Shown one piece after another: positions 1 to 64,000 of a stretch of DNA of 64,000 nucleotides. The notes under the pieces were generated by a model. It had not been told where the DNA came from. It made no database searches and worked only from the letters and a program-made list of their open reading frames with translations. The stretch comes from Protula sp. h YS-2021 (taxonomy: Eukaryota > Annelida > Polychaeta > Sabellida > Serpulidae): the NCBI GenBank assembly GCA_949752745.1, contig OX457029.1, forward strand, positions 47,112,228-47,176,227. Reading direction: 5' to 3'. How positions within the stretch are numbered: the stretch's first letter is position 1; every line of letters begins with the position of its first letter. The translations under genes were made by a program, and so were the position numbers.

Positions 1-595
1 TTTGTGAAATTCAGGTCATTATTAAGGAAATTTTCAAGCGAGATAAAAGGATTTATATTTTCTGTCCTTTTGAAATGTGCTTCACGTGTTGCCATAGTAA
101 CATAAACATTTCTTGTAAAGAAGTTGAGCTTGTTTTCATCACACTTCATCGTGTTTGTAAGCTTTTCTTGAGACGTGGCCGAACGTCAGACGGGATCTGA
201 CTCGTTGAAGTAATTATTAGTAAATACAGGACCTATAACTAATCAAAAAGAAAACAATAAAAACTAGACCAGAAATAGATATGCACAAGCATTTCTTTAA
301 AAAACTATGTTTACTCTCTTATTTTAGGGTGTACGCGAATTTGTTTCATGTTCTGACACAGTGTAACCCGCTAAGGGTCGGTCGTGTAGTTAAACAAATC
401 ATTTAACTAACTAACTTCATGCTAGATTTTAACCGTTATACTACTACTTTATATTCATTAACTCATAGTGACACATTGTAACCCGCTAAGGGATGACCGT
501 TGTATCCAGAATCACTTAGTAACTAAACAATACTGTCAGAAAATATAACCAACAAAAAGTTGGATCTCTTTTGAATTTCAGAATATAATTAAATA
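1..595. other. Left non-coding region
   Basis: No open frame of useful length is visible on either strand. The stretch is A+T-rich and lies downstream of the leftward gene run, so it probably holds the 3' ends of those transcripts. It carries one short direct repeat, listed separately. Nothing marks it as a virus end; the element probably continues to the left. Confidence 0.5.
354..492. repeat. Pair of 24-bp direct repeats
   Basis: A 24-base block containing GTGTAACCCGCTAAGGG occurs at 354-377 and again at 469-492 with one mismatch (TGACACA followed by G or T). Copy-to-copy spacing is 115 bases. The block is richer in G+C than its surroundings. It could be a protein-binding site or the remnant of a tandem array; no function is shown. 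Confidence 0.75.
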
Positions 596-1090
596 TTACT
601 TTTTTCTCTTATACATATTATTTATGAGCAGTCGTCTACATTCGTTACGTTTTTCACAAGTGTTTCTGGTAATCGTTGATTGAGATATCCACCATATCTT
701 ATTTTGTATCTCAATGAATTCACTCTTCGACGTACAACACATGCGCTTATTAGCTTGGAGTGTCATAACTGTAGCCACATCACTAAAGTAAAAGCATATA
801 CGACGGTTTGCGTGGTGTTGAAATGCTAAGTATATGGCGTTGATTATACCATATAGAACAGGTGAACAACATTTACAATCTACAACAGCCGTACCACTAT
901 ATTGTGTTTCGGGGTTCACATACGACATGTAATATACATTGTATTTTCCACCATTCTCATGTCTTATAATAATATCAACAAAAACATGTAAAACATTCTT
1001 CTCAAAGTCTTCAGCTATTTCGTGTAAAAAATCATTATCTTCGTCGTTAGGTATGTCATTTGGGTTTATAATACTCGGGTGAGTATTCAT
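596..1090 (-). CDS. Hypothetical protein, possible degenerate RNase H fold
   Basis: A 164-residue protein, last gene of the six-gene leftward run. Its ATG overlaps the stop of the preceding gene as ATGA, which argues for coupled expression and fixes the start. The N-terminus is acidic and the C-terminal tail is basic (ends YKRKK). The middle has a strand (VFVDIIIR), a helix (NAIYLAF) and a strand ending in an aspartate (CFYFSD), an order that recalls RNase H. The glutamate expected at the start of the helix is not seen, so enzymatic activity is doubtful. I do not recognise a specific family; the fold idea is weak inference. Confidence 0.75.
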   Translation of the reverse strand: MNTHPSIINPNDIPNDEDNDFLHEIAEDFEKNVLHVFVDIIIRHENGGKYNVYYMSYVNPETQYSGTAVVDCKCCSPVLYGIINAIYLAFQHHANRRICFYFSDVATVMTLQANKRMCCTSKSEFIEIQNKIWWISQSTITRNTCEKRNECRRLLINNMYKRKK

Positions 1091-1980
1091 ATTAACATGA
1101 CATGAATTTTAGACCCCGGTGGTATGATGTCACTTTCTGCGCACACAATGTTAGCAACATATGGTGGGGAATACAAATTTATATACATAATAGCATTAAA
1201 TATAAAACGACGGCACTTTTTGTAAACCCCAAATAATTCTGTATTGCTTGAGTCTTCTGCAACAGTTAAGTGGTCCACAGTTTTAGATAGCTTTGCTAAG
1301 TTACTGCTTACGTTTTGAATAACTTTATGTAACACACTAAAATCACTAACAATCAAGTTAGACGTGTCCTCATCATGTAAGCCTAATTCTTTATACCAAT
1401 AACGCACACAAAATTCCGCTAAATAAGACATCAAATCACCGGGGTCATTAAAGTTAAACATACGAAGTGCTTCCTTCAACTCATCCCATATATAATTTCC
1501 AGTTAATTCGTCATCCATGTAAAAGTACAAGTCTTTAAATATTTTTTTGCGACTTTCATTTGTGTTTAGATCTTTCTGAGTTTCTATCAAGCATAACAAT
1601 TGAAGCCAAATGATTAATTCGTTCAAGTGGTACGTGTAGTCGCTCCTATCGACAACTTGCAGTATATAATCATTTTTACACACAAATATGGGTTTTTTTA
1701 CTGTCATTGGTGGTATAACGCTTAACGAGGCATTATTTAACAAAGCTCTATTTCCGGTATTAATAACTGTGTATCTTTTAGAAGTATTTCGTTGGACTTT
1801 ATTTACTGCAAAGGAATTACAATAAACACCAATTTTATATCTGTTTAAAACAACTAAGCCTTCTAGAAATTTTGTGTTAATCCCGCCTTCGAAAAGTGGT
1901 GACAGCGCCCTGTGAACACCTCCGTCCTCGCAAATCACTGTAAATACATCCTCATTGTCTATATTTATGGCGTCATCCAT
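1087..1980 (-). CDS. Hypothetical protein of the capsid-gene cluster
   Basis: A 297-residue soluble protein with no signal peptide or membrane segment. It overlaps the next gene by four bases (ATGA) and starts 22 bases after the stop of the gene upstream. The sequence is acidic at the N-terminus (MDDAINIDNEDVF) and otherwise mixed alpha/beta in appearance. Its size is close to that of herpesvirus triplex subunit 2 (about 300 residues) and it sits in the same run as the maturation protease, so a capsid role is possible. No diagnostic motif supports this, and the family is unrecognised. Confidence 0.8.
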   Translation of the reverse strand: MDDAINIDNEDVFTVICEDGGVHRALSPLFEGGINTKFLEGLVVLNRYKIGVYCNSFAVNKVQRNTSKRYTVINTGNRALLNNASLSVIPPMTVKKPIFVCKNDYILQVVDRSDYTYHLNELIIWLQLLCLIETQKDLNTNESRKKIFKDLYFYMDDELTGNYIWDELKEALRMFNFNDPGDLMSYLAEFCVRYWYKELGLHDEDTSNLIVSDFSVLHKVIQNVSSNLAKLSKTVDHLTVAEDSSNTELFGVYKKCRRFIFNAIMYINLYSPPYVANIVCAESDIIPPGSKIHVMLI

Positions 1981-2002
1981 TATTTTCTCCCACCCCTTTC
2001 AA

Positions 2003-2683
2003 TCATGAGCTAAATAGAGCGTTTAATATGTCTGTAAGAACCTCATCATTACTACCACAGAGAATTGATGTAATAGTATTTAATTCGATACTTTCTCCCC
2101 ACATCATGGAAACAGTATCTGGAGTGAGAAAAAATAATGAATTGATATGAAAACACAAGGTAATAAATGACACGATTGTGAGTTTAGACAAAGGTCGATT
2201 TGTTTTTAAACCCATGGCTTTTTTATATAAGAGTGACAAAATATAGAAAAGTGTGTTCCCCCCTACGGTATCTTCAGTGTCCATTAGGCTGGCGTAAATA
2301 AAAGCATCTCTTCTTAATCCCAGTGTTGTTAAATATTCAATATCTAAACATGGAAACGTTTTAGCCATCAACGATTCCATTCTCTCGTATACAGTGGTAT
2401 CTGTCTCGGTCTTAACATAGGGGTAATCACTTAAAATACGCTGAGCTTTATTAGTTGTCATTTGCATGATATTTATACCTACAATGTTTGACCCTCTTGT
2501 AAAATTATCATGAATATCGAATAAAGCTACAATAAATAATCCACTAGTGAATTTTATAATATCTCTAACTGACTGACATAAAATACAGTCAACACGAACG
2601 CACTTGTCTACAAAGCGAGCCTTCAGATAATGATCACACATATATGCAAAGTACCTATTTACAAATCGTGGATATACCTCCAT
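2003..2683 (-). CDS. Hypothetical protein next to the protease
   Basis: A 226-residue protein that starts only five bases after the stop of the protease-scaffold gene, so it is probably translated from the same leftward transcript. There are paired cysteines near the N-terminus (CVRVDCILC) and several hydrophobic stretches (GLFIVALFDI, LTIVSFITLCFHI), but none is a convincing long membrane span. There is no recognisable family. Its place suggests a structural or assembly role; that is inference from context only. Confidence 0.8.
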   Translation of the reverse strand: MEVYPRFVNRYFAYMCDHYLKARFVDKCVRVDCILCQSVRDIIKFTSGLFIVALFDIHDNFTRGSNIVGINIMQMTTNKAQRILSDYPYVKTETDTTVYERMESLMAKTFPCLDIEYLTTLGLRRDAFIYASLMDTEDTVGGNTLFYILSLLYKKAMGLKTNRPLSKLTIVSFITLCFHINSLFFLTPDTVSMMWGESIELNTITSILCGSNDEVLTDILNALFSS

Positions 2684-2688
2684 CTTAA

Positions 2689-4218
2689 TTATGTTTTAAA
2701 TATAAAAGCAGGGTCAGACAGTTTATCTAATAGTGCCTCTTTCGTTGAATTATGTGTTTTATTTTTATCTGTGTGCGAATAGTCCGTTACAACATTTGAA
2801 ACATTCTGATGTAATACAGGGTTATTTCTGTTATCATTTTGTACTGATTGTTCATCTTTTGGAGAGGACTTTTCTTGGACTACGATGTCACCACCTGTTT
2901 TAACATGTCCTATTTTTTTTAGAACTGCTTCAACCACGCTTGTGATATCATTGTTTGTTAACGGCTGTACGGCTTTGTTGCTTTGTTGCCGATTAGTTTC
3001 AAGTATTTCATTAAAACTGCTCTTGAGGTTTCCTATTTCATTCTGCATCATTTTAAAAATGCTTTCTTGTTGTTTTCTACTTTTGTTACGTCGTCGTCCA
3101 CTAGTATACCCATCTCCATCGTTTGCATCTTCGTCATCCTCATCGCTTTCATTTTGCTGGTGTGCTGCACAACGTTTTCTTTTTTTGTCATTTGTGTAGA
3201 CAAACGACGGCGGAGCCAAGAAATATGGTCCGCCTGTCACTGGTACCCCTCCATACATAGGGACATTTCCTTGCGGTAGAAAAGTTGGGTAATGTTGTTG
3301 CACATTATTACCATAATTAATTTCTGGATTGTATCCCAACGGTGTCTGTAATTGTGGGCGTAATATAGGTGACTGTTCTGGTGAGGGTTTCAGTAACGCC
3401 ACCTGAGATAATGTCTTTTCAACAATTTCTTTTATTGCTTGTGTGTTACTATCAATCGGTTGTTGTTTTGGTATATTCATGGCGTCATTATTATTATCTT
3501 CTACGTTCAAGTTATAAGAAAGAGCTGTTTGTGGTATATTTAATGCCTTGTAATCACGGCGTACTTTTTCACTTTTTGACACGTTTCCTGTAGAGTGCAG
3601 AGACGCGAAGTATAAATAATATTTTTTCACGCTGTCCTCTTCATACGTATTTATATTATCATCATTATTTTCATCAATGTTTCTCACATTTGCTGCCAAG
3701 GTTACAGTATATGGGCGTGCGCCAGCGATACAGAGAGATAAATCGTTTATATTTAAGGTTTGTTCTTGATGTCCTATGCTCAGTCCTGGTAATTTATGCT
3801 GAATAGCAGATAAAGCAGTTAAATCCCAAGCATCGCTTCCTTTTTCATCCTTACCTTCCAGGAAACCATCTGAGGACTTAATGTCTTTATGCTTAAGTTT
3901 TGACCGTTCAACAGATGCATCTATCAATGACTCTATAAAAAAGTTATTATCTATGATAAAGTCTACAAATAAAACACCTTTTTTTGCAACATCTCCATTC
4001 TCTAGTGTTATATCTGTTGTACCCTCATAAAAGCGGTTAGTGTACCCAATTTTATATTTACTCTGATGACTAAGTATGACAGGTTTTTGTTTATTTCCAA
4101 TATATTGTGCGAGTTTTTTACGCGGTATTGACATGAATTGTCCATGTTTGTTTATTTCAATGTCTTCCCCATCGTCCAGTGGAGCACATATGCCTTTACA
4201 TTCGATAATTCTTTTCAT
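2689..4218 (-). CDS. Herpesvirus-type capsid maturation protease with scaffold domain
   Basis: A 509-residue assemblin-scaffold fusion (peptidase family S21). In herpesviruses this protein organises procapsid assembly in the nucleus and then cleaves itself and the scaffold. The N-terminal ~200 residues carry a candidate catalytic His (H51 in ILSHQSKYKIGYT) and Ser (S147 in KLPGLSIGH). The segment that normally holds the third catalytic residue reads NDLSLCIAGARP, where Asp (D159) stands in place of the usual His. A plausible release site of the form aromatic-x-Ala/Ser lies at A205/S206 (LYFA-SLH). The remainder is low-complexity and Gln/Asn-rich with a basic stretch (GRRRNKSRKQQ) and a short hydrophobic C-terminus (DPAFIFKT), as expected for a scaffold tail that binds the major capsid protein. 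M247 could start a scaffold-only product. The start is fixed by an ATGA overlap with the upstream gene. Confidence 0.85.
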   Translation of the reverse strand: MKRIIECKGICAPLDDGEDIEINKHGQFMSIPRKKLAQYIGNKQKPVILSHQSKYKIGYTNRFYEGTTDITLENGDVAKKGVLFVDFIIDNNFFIESLIDASVERSKLKHKDIKSSDGFLEGKDEKGSDAWDLTALSAIQHKLPGLSIGHQEQTLNINDLSLCIAGARPYTVTLAANVRNIDENNDDNINTYEEDSVKKYYLYFASLHSTGNVSKSEKVRRDYKALNIPQTALSYNLNVEDNNNDAMNIPKQQPIDSNTQAIKEIVEKTLSQVALLKPSPEQSPILRPQLQTPLGYNPEINYGNNVQQHYPTFLPQGNVPMYGGVPVTGGPYFLAPPSFVYTNDKKRKRCAAHQQNESDEDDEDANDGDGYTSGRRRNKSRKQQESIFKMMQNEIGNLKSSFNEILETNRQQSNKAVQPLTNNDITSVVEAVLKKIGHVKTGGDIVVQEKSSPKDEQSVQNDNRNNPVLHQNVSNVVTDYSHTDKNKTHNSTKEALLDKLSDPAFIFKT

Positions 4219-5498
4219 TCTGAAACTTTCTGATCTAAGAAAAATGCTATTAGGTGGCGAAAGGATGAAGAAACATATGTGTTATTTTCATGTTTAATAT
4301 AATAATTATCACCACAATAGAAGAGGGTTTCTTCTGGAACAGCATCCACGACGTCACATATATTACCTACGTTTAGGTCCTGTAGACTCGGAACACAGCA
4401 ACGTATAATTTCAACCCATACAATGCATGCATGCAGCTTTTTCCACAGCGGTACTATTATTTGTTCTAACGGTTCTGCCTTGTCTATAGTAATTGCATTT
4501 TCCATATTATCAATCATATCGATTACAGCTTCACAGCTTTCTTCACCTTGAAAAATTTGGAAGAAAACTATATCACGAAGCTGTTTTTTAGTTTCTAACC
4601 CAACACCTAAAAGAGAGTCACAAAACAGATCCAATACAGACACTGTGAAGCCATTTGGTATATGAAACCGGCTAGGTAATACTAAGCTAAAGAGGTCATT
4701 ACATAGTTTTGAGAGACGGGGACCAAATAAATCAACACGTTTTCCACGCGCGTGGTCTCGAATTCTTGTTAAATCGTGAACATCGACGGTTTGCGCAGCA
4801 GAAACACATTCGTTAAAAATATTATAATGTTCAACGGTTTCAAGACCCTGTATAAATATTTCAAATAAGATATGCTCACATGTTAGTTGGGGCGGTGTTA
4901 TAGATTTTTTAACCTTTTCAGATAAATTGTGCCTGTCTTCATCAATAATATCACGCACATCTTTATTAGAAAAATGACTATTAGACAGTTTTGTTGTTAT
5001 TTTCTTAACTTCAGTTTCAGAAAGTAATTCAGTCGAAATTTTCTGGTACATTAGTGGTGCACTTATTTCACTATCTTTATTTGCATTACTGCTATCGAAA
5101 ATCATCATCACTAATTTATGTAAGTCATTACCTAATAACCCAAATGTGTTGAAAAATATCATACTAAAACACAAAGCCTTTGTCTCTTTCGATGCCAAAG
5201 ATCGGCGATGATCTTGATCGAGAAAGGTGGCATTTATACCTATATTTTGAAGATTTTTATGATCGATAGTTTTCCTAAGAGATTCAAGTGAAGGATTTGA
5301 AATAAAATGTTCAATTTTATCAGCCGCATGCCTTACTTTCACACTATTTTGATCATTTATTCTCATACCGAAACTATTGAACCATTTTAATAAACCTTCC
5401 TTTTCTTGGTGTGTATCCCCAACAAGCGATTCATTTTGATGAATTGTACTTTTTTCGATTAATTGAGGCAATACAGTCAGTTTTAATATCTCATCCAT
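4215..5498 (-). CDS. Hypothetical protein upstream of protease
   Basis: A 427-residue, largely helical-looking protein without signal peptide or membrane segments. Its stop overlaps the ATG of the protease gene (ATGA) and its own start lies 35 bases beyond the stop of the membrane-protein gene upstream. The middle is charged (residues ~150-230); the C-terminal third is more hydrophobic with clustered cysteines (IRCCVPSL, FYCGDNYY). It lies beside the protease, so a capsid or capsid-vertex role is possible. It is too short for a typical portal protein and I see no family signature. Confidence 0.8.
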   Translation of the reverse strand: MDEILKLTVLPQLIEKSTIHQNESLVGDTHQEKEGLLKWFNSFGMRINDQNSVKVRHAADKIEHFISNPSLESLRKTIDHKNLQNIGINATFLDQDHRRSLASKETKALCFSMIFFNTFGLLGNDLHKLVMMIFDSSNANKDSEISAPLMYQKISTELLSETEVKKITTKLSNSHFSNKDVRDIIDEDRHNLSEKVKKSITPPQLTCEHILFEIFIQGLETVEHYNIFNECVSAAQTVDVHDLTRIRDHARGKRVDLFGPRLSKLCNDLFSLVLPSRFHIPNGFTVSVLDLFCDSLLGVGLETKKQLRDIVFFQIFQGEESCEAVIDMIDNMENAITIDKAEPLEQIIVPLWKKLHACIVWVEIIRCCVPSLQDLNVGNICDVVDAVPEETLFYCGDNYYIKHENNTYVSSSFRHLIAFFLDQKVSE

Positions 5499-5533
5499 GA
5501 TCTATTTGCATTTCACAAAAAAAACCCCCAAAT

Positions 5534-6196
5534 TTATGCATTAATTTTCCACCATTTGTAAAACATCCCTTCCAAATATATAAAAATACCGACCCACCAA
5601 AGTATTAAACAAGATTTATAAACCTTTGAAGTCCACTTAATTGCTTTGGAAAGAACTGATTTCGTTAACAAAATACTTGAAAATTCTAATCCTAAGAATA
5701 GAAAAAACACCCCATAAGATATAAATAAAATAATGAAAGGCTGACATAATCGCAAGTCACCCCATTTAATATATATGTATAACATAGCACCACAGTGATA
5801 AATCCAGATTGAAATATCAGTGATAAGTACCACTGCACCAAAACACCTGTCAAATTTCAAAGATATAGGGCTCTTTTTATGTTTCAGATATTCTTTCACA
5901 CGCCATTGTCTATAGTAGTGTAGGAAGGATAATGCAAAATATATGATCACATATACTATTAAACCCGATCCAAGAGAAAAGTTCGGCCAAAAATATTTGT
6001 CCCTAAAATACACCTCCACTGTCTCATCCTTAACATTTGCCATTTTACTAAGGGTTCTGCAATCTAGGCAGCATCTAGTGGGTCCAATACATGTTGTAAT
6101 CGTGTGAAGCATGCATTTTTGTTCTATGTTTTCATCATAACTACAGCCATTAAATAACTCGCATACGCCATTGATATTATAGTCATCCAAACTCAT
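5534..6196 (-). CDS. Multi-pass membrane protein
   Basis: A 220-residue protein with a cysteine-rich N-terminal ~60 residues (CSYDENIEQKC, CCLDCRTL) followed by about four hydrophobic spans: near GLIVYVIIYFALSF, VVLITDISIWIY, FIILFISYGVFFLFLG and LILWWVGIFIYL. It is the first gene of the leftward run, reading away from the divergent region next to it. Viral multi-spanning envelope or nuclear-membrane proteins have this size and look, but I cannot assign a family. It is about half the usual length of herpesvirus glycoprotein M and shows no clear relation to it. Confidence 0.8.
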   Translation of the reverse strand: MSLDDYNINGVCELFNGCSYDENIEQKCMLHTITTCIGPTRCCLDCRTLSKMANVKDETVEVYFRDKYFWPNFSLGSGLIVYVIIYFALSFLHYYRQWRVKEYLKHKKSPISLKFDRCFGAVVLITDISIWIYHCGAMLYIYIKWGDLRLCQPFIILFISYGVFFLFLGLEFSSILLTKSVLSKAIKWTSKVYKSCLILWWVGIFIYLEGMFYKWWKINA

Positions 6197-6473
6197 CCTT
6201 TTCCAAAAAAACAGTTACGTATATAATTAGAGTGCCCATGCATATGTAGTTCAGTATAATTATTCCACTCAACATTGTCAAAAATTGTACATAAGAAAGT
6301 ATTATTTAACTATCCTAAAAAAAATAAGAGGAGAAAAAAAAGTATGTAAAGCAATGTCACAGTTACAAGAGTACCTGTTGGGTGATTGTGATAGTTCACT
6401 GATATAGAACTTCCGTTCATATAACCTATATGTTCTTAACTCAACGTAAAGCAACAAGCTCTATTTTCGCATC
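6197..6473. promoter_or_regulatory. Divergent intergenic region
   Basis: It separates the start of the leftward six-gene run from the start of the rightward three-gene run, so it must hold promoters for both directions. It is A+T-rich. No clear consensus TATA box stands out at a fixed distance from either ATG. Confidence 0.5.
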
Positions 6474-7970
6474 ATGTCTAATTTTAATACCGAAAAATAT
6501 ATTGTATTAAGTGAAAAATATTTCGCAAATACAAATAATTGTTTCAGTCATTACATTGAAGAATCGTTGCAAAATTGCAATTTACTGTTTACTGTTGGTG
6601 GAATAAATCTTTCTCGATTACGAAACTTTCATGTTGAGAGAACGCGAGAGAGCTCTGTTGGAATTCATAATAGGGTGTTCGATTTTGCAACGTTTGACAG
6701 TGTTTTGAAATATTTACGATATATAGATGAGAACTATGAAGAATCATTTTTAAGTCCCTTTGCACATTATCTACATTCCGAAATTACCAAAGATTTAGAA
6801 TTTATTGATATTAACTCATATATGTATTATTGTGGCCCCATAAGACAGCTAACAGAATATATTGATATCTATGGCATAGCAGAAACACACACATTTGAAC
6901 GGATGCAGGCGTTAAAAAGAGTAAACTTGAAAGTACTCCTAAGAGGGACAATTTCTAACAATGAAGACTATGCTCTGACACTACCCTTAGATCGCATAAT
7001 GGGCTGCAATAAATTGCAAACATATAGTGACTGTGGAATTGAGTTACAGTTGTTTTTAGTCATAGGACCTGCTAACGAAATTAAATACGGAACGTCTTAT
7101 GCCAGATATATAGATGACCCATGTTGCACTGAACGCTCTGTTGATGGTGGAAGCATCGTGTACGATCAAGAATATGCCGCCATTTTTGTTCTAAGTGAAG
7201 CATTTACAACATGTGAAAATGTATTATGTAACTGTATTTCTAAATGCAAAAACCATACAAAAGCAACACATATGGATTCTGTATATAGGGAGATAGCAGC
7301 AATTAAAATAGGAAATGTACCGTCCGTAAGTGCGATGACCGTTGACGTTGATGTTTCTAAAAATACTATGCGCTTATATCATTTTGAGTTTACACCCCAT
7401 CAGCCGTGGTTCTACAAGAATTTTAAATATAATATCTCTTCAGAATTTTTAGAAGAAAACCCAAGCCTACAATATTTTTGCTCTCTTTATGATGGAATGA
7501 TTGGATCTCAAAAGAAGCCCACTTCCCCTGTTAATAAAGTCTACGCTTCTCCTTCTGTTCCGTATGGTATCCTCGAAAATTACACTACCAGAGAACCCGG
7601 CAACATTCCACAGATTCATACAAAAGAAACATCGGAAAAGTTGCATCAAGACGATATCAGTACAGAAGGCTCTCAGGGTGATACTGAAAATGTTCTTACG
7701 CTTTCTGGTGCAATGAAACGCAAAGGTCGATACGGGAGTGGAGATAAAATGAAGCAGGCTGGGTTGTCTGAATTTACTACACAATTACCAACGACACTTT
7801 ATGAACGCGATGACCACAGAGCGTTGACACCAAAAAGAAAAATTTTTCCTACTTCAAGCAGTAACGCGAATGTTAAAAGTGGAAATGAACAGCCTGTGAA
7901 AGTATCTCGTTCATCTTCGGGAAACAGAAGTAATAGATCTAAGCACGCGGGGCCACAAACGCAAGAGTGA
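6474..7970 (+). CDS. Hypothetical protein with basic C-terminal tail
   Basis: A 498-residue protein. Residues 1-340 look globular, with a cysteine cluster near residues 243-261 (TCENVLCNCISKC). Residues ~340-498 are low-complexity, rich in Ser, Thr, Lys and Arg, and contain basic patches (MKRKGRYG, LTPKRKIF, SGNRSNRSK) that could be nuclear-localisation or nucleic-acid-binding segments. It is followed after 13 bases by another plus-strand gene. Size, basic tail and position beside capsid genes make a triplex subunit 1-like role conceivable, but no motif proves it. Family unrecognised. Confidence 0.8.
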   Translation: MSNFNTEKYIVLSEKYFANTNNCFSHYIEESLQNCNLLFTVGGINLSRLRNFHVERTRESSVGIHNRVFDFATFDSVLKYLRYIDENYEESFLSPFAHYLHSEITKDLEFIDINSYMYYCGPIRQLTEYIDIYGIAETHTFERMQALKRVNLKVLLRGTISNNEDYALTLPLDRIMGCNKLQTYSDCGIELQLFLVIGPANEIKYGTSYARYIDDPCCTERSVDGGSIVYDQEYAAIFVLSEAFTTCENVLCNCISKCKNHTKATHMDSVYREIAAIKIGNVPSVSAMTVDVDVSKNTMRLYHFEFTPHQPWFYKNFKYNISSEFLEENPSLQYFCSLYDGMIGSQKKPTSPVNKVYASPSVPYGILENYTTREPGNIPQIHTKETSEKLHQDDISTEGSQGDTENVLTLSGAMKRKGRYGSGDKMKQAGLSEFTTQLPTTLYERDDHRALTPKRKIFPTSSSNANVKSGNEQPVKVSRSSSGNRSNRSKHAGPQTQE

Positions 7971-7983
7971 CTTCTAATACAAT

Positions 7984-8730
7984 ATGGTAGTAAGAAAAAT
8001 ACTACAAAGACTGTACGGGAGACCCCCATATAGAATTAATAGAAGTGCAATAATTCACAAACGAAAACTGTCGTTAACAAGACAAAAATATATTTGCATA
8101 TATCCGCTGGAAACAACATTGTATGAAATCGTATCGGGGGATAAGATTACCTTACGTGCATCTACTTACGTGCGCTATAAAACAACATCGATACCGTTGG
8201 ATACGAGTCATAGCCTATTATCACACTCTGAGTATTACATAGAAAAACCTGAAGATTTTATTTGTCAGTTTATTAATAATAAACTGAAAGGATATTTGGT
8301 ATCTGATATAAAATACGCACATAATTTGTATTTATTTTTTTCTAATTATTTATGTCGCGCAATTGTTGTGTGCGCCCTTGAAGTAGGAGAAGAGAAGGAT
8401 TTCGAAAATATTCTATGTGTTACAGAGAACGAACTATGTCTACGTAAAATAACAAAAGTTAACATTCCTTCAGATGTTAATATTCAGAGAACATTCAGCC
8501 GCTTATATACGACGCTATTATTAACAACGAAATTACGCAACGAAGAACTGGAATTTTTGAAAAAGTGTACTTTAAAAGTGTTTTTTGACCATACAGATAG
8601 CAGACCCAAACTAATATTAGAGTGCGTTGTTCCTCTACCTCCCATAGATCCAATAAAACGGGCGTTATGTCAAGAAAAGTATGAAGAACATGTGAGCAAA
8701 TTTGTATCCTCCAAATTAAAAATAATTTAA
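7984..8730 (+). CDS. Hypothetical protein, second gene of rightward run
   Basis: A 248-residue protein with a strongly basic N-terminus (about 15 Arg/Lys in the first 50 residues) and a mixed alpha/beta body. There is no signal peptide; the hydrophobic segment LYLFFSNYLCRAIVVCAL is not clearly a membrane span. The gene begins 13 bases after the previous stop, suggesting shared transcription. The pair could be partner subunits of one complex, such as a capsid triplex, but that is speculation from order and size. Confidence 0.75.
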   Translation: MVVRKILQRLYGRPPYRINRSAIIHKRKLSLTRQKYICIYPLETTLYEIVSGDKITLRASTYVRYKTTSIPLDTSHSLLSHSEYYIEKPEDFICQFINNKLKGYLVSDIKYAHNLYLFFSNYLCRAIVVCALEVGEEKDFENILCVTENELCLRKITKVNIPSDVNIQRTFSRLYTTLLLTTKLRNEELEFLKKCTLKVFFDHTDSRPKLILECVVPLPPIDPIKRALCQEKYEEHVSKFVSSKLKII

Positions 8731-8877
8731 TGTAAAAATAATAAGTCAGTACAAACTATGGATTTCTATTCTCGTTTATATTTTCTTTCTGTTATATTTT
8801 CACATATTTCCGCCAGATAGTTATCGCTAACAGCAGTTTGCGAGGAGTAATAGAATATTGACTAGACGAACAAAAAT

Positions 8878-9336
8878 ATGGATTATATTGACATTTTACC
8901 GGCTTATGTACCGGTATCATGCAGAGATGAGTTTGACGACCTCAAAGAACAGTCGGACAGTTTTGCACCACCACCAACATTAGTAGAAAAGAGTAAAGAA
9001 AAGTGTGATATTGATATTACGTCACAAAATGGTAAATGGAATGAGGTGTCACTATGGGGAGCACCGTTTAAGTACGATTCTAATAAGAAAGATGTATACG
9101 AAGCTTATATAAAAAATGATCGTAATAGGCAATACTACATGCCCTTTCTTAGTGGAAAAAAATTAGGGGTTTATGGCCAAGATGGTGCACATGGACACGT
9201 ATTAATAAAAATATTTAATGATGCAAAAATAACTAAAAGAGAGGTGGAATTGTTTTATGAACAGTGTAAGGATAGACAAATTCCGTACTTATTATATCCA
9301 CGAGAAATACATAACTTAGAGATGTCAAATATCTAA
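8878..9336 (+). CDS. Small hypothetical protein
   Basis: A 152-residue protein with an acidic, proline-containing N-terminus (DEFDDLKEQSDSFAPPP) and a compact C-terminal part. It has no membrane segment and no recognised family. It is the third gene of the rightward run, separated by 147 bases from the previous stop, so it may have its own promoter. An AATAAA signal follows about 100 bases downstream (near 9444), a likely poly(A) site for the run. Confidence 0.75.
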   Translation: MDYIDILPAYVPVSCRDEFDDLKEQSDSFAPPPTLVEKSKEKCDIDITSQNGKWNEVSLWGAPFKYDSNKKDVYEAYIKNDRNRQYYMPFLSGKKLGVYGQDGAHGHVLIKIFNDAKITKREVELFYEQCKDRQIPYLLYPREIHNLEMSNI

Positions 9337-9755
9337 CAGTTTTTTGGGGGGAAAAACACTATTTTATCGGATACTTGTGATGAATTGTTTGTTTGGAGAT
9401 GATAGACTGCTATTAACAGGTGTAAATATTATTAAATAATGTCAAATAAATAACTAATGAACATGTAGCGAATACTTATTGCGTATTATTTGAATAAAAT
9501 GTTATAAAAAAATAGTCGTCGCGTGGTGTATTTCTTTTATTTCATTTTTTTAATTCTTTCCCTTCTTTAACATACAAATATATAGGCAACACAACCAAAA
9601 AATCGATAAAACAAACCGTATAACCACTACATACATAAATACGTTGTTTGTTTTAAGACGTGAATTTACAGTGATTTGTTTTGTTTGTTTTATATATATT
9701 TATAACGGTTTAACCATATTACATAACAATTTTTACACAAAGCAGCATAGCTATT
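9337..9755. other. Convergent intergenic region
   Basis: It lies between two converging genes. It contains an AATAAA near 9444 for the rightward run, and A+T-rich sequence toward the end of the leftward capsid gene. No gene is visible. Confidence 0.6.
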
Positions 9756-12700
9756 TTACCCGTGCTTCAAACTTGGAGCTGTTTTTGCAAATTGTGAAAT
9801 AACTAACACATCGTTGGGTGCATTACCGCAATCACTTGGACTAAATATTTCACTATTTATTAGGCGTTCATCAGTAGAGTAGGTGTAAGCTACAGATAAA
9901 CCTAAAGCTGCCTGCACATCACTTGATTTTATCATATTGCGTATATTGTCTGCATAAGGTTCAATTACGTCTACATTTTTAACACATTTTGGTAAAGTAG
10001 CACTCCGTGTGAGTAGGTGTCTTTCGTCCGCATTTAATATAGGGGTGTTGTCATGTAAGTCACATAACTCTTCTAACGCTAGTGTCGTCATGCAGGGTGG
10101 AACAGAAGATTCCACGCACGTTGTTGATATGAGAAAATCTTTGTTCTTGCCCATGCGTCGTTTATTTTTCGTATACCGTGAAAAATATAAACTACCGAAT
10201 GAACTAAAATAACAGTTAGTTGTGGGCCACACTTCATTATAAAATGAAATCCAATCGTTATCCTGATCATCTCCCAAAAGGGAAATGTGGTCACTTTTAT
10301 TTATTCCTAATATTGGGTGCCCCCCATTGTTCATGTCACATCGCCCAGGTATATGAATTGGACGAACAATGGGAACAAACTCATCTGCGTAGTTCGGTTG
10401 GTTGTCTCGATTTCTTGGGGCAAAATTGTCTTCAGTACGCTTAAATGCACCAAAATGTGATTGTATTTCATTTAAATCCGCATCTGATAACTTTGTATCA
10501 TCTTTTCTCCTCAAAAACCCATTTATGTCTTTAAATTCAGATCTCCCCATGTTATCAACACTTATCACCGGTTTGTGGTCTTTATATTGTCCCCCCACTG
10601 TTCCTTCGGGAATGGGATAGAAACAAGGGGCACAGATACCCGCTGCACCAACGGTATTACGGGTTATTTGCATTTTACATGAAACGTTAAAACTAATACC
10701 ACCATTTCCCGTGTGTTCTTCATTTATGCCAGCGGGGGAAATAATTGTTTCAAGACTCTCCGGAGGAGCCACAATAATTGTATCAGAATAAATAGAACGG
10801 TATCTTAAAAAATCAACAACAAACCCCACGTGACATTTATTAGTTATCAAACCACTTAACGCTATTGGTGTTGTATAACAGAACTGCATCATCAGACTAG
10901 CCATGCGTAGGACAGGGGGTATTTCTGATTTAGAACATATAAAATGTGTGTTAGCACTCATTACAGCAGTGTCTTCCATGGAAAATAACCTGTCTTTTTC
11001 ATATATGTTAAATTCGTCCACATCATCACTCATTACAAAAACTTTATCGTCGTCAAGAAATATGCTGGTATCTTTTTCTTTCGTATTTATTGCATTTTCG
11101 TATCGTAATTTACTTCGAAGAAGAACAGGTAGTACTACATATTTTGTCACCAACCACTCGTCATACGCAGATTTTTCGTCCATACGATTCTCTCCGTGAT
11201 TGCTCGTGCATGGTTTAAACAACAGGTTTATAAAGAAAGATGGGTGACGTGTCGAAGTAAATATATTTCGAAAAGCAGTTATTAACATTCTCGCAACTCT
11301 TGCACACCCACTCACAGGGGTATTTAATGTGACTTGAGAGGGACGATTAAGATCAATTTGAATATCTGTCGGTAGACTACTGATTTCTTTGAATTTATCA
11401 TTTATTTCCTTAATGTCCTTTGGAGCCAGCCCTTGAGATAGTAACCATAAACCTTTTAAAAAGACGGGACATTCACCATGCACATAGGAGGGTATATCTA
11501 GGAAAATCCGCCTACGGCTAGCTGCAAATGTGGGATTTCCCGTAACCCGATGTGCTACAACATCAATGTGAAAAAACGGGTGCAGTTCAATAGACATTAA
11601 CATGCGTAATGCAGTCTTTGCAGAATCCGTGACGTCAGATGCGCCGCCATTATTTTTATAAAATGTTTTAAAATACTTTTTCCTGTCTGTACCTGCTGTC
11701 AATAATGACTTTAACATGTTCTTCAGTTTGTCGCCATCGTGTAGCATTTTTGTCTTGCGAACATTTTCGTTAAGAGCTATCATTAGCGGTTTAATGTGAT
11801 GCAGATGGGGGTCTAAAAAGACAGTTTTTATTTCGTTAACACCAAACTCAATTTTTTCTCTTGAAACTTGATGTAAAGATGCAAACACCGGTTTAAATGA
11901 AAAGCTAGTAGCGTAATTTTCCGAATTTTTAATAATACCGTCGCCTCCCATAACCACTCTATTAATCCATTGCGAAAGGTATGGGTGATTCGGATCTATT
12001 TCACCAGCAGTTACTCGTAGAAAGACATTTTGCTTATGAACTAAAGAAGGCGATCTTCCATATTGGTCTTCAAACTCTTGAATAGGTATATACTCTCGCG
12101 AAACATCAAATACATATGCCTTGTTGTCATCCACGTAAAACGAACAGGGTGTTCCTATTCTGTGATAGCCTAAAATGCTCTCATGAGAATGTCGGGGATC
12201 ACCGCTATCAGGTCGCTCTTTTGTTCCGCCCAGAATCGTTTGCCCCAATTCAGTTAGATTTATAAATGCCTCATTTTTTAATGCATCAAATACGTCTTCT
12301 CGCTTACCATGCTTTATAATTTCAGCTAAATAATCCCTATTTATTGTTTGTAGTGGATTGTTTGGGTAAAGTGTCCTTTTTTCTGGATCTTCGTCGCTTA
12401 AAAACACCATATCTTTATAAAAGACAGGTTTTGATGACACGAGTGTACCGTTCAATATTTGCGCGCGCAAAGGATGACTCGGTGATTGCATGTGTGATCG
12501 AAGTCTCTCACTACAAACGATAACTCCACCTAACTCATAAATAGCTCCATTTGAACCAATAATACGTGTAGTGCTTGTGCTGTAGGGTGAATATTTTGTA
12601 ACTAGTTTTTCCATTATAAACAGTAACTTGTTTATGCAATTATGAGGATCTTTTAGCAAGGCAAATGTGTTGTCGTGTATATGGCAAGCATATTCAACTG

Positions 12701-13412
12701 CAAGATGTTTTTGTAGAGAAAGGTTTTTTGTCCAGGGCGTATGGATATCGGCAAGAGTCGTAGCGAAAGTTCTGTATGTGCAAGCGAGCGCATATGGTAA
12801 AGATGCTTTCAGCAATGAAATTACAGCTTCATCTAATACACCATGTTGGATAGAGACTTTTGTCGTGTATGCCAAAGGTCCGTAAACCTTAGAAATTGCA
12901 CTTAGTATGTTATCGGCCATTATTTTATACCGCTCTGCCTGTTTTAACTCTCGACCCGTTATTTGTGTTCCAATTGGATTGATATCTAAATTTTGTTTAA
13001 TTAATTCATTTATATGCGCGACAGTTGCGGCTTCGATGCACATCTTTGTTCCCCTTTTAATCTCTTTATATCTGCGCTTTATTTGAATACTTTGTCCTGA
13101 ACGATGTATCCTGTTGTCTTGCACAACATCTGCTGGACGAATTGTAGTATATTGCACCAGATCAAAATAATTTGATTTCACACCATCAGCATATGTTATG
13201 TTGTAGACTTGACCAATGGGTGAATCGATAATAGTTTGATTGTCTTGAATAAAAACAGTTATTATGTCGTTGCAAACGTTTTTTACAGCCACTAAATGAC
13301 TGTGATCTGAAACGTTATTCCCGCAAATATTGAGCCCAGCAGCTTTAACGATCGCGTTACCAAACCAGTTCCCGGCCGGCGTAGCCTGACTACTTAGAGA
13401 ACGGTAATCCAT
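9756..13412 (-). CDS. Candidate major capsid protein
   Basis: A 1218-residue protein, the longest in the window, with no signal peptide, membrane span or enzyme motif. Its length is close to that of herpesvirus major capsid proteins (about 1,300-1,400 residues). It is uniformly globular without long repeats, and it lies in the same half of the element as the protease-scaffold gene, whose hydrophobic C-terminus would need such a partner. A tract rich in Gly, Asn and Pro near residues 900-1100 is compatible with surface loops. The assignment rests on size, composition and context, not on a diagnostic motif; another large tegument or structural protein is the main alternative. Several small frames antisense to it are shadows. 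Confidence 0.6.
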   Translation of the reverse strand: MDYRSLSSQATPAGNWFGNAIVKAAGLNICGNNVSDHSHLVAVKNVCNDIITVFIQDNQTIIDSPIGQVYNITYADGVKSNYFDLVQYTTIRPADVVQDNRIHRSGQSIQIKRRYKEIKRGTKMCIEAATVAHINELIKQNLDINPIGTQITGRELKQAERYKIMADNILSAISKVYGPLAYTTKVSIQHGVLDEAVISLLKASLPYALACTYRTFATTLADIHTPWTKNLSLQKHLAVEYACHIHDNTFALLKDPHNCINKLLFIMEKLVTKYSPYSTSTTRIIGSNGAIYELGGVIVCSERLRSHMQSPSHPLRAQILNGTLVSSKPVFYKDMVFLSDEDPEKRTLYPNNPLQTINRDYLAEIIKHGKREDVFDALKNEAFINLTELGQTILGGTKERPDSGDPRHSHESILGYHRIGTPCSFYVDDNKAYVFDVSREYIPIQEFEDQYGRSPSLVHKQNVFLRVTAGEIDPNHPYLSQWINRVVMGGDGIIKNSENYATSFSFKPVFASLHQVSREKIEFGVNEIKTVFLDPHLHHIKPLMIALNENVRKTKMLHDGDKLKNMLKSLLTAGTDRKKYFKTFYKNNGGASDVTDSAKTALRMLMSIELHPFFHIDVVAHRVTGNPTFAASRRRIFLDIPSYVHGECPVFLKGLWLLSQGLAPKDIKEINDKFKEISSLPTDIQIDLNRPSQVTLNTPVSGCARVARMLITAFRNIFTSTRHPSFFINLLFKPCTSNHGENRMDEKSAYDEWLVTKYVVLPVLLRSKLRYENAINTKEKDTSIFLDDDKVFVMSDDVDEFNIYEKDRLFSMEDTAVMSANTHFICSKSEIPPVLRMASLMMQFCYTTPIALSGLITNKCHVGFVVDFLRYRSIYSDTIIVAPPESLETIISPAGINEEHTGNGGISFNVSCKMQITRNTVGAAGICAPCFYPIPEGTVGGQYKDHKPVISVDNMGRSEFKDINGFLRRKDDTKLSDADLNEIQSHFGAFKRTEDNFAPRNRDNQPNYADEFVPIVRPIHIPGRCDMNNGGHPILGINKSDHISLLGDDQDNDWISFYNEVWPTTNCYFSSFGSLYFSRYTKNKRRMGKNKDFLISTTCVESSVPPCMTTLALEELCDLHDNTPILNADERHLLTRSATLPKCVKNVDVIEPYADNIRNMIKSSDVQAALGLSVAYTYSTDERLINSEIFSPSDCGNAPNDVLVISQFAKTAPSLKHG

Positions 13413-14104
13413 ACTGGTGTGGTTGTGCGTTGGTTTTACTATTTCTTGTCCGACTGTTTTGTCCCTCCTTTTTTTCAGAAGTGTATGTGTCTATAATGTA
13501 TATATATACGTATGTATATCACACACAGATGCTGCTTTGTGCCCAATCAGTGTAGTGCCTGTTTCTGTAATAATGAAAAAAAAATGTCTGTTGAAATAGA
13601 ATATTTGTTCTAATTTTTTTGGTTAAACAATAAAATACCTGCAACACGTGTACACATATATATGTATATGCTTAAATATATACGTATATATATCACGCAC
13701 CCCCTACAGCCTCTCAACACTATAAAATCTGGGGGTTTTTTATTTTCTATTTATTTATTTACTTATTTTGGAGGGGTGTGTGGGTTGTATTTTTACATTT
13801 TTCCCTGTTGCAACAAATATGGATTTTATGCATCAGAAATGAAAACAATCTGTGGATGATGCCAAAGTGTTGTTACAGAAAATATACTAGCACGAACCAT
13901 AGGGTGGGCATAAACTAGTCGGTAGTGAAGCGAGTGGCAATGTTCGCTGTCCATAAAAAACCTCAACCCGTACGAAAGGAAAGCATTTGACGAACGTCAC
14001 CTTCAGCATAAACAAACAAAATCAATGAGATAGCTCAAGTTAACGCCAGGGACTGATACGACATTTGCTTTACGGTAATTTTTTTTACGCTTGTACTTTA
14101 AGCA
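13413..14104. promoter_or_regulatory. Divergent intergenic region with TA-rich tracts
   Basis: It separates the start of the leftward capsid candidate from the start of the rightward primase, so promoters for both should lie here. It contains two short alternating TATATACGTAT-type tracts (near 13498-13520 and 13655-13695) that resemble each other. No convincing gene is present; the two short frames are low-complexity. Confidence 0.5.
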
Positions 14105-17100
14105 ATGGGAAAAATTAGATTTAACCAAGAGGTTCTATTTGGACGAGCCATCTTAACATGTCAGTACTTGCAGCTTCTATCAACAAATTTCCAGGCTTTT
14201 CGTAACGACGTGCGAGCACAGAAAATTGATTTAAATATGAGTTACTATTTTTGTTTACCGACTTTCGATAACAAAGACTACAAAACAGGTTGGGTAAATA
14301 CCGTTAAAAAACCATCATGTGTGGTTTTATTAGAAAGTGTTTTTTCATATGCAATGTTTAATACTCAAACGACATTTATAGGAGTATTATATGTATATGG
14401 TGAGAGGAGAGACGATATTTTAAACTCTTGTACTTTTACAAATCAAGATATCATAGACGAAGTGGTCGATATCACTTGGTTTCCGCAAAGCTATGTCCTA
14501 GGCATTGAGACAAAGTCTAATTTTACTTTTGAAGATCTCTGGGCTATATGCATGAAGACGCCCATCTACAGCGGACCACCAGTGGGTAACTGTCATATGT
14601 ACATTAGTAAGTGGCATGTGCTTGACGTAATGACAAAATTTTATGAAAAAAATAAAATGGATACTGTATATGGTGGAATTGGACGTAAATTACATTTCAT
14701 TGAGAGAATATGGTTATTTTTTCACATACATTGGAGATGGCCGAGGGACGATAACTTAGGGAAAAAAGCTGTTACACAGATTATTAATACTCTAGAGGCT
14801 CCATTTCAGATAAACGAGCTTATGATGTCACCAACAGATAATGTGGTAAAATTTGAACATAACACTGAAATGCTAATGTTGACAGTCACTAATCAATCTT
14901 ATGTTGAAAAAATGGAGCATGCCTATCTAGAGATGTGTAGGCGTTTTCAGATATCAGTATCACATTTCAAAAGTTTGTTGTTTGATTCAATGGAATCAGT
15001 ACGCCAAATATTCAACCCATTCCCCTTGTACATCTCACTTCAGTTGAAAACTTTCACAGAGGATTCGATTAATGCATTAGACGCTGAAATAACTAAATGC
15101 CGCGAAATAAAAAAATGGTGTAAAAATAGGCAAGCTATACTAAATGCTACATTTAACAAGGACCGGATTTATAACAGTGTATACGAAAATGCTGAAACAG
15201 AAATGGTAAAAAATGAGTTTCTTCGCCTTTATGGTAACTTTAATTCATACATCAATTACATTGACTCAAACGGAGAGATAATGATGTGGACGGTGGAGAA
15301 ATTAGGCAAATTACATGCCTCTGATTCTTCAGCTTCTTTACCACTGTATGGAATGCACGACTTGAATGCTGCACAGCTACCCATTTTTTATGGCACACCT
15401 TTCTCGCTTAAAACTGTTCGCTTATCGGAAGCCCATGCATTTTGTACTCCAATATGGATGCGTCGATCATCGGAAGGGCCAACATATTATCGGATAGCAC
15501 CACTCAACGGACGAAAGAGGAAAAACGATGATGTGGTTGGTAGTGTCGATGAATTGATTTCCTCATATATGATTACACAAGATGAAAAATGTAGAGGGCA
15601 AACACATGAGTATTTAAATAGTGGTATGCATTGGTCATCTTTCATATGTGACATAGACCTTTATGTACCTGAAGGTACAGTTATACCTGACGTTAATGCT
15701 GTATTTCGAGATGTTATTCAATCTTTTAATTGGGTTTTTTCATCTATTTTCCCTTCTCATACACCTAGGCGACACATGATTTTTATGTCACAAGATTCAC
15801 TAACCACTAGTAACAAAAAATTAGGAATACACCATCATGTCCAGCTACCCACTGGAATGGTTTTCACAAGCCGGACTTGTCGTGAACTTGCTTATGTCTT
15901 AAATTCTGTACGCCATCGTTTCCCCGATACAATCGGCTTAAATTCAAACAAATGTAGTGGGAATGACCGTGTGTATGATGTCGGCATATATCCACAAACT
16001 CAAAATAGTCAGTTTTCAGGTCATTGTTTGAGATCTCCTTTTCAAGTAAAGCCCGACGGCACAGGTCAGCTTAAATTGGTTTATGTGTTACCTCCTTTAG
16101 AATGTCCCCTAACTGCTCTAGATCTAACTGCCCATGGTCCACAGTTTGATGACGATGGGAAGCGCATTATTTTTGGAAATGTAGTGGAATCTATACATAA
16201 TATATCGCATATTGACGATCTATCCTTCTTTTCGCGCTATCAGAAAAGTACTGTAAACAGATCAATGATTAACAGATCTAAAACATTTGTTGTAGACATA
16301 ATGACAGAAATAAACACAAAAACACACATTTTTGACATAAATCATGATTCCAATAGACTTTTAAGAGTTATAAACGAATTGTGGCAGAAATACGGCAAAA
16401 CTGACATGATTTACTTTTTACAAGAAGCCGTCGGCACTCAAGGTCAAACATATCCACGTGCTTTTTTAAATGAAATAGGAAGTCACTCACATTTTCGCAT
16501 GTATCAAAACGAAGTTACCCTGGCTGTACGAAATAATGTGTTACTTCGGCAGTGTTTTAAAAAACCCCACAGAAAACCCAAAACGCTGTCGATACGCGTA
16601 AAGATAGGTTTTTCTAGAAGAATGATTTCTTTCAGGCTGTTTCAAACACACTGTTTTAAAACATCATGTAATGAATTTAGTAGTGGAGATGAGATCTTAC
16701 CACAAATAGGCTTACGCGCAGAAAAAATCTTCTGGGCAAATTTTATAATTCGCGAGTTTCGCGACTTTCTGAGTAACTTTAAATCCCCAAAGACACGTGT
16801 AAAAGAAATACAGGTAGATACCGTTTGTGAAGTTGTTCACGATAGTCGAGGTGTAAATTTATATATGACAGAAATGGACATATCGCGGTGTGTGAAACAT
16901 CTGTTCATGTTTCTCCCGTTTAATACTCCCCCTTGTAGTTTTTTCTTAACAAGTCATAACGACTATATAGGGTGTGTAATGTTGGAATGTAATATCCCGT
17001 TTGTTATAAAATCTCAAAGCAAAGAAGGGCTACTGATGTACGTCAAAAATCATAATTTGTTATCACAACCGCTTCTAGAGTCGTTGGTCAATGTCACAGC

Positions 17101-17110
17101 TGTTAGATAG
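14105..17110 (+). CDS. Helicase-primase primase subunit (UL52-like)
   Basis: A 1001-residue protein, close in length to herpesvirus UL52. In herpesviruses this subunit makes RNA primers at the replication fork together with a helicase. The archaeo-eukaryotic primase core is visible: the metal-binding pair D516-x-D518 (FICDIDLYVP), a histidine motif at 576-578 (LGIHHHVQLP), a third acidic residue D625 (RVYDVGIYP), and a downstream basic/hydrophobic strand (HCLRSPFQVK). The C-terminus has scattered Cys and His (CFKTSC, CEVVH, RCVKH) that could form the family's zinc site. The N-terminal 450 residues are family-specific and unrecognised. The frame is intact, and no helicase partner gene is seen in the window. 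Confidence 0.85.
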   Translation: MGKIRFNQEVLFGRAILTCQYLQLLSTNFQAFRNDVRAQKIDLNMSYYFCLPTFDNKDYKTGWVNTVKKPSCVVLLESVFSYAMFNTQTTFIGVLYVYGERRDDILNSCTFTNQDIIDEVVDITWFPQSYVLGIETKSNFTFEDLWAICMKTPIYSGPPVGNCHMYISKWHVLDVMTKFYEKNKMDTVYGGIGRKLHFIERIWLFFHIHWRWPRDDNLGKKAVTQIINTLEAPFQINELMMSPTDNVVKFEHNTEMLMLTVTNQSYVEKMEHAYLEMCRRFQISVSHFKSLLFDSMESVRQIFNPFPLYISLQLKTFTEDSINALDAEITKCREIKKWCKNRQAILNATFNKDRIYNSVYENAETEMVKNEFLRLYGNFNSYINYIDSNGEIMMWTVEKLGKLHASDSSASLPLYGMHDLNAAQLPIFYGTPFSLKTVRLSEAHAFCTPIWMRRSSEGPTYYRIAPLNGRKRKNDDVVGSVDELISSYMITQDEKCRGQTHEYLNSGMHWSSFICDIDLYVPEGTVIPDVNAVFRDVIQSFNWVFSSIFPSHTPRRHMIFMSQDSLTTSNKKLGIHHHVQLPTGMVFTSRTCRELAYVLNSVRHRFPDTIGLNSNKCSGNDRVYDVGIYPQTQNSQFSGHCLRSPFQVKPDGTGQLKLVYVLPPLECPLTALDLTAHGPQFDDDGKRIIFGNVVESIHNISHIDDLSFFSRYQKSTVNRSMINRSKTFVVDIMTEINTKTHIFDINHDSNRLLRVINELWQKYGKTDMIYFLQEAVGTQGQTYPRAFLNEIGSHSHFRMYQNEVTLAVRNNVLLRQCFKKPHRKPKTLSIRVKIGFSRRMISFRLFQTHCFKTSCNEFSSGDEILPQIGLRAEKIFWANFIIREFRDFLSNFKSPKTRVKEIQVDTVCEVVHDSRGVNLYMTEMDISRCVKHLFMFLPFNTPPCSFFLTSHNDYIGCVMLECNIPFVIKSQSKEGLLMYVKNHNLLSQPLLESLVNVTAVR

Positions 17111-17402
17111 TATCAAATAATATATAACTGATTGTGTATGTGTTTGGTTTTTTGCCCCCCGGGGGGAGAGATTACCACTGTATTTTTATGTATATATATA
17201 TATAAACGGGCAAAAAAATTAGGCCGAACATGAGATGGACGGAGGACATGTAGTGAGTATCTTACAATAATAAATAAATCTGAAATGTTTTTTTTCTCTA
17301 TTTCACCGAGTTTTCCTTTTTTCTCTTTTCTCTCTTCACGCTATGTTTTTAATCAGTCAGCATAAAACACAAAAAAACAAGATAAGTCTATCAATATAAA
17401 CC

Positions 17403-19514
17403 ATGGTTAACGGCGTGCGAGTTATCATATATTTATGTTTACAAACCGTGGAAATATATCACGCCAGTGTTCTCGATATGCAGGAACATATCATGAGGTT
17501 GAATTGGGGAGTAGCTTTCCACAAAGTTGGAGCTGTGTTAAATGGTAAATCTGATTTTCGACACACTTTTGCTGTGGCGTTCCCCAATTTACAATACGAT
17601 CCTATCCCTTTTATGAAATGCGACACAGAATTCTTAAAACTAGCTCACTGTGAAACGATAAATGTGAACATACAAGAAATAAATGATTACTTTAGAGATG
17701 AATTTCAAAAAATGAAACAGTCATTAGATGGCATTATAGACACCATACCACCTGTTGAGGAAAATATTGACGAAGTTCGCCGAAAGAAACGAACCGCTTC
17801 TTCAGGTACACCTCATTTAAGTCCAACATTTTGTAAAGACGGTAGTCAAACCGGTAAAGGAGGAGGATTTCTATCTAATATTGGAACTATATTTAGCGAT
17901 ATAATGGGCTCACCTACCTACGAAGATATTAAAATAGTAGATAAACATATATGTCAGTTAGCAGATGTTGTTGACATCTCAAGTAAAGAAATTATTCGAA
18001 CGCAAGACGAGTTAGCTGCTATATCAACAGCACTCAATGCACGCATATCAACACTTCAGAAAGGACTGGTTAATATCAATGATCGCGTTAAAGAATTAAA
18101 AAATAATTTAGTTGCTATCAGCACGAATATAACCGGAAATATCAATAAGTTAGCTTCAAGAATGAATTATATGGAAACAGTACAAGAGTTTAAAATCTCG
18201 ATTACGGGTACTCTTAACCGATATCGTGGGCGTGCTCAGGACTATATATTATATGCTCATTCATGGCTTAATGGTTTGAGCACATTGCTTAGAGGTTATC
18301 TACCAGTTGAGATTGTTACTGTTAAAGATGTAAAAAATGTATTGTCTTATGTGCAGAGCACAGTCATACCATCGTACCAATCTGAACTTTCTCTCATACA
18401 TGATAATCCCGCGTTTTATTACCAAACAAAACTGATAGTTTTCTGCAAATCGGCTAATTACATCTTAATAACACTGTTAGTACCCCTTCGGACAACGCAA
18501 GGAGGTTTATTAGGAATATATAGGGTTGATAGAACATTTATTTCAACTGCGCAGCATCTAGCGTCGTCAACACGCATAAATAATCTACCAGATTTTTTTG
18601 CTATAACTCCAGACAGCAGATTTTATACTGAGATGACTACATCACAATACGCGTCATGTGTTGGTGAAAACATTAAAATATGTAAAAGTCAACGATCTCT
18701 TCAATCGATAGTCAGTAGTTCAAATTGTGTAGCTGCGATATTTATGGATAACGCAGACACTATAAGTAGGGATTGTGATATTTCCTATGAAAGTAAAGAC
18801 CTACCATCTTCGGCTGTGCACTTAAAAGAAAACACGTATTTATTTCACACAAGTACGAAGTATCTTCAAGATTCTTGGACATTAAGTTGTACTCATCTAG
18901 ATAAAAGCCTGACAGATTCTTCGGAACCAATTCAACAAGTCGATGCTTGCAACACCTGTATTATGCATATTCCGTGTGGATGTTCGTTAGATACAGGAAA
19001 TTTCTATATACCAAACCAACTTACTGGTTGTACATACGAAGACAAGGATAATTTTGCTGATTCAGTGCGCGTTTATCCCATCAATTTAGCCCTCTTAACA
19101 GCAAAGTTTCCAAACATCAACATATCCATAGAAGGAAGTCGTGCTTTTGAAACAGACCCACTGAGCAATATGTATATAACAACAAATTTAACTTTCGATA
19201 TAACCGAAAGCAATTGGAAAGAAGTGGTGGCAAAAGATGAAAAATATAAGCTAGACTTTAAACGCCTCTTAACCCAACATAATAACCATTCAGAAATATT
19301 TGCATCTAAAGCTGACTACTATCTAAAAAAAGCTGTTAATTTTAACGACCTATCAGTGTCCCATGTTAATGACCTATACAAAAGAGTAACATCTGGGTTT
19401 ACATCACTTTTAATAGATCCTACAATAATGGTCGGAGGTATCTCGGTGTTTTGGGTTATTGCAATCTTATGCCTCACGATGACCATATATAATTGCTATT
19501 GGAACAGAAAATAA
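17403..19514 (+). CDS. F/Env-like class I fusion glycoprotein, furin-cleavable
   Basis: A 703-residue type I membrane protein. The N-terminal ~22 residues can act as a signal peptide. A basic furin-type site (RRKKR, 126-130) is followed by a Gly/hydrophobic segment (GGGFLSNIGTIFSDIMGS, 153-170) and a long heptad-rich helix (about 175-270), the order found in baculovirus F proteins and errantivirus/LTR-retrotransposon Env. Many cysteines fill the distal half, and a membrane span lies at about 679-698 before a tail of only a few residues (YWNRK). By analogy it would mediate entry by membrane fusion. Its stop codon lies within an AATAAA. A herpesvirus-like element would be expected to carry a class III gB; none is seen here. 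Confidence 0.75.
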   Translation: MVNGVRVIIYLCLQTVEIYHASVLDMQEHIMRLNWGVAFHKVGAVLNGKSDFRHTFAVAFPNLQYDPIPFMKCDTEFLKLAHCETINVNIQEINDYFRDEFQKMKQSLDGIIDTIPPVEENIDEVRRKKRTASSGTPHLSPTFCKDGSQTGKGGGFLSNIGTIFSDIMGSPTYEDIKIVDKHICQLADVVDISSKEIIRTQDELAAISTALNARISTLQKGLVNINDRVKELKNNLVAISTNITGNINKLASRMNYMETVQEFKISITGTLNRYRGRAQDYILYAHSWLNGLSTLLRGYLPVEIVTVKDVKNVLSYVQSTVIPSYQSELSLIHDNPAFYYQTKLIVFCKSANYILITLLVPLRTTQGGLLGIYRVDRTFISTAQHLASSTRINNLPDFFAITPDSRFYTEMTTSQYASCVGENIKICKSQRSLQSIVSSSNCVAAIFMDNADTISRDCDISYESKDLPSSAVHLKENTYLFHTSTKYLQDSWTLSCTHLDKSLTDSSEPIQQVDACNTCIMHIPCGCSLDTGNFYIPNQLTGCTYEDKDNFADSVRVYPINLALLTAKFPNINISIEGSRAFETDPLSNMYITTNLTFDITESNWKEVVAKDEKYKLDFKRLLTQHNNHSEIFASKADYYLKKAVNFNDLSVSHVNDLYKRVTSGFTSLLIDPTIMVGGISVFWVIAILCLTMTIYNCYWNRK

Positions 19515-20071
19515 AAAAGAGCCTGAATAAAACTGCAACAATGGAGTGTAACGGGTTTTTTTTTTTTTGTAAAATCTAGTAGTATTTTAGTTTTTCTATT
19601 TATTCATTGTATTACTGTTTACTGTTATTGTTTGCAACAACAAAAAACATATAAAATAAAAAAAGTACACACAATGCAACTTCTCTAACGTCAACTGGCT
19701 AAAAACAATAAATTATAATTTATAAAATAGAAATACACATTAGTACATTGCACTGGGACGGGGGGGGGGGGTGGATCTGATTTAATTTACTTTGAGATTC
19801 TTTGGTTCTTTATTCTTAATAGGCCTTTTGTAATAGCAATATGTCTCGCCTTTAATAGTGGTATAATTCGAGAGCTATTCCGTATGAAGTACATAGGAAT
19901 GCCATTCTGATGACTCGTTTTGACTGGTCTTTTTTATATTTAATAATTCCTAATTAAGATTCTAACTCTAGGCTGCCGCCCGAGTGTCATATAGGCGCGG
20001 CGTCAAGATACGCAGCATTGTAAAAAAATTAATAAACGGCCATAAAAGTATATTTTATCCACAGCAGTCTG
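19515..20071. other. Convergent intergenic region
   Basis: It lies between the converging fusion-protein gene and the spliced regulator. It contains a second AATAAA (about 19525), a T-tract (~19557) and a short G-tract (about 19759-19771). No gene is visible. Confidence 0.6.
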
Positions 20072-22706
20072 TTATGAAACGGATACACCGAAAGTGTTAA
20101 AAATATCGTCTATATCTTCTTGTGTCAAGTTAATAGGTAAAGAAAAGTTTTCATAGGCGTTTACGCTTGTCTGTGGGTCTTGATGTGAGTTTATATCTGT
20201 CACATCTACGGTGGGGCTCGCAGTTATAATGTCTAAACTATCCTTTATGAGCTGGTCGTAGACCTCTTGCGACAGGGATGCTATGTCGCTGCCTGCGATA
20301 TCCTTCTCCTCGCCGCTGCTGTCGCGTGCGATTTTGGAGATTTTAGAGATGCCAACCATGTTATCTGAATCATAAAGTGTGGAACAATGTTTAGTATTAT
20401 TGTTTTTGGTTTGTTTTGTTGTTTTTTTTTTATTTCTTTCCAGAAAGATATGTGTTGTTGAGTTTTAAATTTCAAAAAAATATAGGCTTGTGATTCTTAA
20501 AAACGGTTCAAAAAAACATTACAAATTTCTTGTGAAAAGATCATTCGTATGAGTTGATATATAAATGCGGTACCTGTTCCACCCGAGCAGGGAATTTGTA
20601 TTTCATTAGAGGCTACTTGGAGTTGCAAATCCGAGCCGTTTTCGTCAGAATGGGGGATCTGTAACTTTGCAGTTTCTACAACTGGCAATTCCGAACTTCC
20701 ATCTGTATATGTTTAACCAAAAAAAAAAAAAACAATCAGTTCGACTATCTCAATACCATTCACTTGGTGAAAGTTCTGCACAACATCAACATCTTTGAAG
20801 AGAAACATAACATACATCGTATTGACATGAAAAAGTTAAAAAGTCGTTTTATTTTCTTGTAGAAAGAAACTAAAATCTGTTTATGACAAAAAAAAAACAA
20901 CCATTTGCATAAGTTGGTAGATAAACACGTGTCACCTGTCCCATACGTACGGGGAATTTGTGCTTGTTTTGAGGCTTCTTGCGGTGATACATCCAAACCA
21001 TTTTCATTAGAATGAGGAATCTGTACCCCGGATGATCCTGGCACTGGTGACTCCGAATGCCCATCTGTGTATGTTTGACCAAAAAAATATCAGTTCGTGA
21101 AGGTCTTTGAAAAAAAAAAATCCATAACCTCGTGTTGGTGCAGTGTTTATTTATTTATTTAATTTTTTGAAAGTATAACTGATCACCCCCCAAAAAAAAC
21201 AAACATAAAAAATAGAGCAATAAACATATATCACCTGTTGTTGTTTTACTCCCAGAATCACACTGTAATTCAATATCGGACGTTCCGGGCACTACCGGAC
21301 CATAATAACAATCTGTCGCTGTGTTAAAAAATATAGAAATCACACCTTTGTACAATTTGATTAGTTCTACCAAGTATATAGGAAGAAATGAACATATTTT
21401 TGTAAACACAATATTATGTAAGCTGGATATGCATCAACTTTATACAACGATGTGTATATTCTTAACAGTAATTTTGAAAATAAACAGATTTTTCATGCAA
21501 TAGTAATACAAAATCCTCCATACCTGTTGCCGTGCTATCAAGTGTTAATCGAGGCATTTTTACAGGGGGCTGATCGATATTCCCGTCATCATGAGATGGG
21601 CGTTGATGTTCTGCCGTGCTTTTATAAAATATGCAGACTGATTCGTTGAAACAACGCCACTGATTTAATTTGTTCACCAAAATTGTTACATTCTTGCAGC
21701 GTTTATAAAAGTCTTTTGAGTCCGTTTTAAGACCAAGCTTTTCGTACCATTCTACCACTGTGATCCAAAAATTGTAAACAAACGCCGCATGTTTTTTGTC
21801 ACTTTTTTGGAAGCGTGTAACAAAGTCTTCAATGTTTCGTCCCGTAATCCTTTTGTTACATGCAACGCACGGTACTTGATAGAAACGCCCGGTTTTGAAT
21901 TTCTTTACACTATAATATGCAACAGTTATCTCACGTAAGCACCGTGGGCATAACGGGGTATCACAGCACAGAGTTGTGCACAGAGTATTATCTATAAAAC
22001 CGGTGTCTGGCCGCTCCTGGCAGATACAGCATGCCTCTGGATCCGATTTTGCGTGACTGCGAGCTAGTGAACATAATTTAGGGCTTTTTTGTAGCTGCCC
22101 TATGCCGTCGCATATCATCTCTAACAGGTCAGGTATAGATGCAGCGTCGTGGTTTGTTTGATCTCCCAAATTGTTTTTTCGCGAAATGTTTGTATCTGAA
22201 GTGTCATGGGCACTATCATTGTCGTCCTCGTCGTCGTCGCTATCATCTGATTCTGCAGGCTTCATATAGTTCCTGCTAGTTGCCAATAGTTTCCCACTAC
22301 ACAAAGGACGTTTTTGAATAGTACCCATAGGTATGGAGACGGTTTTCCATTCTTGGTATGTTTCCCCCAGTTCTTGTGCAGCCCTTTCAAGAATATCGTT
22401 GGGTTGTTGTTGAGTGTCCAAAGATTTGCCGGAATCGATATCATCATCATCATCTTCGCTAATATTTTCATAGTGAACCGGACAAATACTGTTTTCTTTC
22501 TGTTTATTTTTGGTTACATTTAAACCGTTTAATTTTTCTTTCAAATCTTTAAAAGATTCAGCAAGCTGTCCTAAAATGTTAGTAGTTGCTGTATGAAGTT
22601 CTACAACATGCCCAATGCATGTACCAAACTGTTGTAATACCTCTACAATTTCTTCAGTGCTTGTTGTTTCCATTTTGTTTTTCTGTTTTTTTTTACTGAG
22701 TTCCAA
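20072..22706 (-). CDS. Spliced RING-type regulator with duplicated exons
   Basis: Five exons read leftward: 22706-21524, 21318-21235, 21064-20936, 20702-20574, 20364-20072, giving 605 residues. All four introns have GT...AG ends and all junctions are phase 1, so the frame runs through. Exon 1 carries acidic tracts (80-90, 151-163) and a RING-like cysteine set (C226/C227, C229, C243, C247/C248, C253, C256, C280, C283). Exons 2-4 repeat one Ser/Pro-rich unit. Exon 5 ends in an acidic amphipathic segment (LTQEDIDDIFNTFG) like an activation domain. A spliced viral RING protein recalls immediate-early regulators such as ICP0, but homology is unproven. Splicing is inferred from sequence. A second Met 33 bases downstream of the first could be the true start. 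Confidence 0.75.
20574..21318 (-). repeat. Three tandemly duplicated exons
   Basis: Exons 3 (20936-21064) and 4 (20574-20702) are each exactly 129 bases, begin with an ACAG acceptor and end ACAG/GT. They encode related units containing QIPHS-[ND]-ENG and QIP. Exon 2 (21235-21318) is a shorter relative (VPGTSDIELQ against VPGSSGVQIP). Intron sequence around the acceptors is also similar, so whole exon-intron blocks were duplicated. Confidence 0.7.
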
Positions 22707-24617
22707 ATTGTTTCAAAAAAGTTTTAAGTTTTTGTTTAAGGTAGCGTTGTTGGCCTTTTTTTATTTCTTTATTTTTTTTTTCAAACTAACGCTTTTCGCG
22801 AATGTAGATTGACATTGTGTTGGATGTATATCTCGGTTTTTATTTCAAGTGCTAAAAGCGAAAAAGAGGCATTTGCAGGGTATGTTCACCGACCAATCAT
22901 TTCAGAGTTACCATATATGGGCAAGATTCCATAGTTTTCAACCCGTCATGCTCCTTTTTCGCCATCATCATAATGTGAGAACGTAACGACATAAATCTAG
23001 AGCGATATATTTGCATGTGTTTAATCAATAAAACTTGGCAAGGCACGAAACTCTGATGCATAATTTAGTATTTTTCTGGCCAGTTATTCCAAAAGCTTTT
23101 AATATAAGGGCAACACTCAACTCTCCCCCCCCCAACCTATCACGCTATTACAGCAATCTAGGTAGAAAAGTGTGTGGCATCCTTTAGTTGTTTTGCTTTG
23201 CAAATCATAATTGTACAAGCAGATATTTTTTAAACATTATATACTAGGTTGATTTTCCAGTGTGTTTAATAAAATATTCATTAAATGAAGACATTATTTT
23301 TTTAAATCTATTGTTACGCGAATTCGTACATGTCGATTTGTGGCTTATCACTGTAAGAGGGAGGGGGGGGGGAGATTTCGATGCTTTTCAGAATTGGTCG
23401 GGAAAGTCTTCTCCAGACGTACTAATGTCACTTGGTGTCCAAGTTCGAAATACATTCGCCACAATAAGCACACGTACGTGGGTCTGTGCTTTGTTTTTTA
23501 CAGGTTATGAATACCCATTACTACTTTCAGCTGCAAATTATTCACTCGTGTTTTACTCGTCAGATGTAACAGATCGCATTTATAAAAAAACAAGAAAATA
23601 CTTATAAAGCAGACAAAAATGGCATCATGAATTTGGTCATATTTTTTATCGGTCTAAAAGTAGTGTTAATAACAGAAATAAATGGCACTTCTGAATATTT
23701 TTAGTCAAGGTCGACGTTACATTGCCATTATTTGCTAGTCTTAAAAATAGCCAGGATTGATGAGTTGGTACTGCACAAATTGCGTAGAAGCACATTATTA
23801 TTGCTGAAAATAGTATGCTGGCCTCGACTAAATGACACACCGTGCCATTAGTCACACGTCAAATGCGTTTATTATATGTTAGACACCATTAGTGTAATGG
23901 AACCGCATTAGTGTTAAACACGCGAGACTGATAGATCATGGCAATGTCACACAAAATATGCCACAGAAACAACTAAAAATAGCAGATTTCAATTGTTTCC
24001 TGTCCTTCAGCTGTACCAATAATAAAATATAGGTTAATAACAGAAACAAATAGCACTTCTGAATGTTTTTAGTCGAGGTCGACGTTACACCATAGTTGAG
24101 GATTGTCATTATTTATTGGTCTCAAAATAGCCAGGATTGATGAGTTAGCACTACATTTAAATTGTTTTTTTCTCCTTTAGCTATACCACGAATAAACTAT
24201 CTGCATTGAGTTTAATAAAATGCAAACCATGTGAAACAAGAATAATATGTTTCACCACATTTCACCAAAGATAACTTTTGATTTGTTTTCTGGGCATATT
24301 TAATAGAAGCAGTGTGATTATTTGTTACTAAGACTGCTACATTCTTCTATAAAAGCAGTGTTTAAACGGGGGTTTGGAGGCAGAAAGGTGGTTGGTGTGG
24401 TCGAGATAAAACGAAATTGCAAAAACAAAGACAAACCGGCGAGTGGCTAGTAATCACGCTTATTTCTGATTATAGAATAGCACATTATATGGTTTTTTCG
24501 CTAGCTTTAAAACTTTGAACTACGTTGCTAACGTGTATGTAAGATAACAAGCATATAATTATTGTTCTCGTAAAATAAACACAACAGCTGGGAGAGACCA
24601 AAAAAAAAAAGGGGACA
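22707..24617. other. Long intergenic region
   Basis: It separates the leftward RING-type gene from the rightward nucleoside kinase, so it should hold both promoters. It contains a pair of ~110-bp direct repeats (listed separately), a C-tract near 23126 and a G-tract near 23362. One 115-codon frame (23260-23607) is present but unconvincing. The size and the repeats make it one of the candidates for a regulatory or latency-type region. Confidence 0.5.
23670..24155. repeat. Direct repeat of about 110 bp
   Basis: Copy 1 (about 23670-23775) and copy 2 (about 24035-24155) share AACAGAAA-AAAT-GCACTTCTGAAT, then GTCGACGTTACA, then AATAGCCAGGATTGATGAGTT, with scattered substitutions and a ~10-base insertion in copy 2. 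They lie in the same orientation about 370 bases apart. Function is unknown. Confidence 0.75.
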
Positions 24618-25592
24618 ATGAGGACCATCCATATTGTCGCAATAACGGGATGCGTAGCAGCTGGTAAAAGTACATCTTTAGCAAGCGTGATGAAAGAGGT
24701 AGCACATAGGTATGGAGGAATTATTGAGATTCCGGAAAACCAGGAGGCTATGAGTGAGACGGCAGTTGATCAAATCTTTCCTTATCCACCAACATTTAAT
24801 CCCGTGATTAACATAGGGAGCAAAGAGACACCAATGTTTCTATTTGTGCCTGAAGTGACAAACGATCCCGTAATCTCACAAATGATATTGAATAAAAATT
24901 CATCGGTATACGAAGTGCAAATAAATATGTGCAATAAAATATGTGATCAGATAGTGGGAAAGTTGAATGATATTGTAACAGACGAAAACTTGACAAAAGC
25001 CGACAACATTTTGATCCTTTGTGATCGTTTTATTGCAGATACGTTGGCTTTTTATATGCTTAACATCGAAAAGTGTGACCACTGTTCTTGTAACGGGTAC
25101 ATAGATCTCCTAGAATATAGTGACGACCACAAAAGACACAAAGAGATTGGGCAAAAATACTTTCTGTTCAAGTCGTGGTACAAAACCAAAATTTGTCACA
25201 CTGTAGGTGTTTTAAAAACATTGGCAAATAAAGCTCATTATACCATAGAAATGAGTGTCGTTCAGTGTAGATTAAGACAAGGTGTCATAACAAACACTGA
25301 TGACGAATATACTGAACAACACGACATATTCTTTGACAGATGGTTAAAACGAGCAAGATGTGAGCCCAGAGTGTGTGATACTGCAAAAACGTTTTTAGAA
25401 TTCAATAGAAAACTGTTTGATCTTATTAATAACAGCTATGACGACTTTTTTACGGTTATCAACAAAGAACAACAGACCCTTCGATGTCACGTAAAAACTG
25501 AGTTGGTCTTTGATTTTGATAGTACAAAAGATGAGATGGGCGGTCTTTTGTTGGATTGTCTCTCCAAAATACTGATGGCGGCAACGGAATAA
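24618..25592 (+). CDS. Deoxynucleoside kinase (thymidine kinase-like)
   Basis: A 324-residue enzyme of the deoxynucleoside kinase/herpes TK family, which phosphorylates deoxynucleosides to feed the viral dNTP pool. The Walker A loop is clear at 11-19 (GCVAAGKST). The family's DR motif follows at 136-138 (LILCDRFIADT), with E38 (EIPEN) as a likely substrate-site residue. An Arg-rich lid-like segment lies near residues 216-240 (CRLRQG). The stop codon sits inside an AATAAA poly(A) signal. It is longer than cellular dNKs (about 250 residues) because of a charged insertion near residues 60-130 and a C-terminal extension. Which nucleoside it prefers cannot be told from the sequence. Confidence 0.85.
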   Translation: MRTIHIVAITGCVAAGKSTSLASVMKEVAHRYGGIIEIPENQEAMSETAVDQIFPYPPTFNPVINIGSKETPMFLFVPEVTNDPVISQMILNKNSSVYEVQINMCNKICDQIVGKLNDIVTDENLTKADNILILCDRFIADTLAFYMLNIEKCDHCSCNGYIDLLEYSDDHKRHKEIGQKYFLFKSWYKTKICHTVGVLKTLANKAHYTIEMSVVQCRLRQGVITNTDDEYTEQHDIFFDRWLKRARCEPRVCDTAKTFLEFNRKLFDLINNSYDDFFTVINKEQQTLRCHVKTELVFDFDSTKDEMGGLLLDCLSKILMAATE

Positions 25593-25918
25593 AACAAAAC
25601 CAGATATTTGCTTTGCAAAAAATCATGTTGTGCAATAATCAGTGTTGTTGGATTGTCTATCAAGAACACAAAATATCGAATGAATGAAGATTGAAGAAAA
25701 TACAGATGTTGATTCTCTTAGCCGAATTTTAATATATATGCGTTTATATATTTACATAAACTACTATATGCCGAGAAAATAACACGAACTGTATTTATTC
25801 AGAATCGACTAGCCCATGCATGTGTTTAATCTTATTTGTGATTTCCTGTTTCTACATAGTCGGTTATCGCAAGGACGCAAAAAACTGGTGATATGTGACC
25901 AAAGTTTGCAGCTACACA
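25593..25918. other. Convergent intergenic region
   Basis: It lies between two converging genes. It is A+T-rich with no credible frame and probably holds the 3' ends of both transcripts. Confidence 0.6.
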
Positions 25919-28039
25919 TCAACATTCATTTATCATCACTATAACGTTTTGAATTTTTGCACGTACATCGTCTAATTGAAATATACTGTTGAACTGCTTA
26001 ATAACATGTTCCATTTTTGTCATTCGTATTGCTTTATCTAAGAGTGATAAAATGGATGATTTATTTTTCTTAATACTGTTTACAACTGCTCTATTAATAT
26101 CTTTGTTATATTGATGTGTGAATAAACAATTTAATAGATTTTCGATGGGGTTTGGACGAGTTGTAATTTCCTTAGTTCCGCGTGTTTTATCGAAATCTAT
26201 ACCGTATGTATCCCTGCCGTCACATATGGTGTTACCTAAATGGCTACTTCCGATGTTCAATGAATAGCGAAACATAAAGTGAACCCACAATGTGTAAGGG
26301 ACAAATCCGACAGATGCTTCATCAACTGCGTGAATGTTGTACTTCTTTGGATCAATGTACTTTATTTTTACTGTAGGTTGTGTGCCTTTTTCACGTGGTG
26401 TTTGGGTAATTTCATCTTTTTCGTATGGTGGCGGACCAGTTATAAATGGAAAACGCATGTATGATTTGTTATAAATAGATGCATCGAGCGTATGTGGATC
26501 CTTAAAAAACATTTTCATAAATATATATCTTGCATTAATCAGTTTAATGGTTTTTTCTTTATACGGGCCTTTGATAACGCAGTTGTTACCGAGATCGAGG
26601 CGAACAGATACTCTCGACTTCTTTAAAAAATCAGAATCACCAAACAGTGGTAAACTTGAAATATTTTCATCACGAGTATCATGATTTTTGTTCTGTGGAA
26701 CGTAAAATTGCTGTAAAACCTCTTTAGATGGGTCATTTGAGTCACCATTAAATACATACGTTGTATGAGGACGCATTTTTACCCATTCGATATAATCTTT
26801 ATTATATTGCTTATTTCTCTCGACTGGATTGTCTCTCCTCGTTTTTTTGTTAGGAAAATCAGTATCATCGTTTTGAACGTCTGAATAGTTATACTGGATA
26901 GCCATATTGAAAAATGTTGGTTTTATTCTGTTTCGATTTTTCTCTATTACAATGAGATCATAACATGTGTTTTCTTGCTCGTATATACTGTTAATTATAG
27001 GATATATAGAATCAATTTCGGGGAAATTCTTTCTTTCAAGTGCTAGTGTTTCGTCTAAAAAAAAATGCAGATCAGCTTTCGGTCGCCGTCCATGAAATTC
27101 ATTAATTTCAGTTGCTGTTAATGATCTGTTATAAGGCCCACACGCGTAATACATATCTGCTGTAGGTAATCCATATTTACCCCTAAATGTATCTAAACCA
27201 ATGGCCCATTTTGGTATGTTGCTCAAAGCAGGCACTTGTAACCAGTCCCATTTTGTGACATTACACATGGGTTGAATACTCGGTTTTTGTAAAATGCTAA
27301 AGAGATATTTACGCGCGCACAGGACTGCTATGAGTAACCATTGTTTAACATCGGGGACGGAAGCCAAATGGTACAGCGCTTTTATGAGCGTTCGCATCTC
27401 TTGATTATCTTCTAATGCGAAAACCAAGTCTAGAACAACATGCACTAAATTTGGTTTGCAATTTCTTTCCATGCGCAGTCTATTTACATATTTAGAAGAG
27501 ACGACATAGTTGTCACATTCTACAGCTATGATTAAAAGCAGCATAGCGAACAATAGATAAGCTTCGTCTTTTTTTGTCCAACCTGCTCTTAGAATCGTTA
27601 AGGCAAGTGGTACCTTTACTGCTGTTGGCTTATAGTTTACACCACATTTTGCAACTGGTATTAAATCTTCATCACTTCTCTGTGGCATTGTATTTTGCGA
27701 TTTGCTCACAAACTCAGATACTACCCACAGGGGTAGAGAAACAGCAAACCGATGTGGTATGACTTTTTCACACAATAATTCTACACATTTCTTTATTTTT
27801 TGGAATGTGGGTGTTTTCTCTTCTAATGTATTAACAAATTCGTTCAACGTATTCACATCTATCAAACAGTGATCTTCCAATAAATATGTTATAACGTCAG
27901 CTTCTTTTAATATTGGTCCTAATTCTCCAATCGCTTGTTGAACGTAGAGTTTCCTTTTCCTTCGTAATGCTGTTTGTAATAATGACCGTAATTCGTCAAT
28001 ATTTATTCCATTACAAGAAAAGATGTTTCTTGGATCCAT
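25919..28039 (-). CDS. Large protein with PI3/PI4-kinase-like C-terminal domain
   Basis: A 706-residue protein. Residues 1-460 are unrecognised and mostly helical. The C-terminal part has the landmarks of the phosphatidylinositol 3/4-kinase fold: a strand with a candidate nucleotide lysine (K490 in CVIKGPYKEK), a catalytic-loop-like segment (NIGSSHLGN, 596-603) and a metal-binding-like IDFD (614-617). The usual D-x-H-x-x-N reads S-x-H-x-x-N or close to it, with Ser (S598) in place of the catalytic Asp, and the usual DFG reads DFD. It may therefore be a pseudokinase or a divergent kinase. It is divergent from the zinc-ribbon gene that starts 287 bases away. The kinase reading is mine from motif order. 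Confidence 0.75.
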   Translation of the reverse strand: MDPRNIFSCNGINIDELRSLLQTALRRKRKLYVQQAIGELGPILKEADVITYLLEDHCLIDVNTLNEFVNTLEEKTPTFQKIKKCVELLCEKVIPHRFAVSLPLWVVSEFVSKSQNTMPQRSDEDLIPVAKCGVNYKPTAVKVPLALTILRAGWTKKDEAYLLFAMLLLIIAVECDNYVVSSKYVNRLRMERNCKPNLVHVVLDLVFALEDNQEMRTLIKALYHLASVPDVKQWLLIAVLCARKYLFSILQKPSIQPMCNVTKWDWLQVPALSNIPKWAIGLDTFRGKYGLPTADMYYACGPYNRSLTATEINEFHGRRPKADLHFFLDETLALERKNFPEIDSIYPIINSIYEQENTCYDLIVIEKNRNRIKPTFFNMAIQYNYSDVQNDDTDFPNKKTRRDNPVERNKQYNKDYIEWVKMRPHTTYVFNGDSNDPSKEVLQQFYVPQNKNHDTRDENISSLPLFGDSDFLKKSRVSVRLDLGNNCVIKGPYKEKTIKLINARYIFMKMFFKDPHTLDASIYNKSYMRFPFITGPPPYEKDEITQTPREKGTQPTVKIKYIDPKKYNIHAVDEASVGFVPYTLWVHFMFRYSLNIGSSHLGNTICDGRDTYGIDFDKTRGTKEITTRPNPIENLLNCLFTHQYNKDINRAVVNSIKKNKSSILSLLDKAIRMTKMEHVIKQFNSIFQLDDVRAKIQNVIVMINEC

Positions 28040-28326
28040 TGCAGTTTCTCGTTAGGTGTTTGTCATAACATGCTGCTTCTCTAGACAAAATAGCATTTAA
28101 ATATGGAAAAAAAACAAGTGTTTTTAAACAAAAAAAGTTGGAGAAAAAAGAAAAACACCCGGAAAGGGAGTGGTTGCCAAGAATATTTACCATTTCTTTC
28201 TAGCTAGACGGACACGACATAGGTTGACATATGTTTTGGGTATAGCCTATATTTCTTTTATTTTTTGGCTTTTAAAAACGGTGACAAAAAATCGTCTTTG
28301 TTTTAGGATCTTCCTAGGAACAAAAT

Positions 28327-28923
28327 ATGGCTCACCACAAACACCTCTGCAGCTTTAAAACGCCGATTGAGTACGTCATTACCTGTACCGATTGTGGAGG
28401 ATTCAAATATGTAATGAGAGGAGACCTGCAATGCAGTGGACACTATGTCAAGTGTAATCAGTGTGGGGAGATAAAGCGGTGTCTTCCAGTTGATACAAAT
28501 ATACCACCATATGCATCATGGTGCGCATCTTGTCAATACCCAATCCGTCTCAGTAATACCATAGATGACGTCAGTGGGGCGCAACGGACACTTCTAAGCA
28601 ACTGTTGTTGTGTTTCAAGACCCTTAAGCAATAGTGTTGGTGTTTATAGCGGAGCGACACACATTGGAATTGCAGAACGGAATAAATATAAACCGGAATT
28701 ATATAATGTAAAGTTTGATAGAGTACATGACCCAGTAACAATTTTAGAGCAACAACTACCACAGGATGATATATATAAACACTATAAGAAATCACATGTA
28801 GGTCCGCATATTAAATATTTTAAAACACAATCCCATACCGATGTAGGTCCTCCAAGACAAGATGTTAAAATGCGTAAAATAAATTCAGCTTTTACAATAC
28901 AGAAACCATCAAACGCAAAGTAA
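28327..28923 (+). CDS. Cysteine-rich zinc-ribbon protein
   Basis: A 198-residue protein. The first ~70 residues carry C-x2-C pairs (C20/C23, C43/C46, C66/C69) with C8, C36, H39 and C52, a pattern expected of one or two zinc ribbons. A CCC triplet lies at 93-95. The C-terminal half is basic and polar, without membrane segments. Zinc-ribbon proteins of this size often act in transcription or nucleic-acid binding, but the family is not recognised. The 287-base divergent region shared with the kinase-like gene may hold its promoter. Confidence 0.75.
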   Translation: MAHHKHLCSFKTPIEYVITCTDCGGFKYVMRGDLQCSGHYVKCNQCGEIKRCLPVDTNIPPYASWCASCQYPIRLSNTIDDVSGAQRTLLSNCCCVSRPLSNSVGVYSGATHIGIAERNKYKPELYNVKFDRVHDPVTILEQQLPQDDIYKHYKKSHVGPHIKYFKTQSHTDVGPPRQDVKMRKINSAFTIQKPSNAK

Positions 28924-29705
28924 GGGCGTATAAAAATAGAATAATGCTTTAACGCGATTTTTCACTGTATATTATTCGTGTCCTTTTGTGGAATTTAACC
29001 CGTAATTTCTCTCTACCCAAGTTTCATTGTCATGTTAATTTCTAAATTCTTAAATTCACAATAATTTTGCTACATATCAAAGAAATGACACCCACTCAGC
29101 ACAATTTGTTCACAAAACATGAATATGAAACAGAGGTGAATGCTAAACACTAAAGATCTTTACTCATGCTGCACTCTCCAGCAGGGTTGTCTCCTATGCC
29201 AGGCCACAGTCCTAATACCGAGAGGGGTTAAGGGACTGGACTGTGGTGGGATTCAACGAATGGTGGTCTGGTGGTCACCTTCCTCCGCTGTTCTGGAGAA
29301 AAAGCTGGGCTATCCCGGCGCGGTGCTACCCAGGCATGAGTTTTTATTTGTAAAAAAGAATTCTATAAAGCATCCAAGTTCCCACACCTCGTTACCATGA
29401 TAAGCCACAAACTAATGTATGGGAATTTATGTAACACTTCATTTCAAATCTCTTGTTTTGAAGCTATATTTTCCGTCATCTTCCCAAAAAAATTTCCATT
29501 CGCTGCTAAATATGGCACCCGTCACCAGTGTTTCAGAGCATAAGTATCTTCAACGTGACATTGATCTGGCGATTGTAGAGTGTTAGAAAAGAAACGCTGT
29601 ATTTAAACTAAATCACTTTGGGGTTCCATTCTTTACACTCACTAAGACAACGTGTTCGTTTAAAAAATATCGCATACACGTAAAAAAAAAGCAGAAACTT
29701 AAAAT
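28924..29705. other. Intergenic region with G+C-rich insert
   Basis: It separates two plus-strand genes. The central ~200 bases (29140-29345) are clearly richer in G+C than the surroundings and are listed separately as a possible SINE. The flanks are A+T-rich and hold no convincing gene. Confidence 0.5.
29140..29345 (-). mobile_element. Possible tRNA-derived SINE fragment
   Basis: A G+C-rich island inside A+T-rich viral-like DNA. Read on the minus strand it begins with an A-box-like stretch (GGGTAGCACCGCGCC) and about 70 bases on has a B-box-like GTTGAATCCC. That spacing is a little long for a tRNA head. The 86-codon frame across it (29140-29400) is probably incidental. A host SINE insertion would explain the composition; a captured non-coding RNA gene is an alternative. 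Confidence 0.3.
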
Positions 29706-30143
29706 ATGGCCAAAAATAATATCGTGACATTTTCGGGACATATGGACGTACTATCAAATATGTATAAAACTAAGCTAGAAAAACATGGCCACGTGTTTAA
29801 TTCAAGTGAAGCCCTCTACCAGTATGAAAAGGCTATTTTTCACAATCGTAAAGACTTAGCTTTTGAAATTGTGTGCTCAAAAACGGGATATTCTGCAAAA
29901 CAAATTGCGAAAAGAATTAATGTCCGGGTTAAGTGGCATTCAATAAAAGCAGATGAAATGCGCAAAGTGCTGCAGACAAAGTTTGAACAATGTGAAGCGT
30001 TCAGGATAAAATTGGAAAAATGTAGATATAATATTCTTGTTGAAGCCACATATGATAGCTGGTGGGGAGCAGGAATAAAGCATGTAACGTCAGAATCATA
30101 TCCTGGAAAAAACATGATGGGACGGCTGTTGATGGAATTGTAG
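29706..30143 (+). CDS. NADAR (YbiA/DUF1768) family protein
   Basis: A 145-residue protein spanning a whole NADAR domain: an N-terminal strand with FSGHMDVLSNMY, the S-E-A-x-Y-Q-Y-E-K-A helix (residues 39-48), a central VKWHS segment, the C-terminal region with ATYDSWWGAGI, and a GKNMMGRLLM end. Family members are N-glycosidases acting on ADP-ribose-linked or riboflavin-pathway substrates and occur in bacteria, eukaryotes and several large DNA viruses. The W-G-x-G segment and conserved Glu are present, so activity is plausible. In a virus it could reverse or alter ADP-ribosylation; that is inference. An AATAAA follows closely. Confidence 0.85.
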   Translation: MAKNNIVTFSGHMDVLSNMYKTKLEKHGHVFNSSEALYQYEKAIFHNRKDLAFEIVCSKTGYSAKQIAKRINVRVKWHSIKADEMRKVLQTKFEQCEAFRIKLEKCRYNILVEATYDSWWGAGIKHVTSESYPGKNMMGRLLMEL

Positions 30144-30340
30144 AATTGATACTCAATAAAACCATCATTTAAAGAAAGGAGATTATTATCAACTAAACTG
30201 AAACGCTCAACAACAACAAAAAAAACCAGTCGGATTATAGGAAAATTACCTTGCTGTTGTGCTGTTGTGGGGGTTTTTTTTCCTACCTTCTCCCTACTTG
30301 TTTTTTTAAATAAACATTTAGATAGCAAGTATACTGCGCA

Positions 30341-31624
30341 ATGGCGGAATATAAGCATATAAAAGATATAACTGTTGATTATTACACAACAGACATAAAT
30401 GAAATTAAGTCCATTCTTGGTACGTATGGTGTTTGTGTAGTTGAAAACGTACTAACTGATACATTTTGTGAACATATAATTGAACATGCTGTTGGGTCAA
30501 TGGAAAAACTTGGTAGAGGGGCAACGCGATTTGATCCCGATAAATTTGGAACAAATAATACTATCCCCCAAACCCGGCTGGGAATGTATCAGATGTGTTT
30601 TACAAACGACTCGAATGTAAACTGGGCAGTGAGATGTCATGAAAAAGTACAAAGAGTTTTTCAGGCAGCATACGCTAAAAACGGCGATGTAAATATGTTG
30701 TTGGATACTAATCGTGACATTCCTGGTGCGCCATATGATCTGACGGTCAGTGGTGATGGAATAACCCTCTTTCCAAACCGTGTATATAAAGCTGTAAATG
30801 ACTGGGCTCATGTAGATCAAATGCATAAAAAACTTTTTGATGAAGATGAAGTTGACAATTTCCAAGGTCAGGCTGTGCTTAGTGACTGCAAACACACATT
30901 TCGAGCATCTGTGGGTAGTCATAAAGTCCATAGCGATATTATCGACTTCCTCATTGAAAAGGGTCAATATCCTGTACAACATGCAGAACAAATGGCCAAA
31001 AAGAAATACCCATCGGGATTTTTAAGGATGCCTCACGAATTAGAAGAGACGATACGCAAAATGGTTGAATCAAGTGATTCCATAAATCAATATCAATGTC
31101 TTATTCCGGCTAGAAAAGGGTCATTAATATTATGGAATGCCCGCTGCATTCATTCTTCATATAGAAATCCTACACCGGAACCAAAAGTGGACGGACATCC
31201 TTTTCATGGTTGGAGATGCGTTGTTTATGTCAGTTACAGGCGCAAAGCATTCTTAACTCATTCCCAGATGAAATTTCGTGCAAACGCTTTACTTCTTAAC
31301 CGTGGTGTTGGTCACTGGTGTACTTCAAATCTGTTCACAAGACAGAGAGAAAAATTGCCCGATGACGTTCAAGCTCTTTATGACAGACCTGCGTTGATGT
31401 ATGGTCGCATATATGACCCCCCTGACCTCAGCAATGACGTTATGCGTCTTAGCTGTCTGGAAGACGTGGTAAAACTAGAACCAGATACTTACACACGTGC
31501 AATCAAATTATATGAGTCACAGAAATACACGGAAATAAACGCTGTACTGTTTGGCACAAAGAAAAGGCAAAATGATATAAAACTAGAACAAAAACCCCCC
31601 ATGGTGAAGAGAGAAGCAAAATGA
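30341..31624 (+). CDS. 2-oxoglutarate/Fe(II) dioxygenase-like protein
   Basis: A 427-residue protein resembling the phytanoyl-CoA hydroxylase branch of 2OG-Fe(II) oxygenases. It opens with the family's typical start ([19 protein letters not shown]). The iron triad is readable as H157-x-D159 (WAHVDQ) and H271 ([10 protein letters not shown]), with R275 or R292 as the 2-oxoglutarate-binding Arg. The strand before H271 ([12 protein letters not shown]) is characteristic. Substrate is unknown; viral members can act on nucleic-acid bases, proteins or small molecules. The C-terminal 100 residues are charged and lie outside the core fold. The gene ends about 30 bases before a long TA microsatellite. 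Confidence 0.8.
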
Positions 31625-31654
31625 TTTGAAAATTTTGTTATATGTTGTGGTGTA

Positions 31655-31762
<108 letters not shown>

Positions 31763-31897
31763 GAAAAAGTAAAACACATTTCATGCTTTGATTTTCTGTT
31801 CTCTTCACAACTTGGTAACTGTTTTTAAAAATAAATATAGGGCCAAAAAACGACCAACGTAAGGAGTTATTTGAGGTGTGTGCATTGAAGCGTTAAC

Positions 31898-32260
31898 ATG
31901 TATCATAATCGTAAGAGAGCTGTAACTGATATGGATACTCTTGCTGATACAGTTAAAGACTTAAAAATTGAAAACCCTACCACTACCACTATCATCAAAA
32001 AATTGAAAGTGGAAACGGCACCAACACCACCACAGTCGTGGGATGGAATGCTTTCTCTAGGAAATGGAAAATATATTAAAATTATGAAACAAAGCAATGA
32101 AGGAGTGGTGAACATTCGCAAGTACCTCAGAGACGAGGGGTCTGGAAGAAACCGTCCTACTAAAAAGGGCATTTTACTAACAATACCTGAATGGAAAATG
32201 TTGAAGGAGCAAGTGAAAGAAGTGGATAAAAGACTTCGAAGACAAGAAGACCTCGCATAA
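31898..32260 (+). CDS. PC4/Sub1-like transcriptional coactivator
   Basis: A 120-residue protein. Residues ~45-110 form a PC4 (p15/Sub1) domain: LGNGKYIKIMKQ, then VNIRKYLRDE, then the signature PTKKGILLTIPEW, and a C-terminal helix (MLKEQVKEVDKRL). Cellular PC4 binds single-stranded DNA and aids RNA polymerase II transcription and repair. The N-terminal 40 residues are Thr/Lys-rich, like the flexible regulatory tail of PC4. It is the first and best-preserved of a local set of PC4-like genes. The next gene starts 16 bases after its stop. Confidence 0.85.
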   Translation: MYHNRKRAVTDMDTLADTVKDLKIENPTTTTIIKKLKVETAPTPPQSWDGMLSLGNGKYIKIMKQSNEGVVNIRKYLRDEGSGRNRPTKKGILLTIPEWKMLKEQVKEVDKRLRRQEDLA

Positions 32261-32276
32261 CAAGGTTATTGTCATC

Positions 32277-32651
32277 ATGAATGCACTCATGTTTAACGGT
32301 GGTGCTTACCTTACTGTAAATGATAGGAATGAAGTGATAATAGGTTCTCGGATAAGTTCCGATTATCGGTTTAAACCTGAAGTGTGGAAAGACTTTAAAA
32401 ACATACCGCTTGAACATGGGGTTAAACGCAGACTTGAAAATAAAGTTGAAGTGACGGTGACTGAATATGATTCTAGCTTACGTGTGACATTCTGGAGAAA
32501 TCTTTTACAGGATTATCCAGAGGATTATAAGGGAGTTGTGCCAGATACTTCACATATAGATATGATTCACTTTGATATGAAGAATTGGCGCGCAGTTTTG
32601 CAATTCCTAGAAGCTATACAACATCCACTCTTCACCATCTTGCGAGCATAA
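32277..32651 (+). CDS. Divergent PC4-like protein
   Basis: A 124-residue protein in tandem with the PC4-like gene. The order of strands and the closing helix match (DYRFKPEVWKDF, VEVTVTEYDSSLRVTFW, IDMIHFDMKNWRAVLQFLE), but the PTKKG signature is lost. This suggests duplication followed by divergence, perhaps with a changed nucleic-acid surface. Alternatively two PC4-like folds are packed into one chain. The homology is inferred from pattern and location. Confidence 0.65.
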   Translation: MNALMFNGGAYLTVNDRNEVIIGSRISSDYRFKPEVWKDFKNIPLEHGVKRRLENKVEVTVTEYDSSLRVTFWRNLLQDYPEDYKGVVPDTSHIDMIHFDMKNWRAVLQFLEAIQHPLFTILRA

Positions 32652-32934
32652 AAACGTCTTTGCAAACAAGGAGACAGCTCATAGTTGATCTGACTGTTGA
32701 ACGAGATGGAAGACTTTTTATCGGAATGTGAACCCATTCCACATGGATTCTCGTATCTGAGAAAGTTATGTAATGGCATTGTGCTAAGACATTTTTGGAA
32801 CAGTAGATCATTTTGTCGCCTGATGAACAATCCGTGTTGAAAGACCATCTAGAGAAGTTGAGGATGACCTGGCGTTCTCCTAAAGCTCTCAGAGGATTTA
32901 GAAGTGCGTGTGACTGAAATCTGTCTAGACGTGT
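32652..32934 (+). pseudogene. Probable broken PC4-like copy
   Basis: A gap in coding sequence between two PC4-like genes. Conceptual reading shows ERDGRLFIGM and, after stops, ILSPDEQSVLKDHLEKL, which fit a PC4 strand and the closing helix. Several stop codons interrupt it, and it has no open frame of its own. It is best seen as a decayed third member of the tandem set. Confidence 0.4.
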
Positions 32935-33342
32935 TTGTACAATTTCGTCAATATGACGAGCTTGCAAAACTCTACGACCACATCACCCTCAATACAGCGG
33001 AATGGTACGCTCTGTTACAAACATTGGATTGGAAAGAACTTGAGAGTTGAATTCAAAGAGGACCGAGTGCAACTCATGCGGTATAGCAAGTCCATTGAGC
33101 TGACACGTCCCATGTGGGTTATGGTGATGGACATAGACATAAAAGAACATGGATATGAACTGAAACTGTCTGAACATGAAGATGTTAAAATAATAAAGAT
33201 TGGCAATGGACAGTGTTATGCTAGTTTTCATAGCATTTACAAACGTGGGTGTAATGTCTTTGACACATATATTAATTTAGATTGGTATGAATGGCATTCG
33301 TTTATTGATGTATTGAATACATTTCTGAAAGAAAAAGTTTAA
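32935..33342 (+). CDS. Divergent PC4-like protein
   Basis: A 135-residue protein, last of the local tandem set. After a Ser/Thr-rich N-terminus come two blocks, one with LRVEFKEDRVQLMRYS and IELTRPMWVMVM, the other with VKIIKIGNGQCYASFHS followed by the aromatic closing helix YEWHSFIDVLNTFL. The second block parallels the LGNGKYIKIM block and helix of the first PC4-like gene. Met at codon 1 or codon 7 (MTSLQNS) could be the start. Function beyond PC4-like nucleic-acid binding cannot be stated. Confidence 0.65.
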   Translation: MYNFVNMTSLQNSTTTSPSIQRNGTLCYKHWIGKNLRVEFKEDRVQLMRYSKSIELTRPMWVMVMDIDIKEHGYELKLSEHEDVKIIKIGNGQCYASFHSIYKRGCNVFDTYINLDWYEWHSFIDVLNTFLKEKV

Positions 33343-33921
33343 TGTAAAATAGATTTGCTGAAATATAACATAATTGTTCAAATGTAAATAATATATAACA
33401 AAATTATAAAAAACACAAAAGAATGTTGCATTAAACTGTCTTGTTTTTATTTACAATATTTATAATGAAATTGCCAATTACCAACAACTTAACTAATACA
33501 AGGAATACAACTAATACAACATCAATAAAATAATAGTTTGTAATGTCTATATACAAAACCCTTTACAACAAAAAATTACCATCACTTCTTCTTAATGTAT
33601 CGATGATTTCAAAGGGAGTATGTCCTCCTCGAGCCCTTTGAATTATATAATACGCACAATAAAAGCCACATGGAGATGATATCGGTATTAGTAATGGAAC
33701 TGAATTATAAATGAAATTAAACTTTAAAAAAACTCAAACTGCTGTCTATGGGTAAAAGTCCATCAGAGTCAAAGTATTCTGCAGGGTCTCTGTCATAATA
33801 CACTACCACTCAATGCCCTCCTGGCTAATCATGATCGTCTGTGTTGAGGACATAGGCACCGCGTTGTAAAGATGGTGCCTATGTAACAAATATTACAAAG
33901 TACTGTTTATTGTATGTTTTT
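33343..33921. other. Convergent intergenic region
   Basis: A+T-rich sequence between the PC4-like set and the first repeat-domain gene. Short islands with better composition (about 33600-33660 and 33760-33840) may be remnants of coding sequence but cannot be assigned. Confidence 0.4.
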
Positions 33922-34860
33922 TCAACTCCTTTCTGCACATAAAAACAGTTGTTTTAGAGCATTTAGTTTCCTCCTGATAGTACTCGCATGTACTGGGCGT
34001 TGTTGACCTTCATTGTCATTAATCTCTCTCGTCTGTTCCACTGCGGCCGGACAGAAAGAATAGGAAATAATATTAGTTTGAGAAACAATTCCTTTCACCT
34101 CCAAATGCGTTTTACGTTCAGCCCATTTAGCTACGTTACAGTCAATCCGAAAACCGCTGTATCTCCAGAAAAACAACTTATCAATAACAGCTAAATGTAG
34201 CTGCTTTTTCCATTCACCAACTGCTTTCGCATGTGCTGATTCTGTATCATAATCAGTATTATTAATCTCGTACATTTTCACACAGATGTCGTCAAAAATA
34301 GCTTTACATTGCATTTTATTAATCTTTTTCTCGTTTGATTTCCACATATCTTCAATATGGGTCATATGGTAAAAGGGACAAAGTATGTCCAAACTGTTAA
34401 TAAGCAGATAAACATACACATGTTTAAAAATAGCATCTAGTGAGTATTTTAATTGACCACCAATTAGAAGTTTCCGATCAGTATATAATTTATTATCTTC
34501 TTTAGCCCATGTAACATAGTTCATTACGGCCCACGGCTTGTTCCCTAGTCGATATGCTAAAACCCTTTTGCTTGTAATAATCAACAGGTCTCTTAACCAT
34601 ATTGTGTTTGCTTTCTCAAAGGCGGTGGGTATATCATATTCTGGAGCTCCATAGATTCCCAATAGGTGGCATTTTTTACCAAACTCCGCACAAAAATAAT
34701 CTAAATCTATGAGTTTTGAAATACGTATCCATGATTTATTTAGTGTTCGTACCCATTGCTCGGCTTCCAGTAACAGTAGGGGGCAAAAGGAATACATAGA
34801 TTGAATATACGTTTCTCTAAAGACGTCATCTAGAGTATCTAATGGCGGAAAATAAGTCAT
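33922..34860 (-). CDS. Repeat-domain family protein A (2 units)
   Basis: A 312-residue member of a five-gene family found only in this arm. Each ~90-residue unit runs F-x3-Y ... W-x5-W ... F-x3-C ... a short Asp/Ile turn ... A-F-x-K-A-x-x-x-W ... and a closing helix. Unit 1 is about residues 10-100 and unit 2 about 141-230; a Ser/Asn/Arg-containing tail follows. I start at the Met giving MTYFPPLDTLDDVF because paralog B begins the same way. The frame extends 29 codons upstream, but that part is translated from a G-tract and is unlike the paralog. Unit geometry suggests an all-helical repeat; function unknown. Its 3' part gave rise to a nearby array of decayed copies. Confidence 0.8.
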   Translation of the reverse strand: MTYFPPLDTLDDVFRETYIQSMYSFCPLLLLEAEQWVRTLNKSWIRISKLIDLDYFCAEFGKKCHLLGIYGAPEYDIPTAFEKANTIWLRDLLIITSKRVLAYRLGNKPWAVMNYVTWAKEDNKLYTDRKLLIGGQLKYSLDAIFKHVYVYLLINSLDILCPFYHMTHIEDMWKSNEKKINKMQCKAIFDDICVKMYEINNTDYDTESAHAKAVGEWKKQLHLAVIDKLFFWRYSGFRIDCNVAKWAERKTHLEVKGIVSQTNIISYSFCPAAVEQTREINDNEGQQRPVHASTIRRKLNALKQLFLCAERS

Positions 34861-35254
34861 AATTCTTCTAACAAGAACACACAAACAAACAAAAGCTAAA
34901 AACAAGGGGGGGGGGCAGAACTCGCCGATAAGAGGATTTTTATACAAGTGTGTTCACATGCTTATTAAATTTATTACAGATTGTTTCTTTTTTAAAAAAA
35001 TACATTTAAAAATTTTGTGTTGATTCGTCTGTGAGTAGCTTCTGGTTTCCAACCCCACACAGAAAGCACTGTTTATGGCTGTCTTGTCGTGTCTGGAATG
35101 ATTAAAAAATAGATATCACTGTACTCTCTAACACTATAAAGTCGACTAAACAGATGTTTTTATTGGTTTGCCACATTTATGTTTGAGCGAGTTCAAACTA
35201 CTTCCTTTCATTTATATGTAAAGAATAGGCAAAAAATAACAATATAAACCAACA
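34861..35254. other. Upstream region of repeat-domain gene A
   Basis: It contains the promoter side of the leftward gene, including a G-tract near 34905-34915. No other gene is seen. Confidence 0.4.
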
Positions 35255-35450
35255 ATTCGCTTTTCCCTCTAGACGTGTTTTACCTTCAGCCCACGTATCT
35301 CCACAAAAACAACTTGTCAATAACAGCTAAATGTAGCTACCCCCTTTTTTTCCATTCATCACATGCATTTGCATTTGCTAATTCTATGTCAAAGTCACTA
35401 CTCTAAATCTCGTATAGTTTCACATATGTATCGTCAAGAAATCGAAATAG
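35255..35450 (-). pseudogene. Decayed gene-A fragment, copy 1
   Basis: It matches the region around 34105-34310 of the intact gene but lacks the 32 bases corresponding to 34127-34158. It carries further frameshifts. Oldest-looking copy of the four judged by substitutions. Confidence 0.6.
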
Positions 35451-36960
35451 TTTTCCATTCCAATTTATAAATCTTTCCTTGCAAAAAAGAACGCAGTGAC
35501 CCTAATAAAATCCATTGTAACAACAGGAACATTTTTCCGCACAGACGTGACTCAGTCTATCTAAATAAAAGTTGGTCGTTTTGGTATTTTGCACAACTCT
35601 TATTAAATTATAGATTGACCCTAATCAAAAACCATTTTGTTAAAAAATATATTCACCACAAATAGTTTAACATTGCACTTAATTTATCTTTTCTCGCTAA
35701 AGTAAAAAAAATATCTTTTCCATTTTGTTTTCCATTTTATTTTACAAAGTAGCACAACAGATGCACATTGAGATGTGTGTAGAAAAAGAAATATTGTTGA
35801 TATGTAGCATTTTTATAGAAAGTAAGTTTGTGAAGCAAATTAAAGATTTAATAAAACTAAGCAAAACAAATAGTTTCTTTTAAAGTGATGCCATTTACAG
35901 AAAAAGCATCAATTTATCTGTACTGTAAGCCAAAAAAAGCTAATAGGCTCACATACCCAATTATCTGATTGTTTGAAATCAAAAGCAACAACTTATGACG
36001 AAGACAAAATGTATTTTTTTAACAAATGTGACAGAGAGGGAGTTGGGTGAGAGGAGAGAGAGATTTGGTTAGGAGGGTGTTGGGCTGATATTAAGTAAAT
36101 AAATAAATTCCATAAATAAAAACAAGTTCCATGATTTTACACTCGTACAAAATGTAAATAAAACTACTTTTTACTTTTTTTTAAAAAAATGCAGGTGCCG
36201 GTAACACACATTTTTTTAGGAACCCTGGGTATGATTACGAATATGTAGCCCTATTTTTCTGTGTATTTTTTATAGTTTATGTGGGTTTTGGGTAGAAAGT
36301 TTTGAATTGGTAAAAACAAAAAATGATAGGCGGCTGCCAAATAACTATATCTAGCTAAATCCAGCTAAATCTAGCTAAATATACGTTTGTAGAATAATTA
36401 CTGAAAAACGCGGGCTCCAATCTGTCTTTATGGTAAAATGCAAAGAAAAAAAGGTAAATTGGCTCTTTTATTTTTTGAAAGAGTTGGTAAGCAGGTCAGT
36501 TTAAATTGAACTCAATAAACCTCTCTGTTTAAAGCATTGGTCGTGAATAAGAAGAAGTCTATCTCTGTCTCTCTCTCTCTCGCTAATGCAAAAACCACAT
36601 GCCAAATAACTCACGCTTTCATTAAATTTCTGGTCATAAAAAATAAAAACCCAGCAATATATTGTATTATCTTCTCCCCGACAATGAATTGAGAGCCGTG
36701 CCACACTAAAAAACATTTTTTTGGGGTTTATGAGTGAAATGACGGTAAATATACATCTTTCGAACCAAATTGGCATTTGTTGCAAAATTTTGCTAGAATA
36801 TATTTCTCTACAGTGACGATAAATACCAATGTCTATTTTCCTCTGTTAGCTAAATATAGCACTGTGACCTCGATTTTATTTTGTAATGCCAGAAAAACAA
36901 AGTGCATTTTAGCTGGACGAGAAAACTAGCAAACTGATATTAGTTTGATGGGAAAAAAAC

Positions 36961-37145
36961 CAATTTGCTTTCACGTCTAAATGTGTTTGACCTTCAGCTC
37001 ATGTATCTCCACAAGAAACAACTTATCAATAACAACTAAATATAGTTGCCCCTTTTTCCATTCATCAACCGCGTTTGCTGATTTCTATGTCAAACTCATA
37101 ACTATAAATCTCGTATATTTTCCACATATGTATCGTGAAAAAATA
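36961..37145 (-). pseudogene. Decayed gene-A fragment, copy 2
   Basis: Same segment and same 32-base deletion as copy 1. It reads TTCAGCTCATGTATCTCC where the intact gene has 32 further bases between CCCAT and GTATCTCC. Confidence 0.6.
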
Positions 37146-38160
37146 GTTTTGCATTGCACTCTTTTCTTGCCCAAACAGAACGTAATGACCCCCCGGTAAA
37201 ATCCATTTCTAACAACAGTTACATTTTTCGCCACACAGACGTGATTCATTCTATCAAAAAATACAAGTTGGTCGCTTTGGTATTTTTTAATCATTTCTTA
37301 CAAAAGTACTCGATGACCCTACAAAATATCTTTCTAACAACAGTAACATTCTTCCCCCCCCGGTCCAACAATTCACTAAAAAGTTCTGTCGTTTTGGTAT
37401 TTTACTTATTTCTTGCTAAAAAGTACTGAATGACTCTAAGAAAAAAAAACCATTGCACAATAACAGAATTTGTGAAGCAAATTAAAGATGTAATAAAACT
37501 ATGCAAAACAAAATAGTTTCTGTTAAAGCCATTTACAGAAATGCCATCAAATTATCTGTAGTGCAAGCCCGCCCAAAAAACCTTAAAGGCTCACATACCC
37601 ATTATGTGATTGTTTGAAAAACAACTGCGGGTGCCGGTAACATACATTTTTTCGGAACCCTCTGTATGATTATGATTATGTAACCCCATTTTATCTCTGT
37701 ATTTTTTATAGTTTATGTGGTTTGGGGTAGAAAGTTTTGAATTGGTAAAAACAAAAAATGATAGGCAGGTGCCAAATAACTATATCTACCTAAATCCAGC
37801 TAAATCTCGCTAAATACAGGTTTGTAGAATAATTACTGAAAAAGCGGGCGGCTCCAATCTCTCATTATGGTAAAATGCAAAACAAAAAGAGTAAATTAGC
37901 CCTTTTTATTTTGAAAGAGTTAGTAAACAAGTCAGTATAAACTGAACTCAACAAAACCTTTTGGCATTTGTTGCAAAATCTTGCTAAAATATATTTTTTC
38001 CTATAGTGGCGACAAATACCACTGCCTATTTTTTTCTTTGTTAGCTAAATATAGCACTCTGGCCTCGATTCTATTTTATAATGCAAAAAAAAAAAACAAA
38101 TGCATTGCAAATGGACGAGAAAACTAATAAACTAATGTTGGTGTGTGGGGAAAAACAATT

Positions 38161-38345
38161 TGCTTTCACGTCAAAATGTGTTCGGCCTTCAGCCAAGGTA
38201 TCTCTGCAAAAACAACTTATCAATTACAACTAAATATAGCTGCCCCCTTTCCTCCATTCATCAACCGCATTTGCTGATTTCTATGGCAAACGCATAACTA
38301 TAAATCTCGTATATTTTCCACATATGTATCGTCAAAAATAGTTTT
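38161..38345 (-). pseudogene. Decayed gene-A fragment, copy 3
   Basis: Same segment and deletion. It is very close to copy 4, including its flanks, so these two arose by a recent tandem duplication of roughly 670 bases. Confidence 0.6.
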
Positions 38346-38830
38346 TTACATTTTGCATATTCTTTTCTTGCTAAAGAACGCAATGACCTTAATAAAATAA
38401 CTTTTCTAACAACAGTTACATTTTTGCCGAAACAGACGTGATTCCAATCTATCAGAAAAAAATAAAAGTTGGTCCCTTTTGGTAATTGAAATGATTTCTT
38501 ACTAAACTACTCCATGACACTTAAAACAAAATACATTTTACAAATACGTGGATTCGCCAAACATGGTTTTTACATTGCACTTTATTTGAAAGAGTTGGTA
38601 AACATGTCAGTATAAATTGGAACTCAACAAAACCTTTTGTGCATTTGTTACAAAATCTTGCTGAAAATATATTTTTCTACAGTGACGACAAATACCACTG
38701 CCTATTTTTCCTCTGTTAGCTAAATAAAGCACTGTGGCCTCGATTCTATTTTGTAACGCAAAAAACAAATACATTGCAAATGGACGAGAAAACTAATAAA
38801 CTAATATTGGTGTGTGGGGAAAAAAACAAT

Positions 38831-39020
38831 TTGCTTTCACGTCAAAATGGGTTCGGCCTTCAGCCCATGTAACTCCACAAAGGCAACTTATCAATTACAA
38901 CTAAATATAGCTGCCCCCCTTTCCTCCATTCATCAACCGCATTTGCTGATTTCTATGGCAAACGCATAACTATAAATCTCGTATATTTTTCCACATATGT
39001 ATCGTCTAAAAAAATAGTTT
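38831..39020 (-). pseudogene. Decayed gene-A fragment, copy 4
   Basis: Same segment and deletion. Nearly identical to copy 3 over the block and the following A+T-rich sequence. Confidence 0.6.
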
Positions 39021-39499
39021 TTTTACATTTTGCATATTCTTTTCTTGCAAAAGAACGCAATGACCTTAATAAAATCCCTTTTCTAACAACAGTTACATTT
39101 TTTTGCCCACACAGACGTGATTTCAGTCTATCAGAAAAAAATAAAAGTTGGTCCCCTTTTGGTAATTTAAATCATTTCTTACTAAACTACTCGATGACAC
39201 TTAAAACAAAATACATTTTGTAAATACGTGGATTCGCCAAACATGGTTTTTGCGTTGCATTTTTACTATTCCTTTTCTTACATAAAAGTACTCGATGACC
39301 CCCTACAAAAATATCTTTCTAACAACAGTTACATTCCTTTCCCAAATAATCTACTAAAACATTTCGGTCCGTTTTGGTATTTTACTTATTTCTTGCTAAA
39401 AAAAGTACTGAATGACCCTATGAAAAAACCCCATTTTGCAATAACAGAAAAAAAGGAGAAACATGTAAGAACTTTCTTGTTTTCTATTTGTTTTACTTT

Positions 39500-39751
39500 T
39501 TTTGAATTTCCCGCGCTTTGCTCGCTTTAAAAAACTGGGGTCTTACTATGTATGTGTTTCGGCAGTGGTGGATGTGGTTATGATACTCTATATTTATATA
39601 TTGATATTTATGTAGTTAAATAAGTACTTAAAATACTTAAAATACACAAAGTACAAACAAAAGAGTATCATAACCACATCTACCACTGCCAAAACACATA
39701 CATAGTAAGACCCCAGTTTTTTAAAGCGAGCAAAGCGCGGGAAATTCAAAA
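39500..39751. repeat. Large inverted repeat (90-bp arms, A+T-rich loop)
   Basis: Left arm 39500-39589 and right arm 39662-39751 are reverse complements with about two mismatches. The arms contain TTTCCCGCGCTTTGCTCGC and GGGGTCTTACTATGTATGTG. The ~72-base loop is almost pure A+T (TTTATATATTGATATTTATG). A long palindrome around an A+T-rich centre is the layout of several herpesvirus replication origins; a MITE-like element is the alternative. No coding sequence crosses it. Confidence 0.85.
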
Positions 39752-40375
39752 ATAAAATAGAAATGTATTTTTTATTCTACAAAGTAGCAAAACAGATGCA
39801 TATTGTGATGTATGTAGAAAAGAGAAATATTGATGATATGTAGCAACTTTTTTTAGGGGGGGGAAAGTAAGTTTGTAAAGCAAATCATAAGCATATATAT
39901 ATAAATTGGTTATTGCGGAACAAAGATTTAGTTGTATGTAGAAAAAATGAAATATTGATGATATGTAGCAATTTTTCTAGGGAAAGAAAGTTGTGTAAAG
40001 CAAACTCGTATACATGTATATAAATTTGCAATTGCAGAACAAAGGTGAGATAATATCGATAACAAGAAGCGGTGAAACATTTATGGATTTGTTTGTTGTT
40101 ATTCTAAATATTCTGTAATGTAGAATCATATGGGAAGAATATTTTATAAGAAAGACGCGCAATACATATCTGACTTGTTTTTTTCTTTAGCGAAATTAAT
40201 AAAATTGTCTTTTATGCCAAAGAAACGCAATAAAAAAACCACAAGGAGTGGGAGGAGAAAATCACCATGGAATAAGTGATTAGGTCAAGAATTCAATCAA
40301 ATTATTTTAGGTACTTGTTATTACCGGCAGAAGTAGTACACGGGACTAGTACTTGAACAAATACACTGGTATGTA
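39752..40375. other. A+T-rich spacer with short repeats
   Basis: It contains repeated copies (about 39780-39870 and 39930-40010) of a ~70-base block including GTAGAAAA-GAAATATTGATGATATGTAGCA, also present near 35755-35830. It ends at the start of the spliced WRNIP1-like gene and should include its promoter. No gene seen. Confidence 0.5.
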
Positions 40376-42280
40376 ATGGAGCAACAAAGTGCAGGCAGCG
40401 CTGGTATCAACGGGTGGAAAACTCTAAAAGACATCAAAATACTTACGAGTAAAGACAGTATTTTAAATAAACCCCAGACAGCACCTCAGCCAGTTTGTAG
40501 AAAATTTACATGGCCAGCCCAGAAAAATAATTCTATAGACGTTATTGATCAGTCATCTGCTGTGACGCATTTTACTCCATTAAGCGGAAGAAGAGCGAGT
40601 ACTAAGAATGTAAACGTCCGCACAGAGGGAGGAATACACCCGAAGAGATCACACGATGCTATTACAGCACCCAACAACTTTCTTCTAATGGGTAAGTTAT
40701 ATTGCTGATTTATTTCAAAGCAAAGTGTTAGTGCAACTTACTACCATGTATATTTCGTTGATAAGACTGTTGATAATTTAATAAAAACACCCATCAATTA
40801 AGTAACAGGGTGTCACGTTATTGTTGTTAAAAACAGAGTAAGTTGCAACCAGTAAGCTGAAACATAGTTAAACTAGCACTTTTACGTACTGGGGAGGGGA
40901 AAAGGGATTTTTCCTGTTTGTTTTCAACCCCTTTTTTTAAAATTCAGACATTTCTCTTCAGAGGCCCTACAAGCATCGATACGGACGTCAGATCACCATG
41001 GCGCTATCTATTGGATGGCAAGGCTACTCGAAGCTGAGGAAGATCCACTGGCGATTGGAAAGCAATTGATAATTGCTGCCAGTAAATATATAGGTAATGG
41101 GTAAAAGTGTTCAGATATATAGCGAACAATATCTCCGGTACTTCTTTTTAAAAAGTCAAATTATGAGAGGAGTGAAGTGGTTGCGGGAAAAACAAACTGT
41201 TTTCTTTCATTTTCGTAAATATTAAAGGCAAACAAAACAACTGTTACCTAGAAATGCGCCAGTGTAAGAAGATACTGTAATATTGATAAAGTATTTTATA
41301 AAGTGCGTTATTATGTTGAATAAAGGGATAATTCTATCGGTATGCGTATACCAGAGATGATATGACTTTTAAGAAAAGCGTACATTTTTCGTATATTTAT
41401 TTGGTGGTAGGTCTGTCGGATGCTCTTGCTTTACAACTCGCTGTATCCACATTTACAGCTTGCAAAATTCTAGAAAGAGGCGACTGTAGAGTAAGTTTAT
41501 TTTTTATTTTTGTTAAAACCAAATAAATACTGAAATAAATTATTCCCCAATTAGATCCTTACTGCATTGCTCCGCTTTTTTTACCCGACGTGGCAACTTG
41601 GAAAAATTTAAGCCAAGAAAAGTAGATAAGTAAATAACAGCAACACAAATCTACAAATACTTACATACGAGTGAAAGATTGCAATGTGAATTATATTTGA
41701 TGTTAGTTAATACTTGCTTTGATTACAATTTGCAGTTTAACTTGGCACATTGTGTGATGTATCTGGCACGGGCACCAAAGTCGTACGACGTTACACATGG
41801 TTTATCTACAGCACAGCAGTATGTTCACGAAAATAGAGGATCTCTTCTCGACCCAAGGCTGTATTTACAAAACAATGAAGCCAAGAAAATGCCCAGTAAT
41901 GCGGTAATTATAAACAAAGGTCGTTTTCTAACTTGTTTTGAGTAAGTTACTAATAATGCTTGCCCTTATTTCTGCTGTGTGTTATTGGGAAATATTTTCA
42001 GGTTGTCTTTTTTTAAACCAATTACATTGTACTCCGTACCTCACATTATTCAATCACACTTCCTTAATATTGTAAAATTAAGTTCTTGCACCCCCCCCCC
42101 CTCTCTCTCTCCCTCATAAGAAGAAAAAGTAACACTAGAGAAAACTTTGTTTTACCGCAACATGTAGGAGAAAATAAACATTCTGCTTATTTTAATTAAA
42201 TATAGATTCCGGAATTCTTCAAAATGCAACAAAGGTCGGATGGTGCTTCATATACACCGCCGAATGAGATCTATATTTAA
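40376..42280 (+). CDS. Spliced gene with C-terminal half of WRNIP1/RarA
   Basis: Five exons: 40376-40691, 40962-41093, 41411-41490, 41736-41903, 42206-42280, giving 256 residues. Introns are GT...AG and phases agree throughout. Exons 2-4 carry the helical C-terminal domain of WRNIP1/MgsA/RarA: ALQASIRTSDHHGAIYWMAR, then LEAEEDPLAIGKQLI, then LAHCVMYLARAPKS. In cells WRNIP1 is an AAA+ ATPase that tetramerises through this domain and acts at stalled forks. Here the AAA+ and ubiquitin-binding zinc-finger parts are absent. Exon 1 instead encodes ~105 unrecognised polar residues. The protein may bind and poison full-length host WRNIP1, or be an old gene fragment; the open frame and clean splice sites argue against simple decay. 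Confidence 0.75.
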
Positions 42281-42968
42281 AGTGCCAGTACTTGCTGTTG
42301 TGCTCAGCGCCAGCAATAAACATTACGCCCTCGTATATAGAACAGTCGGCGAATTTTTGAAAAGAAAAACTAAATATATTGAATTGGCACTTTTTTATGA
42401 GATCAGAAAATGTGACATAATCAGGTGACATAATTATATGTTCCTAAATAGAATGCACAGAACTGTTCATAAAATAACTGCTTTATGGATAAAGTCTTCT
42501 AAGTATTTTGTGTAAAAAAATGGGGGGAAAGGTAACTTAAACAAGATCATTGTGTAATAGTCTCACTATTTGATTTGATCGTGATTTGATTTATTTTTGA
42601 TTTATCATTTTTCTAGCTTGAAAGAAGTTTCTAATTCAGTTTGCCGTATTTGCTAATATAATTTTGTCATATTTTCTATTGTGACATAAAATGTATCAAT
42701 TATATATCAAATAACTGTTTGTGTATTTCGGGTGATGCTTGAAAGAAGTGTTATATTACGCCTTTTTCTCTCACAGACTTCTCTCTATATAAAAGGTAGC
42801 TGTGACCTGTGGAAGTTCAAAGTGCTTTATGGGAGGTGGCAAAGATAACAGAAAGATGTGAATTAAGTTTGAGAAAAAAAAAAGAATATGACAGACTAGA
42901 GAGCTATGCTATAACCAACAGGAAAGAAAAACCACAATAGAAGGAAATTATAAAAAAAACTTGTAACC
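42281..42968 (+). promoter_or_regulatory. Upstream region of repeat-domain gene B, with TATA box
   Basis: Mostly A+T-rich. A consensus TATATAAAAG at 42786-42795 lies about 180 bases before the ATG of the next gene, so a leader of about 150 bases is expected. An AATAAA near 42315 may serve the spliced gene to the left. Confidence 0.6.
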
Positions 42969-43940
42969 ATGACATTTCTTCCTACGATGCATATGTTAGA
43001 TGACATATTTAAAGAAACATATATAGACTACATGACTTCGTTATGTCCCGTGCTGAAAATAGATGCTGAAAAATGGGTCAGAACATTAAATACGTCTTGG
43101 ATATATTTCCAAAGATTAATAAATGAGAACCAATTTCGTGAAGAGTTTAAGAACAGATGTAAAATATTCAAAATAGCCGGGTTTGATAAATATGACTTAC
43201 CACTTGCGTTAGAAAAAGCAAACACAACTTGGATAAAAGAACTAATTGTTACCACGAGCAAAAGAATTCTTACATATCGCCTAGGTAACAAACCTTGGAA
43301 GATGAAGAATGTTATAAGCTGGGATGAAAAAAGTAATTTTCAATCTACACGTTGCCTACTTATTGCAGGCGGTTTGCATAATTCTCTAGATGCAGTTTTT
43401 AAGTATGTATATTGTAATGCTGTACTTAAAACCATTGATCCATTGGACCCTTATTACCACATGAACGACATAGACGATATGTGGGAAAATAATAAAACAG
43501 AGATCGACAGGGTGCTCTTCAAGAGTATTTTCGACGAGCTCTGCTTGGAAACATATCAGATTGACAATCATGATTATAACATAGAACTGGCTTTCGAAAA
43601 GGCAGCAGGTGAATGGAGAAAAGAGCTGCATATGTCTATTATTGATAAATTGTTTTTTGTGAAGTACAATAATCTCTTGTTTGGGTGCAACCTGGTTACA
43701 TGGAACACAGATAAAACAAGTTTGATTTTGAAGTTAATGGTTTTAACATCTTCTTTCATGTATCCATGCCTATCCTCAAAAACCATAAACAGAGCCCAAG
43801 AATACCGCGAAAAAGAACACAAAAAATCTGATGGCGTGGAAATGAATACCGTTAGTAGTAGTAGTAGTAGTAGTAGTACTAATGATAGAATCAAAGAACT
43901 AAACATATTTAAAAAATGTTTTTGTGTAACAGATCATTAA
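42969..43940 (+). CDS. Repeat-domain family protein B (2 units)
   Basis: A 323-residue close paralog of protein A, encoded on the opposite strand about 8 kb away. It shares the start (MTFLPTMHMLDDIFKETY) and unit layout. Unit 1 is about residues 10-100 (EKWVRTLNTSWI, LALEKANTTWIKEL) and unit 2 about 140-230 (DMWENNKTEID, LAFEKAAGEWRKEL). The tail has a Ser run from a (GTA)n microsatellite (about 43856-43878), likely to vary in length. A clear TATA box precedes it. No signal peptide or membrane span. Function unknown. Confidence 0.85.
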   Translation: MTFLPTMHMLDDIFKETYIDYMTSLCPVLKIDAEKWVRTLNTSWIYFQRLINENQFREEFKNRCKIFKIAGFDKYDLPLALEKANTTWIKELIVTTSKRILTYRLGNKPWKMKNVISWDEKSNFQSTRCLLIAGGLHNSLDAVFKYVYCNAVLKTIDPLDPYYHMNDIDDMWENNKTEIDRVLFKSIFDELCLETYQIDNHDYNIELAFEKAAGEWRKELHMSIIDKLFFVKYNNLLFGCNLVTWNTDKTSLILKLMVLTSSFMYPCLSSKTINRAQEYREKEHKKSDGVEMNTVSSSSSSSSTNDRIKELNIFKKCFCVTDH

Positions 43941-44333
43941 ACAGAAGGTAAAGAAGAGATAAGTGAGAGTTCTTGTTATTTTTTTTTAAAAAATAAAGAT
44001 TTTTCTGTGGGATTGAAGAACAAAAATATTTAGGAGGTTAGGTTTGGTTGGTTATATTGGTTTAGTTGGTTATATTGATTTGTCTCTTGTTAGCCTTTGT
44101 TTATAGCCTTTTGTTAAGTATTGAAGGAAAAGCTTAATAAGAAGTGGATGCGCAGTCGTTATTTCATGTAATTGTGCATGTGCATATTACGTCTTAAGGA
44201 ACAAATAATAACCAGTAACTTTATTCAATACTGTTTTATTTATTTATATAAAAAAAACACACGAGAATTTTCCATTTTAAAAAACTTTCATAACGCTTAT
44301 AAAAAGCCTATATTTTCCTTGTGGTTTTTTTTT
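43941..44333. other. Convergent intergenic region
   Basis: Lies between converging repeat-domain genes B and C. It contains a short TTGGTTATATTGG tandem (near 44045-44080). No gene seen. Confidence 0.5.
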
Positions 44334-45200
44334 TCACAAACAGTTAGCTACAAATTCCTGAAGCTTATCGTTCATGTCTATTGTATTTTCAGTTACCAAT
44401 TGAAATTGGTTTAAATTTGTAAGCTGAACTGCGCGAAATGTACATCCCCATTTCTTGTATTTCTCAAACCATTCTCTAGTCTTATTTCGGATTACTTCTT
44501 CATATGCGGTGATTATTTGCTGGAAATGAAAGGCAAAGTCGAATTTTGAGAAGCCGTTAACTTTATGCACAGTACATATCGCTTTCATTATGCTTTGCAA
44601 TACATCCTCTTTTATCTGTTCTCTTCCCTTTATCCACATATCTTCATTAGCCCATTCGCAAATATAGTTTTGTACACTTTTTATTGGTATATATAAAAAC
44701 ATATAAATTGCATACAATTCTAGAAACATATTTAACAACTCTAGTTTGTTATCTACATGCAGCTTTTGGAAAAGAACTTCGTCTATTGACAACATAAATG
44801 ACCTCGTTATAACGAATTTATTCTCTTCCTCTGAAAGTCTCCTGTCTAAGCACCCTATTCGAACATATTCAGTCAATATCTCAAGTGTTCTTGATTTAAT
44901 GTCATTTATCCAACAGTCACCTGCTAGACGAAATGCATTTGAAAAATCAAAACTCGCAACACTCAGTTTATTATTCGTGGAACACAAGGAACGTATGGTT
45001 TTTTCTACTTGCTTTACCTGTAACCGTTTTACACCTTTGTCCCAATTCTTTTCGAAACCGTGTGTGTATACTCTTTCCACATCAGGTATTGGTAAAATTA
45101 AAAACATGTAGAGTGAGTAGCATTCTTTAAATAAATTTATCAAACGTTTGTCACCTTCATCAAAATACACAATTTCTGCTAGGGAATGTGTGGACGACAT
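44334..45200 (-). CDS. Repeat-domain family protein C (2 units, divergent)
   Basis: A 288-residue member of the same family. Unit 1 runs from LINLFKECYSLYMFL to about DCWINDIKSR (with W-x5-W spacing altered, FEKNWDKGVKRL), and unit 2 from LLNMFLELYAIYMFL to about EVIRNKTREW. The A-F-x-K-A motif has drifted (NAFRLAGDCW). The start shown is the Met of MSSTHSLAEI, because family members begin shortly before the first unit. The frame can extend 31 codons further, to 45293, through a hydrophobic stretch without counterpart in the paralogs. Function unknown. Confidence 0.75.
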   Translation of the reverse strand: MSSTHSLAEIVYFDEGDKRLINLFKECYSLYMFLILPIPDVERVYTHGFEKNWDKGVKRLQVKQVEKTIRSLCSTNNKLSVASFDFSNAFRLAGDCWINDIKSRTLEILTEYVRIGCLDRRLSEEENKFVITRSFMLSIDEVLFQKLHVDNKLELLNMFLELYAIYMFLYIPIKSVQNYICEWANEDMWIKGREQIKEDVLQSIMKAICTVHKVNGFSKFDFAFHFQQIITAYEEVIRNKTREWFEKYKKWGCTFRAVQLTNLNQFQLVTENTIDMNDKLQEFVANCL

Positions 45201-45766
45201 GTTGATATTTTCGCCCCTATTGGTGATTTTGCTAATATTTGTTATATGTCCAGATTGTACAAAGACTTGTTTCAAGAACCAAAAATAAAACATTTAACTA
45301 TGCGGCCATCAAATAGACAATATATGCCATAAACCATATAAATATAACACTATCTCTCTGCATCCAACATGCTGCTAGTTGATGAAAAACACCAATCTAT
45401 GTTCTTTAAACGAACGACTTATGTTGAATGAAAATTATAAGACATTGGTGTAATGTTTTAAAAAAACGGTGTAATCATAAAAAGGGAAGAGGAGATAAGT
45501 AGAATTATTATATAATACACAAAAAGTGGGGAAATACTACCCCCACCCCCCCCCCCACCTATATCGTCAGGTTAAGTAGTAATATGTAAGAAATTATAAA
45601 AGCCACTGTTTTGCCCACAGTCTTTTGTATTTAGATAAAAACTATACAGGTTGCAGCAGCTGATAAATGAGCATTTGGGTAGCATTGTTATTATAATACG
45701 GCGCTTGAAGACTGCAAATACACACAGAATAGCAATTTTTAATCGAAATATAAACACACTTAACTT
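45201..45766. other. Divergent intergenic region
   Basis: Between the starts of repeat-domain genes C and D. It holds a C-tract (about 45541-45558) and A+T-rich sequence. The first ~90 bases could be coding if gene C starts further upstream. Confidence 0.5.
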
Positions 45767-46666
45767 ATGGAAGGAAAAGGACCAGAAAGCATGGAATCAG
45801 ATGAAGCGATAATCGCAAACATTTTTAAAAGCCACTATGCTGCCCATGTGGCTACCAATATTCCTCTTGGAAAAAATATAAGTCGATGGTGGGAGGTAAT
45901 AAACGAGAACTGGATGACAGCATGTGCAAAATTATCAAAGGAAGCTATTGTCTGTGGATTTCACAAAATTTGCGAAGATAGAGGTTTTTACTCTCACCTC
46001 TTTGATATAGATAGAGCTTTCCGCAAAGCAGAAAACGAGTGGCTTCTGGACATTACAGATATCGTTACAGAGATTATTCGATATGAAAATATGAAACGAA
46101 TATTTCAATACTTTTATGCAATCTGTATGACGTTTGCTATTCCACCCTCTGCCACACAAACTCGTTGGCGGTTTGAACTTGGTAAAAACTGGTTAAAAAC
46201 CAGCAGCATAATACCAAAAACAAAGGTCATGGAGTGCTTTTTCCAAAAGTGCGAAACTTTTAATTTATATTCAAAGTCTTTTGATATCTACAGCATAGAA
46301 GACGCTTTTAGAAAGGCAGAAAATGAGTGGCGACCACAGATAGAAGAGTTCGTTATACGAATACACACATATAGAACTATTGAAAAGTTGTTTAAAAAAT
46401 GTTATCTTATGTGGATGATTTGGGATATTAGTAAGATTGTACAACACGAGCGTTTGTGGGAAAACTTGGATGAGAACTGGTCAAAAGCACAGCAGAGGAT
46501 TTCAAAGGAGATTGTTACTAAGATATTTTTAAAAGAGTGCGAAAAACATGCTTTACCTGGCAATTACTTTCGTATAGATGATAGTTTTAGAAAAGCAGAA
46601 AATGACTGGGTTTCTGAACTGAAGCAAGATGTTTCAGGAGTTTCACTTCTCCTACATGGGCTTTAA
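45767..46666 (+). CDS. Repeat-domain family protein D (3 units)
   Basis: A 299-residue protein made almost entirely of three units, the clearest view of the family consensus. Units are about residues 15-105, 106-205 and 206-297. Each has an aromatic start (IFKSHY, IFQYFY, LFKKCY), N-W at mid-unit (NENWMTA, GKNWLKT, DENWSKA), F-x-K/Q-x-C, and the near-invariant box F-R-K-A-E-N-[ED]-W. The third unit also shows LPGNYF, matching LPGDQF in protein E. No signal peptide, membrane span or enzyme motif. The units look like stacked helical hairpins, as in scaffold or binding proteins; this is inference. Confidence 0.85.
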   Translation: MEGKGPESMESDEAIIANIFKSHYAAHVATNIPLGKNISRWWEVINENWMTACAKLSKEAIVCGFHKICEDRGFYSHLFDIDRAFRKAENEWLLDITDIVTEIIRYENMKRIFQYFYAICMTFAIPPSATQTRWRFELGKNWLKTSSIIPKTKVMECFFQKCETFNLYSKSFDIYSIEDAFRKAENEWRPQIEEFVIRIHTYRTIEKLFKKCYLMWMIWDISKIVQHERLWENLDENWSKAQQRISKEIVTKIFLKECEKHALPGNYFRIDDSFRKAENDWVSELKQDVSGVSLLLHGL

Positions 46667-47249
46667 CGGATGGCACGGGAAAGAAGACTTTTTACAATGT
46701 ATATGAAGTGTAAGTAAGCTTCTAATTATTTTTTTTTAATTTACGAAAGCATTAAATCGTAAAAAAACCCCGACGAACAGGCTTTACAGTTCTTGCTTAG
46801 AGTCTGAACGTGTGACATCTCTAAAATTGAATTGTGGCAGCTCATCTTTTACTCGATTTACTAAATTTACCAAAAAAAACCCAAAAAAGAAAAAAGTCTG
46901 AATTATTGATTTTCCTGACATATCGTAACTAGTTAGGCTATATATTTGGTTGCTACTGGCTGATGATCGAACATGGGAAAGGGGAAAAACATAACACGGA
47001 ATCAATATCAGGAGCTGATGTGTGATGGATTTTTTTTCCGATATTACAGAAAACTGGTGAATGGTGGAAATCATCAGATATCGCAGTAGCTGTTGTAGAG
47101 TTCAAACAGAAAACAAAAACACTCTTGAATATAACAGAAACAGAAACTTGCTGGAAAATCTAACAACATCCAAGAGAAAACACTTTTTTTGTGGGCAAGG
47201 GAGGATACTTACAGTGACTGAAATTGTTTGCTGTTGCTCGTATTAAACA
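46667..47249. other. Intergenic region upstream of second fusion glycoprotein
   Basis: A+T-rich with no convincing gene on either strand. It probably carries the promoter of the glycoprotein gene. Confidence 0.5.
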
Positions 47250-49130
47250 ATGACTTACCTAGCCGTGACACTCGCCGTTGTGTTTGGCCATGTGCTAAGG
47301 GCGTTTGGTAGTCACTCGCCTACGGGAATATATTTCCTCTACGAAAATGCCGCTTACGCATCTTACAGCTCGTGGGTATTAACATATACTCTTGACTTAA
47401 ACCCATATCGCACGCACCTACACGAAACGTTAGTGGAAATTAAGAATTTCGAAGAAGCTATACAGACTTTGAATGAACAAGTTCCGACCTATGTTAACGA
47501 GGCGCATGGTAACTTATTCCAGTATATACGTCGGGAAATGGTGTACCTATTGAAACAAGAATATAATCAATTTATCCAGGAATATGAAACTATCGGTGTG
47601 TTGTTTGACGAAATTGGAGCTTTAACCACCAAATACAACACATACCAAACGAGGCCTGTGTTGGCGACAGGCGGTAACCTACTTAATTTCTTATTTGCAA
47701 CAGCAACGCAGCATAACGTTAACGAATTACGTCAAGTTATAAGTAACGTTGGGTCACGACAAGAACAACTAGTTAATCTCGTTAGCCACAGTGTAACATT
47801 ACTAAACAAAACTAACACTCACGCTCAAATAAATCGCAACGCCATAGAAAAATTATCTAACGCCACAAGAAGGTTACATCGACAACTAATGTATCTATAT
47901 GATGAAGCGTCACTAGCGTTTTTCCCTGATAGAACTTACACCATGTTTGTATCAAGGTTGCAGGCTATTTTTAACATTGTTACAGCTTCCATAAGGCAAA
48001 TCCGTTTAAATATTGTTGATCTTTTTTCTCAAATTCATTTATCAATTCAAGGTCAGTTATCACCTATTTTAATCAGCCCAACAGAACTTAGAGATATACT
48101 TGAATATATTAACTTACAAATATCTGGAAAGTATAAACTACCTTTCCCTCTTACAGAAGACGGCTTATTGATGTACTATAAATTTATACACCCATCTGTT
48201 GTCCCAATTCAAGATGGCTTCCACATTGTCGTGGCATTACCTTTATTACATGTAGATAAACAGTTTGATATATATCGAGCTATTCAAGTGCCCACGCCAG
48301 ATGGTCAACTGCAGTTAGGTGCAACCTATCTTCTAGAATCTGACTATTTTGCACTATCGAAAGATGAAAGTTACTTTGCATTTATACAGCCAGAAGAATT
48401 TTTGCCGTGCATATCGGGTCCCGCATGCAAAATTGCTTCTCCCTGGTACAATGTGATTTCGTACCCTACTTGTTTATTGTCCCTATTTCTGAGAAACAAG
48501 CATAGAATTAAACAATTCTGCCATAAAAAGGTTTCGAGTTTCCCACCCGTACCTGTCGTTAAGTATGTATTTGAAGGATTTTGGCTCATTTCTACTGCAT
48601 TCAAGTTTAATTTGAGTATAAAATGTCCAAATAATACGCGACAAGTTGAAATTTCAAATGTTCACCTCATCCCAATTGAAAACAATTGTTCGGCTACCTC
48701 AAAATACTTTAAATTTCCCACTCGAATCGTAGCCTCATCTGAAGAACAACAACTAAAACTCAATGCCGAGTTATCGTTTGCGAAATTTACCCCTGATAAA
48801 TGGAACAATGAAGAAGATAGGTCATTTAACCATACGTATGAAACCATCCTATTTGAACGTCGTAAGGCCGAACACAAACGATTAAAGCACTTTAAACAAA
48901 TCCTTCCAACGTTAACTGAACCGATGGCGAAACCTCATAAACTGTCAAACCATGTAACTTTTATGCTAATTGCACTTTTGTTTCTAAATGTGGTGATATT
49001 GGGTGGTGCCGGGATATTCATTACATTTGTTTGCTATCGTAAACGTTGTAATAAACCAAGATTGTTGCCAATTATTCGAGTGCAACGCGAACGTAAACGT
49101 TCTGTAAACGAGCATTCGGGGGCAAAATGA
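47250..49130 (+). CDS. Second F/Env-like fusion glycoprotein, no clear furin site
   Basis: A 626-residue type I membrane protein. Residues 1-20 form a signal peptide; a membrane span lies near 575-600 (MLIALLFLNVVILGGAGIFI) before a basic tail of about 25 residues. It has the F/Env layout: a Gly/hydrophobic segment (GGNLLNFLFATA, 141-152) followed by a long helix, then the sub-family strand pattern (LRDILEYI, FHIVVALPLLHVDKQF, IYRAIQVP) and a Cys-rich distal part. The bases before the hydrophobic segment encode TRPVLAT, with no R-x-x-R site, in contrast to the first glycoprotein. Uncleaved F-like relatives are known in baculoviruses and as domesticated insect genes. It may be a fusion-inactive partner, a receptor-interference factor, or use another protease. 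Confidence 0.75.
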   Translation: MTYLAVTLAVVFGHVLRAFGSHSPTGIYFLYENAAYASYSSWVLTYTLDLNPYRTHLHETLVEIKNFEEAIQTLNEQVPTYVNEAHGNLFQYIRREMVYLLKQEYNQFIQEYETIGVLFDEIGALTTKYNTYQTRPVLATGGNLLNFLFATATQHNVNELRQVISNVGSRQEQLVNLVSHSVTLLNKTNTHAQINRNAIEKLSNATRRLHRQLMYLYDEASLAFFPDRTYTMFVSRLQAIFNIVTASIRQIRLNIVDLFSQIHLSIQGQLSPILISPTELRDILEYINLQISGKYKLPFPLTEDGLLMYYKFIHPSVVPIQDGFHIVVALPLLHVDKQFDIYRAIQVPTPDGQLQLGATYLLESDYFALSKDESYFAFIQPEEFLPCISGPACKIASPWYNVISYPTCLLSLFLRNKHRIKQFCHKKVSSFPPVPVVKYVFEGFWLISTAFKFNLSIKCPNNTRQVEISNVHLIPIENNCSATSKYFKFPTRIVASSEEQQLKLNAELSFAKFTPDKWNNEEDRSFNHTYETILFERRKAEHKRLKHFKQILPTLTEPMAKPHKLSNHVTFMLIALLFLNVVILGGAGIFITFVCYRKRCNKPRLLPIIRVQRERKRSVNEHSGAK

Positions 49131-50554
49131 CATGCAGAGCCTCAAGGCCAAGCTTGTGCTGTCGGGTTAGCCATTAAAATTTGCATCATCAGTTAGGTTT
49201 TAGCATAATAGAATATGTTTGTATATTTTGTAAACCTTCAACATATATGTATGGAGTTTATTCCATTATTTGTGATTTGTATTATTAGGTTTGCTATAAA
49301 ATACGTGTTAATATAGATAAGCTAGATAGGGGGGGGGGGCTGTATCGGGTTGCTGGCGGCGGTTTGTATGGTGCATGCATTAGCCCTCATTATTGATTAA
49401 TGTCTACATATTTGTGTATATATATTTGTTTTACAAAACTGCACAGTGGTTTTAGTTGGAGTTACAGCTCTGTTGAGAAGAGGGAGAAGGAACGTAGGGA
49501 GATCATTCTCGCCTCCGCCACCCCTCTTTCCCCCTTGGGAGTATTTAAATTATCTATAATTTTACATGTATAGCAAAGCAGTCCAAAAATTAAGTAGATA
49601 GCAGGAGCTGTTGATATCGCTTTCACATAAACAAGTTAATAAAACACATGAGAGGTAGTTCTTGTTGTGTATTTATTTTGTTCACTTTTTTGGGGGGGGT
49701 TTTTTTAGTCCTCAGCCAATATTGGTGGCAGGCTATTGCTATCGGTCTGTCCGTCCGTCCGTCCGTCTCTTCGTGAACCTTTCTGTATTTGGTCTGGACG
49801 ATATCTCAAAACCTATTCATTTGGGGGCTTTACCAAGCCTTACAGTAAGAAAATATATATGGTGAGCGACGGAGAGTTCAATTTTGTCCCGTGTCCGCCC
49901 GTCCGCCTGTCCGTCTCGCACTTTAAACTTGTTTTTCGTGTCAGGACGAGATAATATATAAAAAAAAAACAAAGCATCATTCATCGCATCTTCACCAAAC
50001 CTTACTTGAAAAAGAAAAGGTATATATGGTATAGATGTGCAAACAAGGGGGGGGGGTGTATGGGGTCCAGTTTGTCTCGTGTCCGTCTGTCTGTCCGTCC
50101 TTCCGTTCTACTTTAAACCTTTTTCCTTCGTCCGGGCGACATCTCAAAACAAGGGGGTGGCGGGGTGTAACTCGCCGCAACAATGATGTAACACGAACAA
50201 CATGTGTTTCATAGATGTCTTTTTTATTGGTCTGATTTGTACATAATTTACACTCATATGAGTTAAATGACTTGCATGTCATACAAGTAATAGGCACAAA
50301 CAACAACAAATATATAAATTTGCTACCATACACAAAAAAAGTGTAACACGAGTTTTCATCCAGCAATGCCGCCCCCCCTCTCCCTCCCTCCTCCCTCCTT
50401 CCTAGCGGCATATGTTGTTGAATGTATTCTCTCGTAAAAACCTAAATATATTTACATTATGTTATAGCACATGTAAGCATAACACATAGAATATCTACTG
50501 TAAAAAAGTAACATAACACTTCAAGGCATAAACCAATGGCGTTTGGGTTCTTTT
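49131..50554. other. Long non-coding region with pyrimidine-rich repeats
   Basis: Begins with the 3' end of the glycoprotein gene, includes a G-tract (49328-49339) and then imperfect copies of a CTGTCCGTCCGTCCGTC-type block. No gene is supported; the frames of 67-139 codons here are low-complexity. Confidence 0.6.
49736..50150. repeat. Imperfect tandem GTCCGTCC-type repeat
   Basis: Three related blocks (near 49745, 49890 and 50078) each open with runs of GTCCGTC, followed by ACTTTAAAC- or GTGAACC-like sequence, GGACGA-ATCTCAAAAC and CACCAAACCTTAC. The same style of repeat is seen in the host-like flank (about 59060-59130), so this is probably host repeat DNA that entered the element. Confidence 0.6.
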
Positions 50555-51154
50555 TTACGAGAAATGTGTCTGTATACCATAGGTTGCTATAAAAATCCAC
50601 ATAACTACACTCTTTATGTCATCACTCCATTCATTTAATGCCTTACTAAATGCTTCGTCCATATCAAATTGATCTCCCGGTAGATTTCTCTTGCGACATT
50701 CTCTTAACACATCTCGAACAATATTTTGTTTTGAGATTTTCTTAAGTCCAAGTTCATACGTGTCAGTGAAGTGTTGCCACCAAATACGTAGACTTTGATA
50801 AGGAAATGTTAATTTTATATGTATAGCAAAACAGTCCTTAAATATGTCTTCCATAGCTCTGTATATAAATACCCTCGCAACTAATCTTTTCATTTCAAAT
50901 ATCCACTCTTTATTTATTTTTCTAAATGCATTACTTATGTTAAATTCGTCTCCAGGTAAACCACGCTTTTTACATTCTTCTAAAAACCAATAAGTTATCT
51001 CTTTTTTCGGAAGGAATAAACACTCGTCAATCCATCTGGCATTCAGTTCTTTACGCCATTGCTTTCTGGTCCGTTTAGAATCAATTTTTAAGAACATATG
51101 CGCAGCACACCACTGTCTAAACAATTTTGCCATTTCTTGCTCTGCCTTGTCCAT
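50555..51154 (-). CDS. Repeat-domain family protein E (2 units)
   Basis: A 199-residue protein, shortest of the family, comprising two complete units and almost nothing else. Unit 1 is about residues 6-100 (LFRQWCAAHMFL, NARWIDEC, ECKKRGLPGDEF, AFRKINKEW) and unit 2 about 102-195 (IFKDCFAIHIKL, DTYELGLKKIS, ECRKRNLPGDQF, AFSKALNEW). The two LPGD-[EQ]-F turns and the EC-[RK]-K-R boxes show a recent internal duplication. It lies upstream of no other family member and beside the recombinase, which reads the same way. Function unknown. Confidence 0.85.
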   Translation of the reverse strand: MDKAEQEMAKLFRQWCAAHMFLKIDSKRTRKQWRKELNARWIDECLFLPKKEITYWFLEECKKRGLPGDEFNISNAFRKINKEWIFEMKRLVARVFIYRAMEDIFKDCFAIHIKLTFPYQSLRIWWQHFTDTYELGLKKISKQNIVRDVLRECRKRNLPGDQFDMDEAFSKALNEWSDDIKSVVMWIFIATYGIQTHFS

Positions 51155-51266
51155 CTTTTGTTTTGCCTTTTATTTGTGTGTGTGGCCTGTGCGTTCTGTC
51201 ACAGTAATGTACATATTTCACTTTTGTTTTGGTCTAAATATAACAAACAACATCAATGTATTATTA

Positions 51267-53570
51267 CTAGTCCGCCGATTTTCGTGCCCGTTTTATCGTG
51301 TTTCGTACCATGTTAACAATTTGGCTGTCAGATTTCACGCGGAACAAACCACTACTGTCGTGAAACAAACCAAGAATGTCTTCCTTTTTAATTGGTAGCT
51401 TGTCCGCTATACGACTTTTAATATAATCCCCTGCTACATTCAAAACAGATTTCCTTATGAAACGAGATACATCTTGTATTTCATTTTCACATGATGGAAA
51501 CATACATGAGACCTGTTTCACATCGGCGTCTTTTAACGCATACTTATCGACACTACATTTATCAGCACCATACTTTTGAACAATACCACTTATATCTTCT
51601 AAGATAACACGACAATCCTGAATATACTCATCTGTGCAGAACTGACGACTTGCGTGATCAGATTTTTTAATTATTTTCCTTTCCGGAGATGAGAATTCAC
51701 ATTTCACGTGTTTTGCCTTAGACATACATTCATGATCTGTATTATCTCTGGGAGTGTTAATTTTACGTTTGACACTTCGTGCTATAACTGATGTGGGTAT
51801 TTCTACATCTTGTTGTGAAGGAGCTGGTGCTTTTTGCGTCGTTGGCGTTTTTGTATTTGTACTCGTACTTCGTTCACCTTCAACTATAGATGCGTTTGCA
51901 TTCTCACTACCTCTACTGTCCACACTGTTGCCACATTCTCGTGGACCTTCAAACCCCTCTACTTCGTCTTCAGCCAGAGCTGAATTTATTAACTTTTGCA
52001 CGGTAAAGTATGTGTCTACACTGCTCTGTTCTTTACCAGACACGTCATAATACGTCGACGCCGTTTCTAATGAGTGATCCATGTGACACGCGAGTTTACT
52101 TCTATCCTCGTGTGGCATTCCGTCTTTTTCTGCTGCCGAGACCAGGCATTTCCGTACCAGTCCGCTAGTTATTTTGTTGCGGGGCCCTAACTCTTCACTA
52201 CAAAACTGTTGCCACGCCTTGTTCATGAAAAAATTCGCATCACTGGACAATAACGCTGTCCCCTTTTCCCACGCAAAGAGAAAAGATTTCATTTCGTTAC
52301 TCCGGCTTTCATAGTTCGGTAAACTTGGTACGACTACTGAAATCCATTTTCTTAATGTTTCTAAGAAATAAGGTGCCATAAAAATGTGTGCATTACCATA
52401 GGCTAAAGATGTCTTGTGTTGAACTTTACTGATAAGTACCACACCTTCCCCATCTTTACCTCGCAGGCTGCGCGCGTTTCCCAGGTCTTCTTTTGTTAAG
52501 GTAACAATAACTCCGACACGTTTAGCGTTCAAACACTGTAGGGCTAGAATTAGATGGCTTTGGTAGAGTGCGTACTCATGTGACGCGACTTTGTCTGTAT
52601 CCTTGAATGCGTTTATAGCGCAGATTGTGCGGTGTAAATGGGCGCTGTTAAGGTATCTGGCAATATCCGCATAGGTTATATCGCCACCACCGACTGCTGT
52701 TGCCAGTTTCTTTTTCTGTGACGCCTGCTCTGTTTTACTCTCCTTTATTAACGTTTTTAAAGTGTTTGTTTGCGCCATTGTCCATTCGTCTAACTCTTTC
52801 GTTGTTATCTCGGGATACAATGACCTGTTTAAACGCAGATGTCGCACAAAGTTTATCATAGATACACAGTGATTCTTTATGGTAGAATACATGTAGTGCT
52901 CACGTAGAAGGTCCATAATGCCGCCATTTTCAGCCGGCAGCGTCCATACCCGCAGCAATTTCAAGTCACTAGTTGTAAATGACCGATCTTTAAAAACAAA
53001 TTCTGTAATCTTCTTCACTTGATTGCCCATCTGATTAATCTGTTGCTGTTTTTGTTTTCTGGCCTGTGACGGATAATTCACATCTATAAATTTGCCTCCT
53101 TCGGATGTACTCAGCCACTGCTTGAAACGAGCTATGACGTCATCAAGTGCTTGTGACGGTGTCGTAATAACAGTGCTACTATCAAGAAGGTCAGCAGACG
53201 CATACATATCCTTTCGAACGGCTTCATCGAGTTCAGAATGGTTTCGCTTTAAATGCATATCAAGCCGCCGCCCTTTCCATACACAGTTTTCTACAGGACA
53301 TATGCGACACGCATAAACGCGTTTTCCTTCACTCGCAATATTACTCTTTCGAAACGTTTTCAGTGCGTCCTGAATCTGGTCTTCGGAAAATTTCGCATGG
53401 ACGACTGTCTTAGTGCGCAAATGACGACACATCGACCACTTTCCGATTACCGCTGGACATCCTTCCAGGGGACACGCCATTTTTGATGCCGGATTTTTGC
53501 AAGGTCGATAACGGGTCGGTACATTGAGCCTTTTCTTCGGAATTTCCTCTCGTCCCTCTTTTTCCGCCAT
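51267..53570 (-). CDS. Zinc-finger tyrosine recombinase (integrase-like)
   Basis: A 767-residue protein. Two C2H2-type fingers lie near residues 33-58 (CPLEGC) and 88-111 (CPVENC...H106...H111). A core-binding helical region (about 180-300) is followed by the catalytic domain with R351 (LNAKRVGVIVTL), K386 (QHKTSL), R473 (SGLVRKCLV), H496/H499 (CHMDHSLETAS) and the nucleophile Y507 or Y508, so the R-K-R-H-Y set is complete. A Ser/Thr/Lys-rich tail with a nuclear-localisation-like KRKIN follows. Such proteins cut and rejoin DNA through a tyrosine bond; related eukaryotic proteins belong to Crypton-like elements. Base composition is richer in G+C than the neighbouring viral genes, suggesting separate origin. 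It sits at the border with host-like DNA. Confidence 0.8.
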   Translation of the reverse strand: MAEKEGREEIPKKRLNVPTRYRPCKNPASKMACPLEGCPAVIGKWSMCRHLRTKTVVHAKFSEDQIQDALKTFRKSNIASEGKRVYACRICPVENCVWKGRRLDMHLKRNHSELDEAVRKDMYASADLLDSSTVITTPSQALDDVIARFKQWLSTSEGGKFIDVNYPSQARKQKQQQINQMGNQVKKITEFVFKDRSFTTSDLKLLRVWTLPAENGGIMDLLREHYMYSTIKNHCVSMINFVRHLRLNRSLYPEITTKELDEWTMAQTNTLKTLIKESKTEQASQKKKLATAVGGGDITYADIARYLNSAHLHRTICAINAFKDTDKVASHEYALYQSHLILALQCLNAKRVGVIVTLTKEDLGNARSLRGKDGEGVVLISKVQHKTSLAYGNAHIFMAPYFLETLRKWISVVVPSLPNYESRSNEMKSFLFAWEKGTALLSSDANFFMNKAWQQFCSEELGPRNKITSGLVRKCLVSAAEKDGMPHEDRSKLACHMDHSLETASTYYDVSGKEQSSVDTYFTVQKLINSALAEDEVEGFEGPRECGNSVDSRGSENANASIVEGERSTSTNTKTPTTQKAPAPSQQDVEIPTSVIARSVKRKINTPRDNTDHECMSKAKHVKCEFSSPERKIIKKSDHASRQFCTDEYIQDCRVILEDISGIVQKYGADKCSVDKYALKDADVKQVSCMFPSCENEIQDVSRFIRKSVLNVAGDYIKSRIADKLPIKKEDILGLFHDSSGLFRVKSDSQIVNMVRNTIKRARKSAD

Positions 53571-54788
53571 TGTGTCTCACCTGTTTGTAAACATATATAC
53601 ATATGCAGGTATTAGCTATATAATTAAATAAAACAAAAAAATAAAATATAAACTAAATATAAGCCTTAAAAAAAAGAATGTAAGATGACTGTTTTGTTCT
53701 TCACACACAACTTTCCATGGATTTCAGCGCAAAGAAGAGAAGAGAGAAAAACAATCCCCCCCCAACATAATATTTACCTCCTGCTTTGATGTCTTTCGCT
53801 CTAATGAAATTGCAAACTTTGTATTTCTCCCATCAATTAAAACAGTCAGTTAATGAATAACACGTCTACCACCTTTGACTCTCCAATAAATAATGATGGT
53901 CTGCAAAAACGTGAGTGAGTAATACTATGAAAATGTAAATAAAAATCCCAAGCAATCCTCTCCTATCTCTCCTATCAACTCGTAGCACGCAGAGGCACCA
54001 ATTGGGTAAACAATCAATTCATCTTACAAAGCCACGGTATCAGATATCAGCATCCATTTTAACCGACCCCCCACGCGGAGCCTCTCCGTTTGGGTTTTTT
54101 ACGAAACGAATCCCTTTTTCCAGGAAAAACAGAAGATACTCTACACATTTTGTGTTTTTTTTTTTTTTGGTTTCTTATAATTCTGATAACTAGAGGGCAT
54201 GAATGGTGGGATGGGAGGCGGAGGGGCGGTAGGAGGGTAAGAGCTACATGTATTATATTTGGGTGATTGACTGTTATTCAATACACGAGTTTTAAACGAT
54301 CTAACATTGCTGTGTTAACTAGTTCTATTCTTTTACTCATTGCCGCCTTGATACTTTTCGGAAATTTCCTGTTCTTACGTATCTCTACTAGGAAATTATA
54401 TAACGAAATTGCTACAATCTGTTAAAACAATTCCATTTTACTATTATGTTTAAAAAATAATTGTCCCAAAAAAAAACCAGAAAAGAACAAAAATCAATGT
54501 TGGTCAATACTTATTGTTTTGTTTTTGTGCTGTTGTGGGTTCGACTCCCACAGGGTGCTTGCGTAACGATTTCTTACTAAATCGCACTCTCCGGCGGCAG
54601 CATATTAACACAAGTATTAGACCAGAACACATTAAATAGTTAAATTTGTTAAAGATCGTACACCGCGTGGCAACAGTAGTTGGTAATTTATACATTCAGA
54701 TAGTTCAGCTTCCGAAATACAGCAATACAGAAATACAAAAACAAGTGACTCAAACTGTGGCGCGAGAGAGAGGAGGGGGAATAACCTA
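53571..54788. other. Probable transition to host-like DNA
   Basis: Non-coding, with homopolymer tracts and no viral-type gene. No inverted terminal repeat or target duplication is obvious. A tRNA-like SINE fragment lies near 54525-54565. The junction, if real, is somewhere here but cannot be placed. Confidence 0.4.
54525..54600 (+). mobile_element. tRNA-like SINE fragment
   Basis: Contains GTGGGTTCGACTCCCAC, a perfect T-arm stem-loop including an internal B-box (GGTTCGACTCC), as in tRNA-derived SINEs. The tRNA 5' half and A-box are not seen, so it is not an intact tRNA gene. Confidence 0.5.
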
Positions 54789-55253
54789 TTGATCGAGTAC
54801 CTCTTACGCTACCTGTTCGCACATGTTCACTGCGAAAGCATGGCTCTCACATATGTGCACGCCCATATAAGGTATGTGCACCGCGAGACAAGCGAGAGCT
54901 TGCTTGTTTGTTCACCTCTCGCAGAAATTTTGGTGTTTCCCCAGACCATTCCTCCCCATACACGTCTCTTTATTTGTTTTCTTAACCCGCTAGAACCCAT
55001 CCCCCACCCGGATAAGAAAACAGTGTTATTTGTGGCTTTTCCTGAGGAAGCCTATTTACACATGGAGATTTTCAATCCCCATACTTTTTTGAATTTGTAC
55101 CATTTGGTAAAGTGTTTCCGCATGATTCCGGTTTTTTTTTTTCCAGCTATAACATTGTCACGCGAACTTCTTCGAGACGGTTACTCTTGGGTGGACAAAA
55201 TTTGGCAAAGACATACTGCAGCATGTCTAGTTGGTCCACCTCAATTTTTATAG
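54789..55253 (+). CDS. Hypothetical 154-codon frame
   Basis: An open frame of 154 codons with fairly ordinary composition (FVAFPEEAYLHMEIFNPHTF, LLRDGYSWVDKIWQRH). No family, signal peptide or membrane span is recognised. It is followed by a TATATATA-rich palindrome. It could be a small viral gene beyond the recombinase, an exon of a host gene, or chance. Nothing upstream points to a promoter. Confidence 0.3.
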   Translation: MIEYLLRYLFAHVHCESMALTYVHAHIRYVHRETSESLLVCSPLAEILVFPQTIPPHTRLFICFLNPLEPIPHPDKKTVLFVAFPEEAYLHMEIFNPHTFLNLYHLVKCFRMIPVFFFPAITLSRELLRDGYSWVDKIWQRHTAACLVGPPQFL

Positions 55254-57300
55254 AAATTCATTTTCATTTTATATATATATAGAATTATATATATAAATTC
55301 TTGAAAATTTATTTTATATTAGATTAGATACATTTCTGGATAGATAGAACTGTCTGTATGAGAGTCAGTAGGCATATCAGGCAAGTAATACGACGTCTTT
55401 AGCAATATCAGCTTTGTACGAAGAGCTGACTTCACTCGGGATAAAAGAGTCGGTGTTTTTTTGTTTTTGTTTTTTTGTTTTGTTTTGTTTAAAAAAGCAT
55501 TCGACATGATCAATCACAAACTGTTACTTTTGTGACTGTGACAGTCACAGCGCGAGTGGTTTATCATATAGAAAAGGGAGCATTAATTTATCGACTGTTG
55601 CTGGGTAGTTTTTGTTCTTTGTTTTGTTATTTACAAAGTACCATTTTAAAAATAACATAAAATGACATTTCAATAAGAGTATGTTTCAATTTGATATTAT
55701 TAGGAGTTTATTTTTGCGAAACAAATGTGAGCGATAATATGATATAAGGAGCAACAAAAAATCTGTAAATGATTGATTGCACTTCCCCTACAACTCGTAC
55801 ATGTATGAGTAAATCTGAGTCAGCTGTGACTTATATAACATCGTACAGCTCTCTGGCAGAAATATGGAGTCTTCCATTGTTCCACTAATAGGGGTCAACT
55901 CCATATGTTCTGAGGCATGAATCCTGCATACTGTCTCGTAGATTTTCAAATATTTACAGAAAGTTCATGCCCAACACAACCTTTCTTTTGTAAAACAGGC
56001 ACAATTTTTAGTGAGTTTTCTATCATTTATTTGTTCAAAAAAGTGCTGAAAAATAGCTTCCGTACCCACCTATAAAATGTTTGTTGACATTCCGGCCTTT
56101 AAATGTCACGCGACCACAGTCAAGTAACCAAAAATTTAAATATACAAGTAGGAGAGAGAACGAATGGTTACAGTAGATCCAAATTGGTGAAATGAAAAGG
56201 AACATCTTCCGTGGTTCAAAACAAATTTATTTTGTCAAATATCACAAAATGATGTATATTTAAGTCGATAGGATTGCAAAACATGCGGCTGGTTTATTTA
56301 GTGGAGTTGGAATTTAGCATTTTGTTGTCACCAATTACGATCTACTCTAGCCAATTAGGGGTAATAGTTTATTTATAACATTCAAACTAAAAAGTTGATA
56401 GATAAGGAATTAACGTATAAATTTATTCTGTACACCAATAATATTTTACTTATTATTTTTTACGTTCTTTTTGAAATATCAATTCAGAAGTTTTTTTTTT
56501 TTTGTGGATAATTGTAAAAATTGTTACTTTTTCACGTAATCAAGTATGCTCCTTCTATACAGTCAAAATTCAATTTTTGCGGGAGATTTGAGGTTATTTG
56601 CGTGTTATTTTCTTTTAAAGGAAGTGTAACAAAGAAGTTATATATCATCACCCTTGTACTTTGAGGGGCTTTAGCAACTGCCAATAAAGACTAACGGGCC
56701 GTTGATTCTCGCACAAAATAGCCTCATGGGTGCCTCAAAGCGAGCACAGTTGATTTGCTTATCGTTATGTAGCGAGGATTTGAAGAGATGCGTGTAAACT
56801 TTGTAGCGTACCGCATCTTGAAGCTACCAAGTCCCCCAGCCTCAGTCGGAGTAGATGGACTCGCCATGAGTGGCGCTGCGATATGACAACACTTGATAAA
56901 CCCCACATTCCCACGTTCATTGCCAGCCAAGCCGGGATCAGCATCCTACCAGAACTCCGGTCCCGCCAGTACTCATCCATGGCCATGACCCCCTTTGTTG
57001 ACTGTTTAGAGCCACCCTTAGTGCATCCGTAATGGTGGGATGATAATTCATCTTTTGAAGCGAAACATTTGGATCGAAATTATTTGACTTTGCGATAGCA
57101 ATCTTATTGTGGTTTCACATGTTTCCAGCCCGTGAAGAAGATTTTAAGCTTGCCCAAGATGATGAGAACCTGGAGAAGTTAATGTTTCTCATGTCGATTC
57201 ACTCTGGTGGACACCATTGCCTGCGCTTCAAAGAATCCTTGAACAATTTCTTGCTATCAGGAAGTTTTTTTCTTGAATCCCCCCCCCCCAAAAAAAAATA
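55254..57300. other. Host-like non-coding region
   Basis: No gene is supported. The part near 56720-57000 has better composition and short minus-strand frames (LAMDEYWRD, LIPAWLAMNVG), probably a transposon fragment that I cannot name. Confidence 0.5.
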
Positions 57301-58623
57301 AATAAAAAAATGACAAGAATGCTACCTCAGCCAAGCGCTACAGAGATTTGGTAGAAGAACTGAAAACGTTCCAACAACTTTTTTCTCAAAGCAGTTAAAC
57401 CATGATTTGATGAATTCTTGACTGTATTTCAGACGGAAGGACCATTAGTGCATGTTTTATGTGCATCTTTGGTCGATATGCCTGGTATGCTCGTGAGATG
57501 TTTTGTCAATCATGAACTCATAGAGTCGTCTGGGGCAGAATTGGCGAAAGTCGATTGTACAAAGCATGCCAATCAACGCTCCGATCAATAACTGGATTTA
57601 GGGCACCCCGTAGGGAGATTTTATCGAGTCTTCCCACGTCATAAAGAAAGGAGTGTTTAGAGGGTATGCAAGTCTTTCATGCCACAACAGCAACCCATCT
57701 TCAAGAGAAATTCCCAGTTCAGAAGTCTCTACTGAAAGCCCTTTCATGCCTTCACCCAGGAAATAAGTGCAACCCAAGCAGCGTAACTAAGGTAAAAGCG
57801 GTTGCTGTGTATCAGATTAGAGGATGTGGTGTCCGTAGTGGATGAATGGGCCATATATCAGCCTCTAGTAATCCAGGACCACTGGAAAAATTTGGATCGA
57901 GTAGACATGTGCCAGGGACGTGTTTTAGAGTTGAAGACACCCATGGGAGCTCAGAGATTCAGGATACTTCCTGATATCGTTAAGCCGGCCCTTTCAACTT
58001 CTCGTGAAAATGCGGGCTATGAACGGTCTGTTTCAGAAAATAAATCCTCACTAAGGACGGTGCCAAGCTGTCTGAAAAAAAAACTCACATTGGCGTAAGA
58101 CTGACAAAAGACGCGATTAAGTCCGCCGAAGGGTAACTGGGACCAGTCCAGATCACAAGGGAAATAATAGCCCAATGCCGAGGTGCCTATGATCTAAATC
58201 AAAGATATGTGGAGGATATGGCAAAGAAGAAGCGCGAAGAGAAACGAAAGAAGGAAAAAGCAAAAGAAGAAAGCGACAGAGCTGAAAAGTACACGCAAAA
58301 CTCTTGACGAGCGACTTAAGTCATTAAAGCAAAAGAATGACGAATTAGATTCTGAAATTAACTCGTTACAAGAGCGATCCTAACACATAGAAAAAAATCT
58401 GGATGAAGCAAATGAGAGTATAGGTTCTGCAATAAAATCAGATGACAAGATAGCCACTCAATGTGCACAAGAGCGCCAACTTTTAGCTACTAACTAGCAG
58501 AGGATGGTCAGGAAACAGTTGGAAAATTTTAATGACCGAAAACGCAAAATTGTAAAAGAGTTACAAAAAAATCGCTTACCAAAAATCAAAATAAGGGTTG
58601 CCAATCGAAATAAACACTATTAG
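57300..58623 (+). pseudogene. Decayed hAT-like transposase
   Basis: Readable in several frames with stops and shifts. Segments include FQTEGPLVHVLCASLV, LLKALSCLHPG, VVSVVDEWAIYQ, then ERSVSENKSSL and LTKDAIKSA. The last two match the C-terminal hAT-type pattern in which R-S-x-S-x-N-K is followed by a L-T-K-D-A helix. A Lys/Glu-rich coil closes it (KREEKRKKEK). At least four disruptions are visible, so it is dead. It marks this flank as cellular DNA. Confidence 0.55.
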
Positions 58624-59917
58624 TAATTTTATTGAATATGTGCAGTATTTTGTGCATATTAGAACTCTGAAAGTAGCGTAGAGCATGTGACGTTTGCAAT
58701 TGAAAATAAGTATCCCTAGTTGGGCTAGTTTTAAGAGCCTTTATACAGAAAAACACGTATTTGGTCTTTAATATCTTAATATGTGTCTACCAAACCATAA
58801 TTGAAATATAGATTGAACTTCTGTTCAGAATAAATACCACAATAAACCCCCGAAAAAACCTTTTTAAAAATCTTTATTTTTGAAATCGGGGGCCTTAAAA
58901 AACGCTTAAAATTTTTTAGACCTTTTGAAAGCCTGCAATAGATTTTGAAAATTTCAATGGAGGTTTCACTAGTAAGCTGAAAAGAGTATAGAACGAAGAC
59001 TTTGCCAGCCAAAGTGGTACTGTTATCGTGGCTTCCACATGGGAATATATGCGATAGACCGCGTGTCGGTCGGTCTGTCGATCTGTCATCAAGAGCTTGT
59101 TAACACGATAACTTAAAAACTGCTGCACGAATTTCAATGAAACTTGGTGTGTAGCTTCTATGGGAACAAACACAGATCGGTATTGTAAATAGGCCAGGTT
59201 CGTCCAAGGAAAATGGACCAGCTGGACTTAGAAAATTTCAGCTCTTGATTGACTATTGATGGCCGTGTTTAACTGATGGGGGGCCTGTGGGGAATATGTG
59301 GGCTACGCACACTGCTCTAGTTATATATAAAACCCTTTCGAGAAAAGAAAAAAGAATTCATTGACGACATTGACACCGCTCATGATTGGGTTGAAAAAAG
59401 ACTTGTACACTTTCAGGCAATGGTTTATGAGGTCTGCATGCCAGTCTGTAACGCTGTCGATATGCTGTAAGAGACTGGTGCATTGGCCAGTTGTAGGTGC
59501 TGTTTGTTGTCAGAAAAAGGCACGTGCAGCATGTTTAACTTTTTGGTGCCAAGTTTTCAGCATCGCGCACAATTTTTCGGGGAAAAGAGTGTGAAAAGGT
59601 TTTATATACCCTGGTCGAAAACTGAATCGTAAATAAAAATAACCGCGGTTAACTTTCCGGTAAAACCGCACACTTCTAGCATCAGATTGAGAATATAAAA
59701 GCTCGTACAAATTATTCAGTTGCACTTTTGGCTACATTATTTGTTCTGTCTATCACCTTTTGGCTACTGTGTGCTCTCACTTCAGCTGGCGTCACTGATC
59801 ACAAACGCCGTTGTTTATATTTTTAGTCCACTGCTGCCGCGTAGCGCGTTTCACTGACATACTTGTTGCTTTTCTTTTACAGTTTATTGGTAATTAAGGA
59901 CTTGAAGCACAGACTAC
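58624..59917. other. Host-like non-coding region and 5' part of cellular gene
   Basis: Contains a GTCGGTCGGTCTGTCG repeat (about 59060-59085) with a following ACACGATAACTTAAAAACTG block common in lophotrochozoan-style interspersed repeats (impression). A TTTTACAG acceptor-like site at 59873-59880, just before the first coding exon, suggests a non-coding leader exon further left. Confidence 0.45.
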
Positions 59918-61678
59918 ATGATGACTAGTCTAGTTCTGAATGAGCAATCAACGCGGCTTATCATGGACATAAAAAAATTGGACAAAAAATTTAGAAAATC
60001 TTGTGATCAGATATTGCTTCTTAACAACCAAATTGAAGATCTGCAAGTTCGATACGACAGGTGAAACTTGGCATTGATTTACCCACATAAATGCACTATG
60101 AAACACTTCTTATTCGAGGGAGAATTTAAAAATCCATGTGTTTTAAATTATAACACAGGGTGTAAGGCTAAATTATGTCGCTGATATTCACCCATTGAGT
60201 CCCAATCATAGTAAAGTATGTAAAGTGTCAAATTCTGTCAAACAATCCTGTAGCTAAAACGTAACTTACCGATTAGCTGTAGCCCTGCCATCATTTCACC
60301 GTCCCCTCCCCCTCCCACACAGAACGAAGTCCGTCGTGTCTAAGTGGTCATTTCAGAAATTCGGATTGTCTCTACACTTGATGCGGACGATCAGTATGAA
60401 AAAGCATGTCGATGACAAAAAGACAGGCTCGACAATCGGCAAATACGAAAAATAAGAACCGTTAATTTTTCTGGACATATTATTTTCACGTTAATAATTC
60501 TAAATTTGTCCACACTTAAGAATCTGATTAAAAAAAAAATGTGACAATTTTCAGATGACAAGTCATGTTTTCTGTCGCTCATGTTGTTTTTCTTGCAGGG
60601 CTATGAAGGCCAACCGGCGGTCATTCCGCTACAGTCTACGCCTGCGCTTAGCCACGCTAGAGGGCGTACGCAACATGTTCTATGAATACGCCAGCCGCTG
60701 TGCCGATAGCCTTGAGATACTGCAAAATCAGTTGGTAGACGCAGGTTTGTGGTGACCGAGTTTATCTTACACTTAGCAGTATTTACTGTAATTTCTAGAG
60801 AGAAAAAAAACACACATACACCCTTAAATGAAGGTCCTTATTAAATTAGATAAACAAGCTCATATACACCCCTGTAGGGGGGAAAGTGTTGATATATTAG
60901 AACATTTGGATAACAGGGGGGCACTGAGGATAACAAGCATGCATAGAAGTTTGTTGAAAATTTCTGGATACATTCAATCAGATGTATTTCGAAAATGTTG
61001 ACCATGTGATAATTTTGTCTGAGTTAATAAGGCTTTTGAAATCACGTTCTTAATCATAGCGTCCACTTAGCTTAAAAGTAGATTACAGTCACCTCTTTTA
61101 AGCCCGTCTAATTTTTCCCAAAGTGTGTTCCAAAGCGATTGAGGTGCTGAGTGTAGGTATTTTACTCTCGACTTGTAGGCGGAAGAGATGAGCTGTACGA
61201 AGATAACGTGGAGTGGGAACCAGTCGCCAGCAGTGACGATGACACTCTTTCAGACATTGTAAACGATATCGATAATCTCGATGAATCGACTGATTCGAAT
61301 CCCGGATCCCCAGACGACATCCCTAATTATATATATGAAGGGAGTTCGATGGAGAGCTCAGTAAGTGGAGGCATGTTCGACGTGTCGAATGATAGTATGG
61401 ACAGCAACGAAAATACCCCGGATGAAAACGAAAGACCTGCCGGAGCTTCGTCGAGTTCTTATGATGCGGATATGGTATTAGCCGGAAATTCAGACAGCGA
61501 AGGGGCCTTAATGGCCGGATGTTCACTCGGTCAAGAAGTTCGATTACCGGAATCAGTAAAGACTGGTGAACAAAGGCACGAAGGAATGGATTCTGAAAAT
61601 GTTTTAAACGAAGCAGACGTCAGTGCGACCGTCACGGCGCTTGTAAGCTATTCAGACGCTTTTCAGGGCTCACAATGA
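59918..61678 (+). CDS. Cellular-type three-exon gene, acidic C-terminus
   Basis: Exons 59918-60060, 60599-60744 and 61179-61678 join in frame (phases 2 and 1) through GT...AG introns to give 262 residues. An in-frame stop lies just upstream of the first ATG. Exon 1 encodes a short coiled coil (IKKLDKKFRKS, NNQIEDLQVRYD). Exon 2 encodes a conserved-looking basic helix (NRRSFRYSLRLRLATLEG, NMFYEYA). Exon 3 is acidic, Ser/Asp-rich and probably disordered. The intron density and codon use differ from the viral part, supporting a host origin. The conserved exon 2 block implies a real family, but I cannot name it. Confidence 0.65.
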
Positions 61679-64000
61679 TGTTGTGATTTGTTGTTTAGGA
61701 TTTTATTTAGGCACTTATTTAATCTTGAGAGTGCTGGATGCGCTATTGTTTTGAAAGCATATTAACGTGTCAGTCTGCAGCTCTGGCGAGTCACTTTTCT
61801 CGCACCGAGCACGTTTGCCCCCTCAAACTGCAAATAATAGACATTATTTCGGATCCAGTAAGGAATGTCGGATTGTATGATTTTTTGTTCGGCTCGTTTG
61901 AAATGGGGCGGGGGTAGGTCTATCACTGACATCACATCAGCGCTCGTATTCAGTTACTCAAACTCATACACCAAAAATAAGCTGGCGTATCATACTTCCT
62001 TGAGCATTTGCCTAGAACACATGTTCGAACTATACTACATCGAAAACTGCAGCGTTTATGACCTTTTGTGTACGAGGTGGGTATAAATGTTTGCTTGTAT
62101 AAATTAAATTAAATTAGTAAAAGTCCGTCGAAGAGATTTCTTCCTGAACTTTTGTATAATTTCAACCCGCCTCCATACTGGCTTAAAGTGAGCCTGAGTT
62201 TAGACTAAATCTGAGCCCAAGTTTTACTCAGTAAATACGAAAATCTCATAATTTGCTCAAATTTTTAGTTTTAGCGTGAAATTGAATATCGGCGCGTAAA
62301 TTGACTGCTACCTCGTTTGACCCACTGCAGTCTCGTAAAAATGAAGCCCACCCCTCCCCTCACCCCCAACCCCTCCTCTCATGCCGCCCCATAGGCCAGT
62401 CCCTCACTCTGAACTTTGAGATTGCTGGACAATCGTTTTAACCAATTGAGCCCATTGTTGTACATTTTTCTAGAAGCAAATAATATTGGCACAAAACGGA
62501 ATCTGTACGCTGAAAATATTGTGAAGTCAAGCGTCTGATTATTTTTTGTTAAAGTCCTGTTGGTGCCATCCAAATATTTGCTGCATAATACAACAAATTA
62601 TTGCAATTCCAACCACATTGGAATCAGGGACTTGCGTTATGTACAGTTTTTGACGAATGTTTTTAGTTCTGTCAACCAGGTATATAGATGTTCACAAAAT
62701 ATGAACTGGTGAGGAGTGCATTTCAGATGTCATAAAAATAGTAGTATTGAGTAGAATTCAACTTTACTTTTAAAACTGCAGGGAAACGGAACTGAGGTAC
62801 TTTTGAAGTCCGGGATTATGCGATGCGTTAATACCAAAAACTGAGCTTTCATTTGGCCGCGTCAGTAAGTTGGGGAAAGTGACCAGTCAGGATGTTGTTT
62901 AAGTATTTATTAGTTTAGTTTCAGCATTTCATTAAAACACTATGCACTGCACAGTATCCCGTAAACAAACGAGTTTCGCCAGTAGTTCGAAATTCAGAGA
63001 CCTCTTGTCATTGTTGTTGATCTTGTCAGCTGTTAGTGATTGATTAGCTTGTTGTATGTTGTTGCAGTGAGAGGGAAGTTGTTGTCGTTTGCAGGGCGTG
63101 AAATTAATGCTGGGTGGCGAACGGATGCATTTCCCTATTTGCCTTTTTCTGGTTGCCAGAGGGCAGCATTATGACACACAAAAATAGTGTCTTTCTGTAG
63201 TTTCGCGAATAGACAATTGCATAATAGAAATGCAATGTTAACAACACCTACCCTCTCCAAAACCTCTCTAATCTTTGTAATCTGGGAGATATGTGTATGT
63301 TTGTTGATGGGGGAGAGGGACTTAAGCGCCCTCCCCAACCATATTTACACGGAAAGGGCTATAGATCGCTGTTGGCTACTCGCTGTTTTTGTTTCGGATG
63401 AGATTTCTTTACCAGATTAGAGCGTATGAATCGTGAATCGTATATTTGTGTTTCAAGACATCTCGGCTTCAAAACTATCTCGACGTGGCCAAAGTGAGGA
63501 ACTCTACACGTCTTGAATACCGTAAAACAGCCGTTTGTCCTGTGTAAAATGTTGAGATAAAATTTCGTTCTGAAAAAAAAATGTTAGTAAAATATCTTGT
63601 GTGGAACGTAACCCAACTGGTATTAAGCGAGACCGACTCGGTAACTATTTTGCTCAAGCCGACTTACTCCTACGCCCGAGTCGATTTTGAAGCTGAGGTG
63701 TCTGTATCACCTTAGCGCAGTTGTCCCATGCGATGGTGGCCGCAGTTCTGTAATGCAGAAGGATCTCGGTTACATTTGGCATGTGTGTTTATGGATTCCC
63801 AGATATATGGGCACTTTATATGTGTTGTTTGAGTAGGGCCCTAGGGTGGGTGTTTCCTCAGGGATTACACACGTCACTCGTCATGTTACAACCTCGTTAC
63901 ACCGACTTGGCTGAGGTAGGGAAAATATGTCAATATATCCGCTCTTATATCCGATATTTTTAAACAGGGAAAGGCTTAACTGGGATCCCAAAAGTTATAT
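61679..64000. other. Host-like non-coding region
   Basis: 3' end of the cellular gene followed by sequence without supported genes. Short frames up to 77 codons look incidental. No viral feature seen. Confidence 0.55.

What the first reader, a model, noticed from the sequence alone, without database searches (positions are those of the whole stretch)
1..53570. Herpesvirus-like element with a tyrosine recombinase next to host DNA
Herpesvirus-type protease-scaffold and primase genes share a contiguous stretch with a complete tyrosine recombinase at one edge, beyond which the DNA looks cellular (dead hAT, SINE, spliced gene). The known precedent is Teratorn in fish, a herpesvirus fused to a piggyBac transposase; a recombinase-bearing version in an invertebrate would be a different solution to genome integration.
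Basis: partly seen in the sequence, partly recalled or inferred. Interest (0 to 1): 0.9.

Follow-up and report, generated by a model that had tools for sequence, protein, structure and literature searches.

The report
Herpesvirus-like provirus with recombinase gene
An animal-type chromosome carries a huge herpesvirus-like insertion, found more than once in the genome and ending at the same right-hand base in every copy read, with a gene that resembles an integrase beside that end, which suggests a herpesvirus relative able to insert itself into chromosomes.

Summary
The window holds the right 55 kb of a herpesvirus-like provirus. The element runs at least 90 kb left of base 1 and ends at window base 54947, 1.4 kb beyond the recombinase gene. 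A second copy with open frames lies on C4, a decayed one on C2, smaller remnants elsewhere. Herpesvirus nature is firm from genes left of the window: terminase (Pfam 3e-14; solved herpes terminase 5e-14) and family B polymerase. In-window capsid, primase and protease-scaffold calls are weak or motif-only. The right end is exact: of 28 loci reaching it, 23 were read, all stop at the same base, with 14 flanks. The recombinase is probably a real zinc-finger tyrosine recombinase: R, K, R, H, Y are kept in a relative 38% identical there, and a profile's best solved match is an integrase (E 0.0063); yet Pfam, a single-sequence PDB search and direct comparison with phage and DIRS recombinases gave nothing. 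That it makes the insertions is inferred; a fixed linear viral end joined by repair is the main rival. The left end is unresolved. Open-access searches listed no herpesvirus with such a gene. New variant of a known kind (Teratorn, endogenous nimaviruses).

The parts
51267..53576 (-). Recombinase gene, 769 aa stop to stop: two C2H2-like zinc fingers (aa 33-58, 88-111), then a domain with R351, K386, R473 (G470 where HxxR would have His), H496/H499, Y507/Y508 (catalytic roles assigned by eye)
   Evidence: own-genome copies at 99%, 98% (cut short), 92% and decayed
54548..54947 (.). Right terminal 400 bp of the element; exact end at 54947 (...GGTGTTTCCCCAGACC)
   Evidence: 28 loci reach the end, 23 read, 14 different flanks
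9756..13490 (-). Major capsid protein candidate, 1244 aa (weak Herpes_MCP match)
   Evidence: E 0.0036, below cut-off; two matches in the genome, C6 and C4, none in the decayed C2 copy
14102..17110 (+). Primase candidate, 1002 aa; ICDIDL motif
   Evidence: no family or PDB match of note
2689..4281 (-). Protease-scaffold candidate, 530 aa: assemblin-like LPGLS / SLCxxG motifs (recalled) then a low-complexity tail
   Evidence: sequence; no match
17400..19514 (+). Membrane glycoprotein candidate, 704 aa, with coiled coil, RRKKR site and C-terminal hydrophobic stretch (by eye)
   Evidence: sequence; weak hits only
24579..25592 (+). Nucleoside/nucleotide kinase candidate (GCVAAGKST P-loop, by eye)
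   Evidence: searches (AAA_28 0.023; thymidylate kinase PHROG 0.17): weak
29703..30143 (+). NADAR domain protein, 146 aa
   Evidence: E 4.2e-21
30326..31624 (+). Phytanoyl-CoA dioxygenase-like protein, 432 aa; also in the C4 copy and in the C2 and C5 remnants
   Evidence: (E 0.00093, below cut-off)
47247..49130 (+). Baculovirus F-like envelope fusion protein, 627 aa
   Evidence: E 1.7e-16
50555..51169 (-). 204-aa frame next to the recombinase, by eye of the same repeat-module family as the frames at 33922, 42954, 44334, 45764; matching DNA persists beside the recombinase in decayed copies
34158..40206 (.). Repeat-rich, mostly non-coding stretch with copies elsewhere in the element
54948..64000 (.). 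DNA right of the element (host); many-copy repeat near 55052-55247

Best explanation
This is the right part of an endogenous herpesvirus-like element, about 145 kb or more, that has inserted repeatedly into the host genome. SHOWN: herpesvirus terminase and family B polymerase left of the window; copies on three different chromosome-scale contigs with the same gene order, two of them with open frames in the genes sampled; a right end fixed to the base at many sites; the recombinase-like gene close to that end in all three copies. INFERRED: the gene is an active tyrosine recombinase with N-terminal zinc fingers; it acts at a site at this end of a circular (or circularised) viral genome and joins it to host DNA with little sequence preference, so that the virus lives as a provirus, much as temperate phages and the endogenous nimaviruses do.
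For: Terminase: DNA_pack_C 3e-14, solved herpes tripartite terminase subunit 3 at 5e-14. Polymerase: DNA_pol_B 6.8e-26 plus exonuclease domain; 13 metagenomic relatives without organism name at 33-47%. Copies: of 11 pieces of C6 fetched between 47022228 and the window, 10 have a colinear C4 match at 93% or more; the exception, L027, lies in a repeat zone; the first 0.4 kb from 47021797 match at 93%, and so does the recombinase end of the window at 98.7%. Decayed C2 copy with left-side DNA, polymerase, dioxygenase, envelope gene, recombinase and right end in the same order. Right end: all 23 loci read, of 28 that reach it, stop at the same base, with 14 different flanks. Recombinase: R, K, R, H, Y kept in a relative at 38% in this domain; profile best PDB match is an integrase, E 0.0063, over the catalytic domain; with the catalytic part alone that integrase was the only hit up to E 10 and aligns box by box, but at E 0.55 and not significant as a domain. 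Genes of C6 and C4: about 258 synonymous against 247 nonsynonymous changes in 13,887 codons, rough ratio 0.28 (25 of 32 pairs summed).
Against: No Phage_integrase Pfam match; the single sequence has no PDB match up to E 5; no signal against seven phage integrases and two DIRS recombinases beyond shuffled controls; AlphaFold models of no use. The His of HxxR is replaced by G/S. The left end is not located: the point first taken as the left end is not shared as an end by the copies, so no pair of ends, no core repeat and no empty site was shown. Some remnants keep only the last tens of bases (35 bp at C2:63.53M, 88 bp at C2:82.47M), which a linear end joined by repair would also give. The C2 copy has no capsid match. 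Not every gene is conserved: the RING-protein pair has 27 nonsynonymous against 7 synonymous changes.
Confidence: 0.68

Rival explanations
1. The fixed right end is simply the physical end of a linear viral genome, captured by host break repair; the recombinase-like gene has another role (for example resolving genomes) and does not integrate the virus.
For: Only one end is shown to be fixed; some remnants carry just the last 35-88 bp; the left side is repeat-rich and variable, as herpesvirus termini often are (recalled).
Against: The recombinase gene is next to the fixed end in the three long copies. All 23 ends read are exact to the base, while repair usually trims ends (recalled).
Confidence: 0.18
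2. The recombinase and right end are a separate Crypton-like transposon that jumped into, or beside, the viral genome; the many right-end copies belong to it and not to the virus.
For: Distant recombinase relatives exist in this genome with no viral gene recognised in what was scanned; C1:78.34M holds only part of the recombinase and the right end.
Against: 6 of 7 loci with long recombinase matches also carry element DNA inward of the gene (window 49.4-51.2 kb, envelope, dioxygenase or 44.9-45.8 kb); no common inner boundary between 50.5 and 51.3 kb was seen in those loci; the arrangement is the same in C6, C4 and old C2.
Confidence: 0.1
3. Assembly chimera or viral contamination joined to host sequence.
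For: None found.
Against: Long copies at three places with different right flanks, plus degraded remnants.
Confidence: 0.02

Closest known systems
Teratorn (herpesvirus fused with piggyBac transposon, fish; PMC10175614 and PMC5822658, passages read; PMC5601938 seen in a search listing only)
   Same: Endogenous herpesvirus-like element in an animal genome with a recombination enzyme gene, several copies
   Different: Teratorn uses a DDE transposase of piggyBac type; here a tyrosine-recombinase-like gene, and none of 14 right flanks begins with TTAA
Endogenous nimaviruses of crustaceans with tyrosine recombinases (PMC10871703, abstract and passages)
   Same: Large endogenous DNA virus carrying a tyrosine recombinase with a C2H2 zinc-binding domain
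   Different: Nimaviruses, not herpesviruses; they target telomere repeats or 28S rDNA, while the 14 flanks here show no common target by eye
BelcheriHV-1, integrated malacoherpesvirus of lancelet (PMC12373286, passages)
   Same: Herpesvirus-like genome of about 150 kb integrated in an animal chromosome between repeat-rich regions
   Different: The words recombinase and integrase do not occur in that paper's main text; its relation to this element could not be tested (no sequence held)
Acipenserid herpesvirus 3, compared there with HHV-6 (PMC12031113, passages)
   Same: Chromosomally integrated herpesvirus genomes
   Different: Those have telomere-like terminal repeats; none is seen at this right end
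Crypton and other eukaryotic tyrosine recombinase elements (recalled; named in PMC10871703)
   Same: Mobile element with a tyrosine-recombinase-like protein
   Different: Cryptons are small and carry no virus genes (recalled)

Membership tests
Herpesvirales | Herpesvirus-type terminase (ATPase/nuclease) | tested here: met
   (gene lies left of the window; read in the C4 copy); weak terminase PHROG
Herpesvirales | HK97-fold major capsid protein of herpes type | tested here: inconclusive
   E 0.0036, 43 residues, below cut-off; no PDB match up to E 5
Herpesvirales | Assemblin protease-scaffold | tested here: inconclusive
   motifs recalled; negative
Herpesvirales | Family B DNA polymerase with 3'-5' exonuclease | tested here: met
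   the profile also reaches herpes polymerase chains, with polymerase delta scoring higher
Malacoherpesviridae | Clusters with OsHV-1/HaHV-1 in polymerase or terminase trees | not testable with these tools
   no reference sequences found in the tools; IMG/VR scans found no relatives
Tyrosine recombinase superfamily | Ordered catalytic residues R-K-HxxR-H/W-Y | tested here: met
   His of HxxR replaced by G/S, the other five kept; assignment by eye
Tyrosine recombinase superfamily | Statistically significant profile match | tested here: inconclusive
   positive: (E 0.0063); negative: Pfam, PDB single sequence, PHROGs, hhalign, controls; E 0.55
Teratorn / piggyBac-herpesvirus fusions | piggyBac transposase and TTAA target | tested here: not met
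   no such domain among the 31 window frames and 19 left-hand frames scanned (genes in unfetched gaps and smaller frames not scanned); no TTAA start at 14 right flanks
Telomere-integrated herpesviruses | Telomere-like repeats at the integration end | tested here: not met
   right end and flanks, by eye; left end not located, so not tested there
Endogenous Nimaviridae with tyrosine recombinase | Nimaviral core genes; insertion in telomere repeats or 28S rDNA | tested here: not met
   no common target in 14 flanks by eye; core genes are of herpes type

The most novel reading that the evidence does not exclude
A lineage of animal herpesviruses carries its own tyrosine recombinase as integrase and lives a temperate, lambda-like life: it inserts at a fixed site of its own genome and nearly at random in the host, is inherited through the germ line, and keeps its capsid, packaging, replication and envelope genes under selection between insertions.
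Probability: 0.5. Interest if true: 0.9.

Novelty: new variant of a known kind. Interest (0 to 1): 0.78.

Why it matters
Herpesviruses normally persist as episomes; known integrators use telomere homology or, in fish, a borrowed piggyBac transposase. A recombinase-type integrase would be a third, independent route, parallel to the endogenous nimaviruses and to temperate phages, and would suggest that such herpesviruses are a reservoir of giant mobile elements in animal genomes. Two open-framed copies and an old one in one genome make insertion, selection and decay directly comparable.

Tried and rejected
Left terminus at C6:47021797: first taken as an end because C6 and C4 both start matching there; rejected after C10, C2 and C4 were found to carry matching DNA further left; C4 seems to have a host-type repeat inserted there. 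Empty-site search with joined C6 flanks: no empty site found, and the left half was probably element DNA, so the test says nothing; the C4 version did not complete. Homologues of recombinase and capsid protein in 5.8 billion proteins: none. IMG/VR scans with capsid protein, terminase, polymerase profile and recombinase profile: none. Phage records: none for the capsid protein. PDB with the single recombinase sequence: none up to E 5. AlphaFold on the whole recombinase and on its catalytic part: pLDDT 37 and 38, so no fold search was made. hhalign with an alignment of seven phage integrases and two DIRS recombinases (the recombinase profile is very shallow, Neff 1.37) and a local HMM test with shuffled controls: no signal. 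The 132 Phage_integrase rows of the host (143 of 463 candidates scored) do not include this gene; the five loci looked at look like DIRS-type recombinases by eye. Interior sides of three right-end remnants: no BLAST match to the held element pieces, though one resembles the element end of another copy by eye. Host identity: not determined.
Full report
Where it lies. The window is C6:47112228-47176227 of an unnamed 863-Mb genome. Stop-to-stop frames show many long genes up to about 53.6 kb, sparse only between about 35 and 43 kb; GC is 32-39% to 52 kb and 37-42% beyond.

Herpesvirus nature. Inside the window the evidence is modest: a 1244-aa protein with a weak Herpes_MCP match (E 0.0036, below cut-off), a primase-like frame with one recalled motif, and a 530-aa frame that looks like protease-scaffold by recalled motifs only (negative). 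The firm evidence lies left of base 1, because the element continues there. In the C6 copy a 1669-aa family B polymerase has E 6.8e-26. In the C4 copy a 499-aa frame matches the herpesvirus packaging protein at 3e-14 and solved herpes terminase subunit 3 at 5e-14. Thirteen metagenomic polymerases without organism name are 33-47% identical over the polymerase region, so relatives exist in nature. With the polymerase profile the best solved chains are polymerase delta, with herpes polymerases further down.

Copies. The capsid candidate gave two matches in the genome, on C6 and C4, differing by one nonsynonymous change. Of 11 pieces of C6 fetched between 47022228 and the window, 10 have colinear C4 matches at 93% or more; L027 lies in a repeat zone and matches only in repeats. 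From C6:47021797 to the right end at C6:47167174 is about 145.4 kb; the same span on C4 is about 142.1 kb. A third copy on C2 is decayed: left-side DNA at 79732858, polymerase in pieces with stops, dioxygenase, envelope gene, recombinase pieces and right end at 79922737; it has no capsid match. C5:23.84-23.85M is a shorter remnant with dioxygenase and recombinase; C4:91.31M has envelope gene, recombinase and right end. Synonymous divergence between C6 and C4 gene pairs varies from 0 to 0.09, which I read as a sign of mosaic or recombining viral ancestors rather than a recent duplication. I summed 25 of 32 pairs, leaving out seven short, partial or overlapping frames: 258 synonymous and 247 nonsynonymous changes in 13,887 codons, rough dN/dS 0.28 with an assumed 0.68 synonymous sites per codon. 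One clear exception is a RING protein (7 synonymous against 27 nonsynonymous).

The right end. A search with window 54548-54947 gave 57 rows from 40 of 70 candidates, so counts are lower bounds; 28 rows reach the last four bases. I read 23 of those 28 across the end: window, L010, L012 and L015 and 19 short stretches. All 23 stop at the same base, after ...CAGACC or a variant of a base or two. Ten share one flank (TACAAGCAATAG) and count as one insertion that was later amplified; the other 13 flanks differ, so 14 flanks in all. By eye they show no common target, no TTAA and no telomere repeat.

The left end is not known. The start shared by C6 and C4 at 47021797 looked like an end, but the DNA left of it in C6 recurs beside decayed left-end copies on C10, with one weak partial match on C5, C2 joins left-end DNA to another piece of that stretch, and matches between C2, C4, C6 and C10 go on further left. 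So the element has a repeat-rich left margin whose edge was not reached. No empty site or core repeat is shown.

The recombinase. The gene at 51267-53576 (-) has two C2H2-like fingers and a domain with R351, K386, R473, H496/H499 and Y507/Y508 (roles by eye). A relative in a 1837-aa frame on C7 is 32% identical over 551 aligned columns and 38% in the catalytic part, with these residues kept. A profile of the family has as best of 177,635 solved sequences an integrase (3nkh, E 0.0063); with the catalytic part alone that is the only hit up to E 10, though only at E 0.55, and the boxes align in order. Against this: no Pfam, PHROG, single-sequence PDB, hhalign or local HMM signal and no usable model. 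I hold it for a divergent tyrosine recombinase at about 85%, a judgement.

Is it part of the virus? Of seven loci with recombinase matches above 50% identity over more than 300 residues, six keep element DNA inward of it; the seventh is cut within the gene. In the three long copies it lies next to the fixed end. This argues against a stray transposon and for a viral gene, and its place beside the only exact end is why I favour integration by this enzyme. A linear viral end joined by repair remains open (about 18%).

Literature. Searches for herpesvirus with tyrosine recombinase, Crypton, integrase, malacoherpesvirus and endogenous elements list no herpesvirus with such a gene as far as titles and abstract starts show; passages of six papers were read (searches cover five; the sixth, PMC5601938, was seen in a listing only, so five were read). 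This covers open PMC papers only, and a key paper on invertebrate herpesviruses in sequence data (10.3389/fmars.2023.1159754) is not held. Endogenous nimaviruses with tyrosine recombinases (PMC10871703) are the nearest precedent for the enzyme, Teratorn for the virus, and the integrated lancelet herpesvirus for an integrated malacoherpesvirus-like genome.

Verdict. A real, repeated herpesvirus-like provirus, partly with open frames, with a recombinase-like gene at a precise end: new variant of a known kind; the mechanism is inferred.

Noticed in passing
window 47247-49130: Besides copies of the element, the envelope F-like protein has 65 further rows of relatives in the host genome (28-64% identity; 70 of 444 candidates scored), many in open frames of about 650-700 aa, perhaps envelope genes of retroelements (not tested).
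   Followed up: partly
C1:59.99M (L052), C1:6.34M (L053) and others: A piece of the recombinase (aa 362-501) recurs at eight places in frames of 169-180 aa and a shorter part (to aa 461) at three more; in the two opened, frames resembling a reverse transcriptase lie nearby (by eye); ten right-end copies share one flank.
   Followed up: partly
C10:38.43-38.76M (L083, L094): A cluster of seven decayed copies of the left part of the element.
   Followed up: partly
window 29703-30143 and 30326-31624: NADAR domain gene and a phytanoyl-CoA dioxygenase-like gene side by side in the element; a 57% relative of the latter lies at C6:55922827.
   Followed up: partly
window 33922-34953, 42954-43940, 44334-45293, 45764-46666, 50555-51169: Proteins that by eye are built of repeated modules with spaced F/W residues, with no family match of note in Pfam.
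   Followed up: no
window 34158-40206 and C6:47049228-47052227: Repeat-rich zones that match each other at about 75-90% in both orientations, perhaps replication origins or terminal repeats.
   Followed up: no
C7:32411500-32421499 (L048): An 1837-aa frame with repeated N-terminal parts and a recombinase domain 32% identical to the viral one; no Pfam match in it.
   Followed up: partly
C2:82465096-82465183 (L070, L098): An 88-bp right-end remnant with the same 22-bp sequence GTAAGTGTGGTAACAATTCATT on both sides, a few tens of bases away (by eye).
   Followed up: no
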